From contig OX031056.1 in the NCBI GenBank assembly GCA_943736015.1, positions 63,329,277 through 63,393,276 on the forward strand: a stretch of 64,000 nucleotides of DNA. Reading direction: 5' to 3'. The position numbers and the translations under genes are program-made. The stretch comes from Tridacna crocea. Its lineage: Eukaryota; Mollusca; Bivalvia; Cardiida; Cardiidae. The notes below the pieces were generated by a model. That model saw only the letters and a program-made list of their open reading frames with translations. It was not told where the DNA came from and did no database searches. This document shows, one piece after another, positions 1 to 64,000 of this stretch; the stretch's first letter is position 1, and every line of letters begins with the position of its first letter.

Positions 1-126
1 AAAGGAATGAAAACATTGTGGGAAAAGGAGACAATGCTGGCTGCAAGCATTTTCTCCTTTTCTCATGTTTTTAAAAGCCCTCACCCTCAGGATCTTTTGG
101 AGTCAGGATTATGTGGTTAAAGGGTA
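1..126 (+). repeat. THM element, right part, cut by window start
   Basis: Contains the central palindrome (GGAAAAGGAGACAATGCTGG and its mirrored arm) followed by the short arm that ends near TGTGGTTAAAGGG. The left arm lies outside the window. Here and below, plus strand means that the long arm (the one with GACCAGTCCAAATTGAAAGC) is on the left. Confidence 0.75.
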
Positions 127-177
127 CAAGGAGAACTTCTCAGTCATGAAAAAAAAAAGAAAAGATTTTTATATTGT

Positions 178-349
178 ACAACAGCTTTCAAATTTTAGAT
201 TTGTAAGTTGAAATTTTGTGAAGGGTAGAAAACATTGTGGGAAAAGGAGAAAATGCTGGTTACCAACATTTTCTCCTTTTCCCACAATGTTTTGTAAAGG
301 CTTCTTTCACAGGGTCGTCAAAAGTAGGGATTGTGTGGTAAAGGGTTAA
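178..349 (+). repeat. THM element, left end decayed
   Basis: Part of the long arm (AATTTTGTGAAGGGTAG), then a near-perfect palindrome, then the short arm ending TGTGGTAAAGGG and TTAA at 346-349. The left terminus and its TTAA are not recognisable. Confidence 0.8.
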
Positions 350-357
350 ATCATAGT

Positions 358-425
358 TAGTATAGGAGAAAATGCTGGTAAGCAGGATCTTCTCCTCTTC
401 CCACAGTGCTGTCTAACTTTCCCAA
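358..425. repeat. THM palindrome fragment
   Basis: Only the hairpin core (GGAGAAAATGCTGG and a diverged return arm) survives, directly beside the preceding copy. Confidence 0.5.
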
Positions 426-450
426 ATCCAATTTGTTATTTCTATGATCT

Positions 451-705
451 TTTTCATAAAGGTGTGAATAGGAAAATACAGGTAAATTAAACAACAATAA
501 AAAAATCCAACAATATTTCATAAAGGTGTGAATTGGAAAATACAGGTAAACGAACAATAAAAAAAAGCCAGGTTACTGCAAGAACTATTTATAAAAAAAA
601 ATACACCTAATTTTCATAAAGATGTGAATGTGAATTGAAAAACAAATTCTAATTTTTTTTAAATAGAGGTACATGTAAATTAAACAACAATGATTAAAAA
701 AAGAC
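451..705. repeat. Imperfect direct repeat, three units
   Basis: The motif TTTTCATAAAGGTGTGAAT, followed by an A-rich stretch with TACAGGTAAA, recurs near 451, 511 and 611. Unit length varies from about 62 to 100 bp. No coding potential. Confidence 0.5.
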
Positions 706-732
706 CAAAAACGATCTATGTCCCAAAAATGA

Positions 733-855
733 AAATAGGGGTCTAAGTGTCTCCAGTGTTAAGGGGTCAAAATGTCTCAAAGGGGTCTAGTTGTCACCCA
801 AAAATCAATATTTTAAGGGGTCTAAATAGTCATGGGTCTAAGTGTCTCACTCCCG
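733..855. repeat. Short GGGGTCTAA tandem-like array
   Basis: GGGGTCTAAGTGTCTC and variants occur about five times within 125 bp with irregular spacing. Looks like a decayed minisatellite. Confidence 0.45.
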
Positions 856-986
856 TCTCAGCTAATTTGTAAACGTACACGAATCACTGGATTACCGGAC
901 TATTGAGAGACAACCTCGCTGATCACAATTTTAACATTTGAAACACGGAGTGAAATTTTGGACAGTGAACTCTTGATGAAAGGGTT

Positions 987-1217
987 AAAAGTATAGTGCA
1001 AGAGTATCCCAATATTAGCTACCTAACAGTATCCAGTATGATGATCGCCGAAGAGCGCTGTCTGAAGGAATGCAGAATAAGAATTGCTGTCAGAAATGCA
1101 GACCCAGAAAGAGTGCTTTCTAGAGGACTGTTCTTGACTGCCTGTGTACAGCGCAGGACATATAGCATGAGAGGCCCTCAGGCATTTTGGCATATTGATG
1201 GAAATCAGAATTTATAG
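987..1217 (+). pseudogene. Integrase (rve/DDE-type) exon-sized fragment
   Basis: The open frame resembles the segment just before the catalytic core of integrases of eukaryotic mobile elements: a conserved RIR...DPERV stretch, an RRTYSMRGP linker, and WHIDGN, in which the Asp matches the first acidic residue of the DDE triad. The frame stops just after a GT-rich site (ATAG then GTAAAC) that looks like a splice donor, and it is preceded by a TTAAAAG that could be an acceptor. Only one exon-sized piece is present; no rest of the integrase was found nearby. I cannot say which element family it came from. The family assignment rests on motif memory. Confidence 0.45.
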
Positions 1218-1319
1218 GTAAACCTGACAAGTAACATTATTATAAATCATTATCTGTTCTTTAATATCTCTTCTCTTGACATTAATTTACATGCAACTGA
1301 TTTCCAAATGACAATATTT

Positions 1320-1519
1320 TAGGCTTGTCCAAATTGAAAGCACTTGTAGAGGATATATCAAACATGACTGAAAAACTTAAATTTGTTTTTGGAAGGGTTG
1401 AAAAAATTGTAGGAAAAGGAGAAAATGCTGGTTACCAGCACTTTCTCCTTTTTCCACAATGTTTTCAAAGGGCATCTTTCTCAAGGTCGTTAAAAGTCAG
1501 GATTGTGTGGTAAAGAGTG
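1320..1519 (+). repeat. THM element, left end incomplete
   Basis: Starts within the long arm (CTTGTCCAAATTGAAAGCAC), has an intact palindrome around TGCTGGTTACCAGCA and ends TGTGGTAAAGAG. The right TTAA is degraded. Confidence 0.8.
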
Positions 1520-1670
1520 GAATTAGATTTAGAAGTATTGTAGAAAATGGATCAAAGCCTCTGATAATGATAGATGAGGCTTGGAGTCATGTTGTGTGAA
1601 AAAGAGGTTCACAACCATCGAACTCGTCCAGTCTAAAAAGTCATAGCTTGTTAGGGGTCAATATAGTTGG

Positions 1671-1900
1671 TTAACCCTTTACCAAACAACAAATTTTTTG
1701 ACCAGTCCAAATTCAAAGCAGATGAAAAAATAAAGGTAAATCAAAAATTGAAATTTGTTTCCACTTTCCAGCAGGGTAGAAAACATTTAGGGAAAAGAAG
1801 AAAATGCTGGTTACCAGCATTTTCTCCTTTTGCCACAATGCTTTCAAAAGGCTTCTACCCCAGGGTTGTAAAAACCAAGGATTGTTTGGTAAAGGGTTAA
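1671..1900 (+). mobile_element. THM element, complete with TTAA both sides
   Basis: TTAA at 1671-1674 and 1897-1900 encloses a 222 bp element beginning CCCTTTACCAAACAACAAA and ending TTTGGTAAAGGG. The central palindrome is nearly perfect, with TGCTGGTTACCAGCA at its middle. TTAA duplication with CCC/GGG termini is characteristic of piggyBac-type transposition. There is no coding capacity: it must have been moved by a transposase encoded elsewhere. It is a good reference copy for the family. Confidence 0.9.
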
Positions 1901-2737
1901 ACAATTTTGTTTAGATTTGAAAGTGAACTTCTTTGAAATTTAGAGTTTTTAAAGGAATTCAATTCTGTGAACTATGTTTTGAAGAAGACCTCCAGAGTTA
2001 CATTTCTGCAAATACTGGTTGATTATATAATTGGCCTTGGAGTTAGGGAGATGTTTCTAACCATTCTTTAGTAATTAATGACCAATCGGCAACAGACACA
2101 GGCTCCCCTTGGGCACCTTGTAATGAGAAGAGCTAAACAGAGATAATACTACCTAGCACTTTCTGGCAATCTCTTTAGTGTTACATTGTAACATCCATTC
2201 ATTGGCCTGGTCATCCATCCAGGTACAAACTCAATGTACATTGCATAACTATCACAGAGAAAAATACATTATATTTATAGCACATCATTGTAAAGATAGC
2301 TCCACAGCAACGCAGGTTTGAAGTGCTTATACATCTAACCCCTCTCTGTGTCAATATACCATAGGGATTTGCTCAATTTATTTTTAATTTTTAATTAAAT
2401 CCTTAATTCTGCAGAGTTGAGAATGTCTATGATGTGCATGTGAGTTTTTTGTTTAGTTCCATAATACCACATACCCCAGCACATAGTAAAGAAGGCATTT
2501 CAAAACAGTATCAGACAAGATTGCTCATACATTTCAGCAGTTTGAACTATTCCTGCCTTGACTTCAAGTCAGTGGAGTAATATAAATAAAATTCAACACA
2601 TGCAGCTTAAAAGATTTGTAAATGGGAAATCAAAGAAGCTTTAAATGTCCTGGAAAAATTAAAAATTTACACATGAAATTAAGAGTTCATAGAGGTATGT
2701 ACTTGTCAACACACATAAAATTGTTTTCTGCTTTCAC
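1901..2737. other. Unique AT-rich stretch
   Basis: No gene, long repeat or clear structure seen. Confidence 0.5.
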
Positions 2738-2966
2738 TTAACACTTTACTTCATAGATACTCATTTCTACGCATTGCTTGTAGAAGCCTTGGGAAAACAT
2801 TGTGGCTAAAGGTGAAATTGCTCGTAATGAGCAATTTCACCTTTTGCCACTATGTTTCCTACACTATCAAAAGGTGTCATATACAGATAAGAAATGGCTT
2901 CATCCTTGCTGTTATTTAGAGTCAATTAGAGATATCATAGAAATGCCTTATGGGGTAAAGGGTTAA
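2738..2966 (-). mobile_element. THM element, hairpin subfamily 2
   Basis: TTAA at 2738-2741 and 2963-2966 flanks a 221 bp element. Its hairpin core is GGTGAAATTGCTCGT with the matching return arm, unlike the GGAGAAAATGCTGGT core of most copies. Its right arm (GGCTTCATCCTTGCTG) also differs. The only other copy of this type in the window is at 43808-44036. Confidence 0.88.
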
Positions 2967-3383
2967 ACATTTTTTTTTTCATAAAGTAGAATCAGATGTA
3001 TTTTGATTTCAGATGGTGGATGGTAACTTATTCATGGAGGAATAAGTGGATTCCAAAGAATGCCAGTCTTTTTAAAAGTGAACAACAGTAAATGTCCTAC
3101 CGATAAATGCTTTCCTGGAGGCTGCACAGACCGACGGTTTGAAACACAGAGTTTGATCTGATAAGGTGGTGAAAATGTCCATGTGGCAGAATATATGCTT
3201 AGAATGAGGGGATTCCAAAACAAACTATTTATTGCAGGACTCGGTGTACACAGTCAAAGGCGTGTATTTGTTTATAATTGCATGTTATTTAATAGCTAGT
3301 GTTTACAAACATTAACTTTAGTGTAAAAAGGAAAATTTAAAATTCTTCTTTGAAACTGGAAGGCATATAGCTTTGATATTTGT
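2967..3383. other. Unique stretch
   Basis: No supported gene. A short antisense frame near 3032-3223 shows no recognisable motif. Confidence 0.4.
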
Positions 3384-3726
3384 TAGCTCACCTTAGCACA
3401 AAGTGCTAAAAGTGAGCTATTGTGATTGCCCTATGTCTGGCGTCTGTCGTCCATAGTCCAGCATCCATCGTCCGCCAACAATTTCTTTCAACATCATCTC
3501 CTAAGCCACTTGGCCAATCTTGATGACTCTTGGCAGGGATATTCCTTTGGTGAAACTTTACCAAAGTTGTTCAAGGAATTGAATTTCACTCATAAGCTAT
3601 AGTCTAAGGTAGGGCTCCGGAAATTCCCCACCCCACCCCCACCCCAGGTTTCTCTATTTTTGTTCAAATTTACACAATTGAGAATGACTCTTAAGGTGAG
3701 CGTTCCAGGGCCAATGGCCCTCTTGT
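3384..3726 (+). mobile_element. Pearl-like element, short form without tandem repeats
   Basis: Head: AGCTCACCTTAGCACAAAG, then the mirrored part, ending GTGAGCTATTGTGAT. Tail: AAGGTGAGCG, then palindromic GGGCCAATGGCCC and TCTTGTT. Head and tail match the large elements at 11635-13619 and 33585-35164, but the 145 bp units are absent; the body is single-copy with a C-rich tract. Elements with such a layout are known from bivalves (pearl type); the assignment is inference. Confidence 0.7.
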
Positions 3727-4238
3727 TACATTATGTAGTATCTCTGTGAGTATTGAAGGTATTTACTTGAAACTGGGCATAAGTGATAACTATCAAAAGG
3801 AGAACATATGCCATTAAAGTAGACAATTCAAAATATTTTTGACAAAATTAGACCCCTACAGGTTCAAATATTTACTGAAAGTCAAGTAACTACAGCCCAG
3901 TGTTGGCACCCACAAGTGGTGCTCTTATTAATCATCTCAGCAGGAAGTACAAAGTGAGCTACATGTATTAGGGATTTAGCTGTCTTGCATTCCCCAATGT
4001 GAATATAATATATACAAAATCTGTCTGTCTTCATCCAATCCAGAGAGACTTCCATGCAAAATATAAACCAAAATTACAAATACAAAAAGGGCTTAATGGA
4101 ATGAATATTGTATCAAGGGTAATTATAACTGAAATTGGTTAGACTATAAGAATAGTTTGAAGTTTTATCAAATATGTACAGGGGTCACAGAAATTTGACC
4201 CGGAATGCTGTACCATAAACTGCAAAATGGGCAATGCC
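3727..4238. other. Unique AT-rich stretch
   Basis: Nothing recognisable seen. Confidence 0.4.
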
Positions 4239-4467
4239 TTAACCCATTACCACACAATCCCTACTTTTGACGCCCCTTAGAAAGAAGCCTTTAGAAAACA
4301 TGGTGGGAAAAGGAGAAAATGCTGGTAACCAGCATTTTCTCCTTTTCCCACAATGTTTTCTACCCTTCACAAAACAAATTTCACATTTTCAGTCACTTTT
4401 ATTTTGTCGTCTGCAAATGCTTTCAATTTGGACCAGTCTAAAATATTGTTGTTTGGTAATGGGTTAA
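4239..4467 (-). mobile_element. THM element, complete, reversed
   Basis: TTAA at 4239-4242 and 4464-4467. Short arm on the left (CCCATTACCACACAATCCC), long arm on the right (TTTCAATTTGGACCAGTC). The right TTAA is also the left TTAA of the next copy. Confidence 0.9.
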
Positions 4468-4724
4468 CTCTTTACCAAACAACAAAGTTTTGGACTAGTC
4501 CAAATGGAAAGCATTTGCAGATGACAGAATAGATGTGACTCAAATATTGTAATCTGATTTGGGAACGGTAGAAAAAGATTGTGGTAACAAGCATTTTCTC
4601 CTTTTCCCACCATGGTTTCTAAACTTTCAAAGAAAACATCCTAACTTGTGTAATTGAATTTGTCATCTGCAACTGCTTTCAATTTGGACCAGTCCAAAAT
4701 TTTGTTTGCTTGGTAAAGAGTTCA
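4464..4724. mobile_element. THM element with two long arms (arm-swapped)
   Basis: Begins TTAACTCTTTACCAAACAAC with the long arm (GGACTAGTCCAAATGGAAAG) and ends with the mirrored long arm (TTTCAATTTGGACCAGTCC), then TTGGTAAAGAGTTCA. Ordinary copies pair one long and one short arm. The central palindrome is shortened. It abuts the preceding copy with one shared TTAA. Confidence 0.8.
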
Positions 4725-5075
4725 GCAAAAATGAAACTGAGAAACTTTGGATAAATAATGATAACCTGTTGGGTTACCACATCTTATGTTAAATAACAAG
4801 TCATTATATATATATAAGGATCTTGATGTGAAAACAGTGTTTTATTTTTCTTTATAGTTTTGAGCGACTATGGAGAGAACTATGGAATTGTGTGAATACA
4901 ACATTCTACTATCTATTTTACTGATTGGAGGACCAGGAAATTTTGCAAACAGACTATGAAGTACATCTGTTAATGATACAAGACCATTAAGACAGATTTT
5001 GTGCTGCAATGCAGAGATGCCCTTTTCAAACTGAAAATAATAGAACTTCCATGCAACTTTGGTTAGGTGGTCGAC

Positions 5076-5304
5076 TTAACTCATAACCAAACAACAAAAT
5101 TTTAGGTTTTTTCCGAATTGAGGATTTGCAGAAGACAAAATAAAAGTGACTGCAAATTTGAAATTCGTTTTGTGAAGGGTAGAAAACATTGCAGGAAAAG
5201 GAGAAAAATGCTTGTGACCAGCATTTTTAACTTTTCCCACAATGTTTTCAAAAGTTTTCTTTCTCAGGGTTGTCAAAAGTCGGTATTGTGTGGTAAAAAG
5301 TTAC
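5076..5304 (+). mobile_element. THM element, complete
   Basis: Left TTAA at 5076-5079; right end TGTGGTAAAAAG then TTAC in place of TTAA. The hairpin is slightly eroded (AAAAATGCTTGTGACCAGC). Confidence 0.85.
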
Positions 5305-5405
5305 AGATTTTGAACCAAATGTAGAAGTAAGTTATGTACACCGGGTAACAAAGTTGTCCGTAATAAGATGATTGATTGGTCGATAGGCAATATGGAATTT
5401 AGACT

Positions 5406-5766
5406 GTGATGTATTTTAGCAGCAACAAGATGCTTCTTAATTTGGTAATTAAGTATGGTCGAATACTTAATTTAGGAATTCAGGAAATGTTACCTGAATT
5501 CCAATTTGAATATTTCCGTTCAGAAGTCAAAGATATACATGTATTTAGCAATGAACAGACATGTACAACAATTTTCACAGATTTCACCAGCAACTTACTA
5601 ACTCTTTATCCCCAACTTTTTGTACATGAAGAATGTTTTTTTTTTTCAGATAGTGATTCATTTGATGTTAATAGTTATGCTCACATGAGTGGAATTTTAA
5701 ATTCAAAGTGAGGTTTTTGTCATTGAGATTTTTTCCCCCAATGCCTTTTTTATGCCAATGAATAAA
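5406..5766 (+). other. Possible terminal exon with poly(A) signal
   Basis: A 101-codon open frame (5406-5711) lies upstream of AATAAA at 5761-5766. Inside it, a long T tract ending TTTTTTTCAG near 5650 would serve as a splice acceptor for a short last exon with a stop codon at 5709. I recognise no domain in the translation. The poly-T/CAG, stop and AATAAA arrangement is suggestive only; in AT-rich DNA these signals arise by chance. Confidence 0.2.
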
Positions 5767-5967
5767 ACTGCTTGTACTGCCTGACATTGTTCATTGTTTT
5801 CAAAATCCCTCTTTTTCAGGGTCATGAACGCTTAAATTTGTGTGTTGTTGCACATTAACGAGGAAAGAGAGGAAATTGCTTTTGTGAGAAAACCAATAAA
5901 AATCGTCAACAAAGTCAGCCGATGCTGTCATAGTATTGAAATCGTACTGAAAGTGGGGTAAAACACC

Positions 5968-6196
5968 CTAACCCAGTACCACACAACCCCTACTTTTGAT
6001 GCCGCTGAGAAGGAAGCCTTTAGAAATCATTGTGGGAAAAGGAGAAAATGCTGGTAACCAGCATTTTCTCCTTTTCCCACAATGTTTTCTACCCTTCACA
6101 AAACAAAGTTCAACTTTTCAGTCACTTTTATTTTGACGTCTGCAAATGCTTTCGATTTGGACAAACTTAAAATTTTGTCGTTTGGTAATGAGTTAA
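5968..6196 (-). mobile_element. THM element, complete, reversed
   Basis: Left site CTAA (mutated TTAA) at 5968-5971, right TTAA at 6193-6196. The palindrome centre is perfect (GCTGGTAACCAGC). Very similar to the copy at 4239-4467. Confidence 0.88.
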
Positions 6197-6249
6197 AAGG
6201 GCTGCAAAAAATTGTTCATCTGTGCCGAGACAGCGACAAACTCGGATTT

Positions 6250-6320
6250 GCCGTGACCAGGATTTAAACGCGTGATGTCGCGGCCATAACGCGAAGTACT
6301 TACTACTATACGATCACGGC
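6250..6320 (-). pseudogene. tRNA-His-like pseudogene or SINE head
   Basis: The reverse strand reads GCCGTGATCGTATAGTAGTA and ends TCACGGC, so the 7 bp acceptor stem is perfect. The anticodon stem TCGCG/CGCGA is perfect, and the loop TTATGGC puts ATG (His, normally GTG) exactly at positions 34-36 of a 71 nt molecule. The T stem pairs poorly and the T loop reads TTTAAAT rather than TTCGAAT. Overall it resembles metazoan tRNA-His. The T-arm decay and the lack of neighbouring tRNA genes favour a pseudogene or a SINE-derived copy. Confidence 0.65.
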
Positions 6321-6474
6321 GCTCATTACTGAACTTAGATTATCTCAGTCTTTGAAACTTTTAAAACATGAAAGAAACAGACGCTTTGCTACAGAATCCC
6401 GAGTTTCCCAATATGTCTTAGGGTTTAACACCCTTTTTAACATTATTTCAGTTGTATCGCGGCACTGAGCCAGG

Positions 6475-6663
6475 CCGGGTAGCTCAGTGGTTAGCGTATC
6501 AGACTCATGACTTGGAGGTTGCGGGTCTGATAACCGATTGCGGAGAACATTATTTCCAGCGATTTTTCGCGTATTACTTCCGATGCATTTGAGAAAAGTA
6601 GTCAGTGGCTTTGGACAGAAATTTGTGTCAGTACTGGTGTGAAACCGTCAGGAAACACATCGG
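6475..6663 (+). mobile_element. tRNA-derived SINE, copy 1
   Basis: Head GGGTAGCTCAGTGGTTAGCG fits a Pol III A box; a degenerate B box follows (GGTTGCGGGTCTGATAACC). The body carries TTTGAGAAAAGTAGTCAGTG and GTGTCAGTACTGGTG, then GTCAGGAAACA. The same ordered blocks recur at 49729-49915, which defines the family. Just upstream (6420-6450), GGGTTTAACACCC...ATTTCAGT matches a motif common in molluscan repeats. Confidence 0.7.
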
Positions 6664-7724
6664 TGGTTACTGACCGGTATTGCATCAATTCCCGCATAAT
6701 GATCCCGCGCGCTTTCGTAAAATATGCTATAAAATTATATCGTGAGAATTACACATATCGTGAGAATGACATACTCAAAGGGAGAAACTATTATTATAAA
6801 AGCGCCCTCTGGTATCATAATATGACTTGCCGTATGCATGTAAATGCTATTCTTGATAGTGACTACTTCGTTCGTCTTATTTCAACTACGTAACATAGTT
6901 TCACCTCAATATTATCACAAAACCGCCTAGTTTTCGCCAGAATATGCACAAACAAGTAGAATGCAGCATTCTAATGATAAGCAAAACACACATAGGAAAC
7001 AAAAAGAATTTTCGGAATAAGGAAGTAAGATAAATGAAATTCATATTGTCAAGAAGGATAAAATGAATAGAAGTACGCATTACTAAATAACAACTTTATG
7101 GAATACACACTCAAAGAAGACAAATAGAATTAGCATCAAAATCATGAACTAGCAATAATGACGCATGAGATGTAATATACAAGTAAGATGTAAGAAAGAA
7201 AACAAATCAGCATGTAATTTGCACAAATAAGAATGTCATGTAGACAAATAGAATTTTGGCGGATATTCCCCTCCATACCATATGCACTGCTTTGTGTGGA
7301 CAGATCTTCAAAAACAATAATATACAAGCTGAAAAACTTACCTGTTTAAAACAAAAATAGCGGATTTAAAATGTCTCCGATGACGTATGCTATGACGTAG
7401 GTTGTTACTCCTGCGACAGTAGTCTTGCACTTACGCTTCGATTTAACTGTTTTCGAGAGTCGTTCTTCATTAAAGTACCATACCGATAAGTCATTTGGAT
7501 GAAATTTACCAGAATCGAAGGTAGTTAACTCAGAACTTGATTAATTTTGAAATTGTAATTTGAAGTTATTTCGAACAAAATATCTTTGTGTCTTTTCGAT
7601 GAAAATCTGGACACCAGTGTACGTATTCTATAGAATGACTCATCTGATTATAGCCTACACTTTCTGAAACAAAACCTGAAATCATCTGACATTGAGAAAG
7701 AAAGCCTGTGAAAGCATAGGGGGA
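6664..7724. other. Unique stretch
   Basis: No gene supported. Short frames at 6639-6893 and 7142-7327 have no recognisable motif. Confidence 0.4.
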
Positions 7725-7830
7725 AAACGCCTTTTAGAAATATTGTGCGAAAGTGAAAAATACTGGTAACCAGTATTTTCTCCTTTTTCCGCAATGTTTT
7801 CCTATATTCTAAAAACAAATTTTGATAGGT
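7725..7830. repeat. THM fragment, decayed
   Basis: Palindrome core with mutations (AATACTGGTAACCAGTATTT), where the two arms have changed in parallel, within otherwise eroded arms. Confidence 0.6.
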
Positions 7831-7871
7831 ATGCCTTTTAATTTCTTGTGTAAAGAACAAGACGAAATATA

Positions 7872-8015
7872 TGCCCCCTCCCCCACTCCCAATAATTTTG
7901 AAAATCAAAATATGAGTATATAGTGCAATGCAAATGCAACAACCATCCAAAAGTTCTCAGTATTTCAAAGTTAGCCCCCCGCCCCTTATCTTGAAATGCT
8001 TTCTACATGTCTACA
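7872..8015. repeat. Dispersed repeat with C-rich ends, copy 1
   Basis: Blocks AATAATTTTGAAAATCA, GCAACAAC, TCTCAGTATTTCAAAGTTAG, a CCCCCC run and CTTGAAATGCTTTCTAC occur in the same order at 55548-55700. Confidence 0.6.
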
Positions 8016-8214
8016 GGCAAGAGAACCGTAATAACTTCTAAACATAGTTCAATAGTGGAAGACAGTTGTTTATTCAAAAGAATTCACAACAGTTTAGTAA
8101 CGAAGTGTTGAACGCTTAGCCATTTAATAATGTTTTCAGACTCAACGTTACGACGAGGACGTAGTCTTTGCAGCCTAACAAAATATTACTCGAGAATTTA
8201 GAGCTCTTGGAAGG

Positions 8215-8300
8215 ATGGCAAATAATAAAACAAAAGGAAAAGATCCTGATAACCAGCATTTTCTCCTTTTTCCACAATATTTTCATAAGGATCGTCACTA
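8215..8300. repeat. THM fragment, decayed
   Basis: Return arm of the hairpin (CCAGCATTTTCTCCTTTTTC) plus CACAATATTTTC, with an eroded left arm. Confidence 0.55.
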
Positions 8301-8557
8301 AGGGAATTTGGAAAACTTATTTTAGGGGTGTAATAGTCCAATCATTTTTATTTTTCGATGGTTTAACAAAAGAGCGGATTCTTTCCAAAAGGAATCCAAG
8401 CATTCTCCAATTTGCTCTCTCGTATCTAGCCCAGATGACCGAAATGACTTTATTTCTATATATAATAGATAATAAATGCATACTAATTTATATTTAGTTA
8501 TGTAAATAAATTCTGCATGTTATATGATTCTTCAACTTATACCGCATATTTGATTTA

Positions 8558-8578
8558 CTCTCTCTCTCTCTCTCTCTC
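8558..8578. repeat. (CT)n microsatellite
   Basis: About ten CT units. Confidence 0.9.
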
Positions 8579-8895
8579 CTTCCAAATCACACCAGTATTC
8601 ATGATCGAACTTTATTAATATGAAAAACTACTTATGACGTGAACGATGTCATAAAAAATCCTGACGTGAACTATATCATTTTTGAAAAAAAAAACTTGTT
8701 TACCTAGAAAATCGTATTTTAATAAAGAATATTGATAGTGACAAGACTTTTCATTCATGCTTTCCACATTTTATGCATACGGGAAAACAATAAATGCACT
8801 AAAACAAGAAAAGTGGCCTGTTTGCGCGTTTTATTTATTTTTGACCTGAACGTTATCCAGGGTAAAATTTTGTTTGCTTGTCAATAACATTTTTA

Positions 8896-9216
8896 TCAGG
8901 TGTTGTTTAAAAGATCTAACACATCAAGCAAATCCTTGGCGTTCTCCCGCCTTCTCTGCTTCAAACCAAATTCCAATCGGTCACGTATTAACGGAATAAT
9001 CGAAGATTTTACCTGAAGTGGGGGAATTTCTTCAAATGTCGGCCATTGTTGTTGTTGTTGCGTCACGTAATTCCCCGCCGTGATATAACAAATATTTGTT
9101 ACGTGAATTTTATTTCTATAACGTGATTTACGCAATAATTTGCACAATTTGAACCAGTGAACATGGATATAAACAACTTCAACCGTCTTCGTATTTGTCA
9201 GACATTTGACGCACAC
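8896..9216 (-). CDS. Unidentified small ORF with polyglutamine run
   Basis: A 106-codon frame. The first half is Cys/His/Lys-rich (MCVKCL..., WFKLCKLL), then a QQQQQ run encoded by a TTG/CAA repeat, then an amphipathic charged C-terminus (PLIRDRLEFGLKQRRREN, DLLDVLDLL). The C-terminal third looks protein-like. It lies directly downstream, on the same strand, of a CxxC-containing frame (9229-9364). I recognise no family; it may be part of a decayed element gene or chance. Confidence 0.25.
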   Translation of the reverse strand: MCVKCLTNTKTVEVVYIHVHWFKLCKLLRKSRYRNKIHVTNICYITAGNYVTQQQQQWPTFEEIPPLQVKSSIIPLIRDRLEFGLKQRRRENAKDLLDVLDLLNNT

Positions 9217-9228
9217 ATACGTCCTTTA

Positions 9229-9364
9229 AGGAGAAGGAGCACTCAAATGTATTTTTGAATTGTGTTTCTTACTTTCAAATATATCTTTGTAGACTGCGTA
9301 GACCTTGCACCTGTAACAGACAGTTTTTTCTTCATGCTGACAGTAAGAACATTTTGATACTGTA
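9229..9364 (-). other. Possible exon with CxxC-x8-CxxC motif
   Basis: On the reverse strand an acceptor-like AACTTTACAG at about 9365 precedes a frame reading SKCSYCQHEEKTVCYRCKVY and stops at about 9229. Two CxxC pairs spaced by eight residues suggest a zinc-binding ribbon. Such motifs occur at the ends of some transposases (for example piggyBac) and in many host proteins. No second exon was identified. Confidence 0.25.
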
Positions 9365-11346
9365 AAGTTCAGTCTATTTTCCAGTTCTTGAAAGACGAAG
9401 GGATAGATCTCTATAAAAAGGTATGATTTTAGGTTTTATTGGCCGCTTTTGTTTTAAGACAATACATAGACTTAACCAACTTTTTTGTCAACGATTTTTA
9501 CCTTTGTTGTAACATTACATTATCACCAATTTTAAATGCATTTCATTAGTTGTAGTTTAATTGACGTTTGATGTCGTAAAACATCATTCATTCATTCATA
9601 TAGGTAAGTAAATATGAATGATTTGCTGGCATAATGAAAAGAACGATTTGTTGCTTCAAACGACAATTTGGTTATCCTTTATCGTTATGTAAAATGTTTC
9701 GACACTTCACATATTGCTAAACCGACGAATGGCTGGCTTTACCCCCTCCACTCCCCCAACTCTCCCTCCGTGTTTTGAATGGCATCAAATGACAATATGT
9801 GTAAAGTACTACATTTTCAAAAAAAATCCATTTTTCCGTTTTAATGACAACAATTAAGGGAAACTAGAAATAATATGGTGCAGGCTACTCAGCATGTTTG
9901 TCTTGTGGGCGGCTCGTATCGACCGATCGACGCGGACATTGATGGATGTTGATTTTAAAGTGTATACGTGGCTCCCGAAAGGGAAACTGCTTGTAAGTGG
10001 ATTTTGCCAGTGTAGGCTACATGATTATATAATTATGTTCGGAGCATATCATTCAATCAGATCACGGGAAGTTCCTTTGCAGTATAATTATACATTTAAA
10101 TCCAGCTTCAAACGAAGTGCAACAGACTGGCCCAAATCTAAAGCAAAAGAAAATAATTATTTTAATGGCCGTAACGAGATTGATCTTCACAATTTTGTCC
10201 CTAAAGCTGTACTAATTACTATAATCTGATAGGTAAGATCAAAGGCATTTTTTCGTTAGTAATTATCATTCACTTAACGCATTGATGATACAGGAAAACC
10301 ATTATGTGATGCCTTTAATGTCATTCTTTTCGAACACTTGTGAGAATATAAAGGGTTCAGAATGCCTGTTACACCAGAAAATTGAGTTCAAAATTATCTT
10401 AATTACACAGTTGCCTGTATTTTTACCCGTAACCCTTAAGCGGGTGTCAACTTTGGGCATTTATCACTGGCCCACACATTCGTAGCGAGTACAGGTGTAG
10501 TTCCCAGGGAGCAGAATCGAGACAGATTAGTGTATGTTGCAAGAACTTGTTTCTCAATCGATCTCGAATTACATGTAAGTCAGATATATCTTGCCAATAG
10601 GGAGACCCAATAGTTGAGGGGTTAAGTGAAAGATTTCATTTGTCGAGAAAAATCTCACCGTATCGGACAAAGTAGATCCTGCTCTGCGCTGTTCACAAAA
10701 GCCTACTTAGTCGCGCTTACCTGCCTAAGTGTTCTGGGTCGGTTGTTTCCATTCTGCTTGTAACGTTCACAATCTTCAATTAGAAAAAGATCGACTGCCC
10801 AAACCCATATATGAAGTCCACATCGGGCGACTTCAATAATTATTTAAAGCGTTGTGGGCAGATCTTCCCGTAAATTAAACAAAAATCCTTATTTCCGATA
10901 CAAACTATCACAAAGCGTTCCTCGTGTGTTGTGTGGAACAGCGCTGTAAATGAAGAAATCGCAACATGAATGTCCAGGTTCTAGTGTCAACAGACGATCT
11001 TGGATTTACGTTGTGTCTTCGGCAAGACACTTTAGGTAAATAGCATTGCACTTATTTCCCGCCGAAGGCGGGCGGGACATCTTTTGACCGTTGTCCATCC
11101 TTCTGCCCGTGTATCTATCCGGGAGAATATAATTCGTAAAACTTTATGGTTATAATAATCTATCCCGCCGAAACCTTTTTTTTTTCTGATGCGATGCAAA
11201 ATGACCGACTGGGAGTGGTCGAATGTCTGTCTTTTAGCTTTTTTTTTAGTCTTATCTTGAAAATTATATAGTCTTTACATCAAACTTGTCACATCTATCA
11301 ATCGCCATTTGGAAATACAGGACAAAAACTTTCAATCAGATTGACC
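9365..11346. other. Mostly unique DNA
   Basis: One 111-codon frame (9894-10229) followed by a donor-like GATAGGTAAG has no recognisable domain. A GC palindrome, CCCGCCGAAGGCGGGCGGG, lies at 11058-11076 and resembles the palindromic heads of the VNTR elements. Otherwise nothing seen. Confidence 0.35.
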
Positions 11347-11390
11347 TAGTCCTATTTATAAGACCCTATGTACACGTTATTTCACATTTT
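11347..11390 (+). repeat. Fragment matching left half of the 119 bp element
   Basis: TAGTCC, then ATAAGACCCTATGTACACG and TTATTTCACA, parallels the left half of the element at 51868-51986. Confidence 0.5.
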
Positions 11391-11634
11391 GACATTCATC
11401 GTGTACGTAGGGTCTTATCGGGCCCTTCATAGGTTCCTTTAGCAAACTCCGATATCAAATCGTGTCGCTGTTTGAGCAATAAATTTGGATACTTAAACTG
11501 CAAAATGCCCAATGAAACTGGTATCGGTAACAAGATAAATCAATATTGAACCGATATTAAGGGTGGGTACCTAGAATTTTCACATCAGACCAAATCAAAC
11601 AAAAAATATATATATATCACGGAAATTTATATGA

Positions 11635-13619
11635 AACAAGAGGGCCATGATGGCCCTGAAATCACTCACCTGAGTCTATTGACCAAACATGAATCATCTA
11701 GTTTCCCAGTGACCTAGTTTTTTATCAGACATTACCCATCATCGAACACTTCTGATATATCAATAAGACAAACATTTTGACCACGTTTCATGAGGATTGG
11801 ACTGAAAATGTGGCCTCTAATGCAAACAAAAGGTTTTTCTAAGATTTCACCAAGTGACCTAGTTTTGAACCCGACAATTATCCATTAAACTCTTTTGAGA
11901 CATCACCAAAACAAACATTCTGACCAAGTCTGAAGAGTATCAGGCTGAAAATGTAGCCTCTACAGTGTACACAAGATTTTTCTAATATTTGACCCATTGA
12001 CCTAGTTTTTGACTATACATGACCCATTTTCAAACTCATTCAAGGTATCACTAGGACAAATATTATGAAAAAGTTTTAGGAGTATCAGACTGAAAACGTG
12101 TCCTCCAGAAATTACAAATGGTGTTTATAACATTTGACCTATTGACCCAGTTTTTTTTACCCACCATGACCCATTTTCAAAATCATCCAAGATATTATAA
12201 AGGCAAACATTCTAACTAATTTTCAAAAGTGTAGGACTGAAATTGTGGCATCCAGAGCATATACAAGGTTTTTCTAAGATTTGACCTAGTGACCTAGTTT
12301 CTAACCCCCAATGACCCATTTTCAAACTCGATCAAGAAAAACATTCTGACCAACTTACAAGACTTTTGGACTGAAAATGTGGCCTCTAGAGCCTACAAAA
12401 GGTTTTTCTTACATTTGACATGGTGACCTAGTTTTTGACCCCACAAGACCCATTTTCAAAGTCGTCCAAGATATCATGAAGGCAAATACTCTGACTAATT
12501 TTCAAAAGTTTTGGACTGAAAATGTGGCCTCTAAAGCGTACACAATTTTTTTTCTAAAATTTGACCTAGTGACCTAGTTTTGACCCCACATGACACAATT
12601 TCAAATTCTTTTCAGCTACCATCCAGGGAAACATCCCGACCAATTTTCATGAGTGTCCGACTGAAATTGTGGCCTTTAGAGCGTACACAAGGTTTTTTTA
12701 AGATTTGACCTGGTGACCTAGTTTTTGACCTAGCATGACCCATTTTCAAACCAGTCCTAGATTTAATCGACGCAAACCTCCTAAACGAACTTTCATGAGT
12801 ATCGGACTGAAAATGTGGTCTCTAGAGCGTACACAAGATTTTTCTAAGATTTGACCTAGTGACCTAGTTTTCCGGACTTGTTCAAGATATTACCAAGACA
12901 AACATTCTGACCAACTTTCAAGAGTTTTGGACTGAAAATGTGGCCTCTAGAGCGTACAAAAGGTTTTTCTAAGATTTGACCTAGTGACCTAGTTTTTGAC
13001 CCGAAATGAACCATTTTCAAACTCGTCCAAGATATCATCCAGGCTAACATCCTGACCAACTTTCATGAGTATCCGACTGAACATGTGGCCTCTAGAGCGT
13101 ACACAATGTTTGTCTAAAATTTGACTTAGTAACCTAGTTTTTGACCGGACATAACCCATTTTTTGAACTCGTCCGAGATATCATCCAGGCAAACATCCTG
13201 ACCAACTTTCATGAGTATCGGACTGAAAATGTGGCCTCTAGAGCGCACACAAGATTTTTCTAAAATTTGACCAAATGACCTAGTTATTGACCCCACATGA
13301 CCCATTTTCGAACTCGTCCGAGATCTCATCCAGACATACATGTACATCCTGACCAACTGTCATGAGTATCCGACTGAAAATGTGGCATTTACAGCATACA
13401 CAGGGTTTTTCTAAGATGTGACCTAGTTTTTGACTTGACATGACCCATTTTCGAACTTGTCCGGGATTTCATCGAGCCAAACATTCTGACCAACTTTCAT
13501 GAGTATCGGCCCGAAAATATGGCCTCTAGAGCGTACGCAAGGTAAAAAGTTGACGACGGACGACGGACACAGCACGATCACAATAGCTCACCATGAGCAC
13601 TTCGTGCTCAGGTGAGCTA
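11635..13619 (-). mobile_element. Pearl-like element with about 12 tandem units of 145 bp
   Basis: On the reverse strand it starts AGCTCACCTGAGCACGAAG, whose palindrome continues GTGCTCATGGTGAGCT, and ends AGGTGAGTGATTTCAGGGCC followed by ATCATGGCCCTCTTGT. Between head and tail lie about twelve diverged units of roughly 145 bp, marked by repeated GGACTGAAAATGTGGCCTCT and TTTGACCTAGTGACCTAGTT. Short open frames on the reverse strand inside the array arise from the repeat itself. The element has no coding capacity. Such VNTR elements with conserved palindromic flanks are familiar from bivalves; the mode of spread is not established from this sequence. Confidence 0.85.
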
Positions 13620-13647
13620 AAAACAATGAAAATCATCCATAAGTATG

Positions 13648-13741
13648 GGATAGAAAACGAGTGCCGTGGTATATGGGAAATATACACGAGCGTTAGCGAG
13701 TGTATATTTCCCATATATCACGGCACGAGATTTTCTATCTT
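13648..13741. mobile_element. Hairpin element with GAGCG-TTAGCGAG loop
   Basis: Arms of about 40 bp (GATAGAAAACGAGTGCCGTG and TATATGGGAAATATACAC against their complements) enclose the loop GAGCGTTAGCGAG. Only one or two mismatches between arms. Confidence 0.75.
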
Positions 13742-15440
13742 ACTTAGACCACGTGACTATTTATTCATGCCTTTTACGTCATATACATGTACTCATATTT
13801 ATAGTAGATAAAAAGCTTGTTAAAAAATTGTGTCGTTGTAATTGTTAAAATGAAAGTTTTGCACCTGGTTCAAAAGATGCACAAGTAAGGTACTAATTTA
13901 TATCAAAATGCTGAATTATTTATTATAATTTTAATGAAAGTAAATCTATTTGTGGATTGTCAAGATCGAAATTGTATTTGTCGGCAAGATTTTGAAAACG
14001 TTATGTTTCGATTGATGTTGATTGTCAAGGACAATAGGGACATTCATCGTTTAGAACTTACTATATGTCTCTTGTAATTGGACGGTGCTAGTCTATTTTA
14101 TTGTGAAACACATAGAATATTGTTGAGAAATATTGTTAATTTTCAATTATGTTTAATATTCATTGACTGACTGAATGAATGAATGACGGTTTACACCGCT
14201 TTCAGTCATACAAAATCACTTCGAGCAATTTTTGTAAGCAATGTCAAGGCAGTGCATGTAAACGTTGTAAACTTGTAGTCATTGAGCTTAACCTGTAGGC
14301 TGCTTAACGTGTCTCAAGGACCTTTAGTGGACAACGCAGATTCAGATTAGAAAGCACAGAACGTGTATAATCTGATCTTGAAAGTACACTGTCCGATAAG
14401 GCGATATTTTTTCCCGAAAAAATCTTTGAAATAGCAAAATTTGGGCTTTTGTTATTGGCTTGAAGGTCTCTTTTCACTTTTTAAGCAGGTTGAGGGTTAA
14501 ACATTACTAAACCAACCTATTCATGTGTAGGTGTACTGACACGTTAAACTCTAATGCAAGTTAAAGAGTATCAAATTTGTTGTAATTTCTTAGCGAAAAA
14601 AGGTGTTTAATCCATCTCGGATTGATGTTTTAGAAAAATGGTTGTAAAGGCAATGGCATGTTTTAAAGCCAAAATGTGAACATTACACTTTTAACCAGAC
14701 TGGAGCCTTATTTTTCTACCGCCTAAAGCACACTCCATTCAAGAGGTTGCTGTAGAGTTAATCGCTAGTTGAGGGCAATACTATTTTAAGTGATTGTACA
14801 TTGTATAGACTTTGAATAGTATTGCACTCACACATGAAAATGTTATACCCAGTTCAAATCATACTTCAAAATTGTTTTAACGCGAAGGGTACATTTTGCC
14901 CGACTCGACATTGCAAACAAAACTTGTCGGAATTCACGTGCGGGATATACTAGCATAGTATATCCAGATATACAACTGTGGGAGTTGTATCTTCGATATA
15001 TACAACGGAAATATTGAACGCTGATTGGTCAAGTCCCTACAAACGTGGTCTAATTAAGAATCATAAAATTACCCCCCAAAATTTTTTTTGATGGTATTCT
15101 CTTAAAAGGCTACATAGCCTCTTAAGCTATTTTTAGATTTCGCGCCAGAAAGAAAAAAATGCATTGTGGGAATGTTAAGTAGTTTCACTGCTGTTAATTT
15201 ATGAACTGCAACCAAAACAGAACCGTATGCATATTTTTAAAAGAAAGATCGGTTTTAGTGGTATTTTATGACGTTTTTCCAGACCACTCGCTCTAATTAC
15301 TGAGAGTGAGTATTTCCATCCAGTCCTACTAAAATACGACATGGAGAACCTATACGTCATGGATACGCCATGGGAGTTTTTGGACGCTACAGCTGTTCCA
15401 TAGCATGAAACCCTTTGAATACGACACAAAATACATTTCG
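13742..15440. other. Mostly unique DNA, two small hairpins
   Basis: Neighbouring inverted repeats GGATATACTAGCATAGTATA (from 14943) and AGATACAACT-like arms (14965-14992) stand out. No gene or other repeat seen. Confidence 0.4.
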
Positions 15441-15664
15441 ATGGCTCAGCGCGAAAGGGTTGTAACTATGATTTTTATCAAAATCCACTTTTTTGCATAA
15501 AATGCATGCATAGGCATTGATACATAAACTGTCAAAAAGGGAAGTCTGGGAAACTTCCAGAAATTCTTATATTTTAAAATTTGTCCTAAGGTTGTAACTC
15601 AAACTGTGCTTAGGCGTTTACGTGAAAGGGTTGTAACTCAAGTTACAACCCTTTCACACTGAAC
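15441..15664 (+). mobile_element. Foldback-ended element, copy A
   Basis: Starts ATGGCTCAGCGCGAAAGGGT followed by TGTAAC, and ends with a hairpin GTGAAAGGGTTGTAACTCA facing GTTACAACCCTTTCAC then ACTGA. The same motif thus appears once at the left end and twice, inverted, at the right end. Copy B, inverted, is at 19465-19752. Confidence 0.7.
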
Positions 15665-15864
15665 TTTATGATACTGCACTTTTCATATAATGCTACAACT
15701 CCCTTGATAGGAATAGATAGTGCATTAAAAATCAATGTTTTCATTATCTAACTGCAGACATGTACCTATTTGACAATTATTTAAATTTTCATTGAAGTGA
15801 AAGTAGTGTTTTGACTTAAAATTTAAATTCCAGAAATTGATAGAATTTCTCCCACCGCAACACT

Positions 15865-16089
15865 TTAACTCTTTACCACACAATGACATATTTTGACGAC
15901 CCTGATAAAGAGACATTTTGAAAACACTGTTGAAAAGGGAGAAAATGCTGGTAACCATCATATTCTCCTTTTCTCACATTGATTTCTACCCTTCAGAGAA
16001 CAAATTGCCATTTTTAGTCCTAGTTTATTTGTTCGCAAGTGATTTCAATTTGGACCAGTCTAAAATTTTGTTGTTTGGTAAAGAGTTAA
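15865..16089 (-). mobile_element. THM element, complete, reversed
   Basis: TTAA at 15865-15868 and 16086-16089. Short arm left (CTCTTTACCACACAATGAC), long arm right (TTTCAATTTGGACCAGTC). The palindrome shows a few mismatches. Confidence 0.87.
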
Positions 16090-16309
16090 TGAACAAACAT
16101 GTATTGTAAAGTATTTTGCAATACATGTAGTTGTATTTAGAAAACAGTATAGGAAAGGGATAAATTGCTCATAACAAAAATTAAACCTTTTCCCATGATG
16201 TTTTCTGCTATATTTCTTCAACTTTGTGTCATTCTTACATAAGTGAAACTGGCTTGCAAATTTTTGCATATTAGAGGAGCCTAAAATATTATGTATTGTG
16301 AAGAGTTAA
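16090..16309 (-). repeat. THM element, strongly decayed
   Basis: Directly follows the previous copy. Recognisable pieces are GAAAACAGTATAGGAAAGGG, CCTTTTCCCATGATGTTTTC and the right end TTGTGAAGAGTTAA (TTAA 16306-16309). Confidence 0.65.
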
Positions 16310-16529
16310 GCCGCAGTCATTAGTTTAAAGAACTTGTGGTCAAAAATGCAGCCACAACTCACACCTTTCTATTTACATACACCTGCATATGGAGGTGCAA
16401 TATGGAATTAACATTTTTATTTTCCTCTGGTAGATATCCAATGGTCCCAGAAGGATTTAACTTTCGGAAACTTCATCCAAAAGCCAGCATCTTCTATCAT
16501 AGACATTCCTAAAAGAGTGCTAAATAAAT

Positions 16530-16680
16530 ACTTGTGTAAGGAGAGAAAAGCAAAAATTGCATGTATCAAATAAGTTTCCTTTTCCCACAATGTTTTCTAC
16601 CTTATCAGAAAACTGAGGTATAAAGTTGTGATTTTTTATCTACAGACTGTTTCAATTTGGAAGACTCTTTAATTTATCTT
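16530..16680 (-). repeat. THM fragment, strongly decayed
   Basis: CTTTTCCCACAATGTTTTCT followed by TACCTTATCAGAAAAC and a long-arm remnant (CTGTTTCAATTTGGA). Confidence 0.6.
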
Positions 16681-16712
16681 AAGTTCAAAGTTCAAAGTTC
16701 AAGTTCAAAGTA
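16681..16712. repeat. (AAGTTCA)n microsatellite
   Basis: Four to five units of AAGTTCA/AAGTTC. Confidence 0.8.
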
Positions 16713-16856
16713 GTGTACTATTTAAGGAAAGAATTAGTGTTTTGAAAGAGTTTCAATACTTGATTGAATTTCATAAGTATTATACAGATTTATAATGATT
16801 ATCTAGGTATAGATGCACCAGGGACATGACAGATTTGGGGGCTCAGACTGTGTCTG

Positions 16857-17047
16857 CATTCACCAACCATTCTTACAAACATTCTTCGTCTTATTCTCCA
16901 AGCATTTTTAATGTGGATGTGGCAAACACAACTTCTGACTTGCTGAACTATTTGTTTTAGCTAATTAGTAGATGTGTTACTTTCAATTTTTTTTTTAAAT
17001 TCTGGAGAATAAGCCTAAGAACATTCTTAAGAATAGTTGGTGAATAT
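16857..17047. repeat. Inverted-repeat element, about 190 bp
   Basis: ATTCACCAACCATTCTTAC at the left and GAATAGTTGGTGAAT at the right are the outer parts of 45 bp arms that continue to TTATTCTCCA / TGGAGAATAA. The right arm runs into the start of the peptidase-like frame. Confidence 0.65.
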
Positions 17048-17414
17048 GGATCCAAGACACCAGTGTGTTGCCAATGCTGCCACTGCAATCATACAGTCCA
17101 ATAAAGCCCCACCAAGATTATGGAACACAAATTTTCTCAATATCATTTTAAGTACTGATGATGATTTTTACTGGACACTAGAAAATCATCATAATTTGGA
17201 ATATCTCGCTCATCAAGACTGCACAATTGTATTGCAACCCTCTATCCCAGTTATAATTGTATGGTTGATAAACAGACCAAAGGACTATAATAATTATCAT
17301 AGTATTGAAATGCATGTTCATTTAGAATGGGAAGACAAGTCCCATTTTAAACAACTGCTGTCATGGGGGAATTACTTCTTGTTTGATTCACTCAGTAGAG
17401 CATACAATGGGTGA
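17046..17414 (+). pseudogene. C76/OTU-like cysteine peptidase fragment
   Basis: An open frame of about 120 residues. Near its start HQCVANAA fits the Gln-Cys active-site motif of papain-like/OTU-type peptidases related to family C76; near its end YFLFDS-S-R resembles the motif that follows the catalytic histidine region in these proteins. Related domains are carried by several kinds of large mobile elements and by herpesviruses. No other element gene lies beside it, so its parent element is unknown. It appears broken and short compared with complete domains. Family assignment from motif memory only. Confidence 0.35.
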
Positions 17415-17602
17415 TCAAGTTCTGATTTGAGCAGTGCACAGTGGTTTAAAAATACTATGCTGTTTTATTCAAGACCTAGCAAAGTCTCTGTTATTGCAAC
17501 AATCATGACTTTTTGAGGGAACATCATTCAGCCAGTCTTTTACTCAGATTCTAATGCTCTGACAGTGAGTGGAAATCCAAGTCTGATTTCTTTTTTTTTT
17601 TG

Positions 17603-17634
17603 ACTGTTGGTGGGGGTGGGGGTGGGGGGGGGGG
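17603..17634. repeat. G-rich simple repeat
   Basis: GGTGGGGGTGGGGG-type run. Confidence 0.9.
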
Positions 17635-17977
17635 AGTATGCCTGTAGAATATTCATAGCTGCTGAGGATGTAGTAACTAATGTTGTCAATGAATCTCAAG
17701 TCTTTCGGAAATTGCCACTGTTTCTGTGTAATTTAGATAGTTAAATGATTGTAAATTGTATTGCAGATACAAACGATGGTTTTCCACTTTGCCAAATATT
17801 GATAAAAGTCTGTTTTATTAATTTCATCATAGTAACAATTCAATAGATTCAACTGATATTGACAAAGAAGATGGACATTGGTGGAAGTGGCAATACTGAT
17901 GATTGAAGTGATCATCCTACCCACATATCAACTTCTTAATCAGATTCAGAGCTCCCCTTCAGTTATTACTGATCAGG
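17635..17977. other. Unique stretch
   Basis: Nothing recognisable seen. Confidence 0.4.
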
Positions 17978-19222
17978 ACAAGAGGGCTATTATGGCCCTG
18001 TATCACTCACTGGCTAAAGAATAAAATCTCAACTTGCCAAAGATTATAATACTTGGCTTATTAGTTTTGAAGTAGAAGACATAAACTTTTCTCTATAAAA
18101 TCCCATGAGGAAGTTATGACCCCAGGGCAAAGAGCTATAATTACTTGAATCCTGTTAGATATCAACTAGATAAAGCCTGTACTAAAAAATACATGTCTTG
18201 AAAGTATGATTATAAACAAAAAGATTTTTAAAGTTTCCTCAACAGAAGGCCCTGTAAAACATGAGGAAGTTATGACCCCAGGGCAAAGAGCTATAATTAC
18301 TTGAATCCTGTTAGATATCAACTAGATAAAGCCTGTACTAAAAAATACATGTCTTGAAAGTATGATTATAAACAAAAAGATTTTTAAAGTTTCCTCAACA
18401 GAAGGCCCTGTAAAACATGACACCCCTGAAACAGAGCTAAATTTGATAGCTCTAGTTCTTATGGTTTATAACAAGAAAATTTCTAAATTTAAGTTTTTAC
18501 TATGTAAGTTCATGTAGAACTTATGACCGAGGGGGCTGGGTCATTTTCGACCCCTGGACTCTAATTTTGGCCTCCTTGGTAGAGGCTCATTAAACAGAGC
18601 TACATACAAATTTTCGTTGTCCCTGGCCTTATGGTTAGGTACTAGAAGATAGAGTTACCTATATAAGTCCATGTTTAACTTTTGATCCCTGGGACAGGAT
18701 CACTTTTGACCCTAAAGCTATGATATGAAGAAACTACAAAGAGGTAAAGCTACAAGCAAAATTCGATAGTCTTTATAGTTTAGTACAAGAAGATTTCTAA
18801 AGTTTTCACCACACAAGCCCTTGTAAAATTTATGATCCTCAGGGTAGGGCCAACCTTGACCCCAGAGCTATAATTAAAAAAAACTTACTAAAGGTCTATT
18901 ACATAAAGCTACATGCAAAAGTTTGTAGCATAGAGTCATGTTCTTTCAGACAAGGAGAATTTTGAAAAAATTTAAATATTTTTCAGTTTTGTTGCCATGG
19001 CAACCAGAGTTTCATAAAAAGTCAAACTCTGTAAAGAAATTCTGAAGAGGACCATAACAGGATCATTTTCTGTGAAGTTTCATCAAAATTGGAAAGGGTA
19101 GTTTCTGAGAAAAAGATGACTAAAATAAAAGTCAGTCCATGCATGCAGACACGCACATACGCAAGCACCTGTGACGGACTCAGCGCCATGACATAAGCCC
19201 ACTTTGTCAGTGAGTGAGGCCA
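17978..19222 (-). mobile_element. VNTR element, family 2 (about 155 bp units)
   Basis: Left boundary ACAAGAGGGCTATTATGGCC is the reverse complement of the shared 3-prime tail; the right boundary has GACATAAGCCCACTTTGTC then AGTGAGTGAGGCC, a decayed form of the head at 37689. Internal units of about 155 bp carry TATGACCCCAGGGCAAAGAG and AGATTTTTAAAGTTT motifs. No coding content. Confidence 0.8.
18104..18415. repeat. Two apparently identical 156 bp units in the array
   Basis: Positions 18104-18259 and 18260-18415 read the same, base for base as far as I can see, while all other units of the array are clearly diverged. Confidence 0.85.
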
Positions 19223-19294
19223 AAAACCAAAGCACTTACATTGATTTAATATACTGAAGAACCTTTTAGTATCAGAAAGAGAAATGCTGAAATA

Positions 19295-19455
19295 TGGAAT
19301 ATCCAAAAGGAGATGCAACAAGCAATTTCACCTTTTCCCACAATGTTTTCTACCCTATTAGAGAAATTTCCTCCAGTTTTACTTAATTTAAGGTTATTGT
19401 CTGCCAACTCTTCAGTCTGACACAGTCTATCACATGTTATTTTGGTAGAGTTAGA
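19295..19455 (-). repeat. THM fragment, right half
   Basis: AAAAGGAGATGCAACAAGC, a diverged return arm ending TTTTCCCACAATGTTTTCTA, then a long-arm remnant and TTTGGTAGAGTTAGAA. Confidence 0.65.
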
Positions 19456-19464
19456 ATAAATATT

Positions 19465-19752
19465 GAGCGTGAAACGGTTGTAACTTTGAGTTACGAACGT
19501 TTCACACTGAAAAATATTGAGAAAATATCCGTTTTTGAGAGGGAACAAGGTTGTAACTCGTAATTTTGTCAAAATAATCTTTCTTGGACAAAATATTTTG
19601 AAGTGAGTGTTTTAATCATGTTCATTTACAGTTCATAATCATGATTATTTGTTTTCAGTCAATAAAGTTTATAAATGTCAAAAATAAACAGTTTTTTGTC
19701 TCTCCTGTAAAATTTTATAAAACCTAGTTACAACCCTTTCGCGCTGAGCCAT
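19465..19752 (-). mobile_element. Foldback-ended element, copy B
   Basis: Inverted relative to copy A: hairpin end GAGCGTGAAACGGTTGTAAC facing GTTACGAACGTTTCAC at the left, and single motif GTTACAACCCTTTCGCGC then TGAGCCAT at the right. The body is diverged and longer by about 60 bp. Confidence 0.7.
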
Positions 19753-21060
19753 CGATTTGTAATTTCAGGTGATTTATGATAAAGTAGTTTTGAAGAAAAT
19801 TCCTAGTCCTTCTTCATAGCTGCTGATAAATTGATAGAAGGAACCGAAACCGGTATTTCCGCTCAGGGCACACTTAACTCCTGAGCTGTAAATCTGTGTT
19901 AAGCTCATATTAGAGGGTTGGACAATAATGATTCTAAACTGCATATTTATGATTTGAAGCAAAACAAGTCTGTTAGATCAAGATATTTACGAAAATTTTC
20001 CGTTTAAAGTAATTAAAAAGCTGAAAAGACGGTCTGAAGTCTCTGACCGGGCTGAGTCTAACGATACATTCTGTTGTGTCATGGGTTTCTGCGATTTTTG
20101 CACCAATCAATTTTTCATGTCTGTAAATTTATGAATACGTATTTCCGCATGATTTGAGAAAGATAATGCCAAGTTACTGCATAACTGTCATTATACACGA
20201 GACAACGGAAGAAATGACACTTTATCATTTTTTTCTTTTGGCGTAAGGTTTCGCGTGTAGCCAAAATTCATTACATGAATTTCAATTCCACAAATTGATT
20301 TTCGTACAAATTTACTGGAGCAGAAATACTGCAAAAGGTATATATTTTTTTTTTTATTTTCTGGTATTCTAGTGCTGCTGTCAAGAGAAGACCAATAGAC
20401 GTTAAATTTTACACACGTCCGTCACGTTCATCGCGCTTCAAAAACTGAGCTAATTGACTTCGAACAGTTCATTTATATTATGTAAACAGATACTTCTGGT
20501 GGTAGGAAGCATTTTACTTGAATTCTGGTATACGGTATGTTTTTTTATGAACTGTCCAATGGATATATAAAGCCACGCAATGAGGCCGGGGTTTCCCATG
20601 TCTAAATTCAGCTTCTGGCACAAGACCGAAGGCTGAATATGTTGATATCGTTGAATATATACATGATTCAAGTAGGGACTATGATTATACAGGCATTTCA
20701 CATTAATCTATGTTAGGGTTTTAGAAATAATTTTGGTGAACAGAACTTGAGAAAATGATTGTCAAATCTAAGGTTACAATCCGTGAGGGGGGGGGGGGGG
20801 CGGGTCGCTAATCGGATTTCGTTCAAAAATCGTTCGGAAATTCGTCTTTTTATTTAACCCGAAATATGCTTGTAAACATGGCGGCTTTTGTGTTGAAAAA
20901 GTTACACGATTGAACTCAAGTTGAATGTATCATTGAATGTGGCCCTTTTTCAGAGTCAGAAAAGTAAATTTGTATCCAGTTAAGTTATCTATCATGTTTA
21001 CTTGAGTGCTTTTTCACCATTATCCCGGATTTTAGGAAATCAAATTTGCTACAGAGAACT
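19753..21060. other. Unique stretch with a G run
   Basis: A run of about 14 G at 20787-20800. No gene supported; the antisense frame at 20450-20701 shows no motif. Confidence 0.4.
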
Positions 21061-21087
21061 AAGTGGGGTCCGTTTAGACGTAACATG

Positions 21088-21170
21088 CAAAAGAAAAGTA
21101 AAATGTGAAATGTCCGAAAAATAAATGTTGAAGGGCAAACAAGCATGTGTACGTCTGAATATTTGGACTA
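21088..21170 (+). repeat. Fragment matching right half of the 119 bp element
   Basis: AAGAAAAGTAAAATGTGAAA, TGTCCGAAAA, AAACAAGCATGTGTACGTCT and ATTTGGACTA match the right part of 51868-51986 closely; the left part does not match. Confidence 0.65.
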
Positions 21171-21224
21171 AGATTGACAATGCAATACCAGTAACTGTTG
21201 TATACGCATTTTTAATGCCGTATC

Positions 21225-22656
21225 ATAGAAAAAGGGGGTTTGATGTATATTTTCATCATGAAACAAGGTCTCTTTAACTACGGGACAAATGTTATGAAAC
21301 CTCACTTTTATTGTTTATCACGAGCCACCATCTTCGCGAGGCAAGGTTACGATCACTACGTGTAGCTTACCTTGGCTGATAGAGGCCGATTTCGAGATTC
21401 CTGCGATGCGCCCTCTATTGGATGCTGGTTATTACCCCCCTTTACGTCATATTTCTAAAAGCCAGTGAAATATCGTTTTACAAACCGCTTACGAATACGC
21501 ATGAAGCGATAAGCAGACATTCACGTGGGTTTCCATGTTTACCTTCTATTCGAAAGGTAGCGACCTTATTCTGTCTTTATCAAAGATGAAATGTTACGAG
21601 CGATTTCATTCGTTCTGGCTGCATCCAACGAAAATGAAAAAGCTTATCGGGGGAAAGTAAAAATTAAGCTCGATCCGCCAAGGGTAGAGTAGCGTAGCGA
21701 ATCATCAGCCTTGGCTTGCGACGATGCGAGCCATAGACAATTTAGTTATTTGTTTCTATTTCATGAAATGTTACGTCATAAAAAAAAGTGGGCTACACGT
21801 ATAGTTTTTCATGGACCAACGACCATGTTTCTCCGTTTTTCCGGACAGTTATCTTCTAAATCCTTGCCAAATACCAATGAAAATTCATACATGGGTTCCT
21901 TATGATGTCCATCTGAATTATCTTTCTTTTATAATTTTTATTATATTCAATTTGGCGTCACAGAAAAACGGGGTTTCATGTATATTTCTATTATGGATCA
22001 ATATCTCTTTACCTAAAATCTTTGACGAAAATTGATACGTGCGTTACTTATGATAGTCTGCCAATATCATTATTTTACCTTTTTTTCAGTAAATGTCACT
22101 TTCAGGGCAAAAGGGGGGCTTGACGTATACTTTCATTATAGACCAATATCTCTTTGACATCAGAACAAAATGTTTGAAGCCACAGTCAATAGTTATTTGT
22201 TTTTATTTTATGACATCATGAAAAAGGAGGGCTAAATATTTAATTTCATAAGGGACCAATGACAGTTTGTTCTCCCGGCTTTCCGGACATGTATCTTTCA
22301 AAATACTAAACAAAAATTATACAAATTCATACACGTATTCCTTATGATGTCCTCCGATATCTTATATGTTATTTATTTTTTTTAAATAATTGAGTGTCAT
22401 GGAAAAAGGGGTTTCATATATATATATTTCCGTTATGAATCACTCAAAATCCTTGATGAAATCTTCATACGTATTTTCCTAATGATTGTCGGCCAATATC
22501 GTTATTTTAGGTTTTTTAAATAAATGTTGTCACTGAAAAGGGCAAATGGTGCAGATCTTTCCATTTGGATAATATTTGTAAGTACTGGACACAATGTTAC
22601 AAAACTTCGTATTTATATTATTTATTACAAGCCACAGACAAGCTATTTGCTTTTAT
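21225..22656. repeat. Higher-order satellite, about 440 bp period
   Basis: A core of the form TGTCATGGAAAAAGGGGTTT followed by TATTTTCATTATGGACCAA recurs near 21226, 21771, 21955, 22093, 22210, 22390 and 22530. Spacings of about 184, 138 and 117 bp repeat in that order, so three related subunits make one super-unit of about 440 bp. The array is interrupted by the elements at 21329-21726 and 22657-24117 and resumes at 24118. Confidence 0.65.
21321..21734. mobile_element. hAT-like non-autonomous element, 398 bp, 8 bp duplication
   Basis: CGAGCCAC (21321-21328) and CGAGCCAT (21727-21734) flank the element at 21329-21726. Its ends are imperfect inverted repeats: CATCTTCGCGAGGCAAGG against the complement of CCTTGGCTTGCGACGATG, with weaker similarity extending about 45 bp. 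An 8 bp duplication fits hAT-type transposition. No coding capacity. Confidence 0.7.
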
Positions 22657-24117
22657 AAAATAAATATAGTCTCTCAGCTTTTCAATATTTCGGCCAGCGG
22701 CCTTTCTCAAGAAAAGAAACGTAAATTTATCTACTTTGTAGATGCACGTCGTATGCCATATTGGTCTATACAGGATGTGACTTCATTGTGAAATACACAA
22801 CGTTTGATCCCGCGCTAATTAAATTAACGTTAATTGATAGCGGGAATCTTTGACGTTACACCCCGCCGGCCGGTGAGTCCGTAATTTCTGTATCCAAGTT
22901 GATTCGTACATCAATCTCTCTGTCTTGCAACCTGATTTTATTTGTTGTAATATAGAAAAAACAGCATCCTCTTCTGAATGGTCTTTCTTTGAAAAATGAC
23001 CGTTAATCGGCTTGTCTCTCTGCAACTTGATGTCACGCAAGTGCTCCGTCATCCTCTCATTTAACTGTCGTTCAGTCTCTCCAACATATACCACCGTTTC
23101 ACACTTCTTACAGCTTATTGAGTAGACTACGCTGTGCTGTCTACAATTGTTGTAATTCGGGATTTTGAACCCTTCTCCTGTTGTACTAACAACTTTATCG
23201 CTGTCGGAAATGTGGGCACTTTTGTCGCAATCTAATTTGCATGGTTTACTTGATTTTTTAACCTGTTTATTCGTCTTTCCATGAACTAAAGAGTCGCCAA
23301 GATTTCTGTCCCTTCTGTATGCAACCATAGGAGGTTCTTGAAACACTTTCGTCATTCTCTCTGACTCTCGTGTGTTTACGGATGATATGTTTCAAGTCTG
23401 GGAGGAGGTTTGAATAGGTTACAGTCATCGGCACTCTGTCTGATTCTTCTCTACGTTCAAGCTTCTTTAATAGTTCGCCCCTATCTAGTTTGTCTACTTT
23501 CGCCATTTGTGAACTCACTATAATTACGTTGTCTTAATTTCTTTATCAGGATTCTCCTTTGATATTCATAGTCTTGTGGTTTTTCACACATTCTTTTTAG
23601 CCGTAAACCCAATCCAAATGCCAGACCTTTCTTTGTTGATGGAGGATGGCAAGATTTGCTATTTAAATAAAGTTGTTTATCAGTTGGTTTGACGTATAGG
23701 TCCGTACAGATCTTACCATACTCTATCTTCACTAGAGTATCTAGGAACTCTATCTGTCTCGTGTGCATTCTCAACTAAACCTTGATGTCATTATGTATGC
23801 TGTTGGCACGTTTTGCAAACCCCTGAAATTCTTCTACACTCCCACACCAAATGCCAAAACCATCGTCAATGAATCTCTTGTAGAAGTGTGGCTGTTTTGA
23901 ATATCTCAGAAGTTCCTCATCCCATTTTCGCATGTAGGAACATGCAAAGTTTTTTTCCTAATTTGGAACCAATAGCCACCCCTTTTCTTTGAATAAAATA
24001 GTTGTCGCCAAATTCGAATATGTTGTTGTCAAGTACAGCCTCGATCAGTCTCATAGCATTTTCGGTGTCAATTAATTTTGTTGAGCGCGTTTCTAAAGCT
24101 TCTTTGCATGCAATTGA
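22657..24117 (-). mobile_element. Penelope-like retroelement, 3-prime part (RT end and GIY-YIG), broken
   Basis: Reading on the reverse strand, the order is: part of the reverse transcriptase with FYKRFIDDGFGIW (about 23860-23900), then FLDTLVKIEYGK and YVKPTDKQLYLNSKSCHPP (about 23640-23755), a linker with SNLLPDLKHIIRKH, and a C-terminal GIY-YIG endonuclease with CKKCETVVYVGETERQLNER (about 23050-23110). This order is diagnostic of Penelope-like elements. The N-terminal reverse transcriptase part is missing, as in 5-prime truncated retrocopies, and the frame has several breaks. TATTTGCTTTTAT occurs on both sides (22644-22656 and 24118-24130), marking a 13 bp target duplication within the satellite. 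Confidence 0.88.
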
Positions 24118-24440
24118 TATTTGCTTTTATTTTGTGGAATGCCATGTCACGAAAACCCGGAGCTAAATGTTTATTTTCATTATGGACCAATAACAGTCAA
24201 TTTGCCAATCCGTCCGCCTGGAGAGATAATTATCTTCTAAAGTCCTTGACGACCATTTATGAAACTTCAAGAATGCATGTCTTCCTTAGGTTGGTCCGCT
24301 GATACAATTTTATTCTTTATATAATGGCGTGTCATGGAAAAATGGGGATCGATGTATATTTTTCATTCATTGTTTTCATTATTGAAATACCATGGTAAAA
24401 GGGGACTAGAGTATAATCTCATTAAGAACTGCTTGCATAT
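24118..24440. repeat. Satellite array, continuation after the insertion
   Basis: Two further cores (near 24140 and 24320) with the expected 180 bp spacing, then a decayed unit. Confidence 0.6.
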
Positions 24441-25080
24441 ATTTTATGTAATGAGAACATGTACATGCTACACACAGTGCCTTTAATATGTTTGTGAAAA
24501 AGGTCTTTTTCGGCAGGGGGATATCATTTCAACGAAATTTCTTGTTAAACACATAAAACATATATTAATATGTGAGCTGTCGCAGTGATATTAAATAGCA
24601 ATGAAAGCAGGGGGAGTTTTTTTCCATGAATTGTAGACAAGTAATCAAGGTAGATAAGCAACTTTCTATTTTGAAATAAGTTGATAATAGTGTTTCATAA
24701 GGCCTTTAATGACCTTGAAAGGACAATAATCAGGTTAATAGCAACAACATAGATTTTCTTAACAATCTCCCGAATTTTGACGGTTGCAATTGTACAATAA
24801 GCATCTTAGCTGTGACTTTGATGTTCACCGTATTGACTTATTGATTCACTGTAATGAGCCAGAGACTTGAAAATAAGCTTCTTACCGTTCAGTATCGGTA
24901 TAAACGACACAGTGAAAAATGAGAATACCTTTTGTCATTTCTAGAAATCAAATACAGCCGCTAAATTATCTCAATTGCTACGTAACTAATGAGCGTGTAT
25001 TAGTTATACGGTAAGGAGGCATGACACTTGGAAACTTGCTAAAAGTTGTGGCGAATCATGTTACCGAGGGCCAAGTAATA
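24441..25080. other. Unique stretch
   Basis: Nothing recognisable seen. Confidence 0.4.
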
Positions 25081-25365
25081 GTTAAACGCTAAGAAGTCAA
25101 AATTAAACGTTTTAAACAGCCAAAAGGAGGGAGCGTAGCGACCGACTGTGGCTGTTTAAATCGTTTAATTTTGAACTTCTTAGCGTTTAACCGACTTAGT
25201 CTTTTTCCGCCCACATTACGTAATAGTTAAACGCTAAGAAGTCAAAATTAAACGATTTAAACAGCCAAAAGGAGGGAGCGTAGCGACCGACTGTGGCTGT
25301 TTAAATCGTTTAATTTTGAACTTCCTAGCGTTTAACTGACTTAGTCTTTTTCCGCCCACATTTCA
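25081..25365. mobile_element. Two tandem giant hairpins, 145 bp period
   Basis: Each unit starts GTTAAACGCTAAGAAGTCAA, continues to TTTAAACAGCCA, passes a loop AAAGGAGGGAGCGTAGCGAC, and returns through TGGCTGTTTAAATCG to TTAGCGTTTAAC. Arms are about 43 bp with very few mismatches. A spacer with CTTTTTCCGCCCACATT follows each. The two units (25081 and 25226 starts) are nearly identical. Confidence 0.8.
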
Positions 25366-25542
25366 TCATTGCTAAAATAATGTTCCATATACGGAATCCA
25401 CTATTTACAAAGGAACGCCCTTTCACCCATAAATGGAGTTGGCCGATTCGCTAAAGAAACGTCATCATTGCATCATCGCCAAAAAATGGCGTAATTTCCA
25501 CGTGAATATCGGGGCTAAACCTCGTACACGCCCGCGTGGTAT

Positions 25543-25665
25543 TTAACCCTTTACCAAACAATCCATTGGGAAGGAAGGTTATTTTGGAAAAGGAGAAAAT
25601 TCTGGTTATCAGCATTTTCTCCTTTTCCTACAATATTTTCTACCCTGTCAAAAAACTCAATTTCA
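25543..25665 (-). repeat. THM element, truncated by the deletion in copy A
   Basis: TTAA at 25543-25546, short arm and hairpin (GGAGAAAATTCTGGTTATCA); the long arm is missing. The full-length counterpart is at 31407-31612. Confidence 0.8.
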
Positions 25666-25708
25666 ACGGCGTAACTTGTAGATCTACTTGGCATGTGCTA
25701 GACCTAAT

Positions 25709-25937
25709 TTAACCCTTTCCCAAACAGCAAATTTTGGACCAGACCAAGTTGAAAGCATTTTGCAGGTGACAAATTGACAGTTGCTAAAAAGATGATTTTT
25801 CTATATGACAGGGTAGAAAACATTGTGGGAAAAGGAGAAAATGCTGGTTACCAGCATTTTCTCCTTTTCCCACAATGTTTTCAAAAGGCTTCTATTCCTG
25901 ACTCGTAAAAACCAGGGACTGTTTGGGAAAAGGTTAA
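25709..25937 (+). mobile_element. THM element, complete
   Basis: TTAA at 25709-25712 and 25934-25937. Perfect hairpin with GCTGGTTACCAGC. It occupies the same TTAA as a clearly different THM in the paired copy (31979-32206). Confidence 0.9.
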
Positions 25938-26130
25938 GTAATCATTGAATATTAATGAGGGGGTAGGGTTTAGGTACGCATGCGCAGTAAATCCAGATAA
26001 ACTCCAGATAAACTGCGACGTTGAAATGGATAAATGATCAAAATAAACCTGCGTTGGGTAGTTTATGGAAGAAAGATGGTCAAAAATTTTAAAATATGAG
26101 CGTTCTGACTGGATAGAAAAGTAGGACAAT

Positions 26131-26976
26131 AGGCCAGTCAACCTAGCCGAAAAAAACACCAAACTTTGAACTAATTGCAAAAGAAATGATTTTGTCATTT
26201 TTGTTTCATGTGATACCTCGGTAATCTCAAGAAAAAAGTTGCAGGCTGAACTATGAGGGGAAGTTACCAAAAAATGTCTTCGAATAGGTCCACCATAAAA
26301 TTCCCATCATCTTCTAGTTTTTCAACAAAATGCCATTTTATGCGAATTACTCAATGGAAAATGATGTCTTGTTACTTAATTTGTGAAATTAGTATTGCAA
26401 GACAGATTGTAATGTAAATATCGTTTGTTTTCAGATTAAAACAAGAAAATAAATGGAAGCTGATTGTTGCAAAACCGTATTAATTTACCCCACCCACTTA
26501 GCCTATGATGCATTTTTTCTTTTTTTTTTATAAATTAATGAATTGCAACACATTAAATACATATGATACATATATCTGTTTGAAATAAAACCTGTATATG
26601 GCAAAACATCGTTATCATGTGCGTATATAATGCAAAGTGCAGATCCACAGTAGAGGGAGCGGTAACTATACATAGATCTATAGTAAATAGTACATGTATC
26701 TGAGTCTTTGTCATAGCCCCAAAACATTAAAATTTTGCCTTTTGATATAAATTATAGCAAAGGAACAATCAAATTTAGAATTCTTACAGCACTACAGTTG
26801 CCAATATTGCAACATTTCCCTTTTTAAGTTCACTTTTTAACCCTTTATTAACAATTCTATGTTTTACTTGTCTGACATACATGCATTTTGTAAAGTTTTG
26901 AGAAATCTTAGGCGAAAGTGGATCAAGACGAGCAAGTTGTCTTATATCCAAAGTATTTTCTTCAATAAAATCCTGC
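26131..26976. other. Unique AT-rich stretch
   Basis: Nothing recognisable seen. The 129-codon reverse frame at 25881-26270 overlaps the duplicated block and is not a gene. Confidence 0.4.
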
Positions 26977-27325
26977 ATTATCTCCTGCTAGATGGCATTC
27001 TACAAATATTCATCTATCTAATTTGGGCATCCTGGGTACAAAACCGGACTACTTTTCTACGCGACAACTGTTACTTTGAATTTCAAAATGAAATAAATCT
27101 TTACTTAGTAAAACGCTACCTGGTGCCATTCACTCAGGTATGCTCAGCAGTATAGATAAATCTGGAGCTAAAACAGGCCTGATTTTTCCTCAAATGTATT
27201 GATAGAAGCCATTTTCTCCATTTCTACTTCATAGTGCGTATTACTGCAATCTCCCCAATATCGGGGGAGAGTGATGCGCCATATAGACAGGTCGAATCTT
27301 CAAAGAATATGACATGCGCAGAAAA
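26977..27325 (+). repeat. Dispersed 350 bp repeat, copy 1
   Basis: Collinear with 42196-42548: ATTATCTCCTGCTAGATGGC, GGGCATCCTGGGTACAAAAC, CTACGCGACAACTGTTACTT, a hairpin CTCCCCAATATCGGGGGAG, and GAATATGACATGCGCAGA at the end. Confidence 0.8.
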
Positions 27326-27494
27326 CGTGAATACCTGTATAAACGTGTCACGTGTATTTTTTTCATCTGGAGGAACTTTAGATTTTGCAGTGTAAACAAT
27401 TTCGGCGTCTTTAGTCTGGAACAAAATTTGGAAGCAAATCTTTTAGCAGCTTCATTTCAAGTACAACAATGTCAATATTTAAGTCGAAATCAAG

Positions 27495-27649
27495 CTCTAA
27501 AAACCCTGATAACCAGCATTTCCTCTCCTAGACATTGGATTCTGTCCTTTCACTCACAAACTCTGACATTTGAGACACATTTAATTTGTGGAGTACAAGT
27601 GCTTAGCAGTTGGACAAATCTAATGTTCTCGTCCTGGGTAAAGGGTTAA
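27495..27649 (-). repeat. THM fragment, decayed
   Basis: CTGATAACCAGCATTTCCTC and a long-arm remnant, ending CTGGGTAAAGGGTTAA (TTAA 27646-27649). Confidence 0.65.
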
Positions 27650-27714
27650 ATTAGTACTTGTCAGTATTGAATTTTAATCTTTCTCTCCCGCCCCCATTGG
27701 ACTTTGGAGTTTCT

Positions 27715-27800
27715 ACAGCATTCAACAGTTGTATACATTGAGGAAAAGAGGGAAATTGCCAGTAACGGGTAGTTCCCATTCTCCTCTCCCCCCCTCCCCC
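27715..27800. repeat. THM palindrome remnant
   Basis: ACATTGAGGAAAAGAGGGAA and CCCATTCTCCTCTCCC arms around TTGCCAGTAACGGG. Confidence 0.4.
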
Positions 27801-28639
27801 ACCATTTAATATAGTTATCATTCTTACAAAGTCTGTTCTTTTTTACATCTAGAGATTCCTTCAAGTTTAGTCCACAATATTACCAGGGAATGGCTTTACA
27901 AATACAAAAAAACTAATCATAATCACATGATTAACATCGCATATATGAACACATTTTGCATTTATAAAACCTTGCCTGCTTCGCCTCTCTTACAACACCG
28001 TGAGGTTGTTCAGTGATCTAGAATGTAGTTCAGTTCCTCCAGATATGCTATGCAAAGCTATAGAGGGATTGTTGGGGTTAAGCGCTGTTATACACGGATT
28101 ATTTTCGAGTCATCCCCAACATGCTCATTAAGTGCCATATCAATGGATAATGCACCCTATAACACAATTTAATGTAGTTCTGGTAAAAAAAAAGTTTCAT
28201 GTGAAAACAGCTGTACACGCAGCAGCACCACCATATATATTGTATGCTTGTCTAAAGTTTGACCTAAAAAAAAAATACATCGCCAAACTTCTTTGATGAG
28301 GGCATTGTGTTTTTGATTAATTGGCTTACACCTGCCCATAAATGAACTGATCAACCATTTATGGTCATGCTCGATAATACAAGCATCACTAACATGTTCA
28401 CTCTTCCAACACCAAACTCTAGTGCTACGACCCTCTAGCCTCTGGTGTAGATAATGGAATCCTATACTCATTTGAGAACAGAAAATAGTTCATTTGAAGC
28501 CTGTATAAATGGATGTGTCTGTTTGGCTATGGTAATCTTTTCTCCTCCGTTCCATAAATAACACTGCTTTGCATGGACGCCAAGCAAAGCCTTGTGCAGC
28601 AATAATTCACTTAAGGGTAACACCCTAACCCATGGTAAA
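27801..28639. other. Unique stretch
   Basis: A 100-codon reverse frame (28169-28471) has no motif I recognise. Nothing else seen. Confidence 0.35.
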
Positions 28640-28850
28640 CATAGAAGTTTTCATAAAGGCTATTCGGCCATTATAGGCAGCATCCGCATCTTATTATGAG
28701 AGTTAAGGGATGGAGACTCATTAACTCATCGGTATAAATCATGTAACATTGATTGTTTTCGTAAAGGCTTTCGGACCGTTTCGGAAACTTCTGTCTTTTA
28801 ATATGAGAGTTAGGGGCCGTAGACCTTATAAATCAGTGCTCTTCTTGAGG
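28640..28850. repeat. Diverged tandem duplication, about 120 bp
   Basis: GTTTTCATAAAGGCTATTCG...TATGAGAGTTAAGGG... and GTTTTCGTAAAGGCTTTCGG...TATGAGAGTTAGGGG are collinear. Confidence 0.55.
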
Positions 28851-29394
28851 AAATAGAGAACATCGCATAGCAAGGACTAACTTCACAATTTTGTTAATGA
28901 AACAAAGCTGGCAAGTTTTGATAAATTCAAGTACTTTTTGATTTTTGGAGAACTTTTCTTTTTGTATCATATTCTATTTAAAAGGCTTTAGCAAGGTATT
29001 GAAAATATATGTATCTCTGAATGTAATACCGCTTAATTACATAAAGAGAAAATTTATCCAAAACTTGTTATTTTCGGGCTAATTCTTATAAATTACAACC
29101 AGTGTTGTTTTAAATGTATTGCGTTTATACAGTAGAGAAACAATTTATATATCTTCAAGTCAAACCACTTTCAGAAACTTTTCAAAAAGTACCAATCAAT
29201 AGATTAATCAAAACATACATTAGCTTTTTAAATGGGTAAGGTCTATTGTTCGTTTTCTCAAGGTATCTGCTTTTTCATTGGCAGAATTTTACTGAATTTA
29301 TTTTGATAAAATAAGTCGATATTTTGTTTTATTGTCATATTTTAGCGTATCTTTTGCTCCAATTTTTAGGCTGAAAAATCTTATAGTATTCATT

Positions 29395-30085
29395 CATTGG
29401 TTCTCCCAATTGTAATTGATTCACCATTAAATTCTTCTTTTGGACACATCAGTCATTTTCTCAAAGGGAAAACACTGCATTTGTCGTAAAAATCACATTA
29501 TAATCTAAATCTGTTGATTATCGTAAGTTGTGTAAATGTAATATCTTATTTTTTGTTTCAGGTTCACAAGGAATGCTCAAAGTTTATATTATAATTGTGT
29601 TAAAAAACAAGCATGCTTTTGTTCTACAAGTATAGTAAGTCTAAACAGCTCTCAGCACTAATGTAAGACCATCTGTGTTTCATTGCTGAAGGGTTGGATT
29701 TTTAATCAAGGGGACCTTGATTGAAATTCTACTAGCGTCATTGGTCATATTTGCCAGTAAATTCCTATTTTGAAGACATCAGCCATTTTTCTAAAAGAGG
29801 AAAACGCTACATTTGTGATAAAAATCTCCTTATAATCTAAATCTGTTGATTATCATATGTTGTGTACATGTAGCATCTTCTTTTGTGTTTCATGGTCACA
29901 GGGAATGCTTAAAGATAAACATTACAATTCTGTTAAGAAAACAAGCATGCTTGCGTACTACAAGTATAGTAGGACTAAACAGCTTTCAGCACTTGTGCAA
30001 GATCACCTGTTTCATTGCCAAAGGGTTGGATTTTTAATCAAAGCAACCTTGAATTAAATCCTACTAGCGTCATTGGTCACGTGCA
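29395..30085. repeat. Tandem duplication, 332 bp period, two units
   Basis: ATAATCTAAATCTGTTGATT (29500 and 29832), AACAAGCATGCTT, CTACAAGTATAGTA, GGGTTGGATTTTTAATCAA and CTACTAGCGTCATTGGTCA (29729 and 30061) recur in order. The second unit keeps a 66-codon open frame across a stretch that is interrupted in the first. No domain recognised. Confidence 0.8.
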
Positions 30086-30398
30086 AGTACCTTTTTGATA
30101 GGGAGTTTAGCACTTTGAAACCAATGGACTACATGATTAAGTAAAGTTTGCTGCCATATCCATCGATGAAACATTGGTGAAAACCAGTATAGCCTGCTAA
30201 ATCATTAAACAATGAATAAAAGTTTTAACGTGCTTCAACTTTTGTTGTAAAATCGATATGAATTAGACTACCATTCATATTGTTGTTATGAATGCTCGAC
30301 TACTTGGGTTTGAAATTAATTAGCTCATTCAATCTATTTTCAGCTTAAATATTATTTATCTATTTGAATAAGACAATTCAAGTACAAATAAACTGAAC

Positions 30399-31080
30399 AT
30401 TTAAAATTGCAAATTTCGGTAAAAATATACGTGCTCGACGATGGCATTTAAAAAGAAAACCAAAAATGTCAATTGTAAAAAGTATTAGTAATTACACACT
30501 AAAAGAAATAATTTCGGGAAATCGATAACGATGCGGTGAAATTCAGGCACTAAAGCGCTACCGTACTTTATTTGCAACCATCGCTTGTAGTGACGTCATC
30601 AAATTTCATCAACATCTTTAGGTTTCTTTCACACTTGGCACTGACACAAAAGATGGCTCAGAAAAGCATTTTGTTATCTTATAAATGACATTTTGGCGAT
30701 CTATGAAGCTGATGTACAATTTTGTAAACAATGAAGTGGGTATTACCTGATCTGACACTCGTCAGTTGATCATTGACGATTTTGAAATAGTTGACCTAAA
30801 AACTGAAGTCGATTTTTGAATTTAAACATCAATCTGTTATAAAAGATACAAGTGAGTGAGAGATAAATACCTTTAAAGTCATGGTAGAAGTTTCGTTCAT
30901 ACATCGGTAGATTAAATTTCTTAGTCAAAGTACGTTTCCTGGTCATCCTCCTCTGTATTTACATTTACCTCACAGAATGGCGCGTGATAACTGTGACGTA
31001 AGTTGCATAGTATTGAATACGGCGGCTATTCGGGCCATCGTCGAGCACGTATATTTTTACCGAAATTTGCAATTTTAAAT
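30399..31080. mobile_element. Inverted-repeat element, about 680 bp
   Basis: The ends are nearly perfect inverted repeats of about 45 bp: ATTTAAAATTGCAAATTTCG then GTAAAAATATACGTGCTCGA at the left, and the complement from GCCATCGTCGAGCACG to AATTTTAAAT at the right. Target duplication unclear (AAC is on both outer sides). The interior has no recognised coding region. Confidence 0.75.
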
Positions 31081-31406
31081 AACAAATAACTCTTTTCGGG
31101 CAATGAATTTTCAGTGCAACTTTTTTCTTGTGATTATTACGTTCGTTTTCTTTCGTGGAATGTAAAAATAAAAACTTTTGCAATTAGTTCCAACCCATCT
31201 GTTAGTTTGACTGGACTACAAAGACTAAATCATTGCCAAAATAATGTCCCATATAAGGAATCCACTATTCACAAAGGAACGCCCTTTCACCCATATATGG
31301 ACTTGGCTGATTCGCTAAAGAAACGTCATCATTGCATCATCGCCAAAAAATGACGTAATTTCCACGTGAATATCGGGGCTAAACCGCGTACACGACCACG
31401 TGGTAT

Positions 31407-31612
31407 TTAACCCTTTATCAAACAATCAATTGGGAAGAGAGGTTATTTTTGGAAAAGGAGAAAATTCTGGTTATTGGCATTTTCTCCTTTTCCTACAATA
31501 TTTTCTACCCTGTCAAAAAACTCAACGCCATTTGTTCCACTTTCAAAGTTTGATATCTGCCAATGCTTTCAATTTGAAAAGGTCTAAAATTTGTCATATG
31601 AGAAAGGGTTAA
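31407..31612 (-). mobile_element. THM element, complete, in copy B
   Basis: TTAA at 31407-31410 and 31609-31612; 198 bp, with a shortened short arm (CAATCAATTGGGAAGAGAGG) that copy A shares. Confidence 0.87.
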
Positions 31613-31978
31613 AGAACCGTCATTATCAACTTCATTTCCAGTTCACGCTTGACTATCGCAAGTGTTAAACAATGTCAAATATGGCAGAATTTGACCAAGA
31701 TTTTGAGGAAGTAACGACTACACTCAGCCTATGAAAATTTCTACAGATTTACTAGATCTACAGCATTATTTTTCCTTAAAATTTCAACATATCGTCGATT
31801 TACTTCTTAAACCCTGTAACAACAGCTTGTTTCAAGGTTCAGTTGGTATGTTTCAGAGGACAACCGACCATATAGATCTAGATTGATCGGCTTTTATTAC
31901 ATAAATTGTATCTGTCTTTTACCTTATTTTTTTCAACGGCGTAACTTGTAGATCTACTTGATATGTGCTAGACCTAAT

Positions 31979-32206
31979 TTAAGCTTTTCCCAAACGACAA
32001 ATTTCAGACTTTTCCAAACTGAAAAAGTTTGCAGATGACAATTTTAACTTTCATAACAATGGCAGAAAATTTTCCGAACGGACAGAAAACACTGTGCGAA
32101 AATGAGAAATTGCTCGTTACAAGCAATTTCTCCTTTTCCCACAATGTTTTCAAAAGACTTGTACTGCAGACACGTAAAAACAAAGGCTTGTTTGGGAGAG
32201 GATTAA
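31979..32206 (+). mobile_element. THM element, mixed hairpin type, in copy B
   Basis: TTAA at 31979-31982 and 32203-32206. The hairpin GAGAAATTGCTCGTTACAAG combines features of both subfamilies. The body is far more different from its positional counterpart (25709-25937) than the flanks are. Confidence 0.87.
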
Positions 32207-32769
32207 GTAATTGTTGAATATTAATGAGGGGGGGGGGTAGGCTTTAGGTACGCATGCGCAGTAAATCCAGATAAACTCCAGATAAACTGCGACGTTTAAA
32301 TGAATAAATGATCGAAATAAACCTACGTTGGGTAGTTTATGGAAGATAGACGGTCAATTTTTTTCAAATGTGAGCGTTTTGATGGATAGTAAAGTAAGAC
32401 AAAGACTAAAAGCGAGGTTCGAACATGATTGGCTACAGCCTCGAACAAGTTTCCAAGTACCCTGTCACCTGACAACACAACATTTCCACATATATTCAGT
32501 AAATGTATCTTGTTTCATGGTCTCTAGAATTGAGTGCGCTTACGTAATCAAGTTGCCCGAGTGCTCCAACAATGGTTAATTGTGACATCATTGAAAAGCC
32601 ACATGCACTGCATGTACAACATTCAGTTCAGAGATTGAAGTCGCCGCGATTCGACATTTTTTTTTTTTCGTTTCAACATGGGCTTAATCATTTTCACGGT
32701 TAGTAGTACTTTATGCTTTGTTGGAAAAAGTAGACTGCCGTCAGTTGCTTCAAGTCAAAAGTTTATTTT

Positions 32770-33050
32770 TATAACCCGCAAAACGAATGTTTTCGGGAGT
32801 ATACTGGAATCAGCTTGTCTGTCCGTGTGTCCGTCTGTGTACAAAATACTAGTAATTTTGTGTCGCGAACTCCTAGTTTTCCTTCAATTGTATTGACTTT
32901 TACACATATACTGGTTGTATATTGAAGATTTGCAAGACACAATTTTCAAGTGTCAGCTCTTCCTGGTTGAGGAATCATCTGCCCTTGAACTTGACACTTT
33001 TTCTGTCAAAGCGTTGGCGGGGGTTTTAATCAGATTCAGTGACAGCTCTA
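32770..33050 (+). repeat. Family 3 VNTR element, short form
   Basis: ATAACCCGCAAAACGAATG, then GAGTATACTGGAATCAGC, TGTCCGTGTGTCCGTCTGTG, and an end CAGATTCAGTGACAGCTCTA. Head and tail resemble 56786-58727 but no tandem units lie between. Confidence 0.6.
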
Positions 33051-33054
33051 GTTA

Positions 33055-33584
33055 ATTGCTCACCTAACAACGAAGTGGTCATGGTGAGTTACTAGGATTG
33101 TTGAATGTCTGGCATTCGTCCATACTGTGATGTTTTACACTAAATATAAAGCAATCAAAATCAAACTTCGTCAAAGCGTATATGGTCACAGGACCTCGGA
33201 TGCATTAAATTTTGAGCATGATTAGATCAGAATATTCGGAGTTATCTACCTTTGAATAAAAAAAATTTAATTTGACTTTGTTTACATTATAGCTCTTGCA
33301 TTTTTTTTTATACTAATGTCCATCAGTTTAACACAAGGTACAAAACTTTAGGATCTCAGATGAATTCGATTTAGATTGAATTAGGTTTTATTACTACCGT
33401 TCCTATTTCTTAAAGAGGGGAAAATTGATAAATACTTATGGAGTTTAAATCCTTGTATTTTTTTGGCAGTCCGCAACATCATTATTGAAACAACAGAAAG
33501 TTAAAACACACTTTTAAGTCTGGTCAATCTGATTCACCAAAACAACAGACAACATTTTGGCCCTAAACATTAGGTTTTGTTTTA
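33055..33584. repeat. Decayed AGCTCACC-type head and unique sequence
   Basis: TTGCTCACCTAACAACGAAG with GTGGTCATGGTGAGTTACT is a decayed head. The following 400 bp are diverged AT-rich sequence without 145 bp units. Confidence 0.5.
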
Positions 33585-35164
33585 AGCTCACCTGAGCACG
33601 AAGTGCTCAGAGTGAGCTATTGTGATAGTGCTGTGTTCGTCGTGCGTCATCCGTCGTCAAATTTTACCTTGTATACGCTCTACAGGCCACATTTTTGTCC
33701 GATACTTATGGAACTTGGTCAGAATGTTTGCCTCGATGAAATCTAGGACGAGTTCGAAATTGGTTCATGTAGGGTTTAAAACTAGGTCAAATACCCAGGT
33801 ATTAGAAAGATCTTGTGTACGCACTAGAGGCCACTTTTTTAGTCCGATACTCATGAAATTTGGTCAGAATGTTTACTTTGAAAAAATCTCGAACCATTTC
33901 GAAAATGGGTCATTTCAGGTCAAAAACTAGGTCAAACCTTAAAAAAACCTTATGTATGCTCTAGAGGCCACATTTTCTGATATTCATGAACTTTGGTAAG
34001 AATGTTTGCCTCGATGATTTCTCGGACAAGTTCGAAAATAGGTCATGTCGGGTCATAAACTATTTCACTAGGTCAAATCTTAGAAACACCTTGTGTACGC
34101 TCTAGAGGCCACATTTTCAGTCCAAAACTCCTTAAACATGGACAGAATATTTGCCTAGATGATATCGGACGAGTTCGAAAATGGGTCATGTCTAGTCAAA
34201 AACTAAATCACTTGGTCAAATCTTAGAAAAACCTTTTGTACGCTCTAGAGGCCACAATTTCAGTCCAAAACTCTTGAAAGCAGGTCAGAATGTTTGTCTT
34301 GATGATATCTCTGACGAGTTTGAAAATGGGTCATGCTGGGTCAAAAACTAGGTCACCAGGTCAAATATTAGAAAAAAAACTTTTGAACGCTCTGTAGGCC
34401 ATATTTTCAGTCCAAAACTCTTGTAAGTTGGTCAGAATGTTTTTCTTGCTCATATCTTTGACGAGTTTGAAAATGGGTCATGTTGGGTCAAAAACTAGGT
34501 TACAAGGTCAAATCTTAGAAAAACCTTGTATACGCTCTGGATGCCACATTTTCACTCTAACACTCTTGAAAATTGGTCGGCATGTTTGTCTTGATAATAT
34601 ATTGGATGAATTTGAAAAAAGGTCATGTTGGGTCAAAAACTAGGTCAATAGGTCAAATGTGATAAAAACCTTGTGTATCCTCTGGAGGATACATTTTTAG
34701 TCTAATACTCCTGAAACTTGTTCATAATATTTGTCTTGGTGATAACTTGAATGACTTTGAAAATGGGTCATGTGGAGTCAAAAACTAGGTCACTGGATCA
34801 AATATTAGAAAAACCTTGTGTACACTCAAGAGGTCACATTTTCTGCCTGATACTCTTCAAACTTGGTGAGAATGTTTGTTTTGGTGATGTCTCAAAAGAG
34901 TTTGATAATGGGTAATTGTCGGGTCCAAAACTACGTCACTTGGTGAAATCTTAGAAAAACCTTTTGTGCACTGTAGAGTCCACATTTTCAGTCCAATACT
35001 CATGAAACTTGGTCAGAATGTTTGTCTCATTGATATCTCAAAAGTGTTTGATTATGGGTAATATCTGATAAAAAACTAAGTCACTGGGAAACTAGATTGG
35101 AAATTTTTCATGTTTGGTCAATAGACTCAGGTGAGCGATTTCAGGGCCATCATGGCCCTCTTCT
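33585..35164 (+). mobile_element. Pearl-like element with about 10 tandem units of 145 bp
   Basis: Head AGCTCACCTGAGCACGAAGT with CTCAGAGTGAGCTATTGTGA; tail CAGGTGAGCGATTTCAGGGC then CATCATGGCCCTCTT. Internal units are marked by CTCTAGAGGCCACATTTTCA and AAAACTAGGTCA-type motifs, the complements of those at 11635-13619. Same family, opposite orientation. Confidence 0.85.
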
Positions 35165-36339
35165 TTTGTTTGTTATCATGCGATGCTCTAGTTTAACTGT
35201 AGACTTAAGGCTTTCTACGAAAGGATAGGAAACAACGAAAATTATCTTTATTCGTCGCAGCCCGGTCAGATTCTCTTTATTCGTCGGAGTCCGGTCAGGT
35301 TGATCGGCAGTTAGTATATCTGTCCCGTGAGCAGGTTAATGAGAGATCGAAACCCGGTTGGGACAATTCTTCCTTTCGGTGATATGTTGCCTCTCACCTG
35401 TGATGCGTGTGAGAGAATGGTCTGTGGATTAGAAAGAAAGTTAATTCAGTTCTGGTGTAAGAAAATCGCAAACACGTGCGAAGGTGCACTGAGCCCCGTA
35501 ACATAACCTAAATGTTGAAAACCGCCACAAAACAATCGAAAAAGGTTTGTTGATTTATATACAATTTTGAAGAATAGCAGAAGATGAAGTGAAAGTGGCG
35601 TATAGTTAATATAAGTTGATTGGAGGTTGTAATAAGATGTATCGAGGGATATTTCCTTGACATCACACAGACGCTGTTTCTCAGTATTATGCTTCAAGTA
35701 AGGTACAGTTAATCTACATTGCACAGAGAAAGAATCAAGACATAAATTGGTCTTTGAGATGCAATTCAATCAAGAGAAATTAGATAAATAATATTAAGCG
35801 AATCCTTGGCGATTGTACATTTTGTCCGTTTTTACTCTCAATTCAAGTGATTGTTCATTTGTCGTATGATGTTTTATTGATGAGAGAAAATAAGTATGGA
35901 GTCATTGACTTCGTTATGTTTGATTGATTTATTTTGATCACATAATTTGTAGCATGACCATTACGGACATTAAGGTTTATCTGAGATTCGACATTTGCAT
36001 GATTAAATTATGATTGTTCCAGTTGGGTGCAACAGAAAACATTTAAATATGTAAAAGTAGCATCAATAATGTTGTTTTCCATTAAAATCCATAAAAATGC
36101 TCAATACATGTTCCTGACAGAGTGGATTATGATCTCCATTGGTTGCTTTTGTCGACAACGGTGCCGACTGAGCAATTCATGCTATGACTGAATAAGTAAA
36201 TAGGCCACAAAGCTGGCAACGATAATGGTTTCATAGTATACCATTATTTATCGAGAAGTTGCTTCATCTTCTGGTAATTGTTTCTAAATATAGCTCAAAT
36301 AATATAAAGGTGTTAAGCAATCCGAAGTACTTTCATGAG
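35165..36339. other. Mostly unique DNA
   Basis: A short direct repeat (CTTTATTCGTCG then AGTCCGGTCAG or AGCCCGGTCAG) occurs twice at 35247-35300. No gene supported. Confidence 0.4.
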
Positions 36340-37257
36340 TTTCCAGCGCGAAGTATGGCATATGGAGCATGTACAAGGTTTTTTCTAAGATTTGAGCTGG
36401 TGACCTACTTTTCGATCTAAAGAGTGATGAAATTTCAAAGCTTAGCCGAGAAATTACCAAGAAAAAATACTCTCATTAACTCTTATGAGTAATGACCTGA
36501 AAATGGAGTCTCAGGAGTGAAACTTGTTAAATTTGACTTTCTGAGTAACTTTTACCAACCTTTTCAACCTCAACTCGTCTAAGATGCATATTTTTTCAGG
36601 GAAAACATTGATATCTTGACAATCGGTCTAACAATTTAACATCTAAAACGTAGAAAATATTGTTCTACGATTTCTTCAGTGACATACATGTACTTTTTGC
36701 CTAGATGCTACTTTATTCGAACTCGCCCTAGTATTTATCGAGTATTTTAACAAATATTCCGATCAAGTTTTGTCAGTATAAGACTTAAAAATAATCCTTT
36801 AGATTGTGAAGAAGGTTTCGTCTTAGATTTGACTCGGTGACATAGTTTTTTACCTCATGTAGCTTATTTTGAATCGTTTGCGATTTTATATAGAAAAAAA
36901 ATATTATGATCATTAGTATCCGGCCTCTAGGATGTATACAAGGTATTTAAAAAACTTCACCCAATGACCTACTTTTGATTGGACCTGGTCCATTTTCAGA
37001 CTCATTTGAGATATCAAGACAGATATTTCGATAAAGTTTCTTGACCATCGAACAAAAATGAGACATTTGGAGCTTACACAAGACTTTTCTCAAATTTGAC
37101 CTATTGACCCTCTTTTTGACCGATGTCAACATTTTTATTCTCGTTGTCACACTAAGACAGTTCTTTTAGAGTGATACAAGGTAAAAGCTGACGACGAACG
37201 ACTCACACGGCACTACACGAAAGCTTACCTATAGCTCTTCGTTCCCAGATGAGCTAA
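36340..37257 (-). repeat. Old, decayed pearl-like array
   Basis: Diverged 145 bp units (TTTCTAAGATTTGAGCTGGT, TGACCTACTTT) end in GGTAAAAGCTGACGACGAAC and a decayed head whose reverse strand reads TTAGCTCATCTGGGAACGAA. No clear tail. Confidence 0.6.
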
Positions 37258-37688
37258 TAACTCGACTGCTGGCTGGTGAATGTGACATTTGGAGTGTGAT
37301 CTTGTTATGCCTGAAATATCAGCTCAAATCGATTAAAGATATATTTGTCTATTTGTATGACCTAGATATTTCCCACTGTTATACAAGAAAGCTGACATAC
37401 TTTCTGGCCATCCATCATGATTATATAAATTAGCGCACCGTCTAATTACTTTGTCGAGAACAAAGAGCTTCATGCCGCAAGGAAGGAATCGCACCTAGTT
37501 TCCTGTTCAAGCTTTTCAGCTTGGATGGTACTTTTCAAACATACGAGGGGTATCAGAATATTTTGCTACATTTACAACTAACCCATGCTTTAACCGTTTC
37601 CCATACAACCACCCGATTTTCCGTCCATGAAGAATTACTCTTCAGAGAACATTTTGAGGGAAAAGACTTAAAATCTAGATTGATTTTT
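37258..37688. other. Unique stretch
   Basis: Nothing recognisable seen. Confidence 0.4.
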
Positions 37689-38685
37689 AGCTCCACTGGC
37701 CGAAGGCCAGCGGGCTTATGTCAAACATCATCTCAAAAACTACATATCCTATTTTGATGAAACTTCACAGAAATGATCCTGCCATTGTCCTCTTTAAAAT
37801 TCCTGAAAGAAATTGATTCCTAAAAAAACACCTCTGGTTGCCATGACAACAAAACTGAAAAATATTGAAAATCTTTAAAAATCTTCTTCTCTGAAACGAT
37901 AAGGCCTAGGGCTACCAAATTTTGCATGTAGTTTGATCTAGTAGACCTCTACCAAGTTCCTTCAAATAATAGCCTTGGGTCAAATTGGTCCCGCCCCGGG
38001 GGTCACAAGTTTTATATGGGATTATATAAGGAAAACTTTAGAATCCCTCTGGTACTTAGCTATAAGGCTACCAAATTTTTCATACAGCCCACGGGTTAAA
38101 TTTGGCCTGGACCAGGGGGTCACAAGTTTTATATGGGCTTATATACGGAAAATTTTAAAAATGTTCTTTTACCTAGCGATAAGGCCTAGATCTACCAAAT
38201 TTGGTATGTAGCTTAAGTGGGTTTCTACAAAATGTAGCCCTGGGGTCAAATTTGGCCCTTTCCCATGGGGTCACAAGTTTTACAAGGGCTTATATTTTGA
38301 ACACTTTAAGAATCTACTTGTACCTAGCCTATTAACCATAGTAAGACCTAGGGCTACTAAAGTTAGCTCTGCTTCATGGTTCTGATGTTTTACAGGGCCT
38401 TTATTGAGGAAACTTTTAAAATCTTCTTGTTTATAACCACACATTTAAGACCTGTATTATTTGGTAGGGGCTTTATTGCGTTGACCTCCACCAGGATTCA
38501 AGTAATTATAGCTTTGTGGAGAAAAATGGCTTTGCCTATGGGTCATAACTGTCTCGGGACTTTATAGAAAAGTTTAGTATGTCTTCAAGACTGAAACAAA
38601 TTGGCTAAGTATTGTAATGTTTGGCTTGTAGTGTTATCACTTATTAGCCAGTAGAGCGATACAGGGCCACCATAGCCCTCTTGTT
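37689..38685 (+). mobile_element. VNTR element, family 2, better preserved head
   Basis: Head AGCTCCACTGGCCGAAGGCC then AGCGGGCTTATGTC; tail AGTAGAGCGATACAGGGCCA then CCATAGCCCTCTTGTT. Internal units of about 150 bp carry GCCCTGGGGTCAAATTTGG and GGTCACAAGTTTTATATGGG. Same family as 17978-19222. The tail is shared with the AGCTCACC-type elements although head and units differ. Confidence 0.82.
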
Positions 38686-38919
38686 CATTTAATCCCATCT
38701 TAGACGGATACAACAGCTTAATGTTTTATTTTAATTGTTGTTTACAAATGCCCTCAATTTGATTAATCTAGAGTAGTTTGGTCTGATAATTTTAAAGTGA
38801 ATAGCTCCCAGCATTTGAAGATCAAAGGAATGATTGTCCTGAGAGTCGCCTGGTGGGTACTGTGTAAATAGTTTTTACCCTTATTACCCTGTTACAGAAA
38901 ATTATATGAAACTGCTGCC
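38686..38919. other. Unique stretch
   Basis: Nothing recognisable seen. Confidence 0.4.
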
Positions 38920-39083
38920 AGGCCGATAGTAAACACCCGATTGATGATATTTCAAATTTATTGGGGGGGGGGGGCGCGAAATATCTTCATCTAGGACAGT
39001 TTAGTTTTAAGATCAGACTGCAAGTTCTATGTAGTATGATCTTGATCTAAGCTGTCAGTCGCTTTTAGTAGCCTAAGGGTTAA
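38920..39083 (+). repeat. Dispersed repeat with GATCAGACTGCA core, copy 1
   Basis: GCCGATAGTAAACACCC, GATCAGACTGCAAGTTCT, AGTATGATCTTGATCTAAGC and TAGCCTAAGGGTTAA match 43524-43686 in order. A G run lies at 38963-38974. Confidence 0.65.
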
Positions 39084-39330
39084 ATTTGTGAAAGTAATGT
39101 ATCTCGCGTTGAAGATACCAGATAACTTAAACATAAAATAGTATTGTGCAAGCATAATTTCTGAGTCTGAGCACTCTAATCCTATAATTACTCATACAAA
39201 TAGTAAAATCCACTAACTTTTCTCAACAAATAATCTAAGTGTCCAGATGAAGAGACGCTGGTAGTTGAAAGTACTGTTAAGCATGTCCGCAAACTTTTTC
39301 AGTTAACGGTAACTTATGTCAGATATATAG

Positions 39331-39476
39331 GATCTGACATGAGTTGGTTTTTGAGATAAAATTTTATTTAACGAGTCTACAAAAATGTTATTAAACGAGC
39401 CTTTGGCGCGCTTAATGATATTTTTGTTGACGAGTTTAATAAATTGTTACCTCAAAAACCTACGAGTGTCCGATTC
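39331..39476. mobile_element. Hairpin element with GAGCCTTTGGCGCGC loop
   Basis: Left arm GGTTTTTGAGATAAAATTTT then AACGAGTCTACAAAAATG; the right arm returns CATGAGT/ACGAGTGTCC-type ends and ACCTCAAAAACC. Arms are about 65 bp with some mismatches. Confidence 0.65.
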
Positions 39477-39825
39477 TTTTTATCGCATTACTGATTAGCG
39501 AGAATTTTAGTCCAAAATGTGTTAAACCAGAGGCATACATGTATCGTGTGTAGTGAAATTTACACAAAGCCTGTGCAATTACTTTGACAGGTACATTACG
39601 AACGAAAAATAGTTCCGAAGAAACTTGCGTAATGTTGATTTCTATTTGAGTCTAAGAGCAATTAAATTAACAACATTATCATGACAAGAACTTTGACCGT
39701 ATACTTCCTTCATAAACCTAGGTCAGCTATGTTTTAGAAATGAAGCGTAGAACTACAGAGTGTTGACCACGTACAGTAATATATTCTTATCTCACACGTG
39801 TGAGACAAGAAAATTTGTAATAGTC

Positions 39826-40011
39826 CGGTCTGTTAGCTCAAAAATGTTTACCAGCCGGACGAAAGTGTAAAAATTTTATATGGTGTAAACACTACTTTTC
39901 TAAGACGAAAAAAGGGGTGTGCCAGATTTTAAGGCCCTAGATCAATTTTTATTGCGATTTGACATTCGGATAACTGTACCGTCCGAATATTCTTCCTTTG
40001 TAGAATAGTAA
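39826..40011 (+). repeat. Inverted dispersed repeat, copy 1
   Basis: AGTCCGGTCTGTTAGCTC, AAATGTTTAC, GGACGAAAG, GTGTGCCAGATTT and GTCCGAATATTCTTCCTTTG occur in order on this strand and, reverse-complemented, at 44362-44556. Confidence 0.65.
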
Positions 40012-40277
40012 TTTCGTTGTTTCCGTTTAGTTATAATGTATTACCGACAAAAAATGGTGTTTCAGAAGTATTTTGCCATTTTTAACGGCACACTGCTGGA
40101 TTTAGGGATTGATTTTATGAATATTCTACGTGTATACCGAGATTAAAGGAACACCGAGTTAATCCTTCAACCATTTCTTCTAAACTTCATTAGAAAATAT
40201 CTTTAAATACTCAAAATAAAGATTGAATGAATATTTTATGAAAAAGGTCTGGAAGGTTTAAAATTTGATCTGAATTA

Positions 40278-40866
40278 GGACAAAAGCCCACGAGGACAAA
40301 AGCCCACTGGACAAAAACCCACCAGGACAAAAGCCCACTGGGACAAAAGCCCACTAGGACAAAAACTAACTTTAAGTTCTAACCATGTATGAATTCAAAT
40401 AAAAAGTTTCGTATATATGATGTTACATGTCTTTAGAAGAGTAGAAATCAATATGTGAAAAGCAGAAAATACCGATAAGCAATGTTTTCCTATTATCTCA
40501 CATTGCTTTCAAAAGTCCAGCAGTTTCTCCTTTTCTCACATTCTTTTCAAGTCTTCTTTCACATGAGTGTTATAAGTATGGGAAATGTTGCAAAGAATTG
40601 AACATTGAGAAGAAAGAAAAGCAATTTGATCATTCTAATCATTAAATCTGTAATGCGTTTTTTCTACAAAAATGATTAGCAGAATGATTTTCCAACACTT
40701 TTTATAAGCAGTGGGCTTTTGTCCTCCTTGCAATATTTAGCAGTGAGCTTTTGTCCAGTGGCCTTTTGTCCTAGTGGGGTTTTGTCCTAGTGGGTATTTA
40801 TCCAGTGGCCTTTTGTCCAGTGGGCTTTTGTCCTAGTGGGGTTTTGTCCCAGTGTTCTTTTGTCCG
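40278..40866. mobile_element. Foldback element with tandem-repeat arms
   Basis: Left arm: about six copies of GGACAAAAGCCCACT or variants (40278-40369). Right arm: about eight copies of the reverse complement AGTGGGCTTTTGTCC (40709-40866). The 340 bp between contains decayed THM-like hairpin sequence (about 40430-40565). No coding capacity. Confidence 0.75.
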
Positions 40867-40940
40867 TTCCCCCATATGCTAAGTATATGGACGAGTCCAA
40901 GGTTGTCGTCGAGTGGAAACATTCATAGTAACTATTCAAA

Positions 40941-41159
40941 ACCCTATACCAAATAACCCAAGCTTTTTACGACCCTGAGCAATATAGTTTTTAAAAGTAT
41001 GGTCGAAAAGAGATAAAGTTCTGGTAATTACCATTTTCTCCTTTTCCATTTGCTATCCTTCCTACAGAGAATTTCATTTTATTAAGTCACATTCAAATTG
41101 TTGTCTTCATAGGCTTGTTAAGTGGGCAAATCTCAAATTTTTGTTTGGTATAGATTTAA
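40941..41159 (-). repeat. THM element, decayed
   Basis: Left CCCTATACCAAATAACCCAA with TTTACGACCCTGAGC; hairpin TTCTGGTAATTACCATTTTC; right TTTTTGTTTGGTATAGATTTAA (written here as two parts: TTTTTGTTTGG and TATAGATTTAA). TTAA at 41156-41159. Confidence 0.7.
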
Positions 41160-41275
41160 TGAAGATTCAGTGTTGTAAAAATAGGGGAAAAGGGCGAACA
41201 TAAGATTAATATAACCGAGTAGACCTTTCCTATTTTTATGTCTGATTGTTCAACTGTTTGCCGCATTCCATAGGT

Positions 41276-42775
41276 CTAACACTACGGTCACAATGAGAAA
41301 CTGCCGCCTGCCGATTTTTAAACATCGGTGGATCCTTAAAGTTACATGCCGCCGGCCGATTTGTACAACTCAGTGCGAGTGGTCATAAATGACTGCCAGT
41401 AAAATGCCGCCTGACGGGTTCCGGGCGGCATCAGGCAGTATTTCAAGTTCGACGAATGTGTGACGTCATCAGTTTACCGGTCGGTGGAAGTAAGCCGACA
41501 GGCAGGCAGCCGTCAGATTTTACCTGCTACCGCCCGGCGACCTGGCGGACACCGGTCATTTACACCTGACACCGGCCGGAGATCGGGCGTTCGAACTGCC
41601 ACCGGCCGACAGCGGGCCGATAATCTGACGGCGCCAGGCTGGTTTACGATGATATATATAGCTAGATTGCTCTCGTATAACTACAAAGTGTTCATCATTA
41701 TTATCAAACACAAGATAAATAGACCTAATTTTTAGGATTTTTTCCTTCCAACAAGATGCCCACTAAAGGCAGCGACAAGGGGAAGGACTGGGCGCTAGCA
41801 CCGATGCGAAAGAGACCAGAGCTCCATTCCCAGCGATACGCAGCTGTAGTGCTATTAGAATTTCCATGACGACTATTTTGTATGGTGAATGGCCTCGTAT
41901 TTTGTATTTAGGGGCCCGAGAATCTGCACTTGGCAGATCGCCGTCCTGCCACTTACCAAGACCGACTGCTGCCTCCTAGCTGCTTTTCAATCTCCGCCCT
42001 GCTGCCGGCAGATATTTTGAAATCATACGGTGGCATGTCGGTAGCATAACGGCAGCAAGTGCTGGAGAGTGGCAGCTAGTTCCTACCGATTGCCGAAGAT
42101 TGAAGGCCCTCGAACCCCACGACCGTGTAAAATCGCGCGGCATCCCGCCTGCCTCGTGATAGCCACCGTGCGACTACGAAATGCGCCCGGCCGGCATTAT
42201 CTCCCGCTAGATGGCATTCTATAAATACTCATCTATCTGATATGGGCATCCTGGGTACAAAACCGAACCACTTTCCTACGCGACAACCGTTACTTTGAAT
42301 TTAAAACAAAAAAAGGTTTTCCCAATAAAACGCTACCTCGTGCAATTCACTCAACTATGATCACCAGTTTAGAGAAATCTGTTGCTAAAGCAGGTCTCAT
42401 TTCTCCTCAAACGTATTGATAGGTAAAAGCTATTTTCAATATTTCTACTTTATAGAGCGTATTATTACATTCAGCCCGCTTTCGGGGCTAGTAGTAATGC
42501 GTCATATAAGACAGTCGAATCTTCGAAGAATATGACATGCGCAGACAACGCCCGGCCGGCGCCCTCACGACAGACACAATTGGAAAAAATCGGCCGGTGG
42601 CAGTCAGAATATTAACTTTTTCTTAAAACTTCAGCGGCATCCTAACGGCGTCTAAAATGCCGCCTGTCGATTGTGCATGCCACCGAGCTACCACGGGCCG
42701 AATTTGAGTGAAAACTTGCAGTTACGAGTACCACGCCGGTAGGCGGCATTTACTGATTTGTGACCTTACTATTAG
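41276..42775. mobile_element. GC-rich inverted-repeat element, 1.5 kb
   Basis: Ends CTAACACTACGGTCACAATG plus ACTGCCGCCTGCCG at the left and the complement (from GGCGGCATTTACTGATTTG to TGTGACCTTACTATTAG) at the right form a 36 bp terminal inverted repeat. The interior is full of CCGGCCGG, GCCGCC and CGGCAG motifs and is much richer in GC than its surroundings. A 37-codon frame at 41755-41868 (starting MPTKGSDKGKDW) and a longer Arg/Thr/Gly-rich frame at 41460-41735 show no known domain. Target duplication not resolved. Superfamily unknown. Confidence 0.7.
42184..42560 (+). repeat. Dispersed 350 bp repeat, copy 2, flanked by 12 bp direct repeat
   Basis: CGCCCGGCCGGC at 42184-42195 and 42549-42560 flanks a 353 bp insert collinear with 26977-27325. 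The direct repeat may be a target duplication, but the host element is itself rich in this motif. Confidence 0.7.
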
Positions 42776-43523
42776 TTTGTAATATACAGGCTCGAAATCC
42801 AAGAATCGTTGGTTTGATTTATCTAAACGAATAAAGTGATAATTTTTGTTTGGAAAAAAAATCGTTCCGGTCTCTGCAAATAGACAGAGACAGTCTATTT
42901 ACCAATAAACTGGGACATTATACATTTTTAATTTACAGCGAAAATCCTGACTTTGAAATAACATTTAAAATCTCTATAGTTGCATTTTTGTCATGCTCCT
43001 GTTTTAAATACTCTTAACAAAGTTCAATTCAAATTTCAAACCTTCCATTCCTTCTAGAAAAAACAGAAGTTCGAGATTCATTTTTAGTAGGCAAATACGT
43101 GCTATACTTGTTTTCATTGAAAAGCTAGTAAAAACGAGCTGGGTGTTCTTTTGATCTCGGTATTTCACCGTCAAAGTGGATGATCTGTATGAAAAGCTGC
43201 AATGTACTTCTTAGGCACCGACTAACACACACGTGCCATAATTGTTTATCCCGTTCAGACTTACGTTGATCACTTGTAAAGGTTTGGAATTGTTAAAATC
43301 AGTCTGTTACAGAGGATAAGTCTGTTCTTATTACTGGCCCTTAAAGATGCATTTTTCTGCCCGTTCATTTTTGTTGTTGTTGTTGTTGTTTTCAAATGCA
43401 TTATTATGTAACCGGTCCCCGTTTAATTGTATATTTGCACTTATTTATTTCGTTGGAAGGGGGGGGTATTTTTCAAGTTTTTAAACTCTATCCTACTGAA
43501 TAAACGACACTTTTAAAGCCGAT
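42776..43523. other. Unique stretch with small simple repeats
   Basis: (TTG)n at 43368-43391 and a G run near 43459. No gene seen. Confidence 0.4.
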
Positions 43524-43686
43524 AGTAAAAAGCCCAAATGTTATTTCAAAGGAATAACTCTAGGAAAAATATCTCCGTATCGTACAGTGTAGATCTAGGG
43601 TCAGACTGCACGTTCTTCGTAGTCTGATCTTGATCTATATTGTCTGCAAAAGATCAATGATTTGCACTTGGCAGCCTATGGGTTAA
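43524..43686 (+). repeat. Dispersed repeat with GATCAGACTGCA-like core, copy 2
   Basis: GCCGATAGTAAAAAGCCC, GGTCAGACTGCACGTTCT, AGTCTGATCTTGATCTATA and CAGCCTATGGGTTAA parallel copy 1. Confidence 0.65.
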
Positions 43687-43807
43687 TGCAGTCTACATAC
43701 AAAAAGTTCTATCAACACGCCCGATAGGCAGCGCTTATGATACCGCTTTACTCTCTGAAGTCTAACGAAAGATTGATAAAAACGGCAGTTCTTTATTGTG
43801 TGTCTTC

Positions 43808-44036
43808 TTAACCCTTTACTCCATAGATACTCATTTTGACGCACTGCTTCTAGGAGCCTTTGGAAAACATTGTGACAAAAGGTGAAATTGCTCGTGACGA
43901 GCAATTTCACCTTTTGTCAAAATGTTTTCTATGCTATCAAAAGGTGTCATATACATATAAGAAATGGCTTCATCCTTGCTGTTATTTAGGGTCAATTACA
44001 GATACCATAGGAATGCCTTATGGGGTAAAGGGTTAA
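43808..44036 (-). mobile_element. THM element, hairpin subfamily 2, complete
   Basis: TTAA at 43808-43811 and 44033-44036; 221 bp inside. Core GGTGAAATTGCTCGTGACGA; right arm GGCTTCATCCTTGCTG. Closely similar to 2738-2966, and in better condition. Confidence 0.9.
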
Positions 44037-44361
44037 AAGATAATAAATAAAACTACCAGCACGGCCTACTTAGGTTTATTTGGCATTTCAAGAATTTCGA
44101 AACATTATATAAAATTTAAAAAAAAAATACTAAAAATGCCCATTCTTGGTATTATTTCGGATTTATTTCTATATTATTTCATTTCTATATTACTGTATTT
44201 AAATCAAAATCTACCTACAAAGTGAATAAAAATAAAAATTTCGATAAAAGAAAAGAAAGTGAAGTTCTATTAAATATGAAAACGTTTTGATCGACCCTCA
44301 GTGATCAAATCAATGTGAGATTACGAATACATGTACATGTGTTCTGATAAAACGAAAGTAC
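44037..44361. other. AT-rich unique stretch
   Basis: Nothing recognisable seen. Confidence 0.4.
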
Positions 44362-44556
44362 AAAGGAAGAATATTCGGACATCTATCCGAATATAAAATA
44401 GGCAGTAATTAATGAACTAGGCCACCGAAATCGGGCACACCAGGCGCAAATGACTCGGAATGATGTATATTAACTGTGTGCAAAATTTGTTGCTTTCGTC
44501 CTGAGTGTAAACATTTTGCTAAAAAATCGAGTTAACAGACTGGACTATATTGGCTG
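44362..44556 (-). repeat. Inverted dispersed repeat, copy 2
   Basis: CAAAGGAAGAATATTCGGAC at the left and AACAGACTGGACTATAT at the right are the complements of the ends of copy 1. Confidence 0.65.
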
Positions 44557-44746
44557 TATCACATTGAAAACAAGGAGAGTCATGTGATAAACACTTGATG
44601 TCTCTGTGTACGTGGGGTGATAAAAAAGATCGTGGACTACCTCGTTATTTTGAAAACTACTACACGTAGAATTACAAAATTTTGCATAGATGAGCACCAA
44701 TATGGCTCAAGCTTTCAAATGTCGTCACATTCAGGTAGGTAAAGTA

Positions 44747-44782
44747 TGACGTCATTTTAATGACGTCATCTTAATGACGTCA
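44747..44782. promoter_or_regulatory. Three TGACGTCA palindromes, 14 bp apart
   Basis: TGACGTCA at 44747-44754, 44761-44768 and 44775-44782, each joined by TTTTAA or TCTTAA. TGACGTCA is the consensus CRE bound by CREB/ATF bZIP proteins. The regular 14 bp spacing may equally reflect a small tandem duplication. No promoter context is evident apart from the mariner fossil 120 bp downstream. Confidence 0.5.
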
Positions 44783-44899
44783 TATACCGCATTAGCGGTT
44801 TAGAATATCGGGCGACGTTTTATTTGAGCTGGGAGTAATCAAAAAGTTTTACATCAAACTAGAAAAAGTGTTTATCGGACACCAAAAAGGATTTACAAC

Positions 44900-45790
44900 C
44901 AGTTAAAGGGGACTCTGTGCTCAAGAAATCTGGTATTTGTACATTAATCAGACTGGTTTAGACAAGGATGAGATACTATAAAAGATGACCCTGAATCTGA
45001 CCGTCCATCAACATCAGTCACAGGCAAAACCATAATGGCTGTAGAGCAGAATGAAAAAACAAGATCGCCAAGATGCTGTCAGGAAAATAGCTTATACATT
45101 TGACCTTTCATATAGAAGTGTCCAGCAGATTTTGACAGGGAATCTTGGAATGTAGCGTAATCGCACAATGCGTGCCTCGGCAACTGACGCCCGAGAAAAT
45201 TGGGGTTGGAATCGAAATCTTTAAAGAAATTTCTGAATGCACCAGGGTAGAGGGGTCAAACTTTACTGATCGTATGGTAATATGCTGTGAAAGATAGGCA
45301 CACCGTAACAAGACTGAATATAAACAACAAAGCAGTGTTTTGAAACATTCAAAATCACCTTGCGCTGGTAAAGCTAACCTTTCTAAGTCACTTGGCAAAG
45401 CTATCTACATCAAGTATCTCCATTCTCCTGTTTTTCTTCTAGATCATGTTGTATCTATACATAGGACAGTCAACAGTGAGTTTTATGCTCACACTATTTA
45501 GGTGAATTTCACATACACGGTATGACAAGCTTTGCTAGAAATCCTGCAGGGTGACGCCACTTTACAACAAAATAAGGCCCTAGCTCTCAGAGCCACACTT
45601 GTTCTGGAAACTTTGCAAAAACTAAATATGGAAAAACTTAGCAGTGCTCCGTATAATTTAGTCCTGACTCCACATGTCCTCTAATTAGTACCTGTTTTGA
45701 AAGATTCTCTATGTGGCATGCACTACGAGAGCAGAGAGGAGCTAACCCTCGCTATAACCGGGTCCTTGATGATAACGTGACGTGACGCGC
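44900..45790 (+). pseudogene. mariner-like transposase fossil
   Basis: Pieces in the correct order for a mariner transposase (usually about 345 residues) appear in changing frames. N-terminal HTH region: SDWFRQG, then DTIKDDPESDRPSTS (about 44957-45012). Second HTH: DAVRKIAYTFDLSYRSVQQI then LTGNLGM (about 45075-45152). Catalytic domain: KHSKSPCAGK with SLGKAIYIKY and TVNSEFYAHTI (about 45344-45500), then TLQQNKALALRATLVLETLQ, NLVLTPHVL and LKDSLCGMHYESREEL (about 45560-45755). The aspartates expected in the HDNA-like and PDLAPxD-like motifs are lost, and there are several stops and frame changes, so it is dead. No terminal inverted repeats were recognised. Confidence 0.8.
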
Positions 45791-48447
45791 TCCTGCACGT
45801 GCTTCGCTCATGTAAATCAAGAATGAATAAGTGCATAGAACTCAGAGTAGGTTATTTTAAAAAATAGTGAACACTCCAAGTTGCTTTTTATAACAATATT
45901 CCGATACCGGCACTGGTCCACGTTCTTTCTGATCACCCCTCGTAAGCGATTTGTTATCAAGTGTATTTGTGTACGAAAAGATTGTTTTAAAGATTTGAAT
46001 TTGTCAACAGATTATAAATTATTATGATACCAGGGAATATGTACAGGTCTGGCGATAATTAAAATTTTCCTCGGGCTATCTGGCCTCAACTGATTTGAAA
46101 CTAAAATTACAAGAGCATCAAAGTACTGTCGTGATAGATCATCCGTCGGATGCCAAACTACTCTTTTATAAAGTCTATGGAGACAAAGTGCCCAACACAG
46201 ACTGTGCTTAGTTTACACAGACGGATAGAACCTTGCTTAAAACCGTCGTGCGTGACTTAGCTTTAAGCACTGTCATAGTTTACTTGTTTCAATCGTCTCA
46301 GAACAAGTCCCTTTGAAACACCTCAAGTCTGCCTGAAGCTGTCTGTGTTTCATACTGACTACAACGATTTTACATACTGAAGTGTTACATTGTCTTCTTT
46401 TAAAGAGTTAAGTATTTAATTTCATTGCAATCTGACGTAATAATGTGCTCTGGTAATGCGTCTTACGATAACAGTAAATGTACCGCTAAGACTCCTAAAT
46501 GATTCATTAATTTAGGAGAATTTGATTATGTAATTTAAGAACCAAGCTTTGATTCACTTTGCCGATCTGCTACGGACAACGCAATAATTTTGTTGTCTGC
46601 GGATATGCAGATGACCTTAGTTCCATACCTACCCAAACATTTTTCAAGGTACATTTAGGTGCAGCTATTTTATTTATATCAAACGTTAATAGTGTGAAAC
46701 ACTTGTTTTTTTACGATATATCAGTCAAAGCGCCTCGACCTAGTTCGATTTACTTTTATCTGTAGAGTTCAAAAAGATTATCTGTCGAATGCAGTGTCAG
46801 TGATCAGTTATAAGGAGCGGTCTTTTCTTACATAAAGAAATGTTTGGTCAGAAATAGACACCGAGTAACAATGTCAATGTCACAGTGTCAATCCAAAATA
46901 GTATAATAGGTTTGCAGAAATTATACCCCCAACGAAAAGGGAAACAAAAAGCTTTTATTCCCGCTAATTTTGTGTCCTCTGCTAAATTTAGAGGGTAATG
47001 GTAATACTATTTCCCTTGGGCGATTTAGATGAAATTTTCACATTTGTAAATTCTAATGGTACTGTTAATTAAACCTTTTCTGAAGTCAGGTCATATTGTA
47101 TTTTTTAATATTATTTCAAATTATACTAATTTCTTCTTTGGCATGAGTATAATTCGCATTCACTGATGGATAACAATATTTGGCGCCAAATTAACTAAAA
47201 GTGGTTTTAAGCGTGGATAAATATACAAAAGAAATTTCCTTTAAAAAAAAAAACACTCACGAGGTACGAGGAGGAAACCCTTAGGAAAAAATGAGTAACG
47301 ATGTCCTCGTTCGATGTGTGATTGTCGCTTGTAGAAAAAAAACATATTGAGCCCGCGAAATCATTTCATTCTACTCTAAAAAAAGCAAGGGAAAAACTGT
47401 TACAAGACACTTTACGTTTAAACTGCTGTGTAAATCAACTGGACTTTATATAAATTTATCATAATCAAATGTCATAATGTGAACATTGTGTTTAATATAG
47501 TACATTAATATATAGAGGTCTGGTTCAAACACCTATCTGTAATTTCTATACGCCCTGAACTAAATCCACACTGACTTCAAACATAAAAAGTGAGATCAGT
47601 GTCAGCAAAATTTAATTATTTGTTGCGCTCCTGATACTATCGACTTGGATAAAACGGTTTAAAGTATGATCGTGTGTTGACAGAAAAAAAAAATGGTTTA
47701 CTTTTTTACTCAATTATTATTGAGAGTATAACATATTTACGCTGAATCCCAGTCTACATCTAAATAAATGTCATTCTTGTAGATTCATACAAAACTCGGC
47801 CGTTGGCCGTATCCTTAAATTTCTTAGTACATGAAAAGTTGAGAAAACTAACTCTCTTTTTTCGTTGCAACTAGTACATGATAAAATATCTATGCTGATA
47901 AACGTTTTTGCGATCTAAATAGACCGACCGAATTTTGTTCTACCATTGTCAACCTAAAACATGGTGTTAAATTGATAATCTAATTTGAAATTTAGCTATA
48001 TGTACTCTTTCTACATACTGATTTCGTGGAAATAGAAGCGGAACCTCAATCTTCTTTGATGTTGTTATTGAAACTTGTTTTGCATAAAACGAAAAGAAAA
48101 CACATGGAGGAAACTAGCAAAGCACGTTAGAAAAAAACATTTGTGGACCGGTAAAGTGACTAACAAAAAGGGGTTTGAATTGGCTTGTGAATGGTCTTTC
48201 ATATGCTGTATGCATGAGCAAAGGTGTTAAAATTGGCATTTAATAGTTTAATCTTGCTCGGACGAAGGCAGCTGGATACTACATACGAACTCCAGCTCGA
48301 GACTTCATGTTATAATTGATGGAGTTCCAGTAGATCCTCATCCATGACGTACAAAAAGATAATGAGAGACTATGAGCCATGCTTATTTTTTTTTTTCTTC
48401 AGTTTGATTATCTTGACTACCGTCCCACACAATTAGCCATTAGCACC
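45791..48447. other. Long unique AT-rich stretch
   Basis: No gene, mobile element or tandem repeat recognised over 2.6 kb. This is the largest quiet block of the window. Confidence 0.4.
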
Positions 48448-48553
48448 CGATTATATAAATATTGGTTAAACTTACCCAGGGTAAAACTCTAACCTGGGGT
48501 CAACTTTTAACCATTTTAGTATTAAGTTAACTGGTTAAATACTTCTATAATCG
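48448..48553. repeat. Small imperfect inverted repeat
   Basis: CGATTATATAAATATTGGTTAA-type left arm (22 bp, seen as CGATTATATAAATATT then GGTTAA) faces a diverged complement ending CTATAATCG. Confidence 0.4.
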
Positions 48554-49728
48554 AGATAACCAAACTGGTTACTGAACTAGAATGGCTAAATGAAACATAA
48601 GTTAACGTAGTCGAAATATTCCGTCATGCAGTCCTCTTTCAACTTTCTCTCACGCTTCACAAACATATCACGTCGTACAATTTTTCTTTCAATTTTTTCA
48701 TGCACTATATACATCACATTTTGCCGCACACAACAATCGGAAAAGAAAACCAATGTAAAACCATTGGCACGTATCTCACTGCTCAGGCGTCGACGACTCA
48801 TGTAATGGGTAAATAAGATTTAATATCGTTAAATTTCGCATAAATTGAAAAAGAATAGTTTAGCAGACTTCAGTCAATTTCCCTCTGGCTTTTGGTTTAC
48901 TTTATTATTATTCTCTTTATTTCCTCTTTACAGAGATTAATTCTAATATACAAACATCATAGATTAAAGAAAAAAAGATAATACAAAGATTGTACAGTAT
49001 TTTCGTTATAACACGGTGTAAGGGTAGAGAGAACAATTATGCAATAGTAAAAGTAAGGTGATTAGACAGACAGACAGACAGGGAGACAGACAGAAAGACA
49101 AGGACAGTTAGAGAGTCGAAGAGAGTAGTTTGCAACCCATAGTATGCACACTGGATGACTTATGTCGAAACGAAAGTGCAGAAGCTACATCCGATGATGT
49201 ATACATTTATGTCTTGAATTCTCGCCGCTATCCGATCCAGAGCGAGATGGTCGTATGGATGAGAGTACGAAAACCTCGTTACTGTTTCGAACTCACTTAT
49301 TGACATACTACTTATCATATAGGCACATACATGTTCATGCGGCGGCTCCCTGAGAGCCGTTTTCCTGGCACATTTGTGACAAGAGTATGCAAGATCCTGC
49401 ATCTGAAACCAGATTATCATTTAGGGATGTTTTGGCAAAAGGGAGCTTAGTGCAACTGCGAAAAGTGTCGCACAGGTTGACCTTAGCAGAAAAGTTTGGC
49501 TATGGATCAGTTTTGTATGTCAAAGGACTAGTCAACCTTTTTATTAAGTATGTTGTTAAAACAGGTAGATGTCATGTACCCATAACTATATGATGACTTA
49601 TTTGGTACCATGGTTAACGAAAATGCATTAAACCCCTTTTTTCCAGAGCATTGCTGAATTGTAAGCGTTACCACGTGCAGCTAATCCATACTCAAAGGCT
49701 CTTTCTGGCACCATGGCAAACCCCCCCA
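48554..49728. other. Mostly unique DNA with (CAGA)n tract
   Basis: ACAGACAGACAGACAGGGAG-type tract at about 49066-49105. No gene supported. Confidence 0.45.
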
Positions 49729-49915
49729 TCCCAGGTAGCTCTGTGATTATGGCGTATCTGCCTCGTGAACTGATAACCGCAGGTTCGATACTTAGATGAA
49801 GCAAACCTTTCTCCGGTTTTTTTTTCACCGCTCTGGTGCATGTGAGAAAAGAAGTCAGTTATATGCAAAGAAAGTTATGTCAGTACTGGTTAGAGAAAGC
49901 CAGGAAAACATGCGT
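49729..49915 (+). mobile_element. tRNA-derived SINE, copy 2
   Basis: Head CCAGGTAGCTCTGTGATTAT, B box CAGGTTCGATAC, body CATGTGAGAAAAGAAGTCAG, TATGTCAGTACTGGTTAGAG and GCCAGGAAAACA. Same ordered blocks as 6475-6663. The B box is better kept here. Confidence 0.72.
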
Positions 49916-50313
49916 ACGTTTAATTTGTTTCCGTGGAATATATGAAAGGGATCTACTCGCATTTGCGAAAAACAAAAAGTCAACATCAAACGATTTCATG
50001 TGCGCTGGCCAACCTCTGTTAAAATTTTTAAGAAATTAGTTATTTTACCATGTTTACTTTACACTCGTTCAACAAATATATATTTTGCTCGCAAATTAAT
50101 GTAGATGTCAAATTTTATACTTTATGTGAAAAAAAATATATATAACAAACCCATGGTAAAGTAAATACCGATTTTTATGCACTAGTTTGGGGCCAAAAAA
50201 TCATGACTTTAAATCATGAAGTAGCAAGATCCTCTGAGAAACTTTCATCAAAGTAGCATGTACAATTGACATGACAAAAAAAGAAAGCGAATGAAAACAC
50301 AGCATCATTTAAA
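49916..50313. other. Unique stretch
   Basis: Nothing recognisable seen. Confidence 0.4.
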
Positions 50314-50475
50314 ACCTTACCACACAACAAAATTTTGGACTGGACCAAATCGAAAGCACTTGAAACCGGAAATTAAGTGTTGCTAAATTTATGTGTCCTG
50401 CCTTTGATTGGAAAGAAAATATCATGTGGAAGGGATAAAAAGCTAGTTGCAACATTTTCTATTGCAGAAAGGAGA
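50314..50475 (+). repeat. THM element, left arm kept, rest decayed
   Basis: CCTTACCACACAACAAAATT then TTGGACTGGACCAAATCGAA is a clear long arm; the hairpin is barely recognisable (AACATTTTCTATTGCAG). Confidence 0.6.
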
Positions 50476-51666
50476 GAAATGAAGGAAAATTGGCATGAAA
50501 TATTGTCTTGTATATACATGTAGGAGTCAGAACAAGAAATATCTTTAAAAATAGATAGAAAGCATTAATTTGCCACTAAACAGACAGGGACCCTTACAAT
50601 AAACATGTCTACAACTCTGACCAATCGCAAGTACCCATTCATCTATTACTCTCAGATGGTATTAATGTCTTTTTAAGGTCGACTGACTTCAGAATTACAG
50701 GGGTACAGGTATTCCTCTCTGCTGAAATGTCCTTTGTATTGTCTATGTAATGAAGCGATGCATTTTGCCTGTCTTATCTTTCATGTGTTTGTTTTATTAT
50801 GTTGTGTATGTCAACAAAGGCTTAAATTATCATCTGAGAGTAATAGATATATTTTTTATCAGTATCAAACAGTAGGTCAATAGCCAGCAAATTTAGCTGC
50901 GTCGAAAATTGTACTAGAAAAAAGGCTGACGGGGGCCCGTCGAATAAAAATGCGAACTCATTTCAACAATCGCAAATTACTATCTATCGAATGGAATATG
51001 CCAGTGTCAAAGATCAAAGACTGGCGTTTCCTAGGTTACATACAAGAATATAGTAATGCCAGCAAAGATTGTATATTCCCAATACCTACGCTTTAGGTTT
51101 TTACCTAACTGCACTTCGAACTCAAAATTTACGCTCTCTTTAGGGATGGAAGATTACCGTCTTCCCTGAATTGACCTTAATACAAAGAGAACATCGTCTT
51201 GATTCTATGAGAAGTGAAATTTTAGAGTGTTCTATTCAAAAGTACCTTGCAAAAGCAGACGATCGACAGTGAGCATCTCTTAAATAGCGGATTACCTTTA
51301 TCAATAGTCTCGTAGATTTTGAGACGAACCCCTTGTCTAAACTCCGTATTCCTTGTTTTATTCCGTATTCGGTGTCGGCTTGTACATCTCTAATATAGTT
51401 ACAGTCCCATCAAGAAAAAGCCAACATTTTAACAGGGTACATAATCAGTTACCAAATAAGTGTTTAACTCCATGTTTTAGTTAGATCTAGCATTATAGAA
51501 AATATTCAATTCACAAGTGACGGGGTCCTCTTTCTTATTTTTTGTTATCCACTGCTAAATTTTAGAAAATGACTTTCTTTGTCAATAGCAAATTTACCTT
51601 TGGACTCTCTTTTTTTCAAAGCCAGGCATCTTACCAATGGTGGAAAAAGGAGTTCAGTATTAACAG
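50476..51666. other. Unique stretch
   Basis: Nothing recognisable seen. Confidence 0.4.
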
Positions 51667-52023
51667 TTAACTCTTTACCAAACAAAAAATGTTTAGACTG
51701 GTCCAAATTGAAAGGATTTGCAGACGGCAAAATAAACTTGACTCAAAAATTGAAACGTCACTTTAGAAGAGTAGAAAACATTGTGAGAAAAGGGGCAAAT
51801 GCTGGTTACCAGCATTTTCTCCTTTTTGCACAATGTTTTCAGAAGGCCTCTTCCTCTGGGTCGTAAATAGTCCAATTAATAAGACCCTACGTACGTTATT
51901 TCACACAAGAAAAGTAAAATGTGAAATGTCCGAAAAAAAACTGTTAAACGGCAAACAAGCATGTGTGCGTCTAAATATTTGGACTAGGTCGTAAAAACCA
52001 GGGATTGTTTGGTAAAGGGTTAA
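51667..52023 (+). mobile_element. THM element, complete, carrying a nested insertion
   Basis: TTAA at 51667-51670 and 52020-52023. Long arm, hairpin (ATGCTGGTTACCAGCATTTT) and short arm are all present, but the short arm is split at GGTCGTAAA by a 119 bp element. Without the insert the copy would be of ordinary length. Confidence 0.9.
51859..51995. mobile_element. 119 bp element with 9 bp target duplication, inside THM
   Basis: GGTCGTAAA at 51859-51867 and 51987-51995 flanks 51868-51986. The ends are TAGTCCAAT and ATTTGGACTA, a short imperfect terminal inverted repeat. Related sequences are at 11347-11390 (left half) and 21088-21170 (right half). A 9 bp duplication fits Mutator-like transposition, but the ends are too short to decide. 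Confidence 0.8.
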
Positions 52024-52753
52024 CTTCAATTCTATATAGAATGTCCACTCCATTAGACATTAACCAAACAATACAAAAAGAATTTAATTGATAACATAAC
52101 ACGATTTAAGTATCAAGTCAATTCCAGTTTAAAATATGTTCTCAAACGAAGTTAAATTTCTATCAAATGGTTGACGATTTCGTTAACGACAATTCTGATG
52201 TTTCACATCCGAGTATCTGCGTAATTGAAAAGTAGTGTACCAATTCAGAGCTTTCCGACTTGGTTCTCGTTATTATTTGTGCATTATAATTATCTTTTCA
52301 TGAAAGATTGACAAATATTTATGTTATATTATCCGACATTGTAGTTGCTTACCGTGATATCGTCAAAAAAAAAAAAACAACGAAGATACTTATATTGTCC
52401 ATGACTTCGCACACTTGGCTCACGAAAGTCGGATAACGTGCTTAGACCGGTGATTTTTGTGTACATCTCGTAAAGCTCAAAGGTTGATGACGCCACAGAG
52501 TATTTCGGCTCGTAACCCTTAGGAATATTCGAAAGTTTTTTATTGCCTTTGAATATCAGCCTCATACAAGACAAATAAATGTAAAAGTCCAATAATCATT
52601 TTATCTAAGGATGTTTTCGGTAGTAATTTCTGCACATCACTTTGGCGATTTCAATGGAGACAATAACAGACAGTAATTCTGCTCAAAGAAGGTACTTGTA
52701 TATCATTCGGACTATACCTTGAAATTCGGATACGGTACGTTTCGAGTCGAAGA
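52024..52753. other. Unique stretch
   Basis: Nothing recognisable seen. Confidence 0.4.
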
Positions 52754-52969
52754 ATGAGTCTACTATATCGACTTAACGGACATTTTGCAAAAAGATCTAA
52801 AGGGGAAAAGATAAGAAGAATACAGGAAAGTTTTCGGCGGTATCGACTTTCTCAGAGTCTAGAGTCTACTGAACATGACAGTGCCGATCGGTCTGAGCGC
52901 CTAAACGGTTACTATGAAAACGGCCATATTACAGAAAATCTAATTCGAAAACATATCTTTTTCTTCTGA
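52754..52969 (+). CDS. Unidentified 71-residue ORF
   Basis: Starts MSLLYRLNGHFAKRSKGEKI, followed by a strongly charged, helix-favouring stretch (RRIQESFRRYRLSQ, ESTEHDSADRSE). Composition looks more protein-like than the AT-rich chance frames around it. The last third overlaps the first unit of the direct repeat at 52905-53420. No domain recognised. It might be a first exon or a chance frame. Confidence 0.2.
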   Translation: MSLLYRLNGHFAKRSKGEKIRRIQESFRRYRLSQSLESTEHDSADRSERLNGYYENGHITENLIRKHIFFF

Positions 52970-53420
52970 ATTTTGTACTTACCATTAAATTTTACTGTAT
53001 ATACCAAAAAATTAGAAAATACTATGAAAGGAATTTTTCAAAATTTTGAATTAATTGAAGACTACATGTTGATTTTGCTAATATTTTGGCCAGTCAAGAA
53101 ATAGGAAAAATATTTTTTTAAAAAGAGAATCAATTCAGATTATTATTTCATTCATACAGAATCAAGAAATGATATATTAAATATGGAAAATAATAGTTGC
53201 ATGTACAAAAAACTTTCTATCACTGTATTACTGTCTTTTATGAAGATGTAGTCATTTTAGGTGTTTTGATACAAACGGTTACCATAGAAACAGCCATCTT
53301 GCAGAAAATCTAACTCGGCAACATACCCTGTTCTTTTTATTTTTGAGTTTGCCTTAGAATTTTACCCAACATATGAAAGAATTAGAAGATTCTATGAAAG
53401 GATTAAATTTTCACAAAACT
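52905..53420. repeat. Diverged direct repeat, about 365 bp apart
   Basis: ACGGTTACTATGAAAACGGC ... CAGAAAATCTAATTCG and ACGGTTACCATAGAAACAGC ... CAGAAAATCTAACTCG, both followed by AATTTTAC and ATTCTATGAAAGGA-like blocks. Confidence 0.65.
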
Positions 53421-54554
53421 GTAGAAAAACGTTCTTAAAAGAAATTTACAACATTTTTCTTATATCTAAAGAGTGTTCTTTCTCAAAAAATGTACAGATC
53501 TACAACTTTCTACGGTAAAATTATCCAGCTGCTGGAATTTGGTTACGCCATGTTAACTCAAGAATGATTTTTTTTTTATTTCTTCGCATTGAACATGGAA
53601 TATGTTATCTAAGTAATTTTTTTTCTCGTAAAGTGACAAGAAATTACTTTTTTTTAGGAAGACAAGTAATTTCTAGCTCCTTTTTTTCTTAATTCTTCTA
53701 AATTCATCAAGATGTTTACGTATTATTACGGTTCCGACACTCTATAAAAGCAACTGTGAGTCAATTTTATCCACAGATGCATATCCCTTCTTGACCTTCA
53801 TTGTGCATCGATGGTCGTTCCAATATTCACAGAGATTTTCAGCTGACATTTTTTTTGTATATCTACCATGTTATGACGCTCATTCTGCGTCAAAATCTTC
53901 CGATCGCATCTCTTTGAATTTTACCGCTTCGAATACGGTATGTCAACAGAGTTGTCGTTCTTACCAAGTGACGAACGTCAACAAGTTTATCCTTATATAA
54001 AAGCAGGTACAACAAACAAATTACTAGATAATCTGAAAATAATATAAATGAAATATCCTATCAGATTCTCATTAAAAAAAAAAAATCTTTGATTTAACAT
54101 ACCTTTCATTTTTAACCAATGATATAATAGTACACATAAATGTTGTTATGGGGAATAGTTCTGTCAAAATGACGGTTTCATCAACGAACGGACTGTTCGT
54201 TAGTAGACGCTTACGAAGTTTGCTTTTATTAGACCAAATGGCATTATTTTAATGCTTGTTATTGATACTTGTACTTGTGCTGAAACACCAAAATATACTT
54301 ACGTGTCATGTTTTCCCTGTAGATCTTCGGGAAAAACTACAAACTCGCGCGGAGAAGCGCGGAATCGAAGGGAAAGGTTTAGCTTGATTTAAAAAACGGC
54401 AACATTTTGCAGAAACTGGGCGTGAGACTTTGCCTTTAAGGTCGTTTTGAATTGAAAAAAATGTTTTGTCCAGGAAGAATAATCATTTAAGCGCTGACCG
54501 TGTCAGGCCATTCGATCTTTTGCCTTCATTTGACTTCTCAGTCGATCATTATTA
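53421..54554. other. Unique AT-rich stretch
   Basis: Nothing recognisable apart from short A/T runs. Confidence 0.4.
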
Positions 54555-54960
54555 GAGTAGCCATTTCAAGTTGAAAATTTCTAATTTTTGTTTACGGGAT
54601 AAAGTCTTCATTAATAAAAATCTTGTCAGATTTTCATGAAACTTGCACGGTTTGTTTATCTAATAGCTTCAACCCTATTGACTTTGAAAAAAAAATCCAA
54701 AAAAACAATATCGGAAAAGTAGCCAATAACATTTTAAAATTTCAAATTCTTGTTTACGTGACTATGTCCGCAGTTTTGGTTGGATTTTCACGAAACTTGC
54801 ACAGTTGCTTTGTATCATAAACAGCTTGAACCCTATTGATTTTAAAAAAATCTGGCATATAACCATTCAAAGTTGAAAATTTCCAATTCTTGTTTAGGCA
54901 ATGAAGTTCACAGTGTTGATCCAATTCTTTTTAAGATTCATCAAGAGATTGAATATCTAA
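54555..54960. repeat. Decayed tandem repeat, about 155 bp, 2.5 units
   Basis: CAAGTTGAAAATTTCTAAT..., TTGTTTACG, TTTTCATGAAACTTGCACG and CTTCAACCCTATTGACTTT recur with about 155 bp spacing. Confidence 0.65.
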
Positions 54961-54974
54961 TTTTTGTTGTTGCA

Positions 54975-55873
54975 TCATGAATTCATAATGTATGCTAGCA
55001 TAAAATTAAACTCTGCCAGTAAAGCATATTCAGGCCCTTGAGGGCCTTCTAGTTTAAAAAATTTCAGTGTTCTTTTCAGTAGTTGAGATGTCTTCCAGGT
55101 CTTCAGGTAAGTATAAATGAGATGGGGCGATTTTTGATTCCACTTTGTGATCATTGAAGAAGCACATTTTAGAGGAAATATTCCAGTTTTTGCAAATGCA
55201 GCTCTGAGATTGGCTGGGGTTATTGCAGCTGAAAATGCCTTGCAAACACAGACATGATAACGAGAGACTATTCTTCCATTGCATCGAGGAAATGTCTGGC
55301 ATTCTTTGCTATATTTGATCTGAAATGGCCCAAAGCCAACATCAATGGGCTGAAGGATATGGTAACAATGTGGAGGAATGACAAGAAGGATAATATCTTT
55401 GTCCACTCTATCAGATCTAAAGAGAGGTGACCTCTGTGACCATCATATGATATTAAAATAGGCTCAGATGAAATACGACCTTGCACGTATGTAATCAAAT
55501 GATCTTGGAGATACTCCCCTAAACAGGCCCGTAGGAACAAGGGAGGGGGCTTAGCCCCCCCCCCCCCCCCCCCAAATAATTTTGAAAATCATAGTAACTA
55601 GAATATGAGTTTTTAGCCGATGCAACAACTACGCAAAAATCTCAGTATTTCGAAGTTAGCCCCCCCCCCCTCCACTCTTGAAATGCTTCCTACGTGGCTG
55701 CTAAAGACTGCAGAGTTTTTACCAACCAGAAGTAGTGACAGTTCCAGCAGATCCAGGAGTTTGACCTTTTATTAGCTCAGGCATCATTTACTCTCCTGGG
55801 AAGATCAAGAACGGAGGTTCTTGGCTGCTAACAGCATTCCCTGCTCCAATTACAGTAAGAGTTTTCGACATGT
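54975..55873 (-). pseudogene. pogo/Tigger-like transposase fossil (DDE_1), C-terminal part
   Basis: On the reverse strand: LTVIGAGNAVSSQEPPFLIF (55800-55873), a gap filled by an inserted repeat, then ISYDGHRGHLSLDLIEWTKI (about 55400-55470) and PPHCYHILQPIDVGFGPF (about 55315-55370), followed by AAFAKTGIFPL. In DDE_1 transposases the IYDGHxSH motif carries the second acidic residue and LPPHxSHxLQPLDV follows it, so the order and spacing fit. The N-terminal DNA-binding part is not found. The catalytic domain changes frame at least once, so it is inactive. Confidence 0.82.
55530..55705. mobile_element. Dispersed C-rich repeat, copy 2, inserted in the pogo fossil
   Basis: AGGCCCGTAGGAACAAGGGA and a long C run at 55553-55573, then AAATAATTTTGAAAATCATA, GCAACAACTACGC, TCTCAGTATTTCGAAGTTAG, a second C run and CTTGAAATGCTTCCTACGTG. 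Collinear with 7872-8015. It separates two parts of the transposase. Confidence 0.65.
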
Positions 55874-55883
55874 TTAATAATAG

Positions 55884-56030
55884 CTCAACCCTTTACCAAA
55901 CGTTTGGATCCCCGGTTTTCACGTGCCTGAGGAAAGAAACCGTCTGAAGACATTGTGGGGAAAGGCGAAAATGCTAGCAATCAGCATTTTCTCCTTTTCC
56001 CACAATTCACTTTTATTTTGTCGTTTTCCA
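55884..56030 (-). repeat. THM element, truncated
   Basis: CAACCCTTTACCAAACGTTT, then a hairpin AAAATGCTAGCAATCAGCAT with CTCCTTTTCCCACAAT; the long arm is reduced to CACTTTTATTTTGTCG. Confidence 0.72.
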
Positions 56031-56785
56031 GAATGCTTTGCATGTCGGATTCGAATGAGAAACAAGCTACGATCGACCTTGACCTTGTCAACCGGCTTGA
56101 AGCGGACGGTCTAAATGGGATTTTTTTACCGAGTCGATGAGCACGCTGAATAGATATATCACTGGCTGTAATCATATTTAATTCTTTTTTTAGAAAGTTT
56201 ATAACCAACATAGAACAATTTTCTTTCGATTTTTCTTCTTCCTGGATTCCTCGAAAAATTAAGTTAAGCCTGCGGGACCTATAGCTTCAAGATCGATATT
56301 CTGATATTCTAGAGCTTTAACTCGCTCTTTTATTTCTCGGTTATCCTTGGTGTTCACGAGACATTGCCCCAGACGGACGGATTGAATCTGAATTCGGTGC
56401 GAGTTAAAAAGCCGAGAATAAGTTGGAAATAAGACAATCTGAACTCATTACACTGACGATGACTTTTAGGTATTCATCCGTACTTCCACAAACGTCCAAG
56501 TCTACAATTTTGTAAGTTTTTGAGAAGGTCAGTGTTTTTTCGGTTTACTAATATTTACCTTGCCAACTTCGAACGTAATTATAGGTAAGAATACGTACAC
56601 AAATACCTTTTGTAACTGAATACATCGACCAAAAGATTGAAGCATTTTATGACTTTGTGGACCACACTCACTATTGGACAGATAGTTCTAGTCACGGTAC
56701 AGATAATATGAAAATAGGCAAAGCCTAGAAAGGGGCGAAAGTAGATCTAACCCTTTTTTCAAACATATTCAGACATACTTTTATC
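56031..56785. other. Unique stretch
   Basis: Nothing recognisable seen. Confidence 0.4.
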
Positions 56786-58727
56786 CCCTATAACGTAGTG
56801 GAGGGGGTATACTGGAATCGCCATGGCTGTCCGTTCATCCGTCCGTCCGTCTGTCTGTAGAAACAATTTTGTCCGGACCGTTTTTCCTACAGTTTTTTTT
56901 TAAAGTACTACACTGAAATTTACACAAAAGATTTGGGTACATATGAAATTGTGCATGTGCAATTTTCATGACCTTGCTGCCACTGGTTGTGGAATAATCT
57001 CCCCTTGAACTTTTTGCCCGTTGCAAATTTTAACTACCAATGTATTGAAGATACTTAGGTACTTCAAACTTCACACACAGTTAGATCACATTTAGCAGAA
57101 GTGCAGTGTACAATTGCCCTTTGAAAATTTTAACTCTTGATTTTTGTCAGGACCATTACTTCCAAAGTATTTCACACTAAGGTAGATCAAATTAAAGATG
57201 CCTGTCTGCAGCCGGTGACTAGAAACGCTGTTAAATTTCAAAACAATTACAATGGTAAAGAAATCTGTCCTTTGTGTACACAAGGATAAATTACTAAAAA
57301 AACACGGTGGTTTGTGTTAGAAACCGAAAATTGGTCGGTAGAAAACTGGCTGACGATCGAAACTGTAAACAATGGCGGTGCGTCACGGAGCTTTATCGTT
57401 GGTTTCTGCCTACAGTCGGATACGGTTTAACTTGCATATAGGCCTCGACCGGTTGAAAATCGAAGGGGCAACAGAGAAGCCTACATTTTCTGTTTTTTAC
57501 CTCAGTATACTCAGGTTGAAGGTCAAATATAGTCACGCGACAGAATGCATAATCATCATACGAATCTACCCGAGTGTATAACGGCTATCGAAAATCTTCG
57601 ATTCAAAAACCGGAATCGACGAGTCTGTTTACATGGCTGGCCGCAACTCAGCGAAATGCATTTTCTATCGACCATAATCTACGCAACCTTGCAACCGTCA
57701 GGCACAATATTTGGTACAAAGATATAAGGATGACTATATTTTGATAAAATAGATACAAAACGAGTTAAAACTGGCTTAAAATGAGTATAAATGCCTCTTT
57801 AAGGAGAAGTGCAGTGTACAAGAAGCATTACATTATACCAACTAATTTTTGAGTTATTGCCCTTTGTAAATTTTAACGTTGGGTTTTTGTCCAGGTCATA
57901 ACTTCCAATATATTGAAGCTAGTTACTTCAAACTTCACACACATCTTGATCACATTAAGGAGAAGTGCAGTGTACAAGCATCATTACTTTATACCAACTA
58001 CATGTATTTTTGATTTTTGGCCTTTTATAAATGTTAACTTTGGATTTTTAGTCCAGGTCATAACTTCCAATGTATAGAAGCTAGTAACTTCACAGTTTAG
58101 ATTACAGAAAGGCAAAGCGCAGTGTACAAGAACCGTAATTCTACTTTTCTTTATTATTGCCCTTTGTAAATTTTAATGTTTTATTTTTGTCCGTGGCAAA
58201 ATTTCAAAAGTAAAAAGGTACTTACTTCAAACTTCATATACATTTAGGCCACATTAATAAGATGTGCATGGTACAAGGCCCATTAAACTATTTCCATTAT
58301 TTTAAGAGTTATCCCCCTTTATAAATTTTAACTTTGGATTTTATCTGGGGTGTAACTTGCAAAGTACAAAAGCTAGTAACTTCAAACTTCATGTACAATT
58401 AGATCACATAAAGCAAAGTGCACTTTAGAAGAAACACAACTCTATTCCCATTATTTTAAGAGTAATTTCCCTTTGTAAATTATGATTAATGTTTTTGTCT
58501 GGGGCATTACTTCCAAAGCATAAAAGCTAGTGACTGCAAACTTCATATACAGATAGACCACATGAGACCACATTAACGTTGAGTGCATGTAGAGTACAAG
58601 AACCATAAGTCTATCCCCATTTCTTTGAACTCTTTCTTTTGTACTAAACCATTCTGCATTGTTACAAAGGGCACTTTTGTGACAAGGAGCTGGTGGAGGT
58701 ATGATCACGTTTAGTGATAGCTCTAGG
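56786..58727 (+). mobile_element. VNTR element, family 3 (about 155 bp units), with internal insertion
   Basis: Head CCCTATAACGTAGTGGAGGG then GTATACTGGAATCGCCATGG and TCCGTCCGTCCGTCTGTCTG; tail GGAGCTGGTGGAGGTATGAT then CACGTTTAGTGATAGCTCTA. Units of about 155 bp are marked by AGAAGTGCAGTGTACAAG, TTATTGCCCTTTGTAAATTT and AGCTAGTAACTTCAAACTTC. One unit is split by the element at 57196-57798. Related short form at 32770-33050 and pieces at 62430-62525 and 63869-64000. Confidence 0.82.
57192..57802. mobile_element. TTAA-flanked 603 bp element inside family 3 array
   Basis: TTAA at 57192-57195 and 57799-57802; ends AGATGCCTGT and the complement of GAGTATAAATGCCTCT, a short imperfect inverted repeat. 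The flanking array unit would be continuous without it. AG at the end rather than CCC argues against the THM/piggyBac type and fits Kolobok-like elements, which also use TTAA. It contains a 69-codon frame (57372-57581, MAVRHGALSLVSAYSRI) of unknown meaning. Confidence 0.6.
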
Positions 58728-58758
58728 TCATACAATAACTTTACAATTCAGATATGAT

Positions 58759-59060
58759 GACCAGCCCACATAGCTCTTTGTTTCAGTGTAGGACTCGTGA
58801 AGTTGAAGTTTCGGGTCACTGGAGAGTGTGGGTTCAATTCCCACGGCTGGCCATCTAATTATACAAATAGCCTCTTCTGATCAGACGTAGACCGAGGTCT
58901 TCTGTGACGGTGCTATACACCCAGCTCGTTAAGGAACTAGACCTAACTTAAGGTGGGATTCGTCCTCTATCTGCTCTATCCCTTGTAAGAATACTAACAA
59001 CGCTCGAAGGGCGTCGCCCATAGTGGCGACCAGTGGAGACGAAAAATCAATGTAAATTCC
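58759..59060 (+). mobile_element. tRNA-derived SINE, second family
   Basis: The head 58759-58853 folds partly like a tRNA: GACCAGC at the start against GCTGGCC at the end (one mismatch), A box-like TAGCTCTTTGTTTCAGTG, and a perfect T arm GTGGGTTCAATTCCCAC with the B box. The head is about 95 nt, longer than a standard tRNA. Downstream, CTTCTGATCAGACGTAGACC, TGTGACGGTGCTATACACCC and AGCTCGTTAAGGAACTAGAC form a tail unrelated to the other SINE family. End of element uncertain. Confidence 0.65.
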
Positions 59061-60100
59061 GTCAATTCAAATATGGTTACAAGACTGCCCAGGAAATTAT
59101 CATAAAGAAGCACTCCTTTCATGCACCTTTGAAGAAAGTTAGCCCAAAACTACCAGAGGGCCCTGGATAAAATCTGATTCGACAAGAGGTCGGTGTGAAA
59201 TTTTGATAAACTGAGGCACCCCAACAAAACATGACTAGGTGCACTGACCGCCAACACAAAACTGAAATAATGTTGAAAATGTCATTAAGAAAATCAAACA
59301 TACGAAATACATGTTTCGGTATCCATCATGTTTCTGTGTCCTCAAGACATTTTGTTCAATTATAATTCCCAATGCCGACATGTAGATCTAGTTCCAACTG
59401 GCATCAAAAACTTATATACATGTAGATTACATGTACATGTATACACGCTGAACAAGAAAGGTATGAACATAGACCTTTAGACGGCGTACAAGGCACTTGA
59501 ATACGAGTATTTCAAAATACTTTTGGGATTCAATAAAAAAAAAATGAAAAAAGAGAAAGAATGTCTTTTCCTACTTTGCATATCGTCAAAGAGCAAAAGT
59601 TTTAACTGCAGACCAAGCTATTTCGCGATATTAGATGTTAATCATATGAAAGTATCTTTGGTGTTTCTGAAATATAGTCATGTAACCATGACTGTATAGT
59701 TTTTAATGCAGCGTTATTTTTCCTTCTGTGAACGGGTCCGTAGAACGGACCCGCTCCCAATGCCAAAAAATTACCTTTTTTCCCAAAATCCAGTTTAAAA
59801 AATTCCGAAAACGAAAGTCTCCCCCTACCTGGACCCCAAGTCGTCGGCTATTTTTTGGATTTCTCATAGCTATATATACATGTATATATAGATCTATTCC
59901 AATTATCAGCGATGTCATTGATAAAAAAAAAGTGAATTTCAACTATTATTTATCTAAAACCGGGGACAAGTGTATTTAATTCGGAGAACTCGATTGTGAT
60001 CGTGCTTCGTTTCTGTGTTGCCAAAAAATTGCGATTTTTTTACGCTCGGACTGACGTGATTTCGCGGAGAGACGAGAAAGGTAAATTCAGCTGAAAATGA
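59061..60100. other. Unique stretch with a small palindrome
   Basis: CGGGTCCGTAGAACGGACCCG at 59733-59753 (split here: CGGGTCCGT, AGA, ACGGACCCG). The region 60000-60100 precedes the hAT-like frame and may include its leader. Nothing else seen. Confidence 0.4.
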
Positions 60101-62290
60101 GCCAAAACAGCAAATTTTACCAAAAACAAGTTAAAACCAACGTTTATCTGTAAGAGACCAAGTCATGGTTCTAGCCAAGACGAGGTTGACGAGCCTGAGG
60201 AAAGTAAGTGCTCGTCAGCTATCATAGATCAAGATCAAAACACGTCAAGTATTGGATGTAACCAAGTTATTCCGTTCACAGCAGGCTCGAGTTTTGAGGT
60301 CGAGCAAGCTATGTCGGCCATTCAGTGTGAATCTACCTACCACCCTAATCCCACTGCCAGCATTGAAACTCTGTTTGCCTCTAAAATAGACCATCTAGAA
60401 CCAAGTCCCTTTACCATATTCCCTCTTACTAAAAAACAAATGACACTTGACTCTAAATATGAAAGTAAATTTGAATGGCTATACTTCAGCTGTAGCAAAA
60501 ATGGTTATCTTGGTAAAACCTGTGAACTGTTTGGAGTTGGTCTTAACGTAGTGGACCCGTAAAAGAAAACGGCTATTTCCGCTAAAATATTATCCTATAA
60601 AATTTGCTAATATTAAAAATGAGTATTATTTTACTACTTTCACCGAGTCACGTTTTCCTTTTTCTCCTTCCTAGAATTATCATTTATAAATTTAAAACGA
60701 CTGAAGTCCCAATACAAAACGGATATGATACTTACCTCCCTTTGCTTGAACTCATGAAAGTATCAACAAATAATATAAAGTTAGACATCAAAGGAATTTC
60801 TGGTCAGTTAAATGTGTGCAAAAGTATATCTGTATAAATCTGTCTTTGTCAAGTGTCAAGAAATTTTATGCCATGCTGCACTAAAAATATTACGGGTCCA
60901 CGACCTTAACAAAAGGTCAAGTGATTCCCCATTCATAACTAAAAGAACTATGCTTGGTGACCACCCTGTCAGAAAACTTCAAAAACACGAAGAGTCCAAC
61001 ATTCACCAGGAATCACTGAAAAGGTATATTGAGTATAAAGATGGTCTCTGTGAAAAGTCAATACCAGTTATGTTTGAAAAAATTAAATACAAAAAGCAGA
61101 CCCAGCCATCATAAATATGAACAGGCATTATATGTCAACCCTGATATCACCGACAAATTTTGTTGTTCACAATCACTGGCCTCTAGATTCAGTTTCACGG
61201 CTAATGGAACATATGGCTGAATCAGAAAGTAAACCAATTTTAGAGTTCATAGAACAGAACAAAATATTGATGTATGTAACCTCAACATCAGTGACAGACG
61301 TTTTAGCAGCTATAAGCAAATACTTTGAGAAGAACTTATTGGATAGAATAAATGATAGCGACTTCATAACATTGTTGGCTGATGAGTCTACAGATGAGGC
61401 AAACAGGAATCACTCTTTGCTATCATGATCAGATTCCTGGCCAGACAGAGTGGCAGTGTCGATGACCATTTTGTAGGCAGTGTTAATGTGAAACGTGCAG
61501 ATGCTGCAACTTTGATAAAAGCCATTACCACCTACCTTCAATCAAAAGAGACTGACATCAGTAAAGTGATGTTCGTTGGATTTGATGGTTGTAACACCAT
61601 AAGTGGAGAACTAAATGGTAATGATTTTTTTTTAATTCAATGATTGGAGTAATAAAATAAGACATAAATATTTCATGGGTCTAGAAAATGTTGGTCTTAT
61701 GGTTTATGCGTTAGTACAATTGGTACTGGTATTAAATTGTACATGAACTTGCAAACCTGAGTTCAATTAGAAGAATGATCAATGGCTACTGTAGCCATTT
61801 TAAGGTCCACTTTCTGACCCCATATGGCATGATTTCGATATATAGTCTAGCTAGTACTTGAAATTAATCAGACCGGAAGCACTGTGATAAATTCAGTTTA
61901 TTTGTAGGCTTAAAACGGTTACCGTAGTCATTGTGCATTCTTCAAATTGAACTGTCTTGATACCTTAATTTTCACTACATATATGTACATTATACAGTTA
62001 CTTCTATAATCTTGCAACAAATATCAATTGGTAACAAGCCAGGGAATCTGAATTTTAAATTCTTTCAATTCATGTCTAGATCCTGTCGACTTCATATTTC
62101 GGGTTTACAGAGACGCTTTCGAAATGTTGTCCTCCATTCGCTGTATATAAATTGCAGAAGTCACAAACTGGCATTATGTGTTAAGCATCTAGTGAAGCAG
62201 TTTAAAGTCTTAAAAGAAGTTGACACGATGTTACTTGCTGTATACAAGTTATTTGAGAACTATCCACAAGAGTTTGCTTGTTTAAGGTAA
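60101..62290 (+). pseudogene. hAT-like / ZNF862-like transposase gene, broken
   Basis: Segments follow the order of ZNF862/KIAA1586-like hAT proteins. A Ser/Glu/Asp-rich N-terminal region opens in frame from about 60101. A TTF-type zinc-finger region has FEWLYFSCSKNGYLGKTCEL and, after an inserted element, SSDSPFITKRTM and KLQKHEESNIHQESL. The catalytic start has TSVTDVLAAISKYFEKNLLD and LLADESTDEANR (61360-61410), then FVGFDGCNTISGELNG (61570-61617), and RNVVLHSLYINCRSHKLALC (62110-62185). The 450 bp before the last block may be an intron: AAATG-GTAATG offers a donor, but no good in-frame acceptor is visible. A donor-like AAGGTAATTT closes the last block at 62286. At least two frame changes near 61090 and 61410 and the inserted element make it non-functional. 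The C-terminal dimerisation region is absent. Confidence 0.8.
60542..60910. mobile_element. 357 bp inverted-repeat element inserted in the hAT-like gene
   Basis: CTTAAC at 60542-60547 and 60905-60910 flanks 60548-60904. Ends: GTAGTGGACCCGTAA and the complement of TTACGGGTCCACGAC, matching at 13 of 15 positions. The frame on the two sides is the same; the insert plus one CTTAAC is 363 bp, a multiple of three, but it carries stops. A 6 bp duplication is unusual and might be part of a longer, eroded one. Confidence 0.75.
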
Positions 62291-62341
62291 TTTATAATGG
62301 AATTTTACTGCCGAATTGTTAGTTTTAAAGTTTATTTACAT

Positions 62342-62362
62342 TGTATTGTATTGTATTGTATT
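62342..62362. repeat. (TATTG)n microsatellite
   Basis: Four units of GTATT, followed by AGGGTTTAACGCC, a motif also seen near the SINE at 6420. Confidence 0.8.
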
Positions 62363-62429
62363 AGGGTTTAACGCCAATTTAACAGCTAAGGTCACATCAC
62401 ACGTACATGTATATAAAACTAATTCTCAC

Positions 62430-62525
62430 TTTGGAATTTTGTCCGGAGCATATCTCCTAAAGTACAAAGGCTAGGAACTTCAAACTGTATACACTTATAG
62501 AATTCATTAATGGCGTTTGGTATAA
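62430..62525 (+). repeat. Fragment of family 3 VNTR unit
   Basis: TTTGTCCGGAGCATATCTCC, AAAGTACAAAGGCTAGGAAC and TTCAAACTGTATACACTTA match the unit of 56786-58727. Confidence 0.65.
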
Positions 62526-62663
62526 ATGTTCACGCGCATCCATACTGCGCATGTGTATTTCTCACAGATAGTAAAACTATCAGCGGTATTGCATATTTTT
62601 CACTCAAATGGCAACAGTAACAGCAGACTGACGGTGCACTTTTACAGGTAGAACATTCTACGG

Positions 62664-62965
62664 ATGGTACTAGTACGGTTGCACCAGCCATGGTATTCTA
62701 TGGTCGAAATAAAATGGGGAAATTTTCATCAAAACGAACGCTTATTTGTCGTGGAAAAAGCGAATTGCCAGCCATCCAACGGGGAAAACGATACAGCTTC
62801 TGACGTTTTCCTGACAATGGCAGGCCAGTTGTCATGCTATCCTTTCAGGAATAAGGTGACAGCATCAAAACTGGCCTGCCAGTGTAAGGATGATATGACT
62901 GGTAAAGAACTAGCTGGAAAAAAAGACCATTTACACAATGAAACAGGCAGAAAATTGAAGCTGTT
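62664..62965 (+). CDS. Unidentified ORF, about 100 residues
   Basis: A 127-codon frame whose first hundred residues (start MVLVRLHQPWYSMVEIKWGN; later FRNKVTASKLACQCKDDMTG) look more protein-like than most frames here. The last part runs into a THM hairpin fragment, so any real exon ends before about 62970, possibly at the GAGGTATACC donor-like site near 62966. No domain recognised; a link with the hAT-like gene upstream is possible but unsupported. Confidence 0.2.
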
Positions 62966-63004
62966 GAGGTATACCTATTTCTTGAAAGATCGCTATTTCT
63001 TTTT

Positions 63005-63085
63005 GAAAAATACTGTGGGAAAAGGAGAAATTTCTTCAACTGAATAATTTTTCCTTTTTCTATCATGTCTGCCGAGCTTTTATCT
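63005..63085. repeat. THM-like hairpin fragment
   Basis: TACTGTGGGAAAAGGAGAAA then a diverged return arm and TATCATGTCTGCCGAGCTT. Confidence 0.6.
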
Positions 63086-63254
63086 CATTTTTTCCACAGA
63101 TATTTCTTTTTTTTTTTTGTATTTCTATGAGCCGTATGGCCAAAATCATGTATGCAAATTTATAAAAAAAAAAAGACCTAAATGTAGGCAATGAAGGGCT
63201 TGATACTAATTTGAGGTATATATGTTAATTTTTTGAAGGAGTATAGGATCCAAA

Positions 63255-63335
63255 ATTAATGTGGGAAAAGGAGAAATCACTTTTAATGAGCATGAGCAAT
63301 TTCTTCTTTCCCTCTATGTCTGCTGAGCTTCTATT
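63255..63335. repeat. THM-like hairpin fragment, second copy of the same variant
   Basis: AATGTGGGAAAAGGAGAAAT, GAGCAATTTCTTCTTTCCC and TCTATGTCTGCTGAGCTTCT. The shared TGTCTGC-GAGCTT flank with the preceding fragment shows a distinct variant or an old duplication. Confidence 0.6.
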
Positions 63336-63868
63336 ATATAGTTTTCCTTGGAAAAAATTAACTTCCAACCTGACCTTCATCCCTGTTTCCTGGGGAAAGA
63401 AGCACGGGTTGGTGCCATTTTTATTTTTTGTTATTGTCAAGATTTATAAGTACTATGATTGTGGAAATTTTTTAAAAAATCTGTCCGTTAGAAAGTATGT
63501 TTTTATTGAAGATAAACCCTTAACCCGGTCAAATTATCTCCCTTTTTAACTCAATGGTCTGTATATATAATGCATTTTGGTACATTAACCATGCTCAGAA
63601 CCAGGCTTTTTCTTGTTTTTTGTGCAAAACTGAATTATTTTTCTTTAAAGTGATGTATATTTGTATATTCTACTGGTAATTTTCCTTTTTTATTGACTGT
63701 TAAAGGAATTTTGGAACTGTATATACCTTTTTCAAAAGTGAATTTCTCGGAAACGAGCACGGGGACCCCCGTTTTTTTTCATTGTAATCTACAAGAGATA
63801 TGATGAGCTTTGTATGTGCAAAGTTTAACAAAAATCTGTCCGTTGGAAGAATTTGTCATAAACGTCTT
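63336..63868. other. Unique AT-rich stretch
   Basis: No gene supported. Confidence 0.4.
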
Positions 63869-64000
63869 TAAGGAGAAGTGCAGTTCATAAAAACAAAAAC
63901 TCTGTCTTCAGTAATTTTTGAGTTATTGCCCTTTATTAATTTTTACTCTGGATTTCTGTCTGGCGTATATCTCCAAAAGTATAAAAGCTAGGAACTTGAA
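63869..64000 (+). repeat. Family 3 VNTR unit running out of the window
   Basis: AAGGAGAAGTGCAGTTCATA, TTGAGTTATTGCCCTTTATT and AAAGCTAGGAACTTGAA match the units of 56786-58727. Confidence 0.7.

Follow-up and report, generated by a model that had tools for sequence, protein, structure and literature searches.

A very large piggyBac-type MITE family of Tridacna crocea and its internal 67-nt palindrome, a candidate cis-acting module

Copies of the element in the window and in the genome

The DNA analysed here is a 64,000-nt stretch of the Tridacna crocea genome (the window), which is populated by copies of a short, TTAA-flanked element (Table 1). The element is 229 bp long, has CCCTTTACCA-type ends, and carries a 67-nt palindrome at nucleotides 56-122, between two arms designated B and A. 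A sequence-only reading of the window had put this palindrome at the centre of the element; rather, the middle of the hairpin is nucleotide 89 of 229, 39% of the length from one end. The span from the B end to the palindrome core is exactly 95 nt in 64 of 100 genome copies among those listed with an exact B end.

That reading had also counted more than 20 copies in the window, and this is borne out. The sequence TTAACCCTTTACCA occurs 24 times with at most two mismatches (in 100 shuffles, 1.11 times on average and never more than 4), and a profile search yields 32 hits that together occupy 5,139 of the 64,000 bp (8.0% of bases). As had been described, the complete copies have TTAA flanks and shared ends. 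The CCCATTACCA ends of copy 4239-4467 equal the left end of a 7.2-kb piggyBac (see below) except for the last base. Among 15 gap-free copies any given reading frame is open in at most four, which indicates that the element has no coding capacity, although the majority sequence has two frames that stay open for about 74 codons. A Pfam search with two of the five ORFs listed for the window gave no matches. The window also has GTGACCTAGTTTTTGACC-like tandem repeats, which we take to be reminiscent of bivalves.

Table 1. Positions of the copies in the window and of the matching piggyBac elsewhere in the genome
Feature	Position	Strand	Hairpin or palindrome
Truncated copy (B arm and hairpin)	208..349	-	229-293
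Near-complete copy, ends degraded	1295..1518	-	1398-1468
Complete copy, 230 bp, TTAA on both sides	1671..1900	-	1779-1845
Complete copy, subfamily 2	2738..2966	+	~2793-2859
Complete copy, CCCATTACCA at both ends	4239..4467	+	~4294-4360
Partial copy, TTAA in common with copy 4239-4467	4464..4623	-	
Near-complete copy	5076..5304	-	
Complete copy	5968..6196	+	~6023-6089
Complete copy, 225 bp, hairpin partly decayed	15865..16089	+	
Complete copy, perfect 33+1+33 hairpin (67 nt)	25709..25937	-	25816-25882
Complete copy, B arm shortened (26 nt missing), hairpin retained	31407..31612	+	
Complete copy, stem pair 8 swapped on both sides	31979..32206	-	32085-32151
Old copy, strong hairpin decay	40940..41158	+	
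Complete copy, subfamily 2	43808..44036	+	43863-43929
Copy split by an insert at ~51872-51983	51667..52023	-	51774-51840
Truncated copy (B arm and hairpin)	55887..56006	+	
Matching piggyBac, 7,203 bp, CCCATTACCG/CTCATTACCA ends	C5:7864466-7871668		

In the genome as a whole, the family is short, uniform in length, and high in copy number. Intact 14-nt ends occur 428,980 times, compared with 47 for the reversed control, and perfect 17-nt palindrome cores occur 329,064 times, compared with a single control occurrence. TTAA together with exact 10-nt CCCTTTACCA ends on both sides, spaced to give 223-253 bp, defines 4,641 copies (control 0). Among 50 listed copies of this exact-ended class, 31 fall within 226-230 bp, 13 of them at 229 bp; a length of exactly 229 bp is likewise seen in 23 of 79 unique candidates selected by their ends. 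Shorter exact-ended copies number 457 at 161-191 bp and 825 at 192-222 bp, with a peak at 176-178 bp (17 of the 50 shorter copies listed). A transposing subfamily that lacks the hairpin is possible. (Two copies, of 173 and 178 bp, that share one hairpin deletion were considered as independent insertions and rejected; their flanks are nearly identical, and they are therefore one insertion carried within a larger repeat.)

Class of the element and a matching piggyBac

The sequence-only reading had called the family a piggyBac-type MITE family and had recommended a search for an autonomous piggyBac with the same ends. That search has now identified an element of autonomous size, 7,203 bp, whose ends are near-identical to those of the MITE. 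Its left end matches copy 4239-4467 over 39 bp (82%, E=7e-5), and at its right end the terminal repeat alone is held in common. A 492-aa ORF within it matches DDE_Tnp_1_7 (E=2.7e-88) as well as the piggyBat and piggyBac chains. Three further copies are 97.8-99.96% identical over the parts fetched; because identity is as high as 99.96% and the 492-aa frame is open, this piggyBac appears to be recent. The TTAA/CCCTTTACCA ends and this matching piggyBac support the proposed classification as a piggyBac-type MITE family. TTAA insertion is also a property of the Kolobok and Sola superfamilies, so that duplication of TTAA is not exclusive to piggyBac. Nevertheless, it is highly improbable that the element belongs to one of these superfamilies, given a piggyBac, from a genome search for transposases with PF13843, that has near-identical ends and the common 39-bp left end and is present in recent copies.

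The hairpin is absent from the terminal 320 bp at either end of the 7.2-kb element, and the hairpins that are found inside it fall within MITE hits in its interior. Its transposase thus seems to need none, a point against a role of the hairpin in transposition. (A CTTTTGACGCCCCTA-like motif, counted by eye, occurs four times in the element.) Two other groups were rejected as partners of the MITE, the 2,765-bp piggyBacs with CCCTTTATATAC ends and the 2.6-kb piggyBacs with CCCTAGTCATGC-like ends, with which the first few bases alone are in common. Paired ends were not found within the fetched stretch at 17 of 30 piggyBac loci, so other partners are possible.

Piggybac-type terminal inverted repeats are described in PMC2872659 as 12-19 bp long with a CC[C/T]T terminal motif, and one coral piggyBac in that source also starts with CCCA. 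The CCCTTTACCA-type ends agree with the motif (exactness was tested over 10 nt of the repeat), and the CCCATTACCA and CTCATTACCA end types, among them those of the 7.2-kb piggyBac, depart from it in the strict sense.

Conservation and pairing of the palindrome

When copies are selected by their ends alone, the hairpin is, as claimed, better conserved than the rest of the element in one subfamily. In 65 subfamily-1 copies so chosen, mismatch to the consensus is 0.190 in the B arm, 0.077 in the hairpin, and 0.194 in the A arm, but in five subfamily-2 copies the parts are alike (0.059, 0.045, and 0.049, respectively). (Of the 79 end-selected candidates, 6 were removed as overlapping or ambiguous and 2 as belonging to a second copy of the 7.2-kb element; one more lay outside both subfamilies.) A hairpin no better conserved than the arms, one of two results that the sequence-only reading had named as refuting its proposal, is seen neither in the copies analysed nor in the genome word counts. 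The further claim that eroded copies keep the hairpin needs qualification. At least half of the hairpin is retained in 29 of the 32 window hits, where its being part of the profile eases detection, but among 200 unique copies (250 profile hits less 50 flank duplicates) 31 keep half an arm and less than half of the hairpin (17 the A arm only, 13 the B arm only, and one both), and 16 retain the hairpin alone, all of these classes being possibly inflated by locus edges and nested insertions. A hairpin deletion of at least 7 nt is present in 8 of the 70 end-selected copies; the idea that the hairpin is a deletion hotspot was set aside, since its 8 of 20 deletions of at least 5 nt are not clearly above its share of the length in an informal comparison.

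A tree separates changes in lineages that gave rise to further copies from those in individual copies. For 75 copies out of the 90 near-full ones of subfamily 1 (64 or more of the 67 hairpin nt), internal branches carry 0.54-0.60 changes per site in the hairpin versus 2.4-2.8 in the arms, which makes such changes four to five times rarer in the palindrome. On terminal branches the values are 5.1-5.5 and 7.5-8.4 (27-39% rarer). The difference between hairpin and arms gives a Fisher p=2e-9 when changes are treated as independent, and 0 of 10,000 site permutations equal it. When trees of 86 copies are built from half of the arm sites, all 10 repeats give a lower internal/terminal ratio for the hairpin (0.09-0.16) than for the held-out arms (0.33-0.39). 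The internal rate is 0.3-0.9 in the seven bins that span 55-124 and 1.2-3.9 in the full bins outside. CpG decay was discarded as the cause of the faster arms, as removal of CpG-prone columns changes the result little. A lower mutation rate or repair in the hairpin may add to the effect, since terminal changes, as well as differences between the six closest copy pairs (9 of 399 hairpin sites versus 47 of 800 arm sites), are also fewer there.

These closest pairs bear on another explanation, in which breakage driven by the palindrome and subsequent gene conversion homogenise the hairpin among copies and so mimic constraint. Palindromes are reported to be breakage-prone (PMC7999016), the perfect cores in the genome are possible donors, and the closest pairs do show fewer differences in the hairpin. 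However, variants found in a single copy are no rarer in the hairpin (0.84 per site, compared with 0.56 and 0.65 in the arms), so the resident copies do not look homogenised, and we give this explanation little credence.

A perfect hairpin, as first described, is the state of the consensus but not of the typical copy: only 8 of 130 hairpins are fully paired, and 3,438 of 4,195 cells (82%) are paired over the 130 examined. Of the 33 pairs, 5 distinguish subfamily 2 from subfamily 1: four are swapped on both sides, and one is a G-T. Of the 43 nested clade consensuses from the 86 copies, 39 keep 32-33 of 33 pairs and four keep 30-31, with low support for many of the clades behind these counts. 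Two-sided complementary events among the same 86 copies number 24 on terminal and 6 on internal branches, compared with false-pair means of 8.1 and 0.7; the internal compensatory events are few (5-6), and internal one-sided restorations are hardly more frequent than expected (8 versus a false-pair mean of 6.2). In the genome, 295,897 cores are of the G:C type, 33,167 are of the C:G type, and 1,926 are changed on one side. Because of the internal-branch deficit and the two-sided swaps that keep pairing, the palindrome appears to be under constraint as a symmetric structure, chiefly in lineages that transpose, and to decay after insertion.

Symmetry could also renew itself without benefit to the element if template switching (quasi-palindrome correction) copied one arm onto the other. 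Such a process has been described for RNA stems (PMC8794818), and the 24 terminal two-sided changes exceed not only the false-pair mean but also its maximum of 20.6 in 50 repeats. Yet neutral maintenance of this kind accounts for symmetry, not for the slower internal-branch change in sequence; correction is rare in resident copies, where 321 terminal events break a pair compared with the 24 that compensate; and full pairing is as infrequent as noted above. We consider it unlikely.

Selection on an RNA would have different consequences. If Dicer cut hairpin transcripts, and selection on the RNA, be it the host's or the element's, kept the stem, the family would be a source of small RNAs, as microRNAs are known from MITE hairpins elsewhere (human mir-548 from Made1; PMC1784062). 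The RNA fold of copy 25709-25937 is indeed very stable (z -10.7; 0 of 200 shuffles are equally stable). However, an Rfam search of the window gives no match at gathering score, and the constraint lies mainly on the transposing lineage rather than on resident copies. In addition, pairing in one RNA strand predicts an excess of G-T over A-C mismatches, and in the orientation of the element there is none (203 versus 192 over 130 hairpins); on internal branches the small counts are 9 and 10, so selection on a single RNA strand is not indicated. A small-RNA source is thus quite improbable.

Proposed role in transposition and comparison with known systems

The best reading of the palindrome is that of a DNA-level aid to transposition. 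The sequence-only reading had suggested that the hairpin might help transposition, and lineage-level constraint and compensatory pairs favour this, with the role itself resting on inference. It is reasonably probable that the palindrome of this very large family is a cis-acting module. MITE copies would move by cut-and-paste into TTAA, using transposase that piggyBacs such as the 7.2-kb element may provide (the ends and the partner are observed, and mobilisation is presumed from them). As the tree supports, symmetry would be kept in lineages that yield new copies and would decay once a copy has inserted. The likeliest reason would be that DNA which is dyad-symmetric or forms a hairpin or cruciform, placed at a constant spacing from the B end, raises transposition success, either through a bend or fold that lets the two ends of the 229-bp element pair or as a site for a dimeric protein, for example the cysteine-rich domains of the transposase. 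A more specific version, an enhancer in which a hairpin or cruciform joins the ends and selection during transposition, rather than on the host, maintains pairing through compensatory changes, is put forward tentatively, as a possibility that we rate below even chances by some way. In the literature surveyed, represented mostly by titles and the openings of abstracts, no description of a eukaryotic cut-and-paste transposon with such a structural enhancer was found.

Some MITEs are orders of magnitude more numerous than their parent transposons for reasons that are still debated, and internal sequences are suspected. The present family is a natural experiment, since its palindrome is long, its copies are many, and swapped base pairs allow structure to be told apart from sequence, and the apparently recent matching piggyBac could make a role of DNA structure in MITE amplification directly decidable. 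The same system bears on whether a palindrome can persist through template switching when selection is absent. The internal sequence of a Stowaway MITE studied by Yang et al. in 2009 reportedly enhances transposition; that element, which we take to be of the Tc1/mariner-type superfamily, differs from the MITE described here in that its internal sequence is presumably not palindromic.

Stems maintained by template switching resemble the present case in having compensatory paired changes in a DNA-encoded hairpin, but that process was proposed for RNA genes (PMC8794818), and here the hairpin lies in a mobile element. The piggyBac and piggyBat elements share the TTAA target and the transposase family, and they have palindromes near their ends that are bound by dimers of the cysteine-rich domain (PMC11707139); the repeated motifs in the piggyBat left end also have a parallel in the 7.2-kb element. 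Those palindromes are 14-19 bp long, and those of piggyBat lie within ~120 bp of the tip (PMC11707139), whereas the palindrome of the MITE measures 67 nt and starts 56 nt in from one end, and none is seen in the ends of the 7.2-kb element.

The closest precedent is the CMITE families of Acropora corals (PMC2872659), which differ in being ~100 bp long, with ~1,600 copies in A. millepora. Between the 60-bp consensus of the CMITE internal region and the Tridacna MITE there is no similarity (an equally high score is reached by 197 of 500 shuffles), nor does that consensus form a long palindrome (at best 8 of 15 pairs), and a covariation or tree test of the MITE was not found in the sections of PMC2872659 consulted. 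Nevertheless, as described there, the CMITEs have TTAA duplications and CCCT-type ends, are linked by a short resemblance of their ends to a piggyBac-like element, and have an internal region that is more conserved between families than the ends are, for which their authors likewise propose a role in transposition.

Structure and abundance of the element

With up to two mismatches allowed, TTAACCCTTTACCA is matched 24 times in the window, against 1.11 expected, and a search with a profile built from copies selected by their ends gives 32 matches covering 5,139 of the 64,000 bp. The 229-bp MITE, flanked by TTAA, consists of a B arm, a 67-nt palindrome (the hairpin) and an A arm (see table). Exactly this length is seen in 23 of 79 unique end-selected candidates; of 100 genome copies listed as having both an exact B end and a core (the 17-nt palindrome centre), 64 have an end-to-core span of 95 nt and 79 one of 94-96 nt. 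The majority sequence has one forward and one reverse frame open for ~74 codons; of 15 gap-free copies, just 4 and 3 have these frames open, and coding capacity is therefore not indicated.

Across 1.05 Gb in 31 contigs, exact TTAACCCTTTACCA occurs 49,668 + 49,843 times (reversed-word control, 9 + 7) and TTAACYCWTTACCA 214,387 + 214,593 times (control, 24 + 23). Copies with both ends exact number 4,641 at 223-253 bp, 825 at 192-222 bp and 457 at 161-191 bp, with controls of 0 throughout. The core is present as WTGCTGGTNACCAGCAW 295,897 times (control, 0) and as WTGCTCGTNACGAGCAW 33,167 times (control, 1). Of these, the window has 5 and 1, respectively, the former being below the calculated genome mean of ~18 per 64 kb.

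Two copies, at 25543 and 31407, may represent one insertion carried by a larger duplicated repeat, because blocks that are 93% identical run into both. Elsewhere, adjacent copies have a common or nearly common TTAA, as if one MITE end were a favoured target for the next insertion. The window also contains tandem arrays with mutually complementary stretches (up to 90%), and two other imperfect palindromes that, by eye, are unrelated in sequence to the MITE family.

Coordinates of element parts and other features (L-numbers, fetched genome loci; C5, a genome contig)
Feature	Position	Detail
B arm	nt 1-55	of 229 bp
Palindrome	nt 56-122	odd centre, nt 89
A arm	nt 123-229
Second, weaker slow stretch	A-arm columns 165-194	internal-branch changes 1.2-1.3 per site vs 2.1-3.9 in other full arm bins
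Adjacent MITE copies	4239-4724; L045:1264-1936
Blocks running into MITE copies	25365-25591; 31229-31455
Insert within MITE copy	51872-51983	~112 bp, parting B end from remainder
Hairpin-deleted MITE	L050:1986-2158; L052:78-255	same place in larger duplicated repeat
Two tandem arrays	11696-13564; 33658-35097	opposite orientation, units mostly 143-147 bp
More units of these arrays	36375-37119
Imperfect palindrome	13661-13726	arms 33 nt
Imperfect palindrome	39346-39460	arms 57 nt
7,203-bp piggyBac element	C5:7864466-7871668

Conservation of the palindrome

The claim of the sequence-only reading that the hairpin is the best conserved part is borne out in 65 copies of subfamily 1 picked by their ends alone, in which mismatch to the consensus is 0.190 in the B arm, 0.077 in the hairpin and 0.194 in the A arm; the better conservation is thus not due to finding copies by their hairpins. 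In five subfamily-2 copies picked in the same way, the values are 0.059, 0.045 and 0.049. Among 90 copies, the core is exact in 38% and a comparison arm word, the best conserved of the same length and degeneracy among the copies in hand, in 18%; genome-wide this word occurs 77,982 times (control, 5), 3.8 times fewer than the core.

The hairpin is not poorer than the arms in variants found in a single copy (0.84 per site vs 0.56 and 0.65), but it is poorer in those present in at least 10 copies (0.03 vs 0.32 and 0.25). The case for a purely lineage-level effect is weakened because nearest neighbours, too, differ less in the hairpin: the six closest copy pairs differ at 9 of 399 hairpin sites and 47 of 800 arm sites. 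Hairpin difference relative to the arms is about half in the next three divergence bins and 0.74-0.86 in the most diverged.

In a 75-copy tree, internal branches, which stand for transposing lineages, carry 0.54-0.60 changes per hairpin site and 2.4-2.8 per arm site; on terminal branches, which stand for resident copies, the figures are 5.1-5.5 and 7.5-8.4. This contrast (Fisher p=2e-9) is matched by 0 of 10,000 site permutations, and omitting CpG-prone columns has little effect on the rates. When half of the arm columns were held out (86 copies), each of 10 trees gave a lower internal/terminal ratio for the hairpin (0.09-0.16) than for the arm columns kept aside (0.33-0.39). Along the element, the internal rate is 0.3-0.9 in the bins at 55-124 and 1.2-3.9 in full bins elsewhere.

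Pairing, and what it might be for

The hairpins of the two subfamily consensuses are identical at 57 of 67 positions despite strongly diverged arms (A interior, 36/93, as high in 44 of 5,000 shuffles; B interior, 20/41, as high in 5 of 5,000). Of the ten differences, eight belong to pairs 3, 8, 13 and 20 (counted from the centre), in each of which both bases are swapped; the other two are the centre base and one base of pair 2, where a G-T results. Of the 33 pairs, 32-33 are intact in 39 of 43 nested clade consensuses, and 30-31 in the other four. Two-sided complementary events at true pairs number 24 on terminal branches, where 50 repeats with false pairs average 8.1 (maximum, 20.6), and 6 on internal branches, where they average 0.7 (maximum, 3.7); internal one-sided restorations are hardly in excess (8 vs 6.2). 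For pair 3, genome-wide cores are 295,897 G:C, 33,167 C:G and 1,926 one-sided, counts that two founder lineages alone could explain and that convey scale rather than independent events. Pairing decays in resident copies: 3,438 of 4,195 cells are paired (82%, vs 35-41% in shifted controls), only 8 of 130 hairpins are fully paired, and terminal branches show 321 breaks against 24 two-sided compensations.

The palindrome therefore changes least, and stays symmetric, on the internal branches. We infer a constraint that works through transposition and at the level of DNA. Selection on one RNA strand gains no support from the G-T and A-C mismatches, which are unbiased in element orientation (203 to 192 in 130 hairpins; 9 to 10 on internal branches, where numbers are low). 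The 229-bp element could be folded by a hairpin or cruciform that brings its ends together; alternatively, the dyad could serve as a dimer site, and paired cysteine-rich domains are described in PMC11707139 as binding short palindromes in piggyBac and piggyBat. Two observations speak against the palindrome being a necessity: a 7.2-kb piggyBac element shows no hairpin at its ends, and shorter exact-ended copies exist.

A candidate autonomous partner and known systems

The search for an autonomous piggyBac with the same ends, suggested by the sequence-only reading, led to this 7.2-kb element. Of the 118 genome matches to PF13843, a set of near-identical genes with a 492-aa ORF sits inside a 7,203-bp element that starts TTAACCCATTACCG and finishes TGGTAATGAGTTAA, ends nearly identical to those of the MITE. 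The ORF matches the full DDE_Tnp_1_7 profile (E=2.7e-88) and, among PDB chains, piggyBat (E=9e-40) and piggyBac (E=3e-36). Over the parts fetched, three more copies at other sites show 97.8-99.96% identity, and similarity breaks off within a few bases of the element ends; of the three copies with both ends read, two have TTAA on both sides and one lacks it on the right. Similarity to the MITE copy at 4239-4467 spans the left 39 bp (82%, E=7e-5), which include, by eye, the first of four repeats resembling CTTTTGACGCCCCTA; the right end has only the terminal repeat in common with the MITE. Neither end shows a hairpin within its terminal 320 bp; the element holds eight MITE profile matches, one of them weak. 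MITEs with a CCCA/CTCA-type end, the type found in the 7.2-kb element, have closer nearest neighbours than those with CCCT-type ends only (median 0.100, n=27, vs 0.140, n=41; Mann-Whitney p=0.012), a weak sign that a 7.2-kb-like element drove the younger copies. Other recent-looking piggyBacs (L014-L019, L021, L022, L032) measure 2,765 bp with CCCTTTATATAC ends or 2.6 kb with ends resembling CCCTAGTCATGC; identity is >99% for several copies.

No recognisable description of the family was found in a mostly open-access literature, mostly at the level of titles and abstract openings; it may be catalogued in Repbase. Word searches of two bivalve genome papers found no "mite", "hairpin" or "palindrom" in one (PMC8905726); the other (PMC10294476) is without "palindrom" and leaves MITEs unclassified. 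The nearest precedent is the coral CMITEs, which, according to PMC2872659, have in common with the Tridacna MITE the TTAA, CCCT ends and a piggyBac relative. Their internal region is likewise better conserved than their ends, for a cause left unexplained there, but its sequence is unrelated and is not a long palindrome. As a piggyBac MITE, the Tridacna element is of an ordinary kind; its copy number is very high, and its internal palindrome is unusual and structurally constrained.
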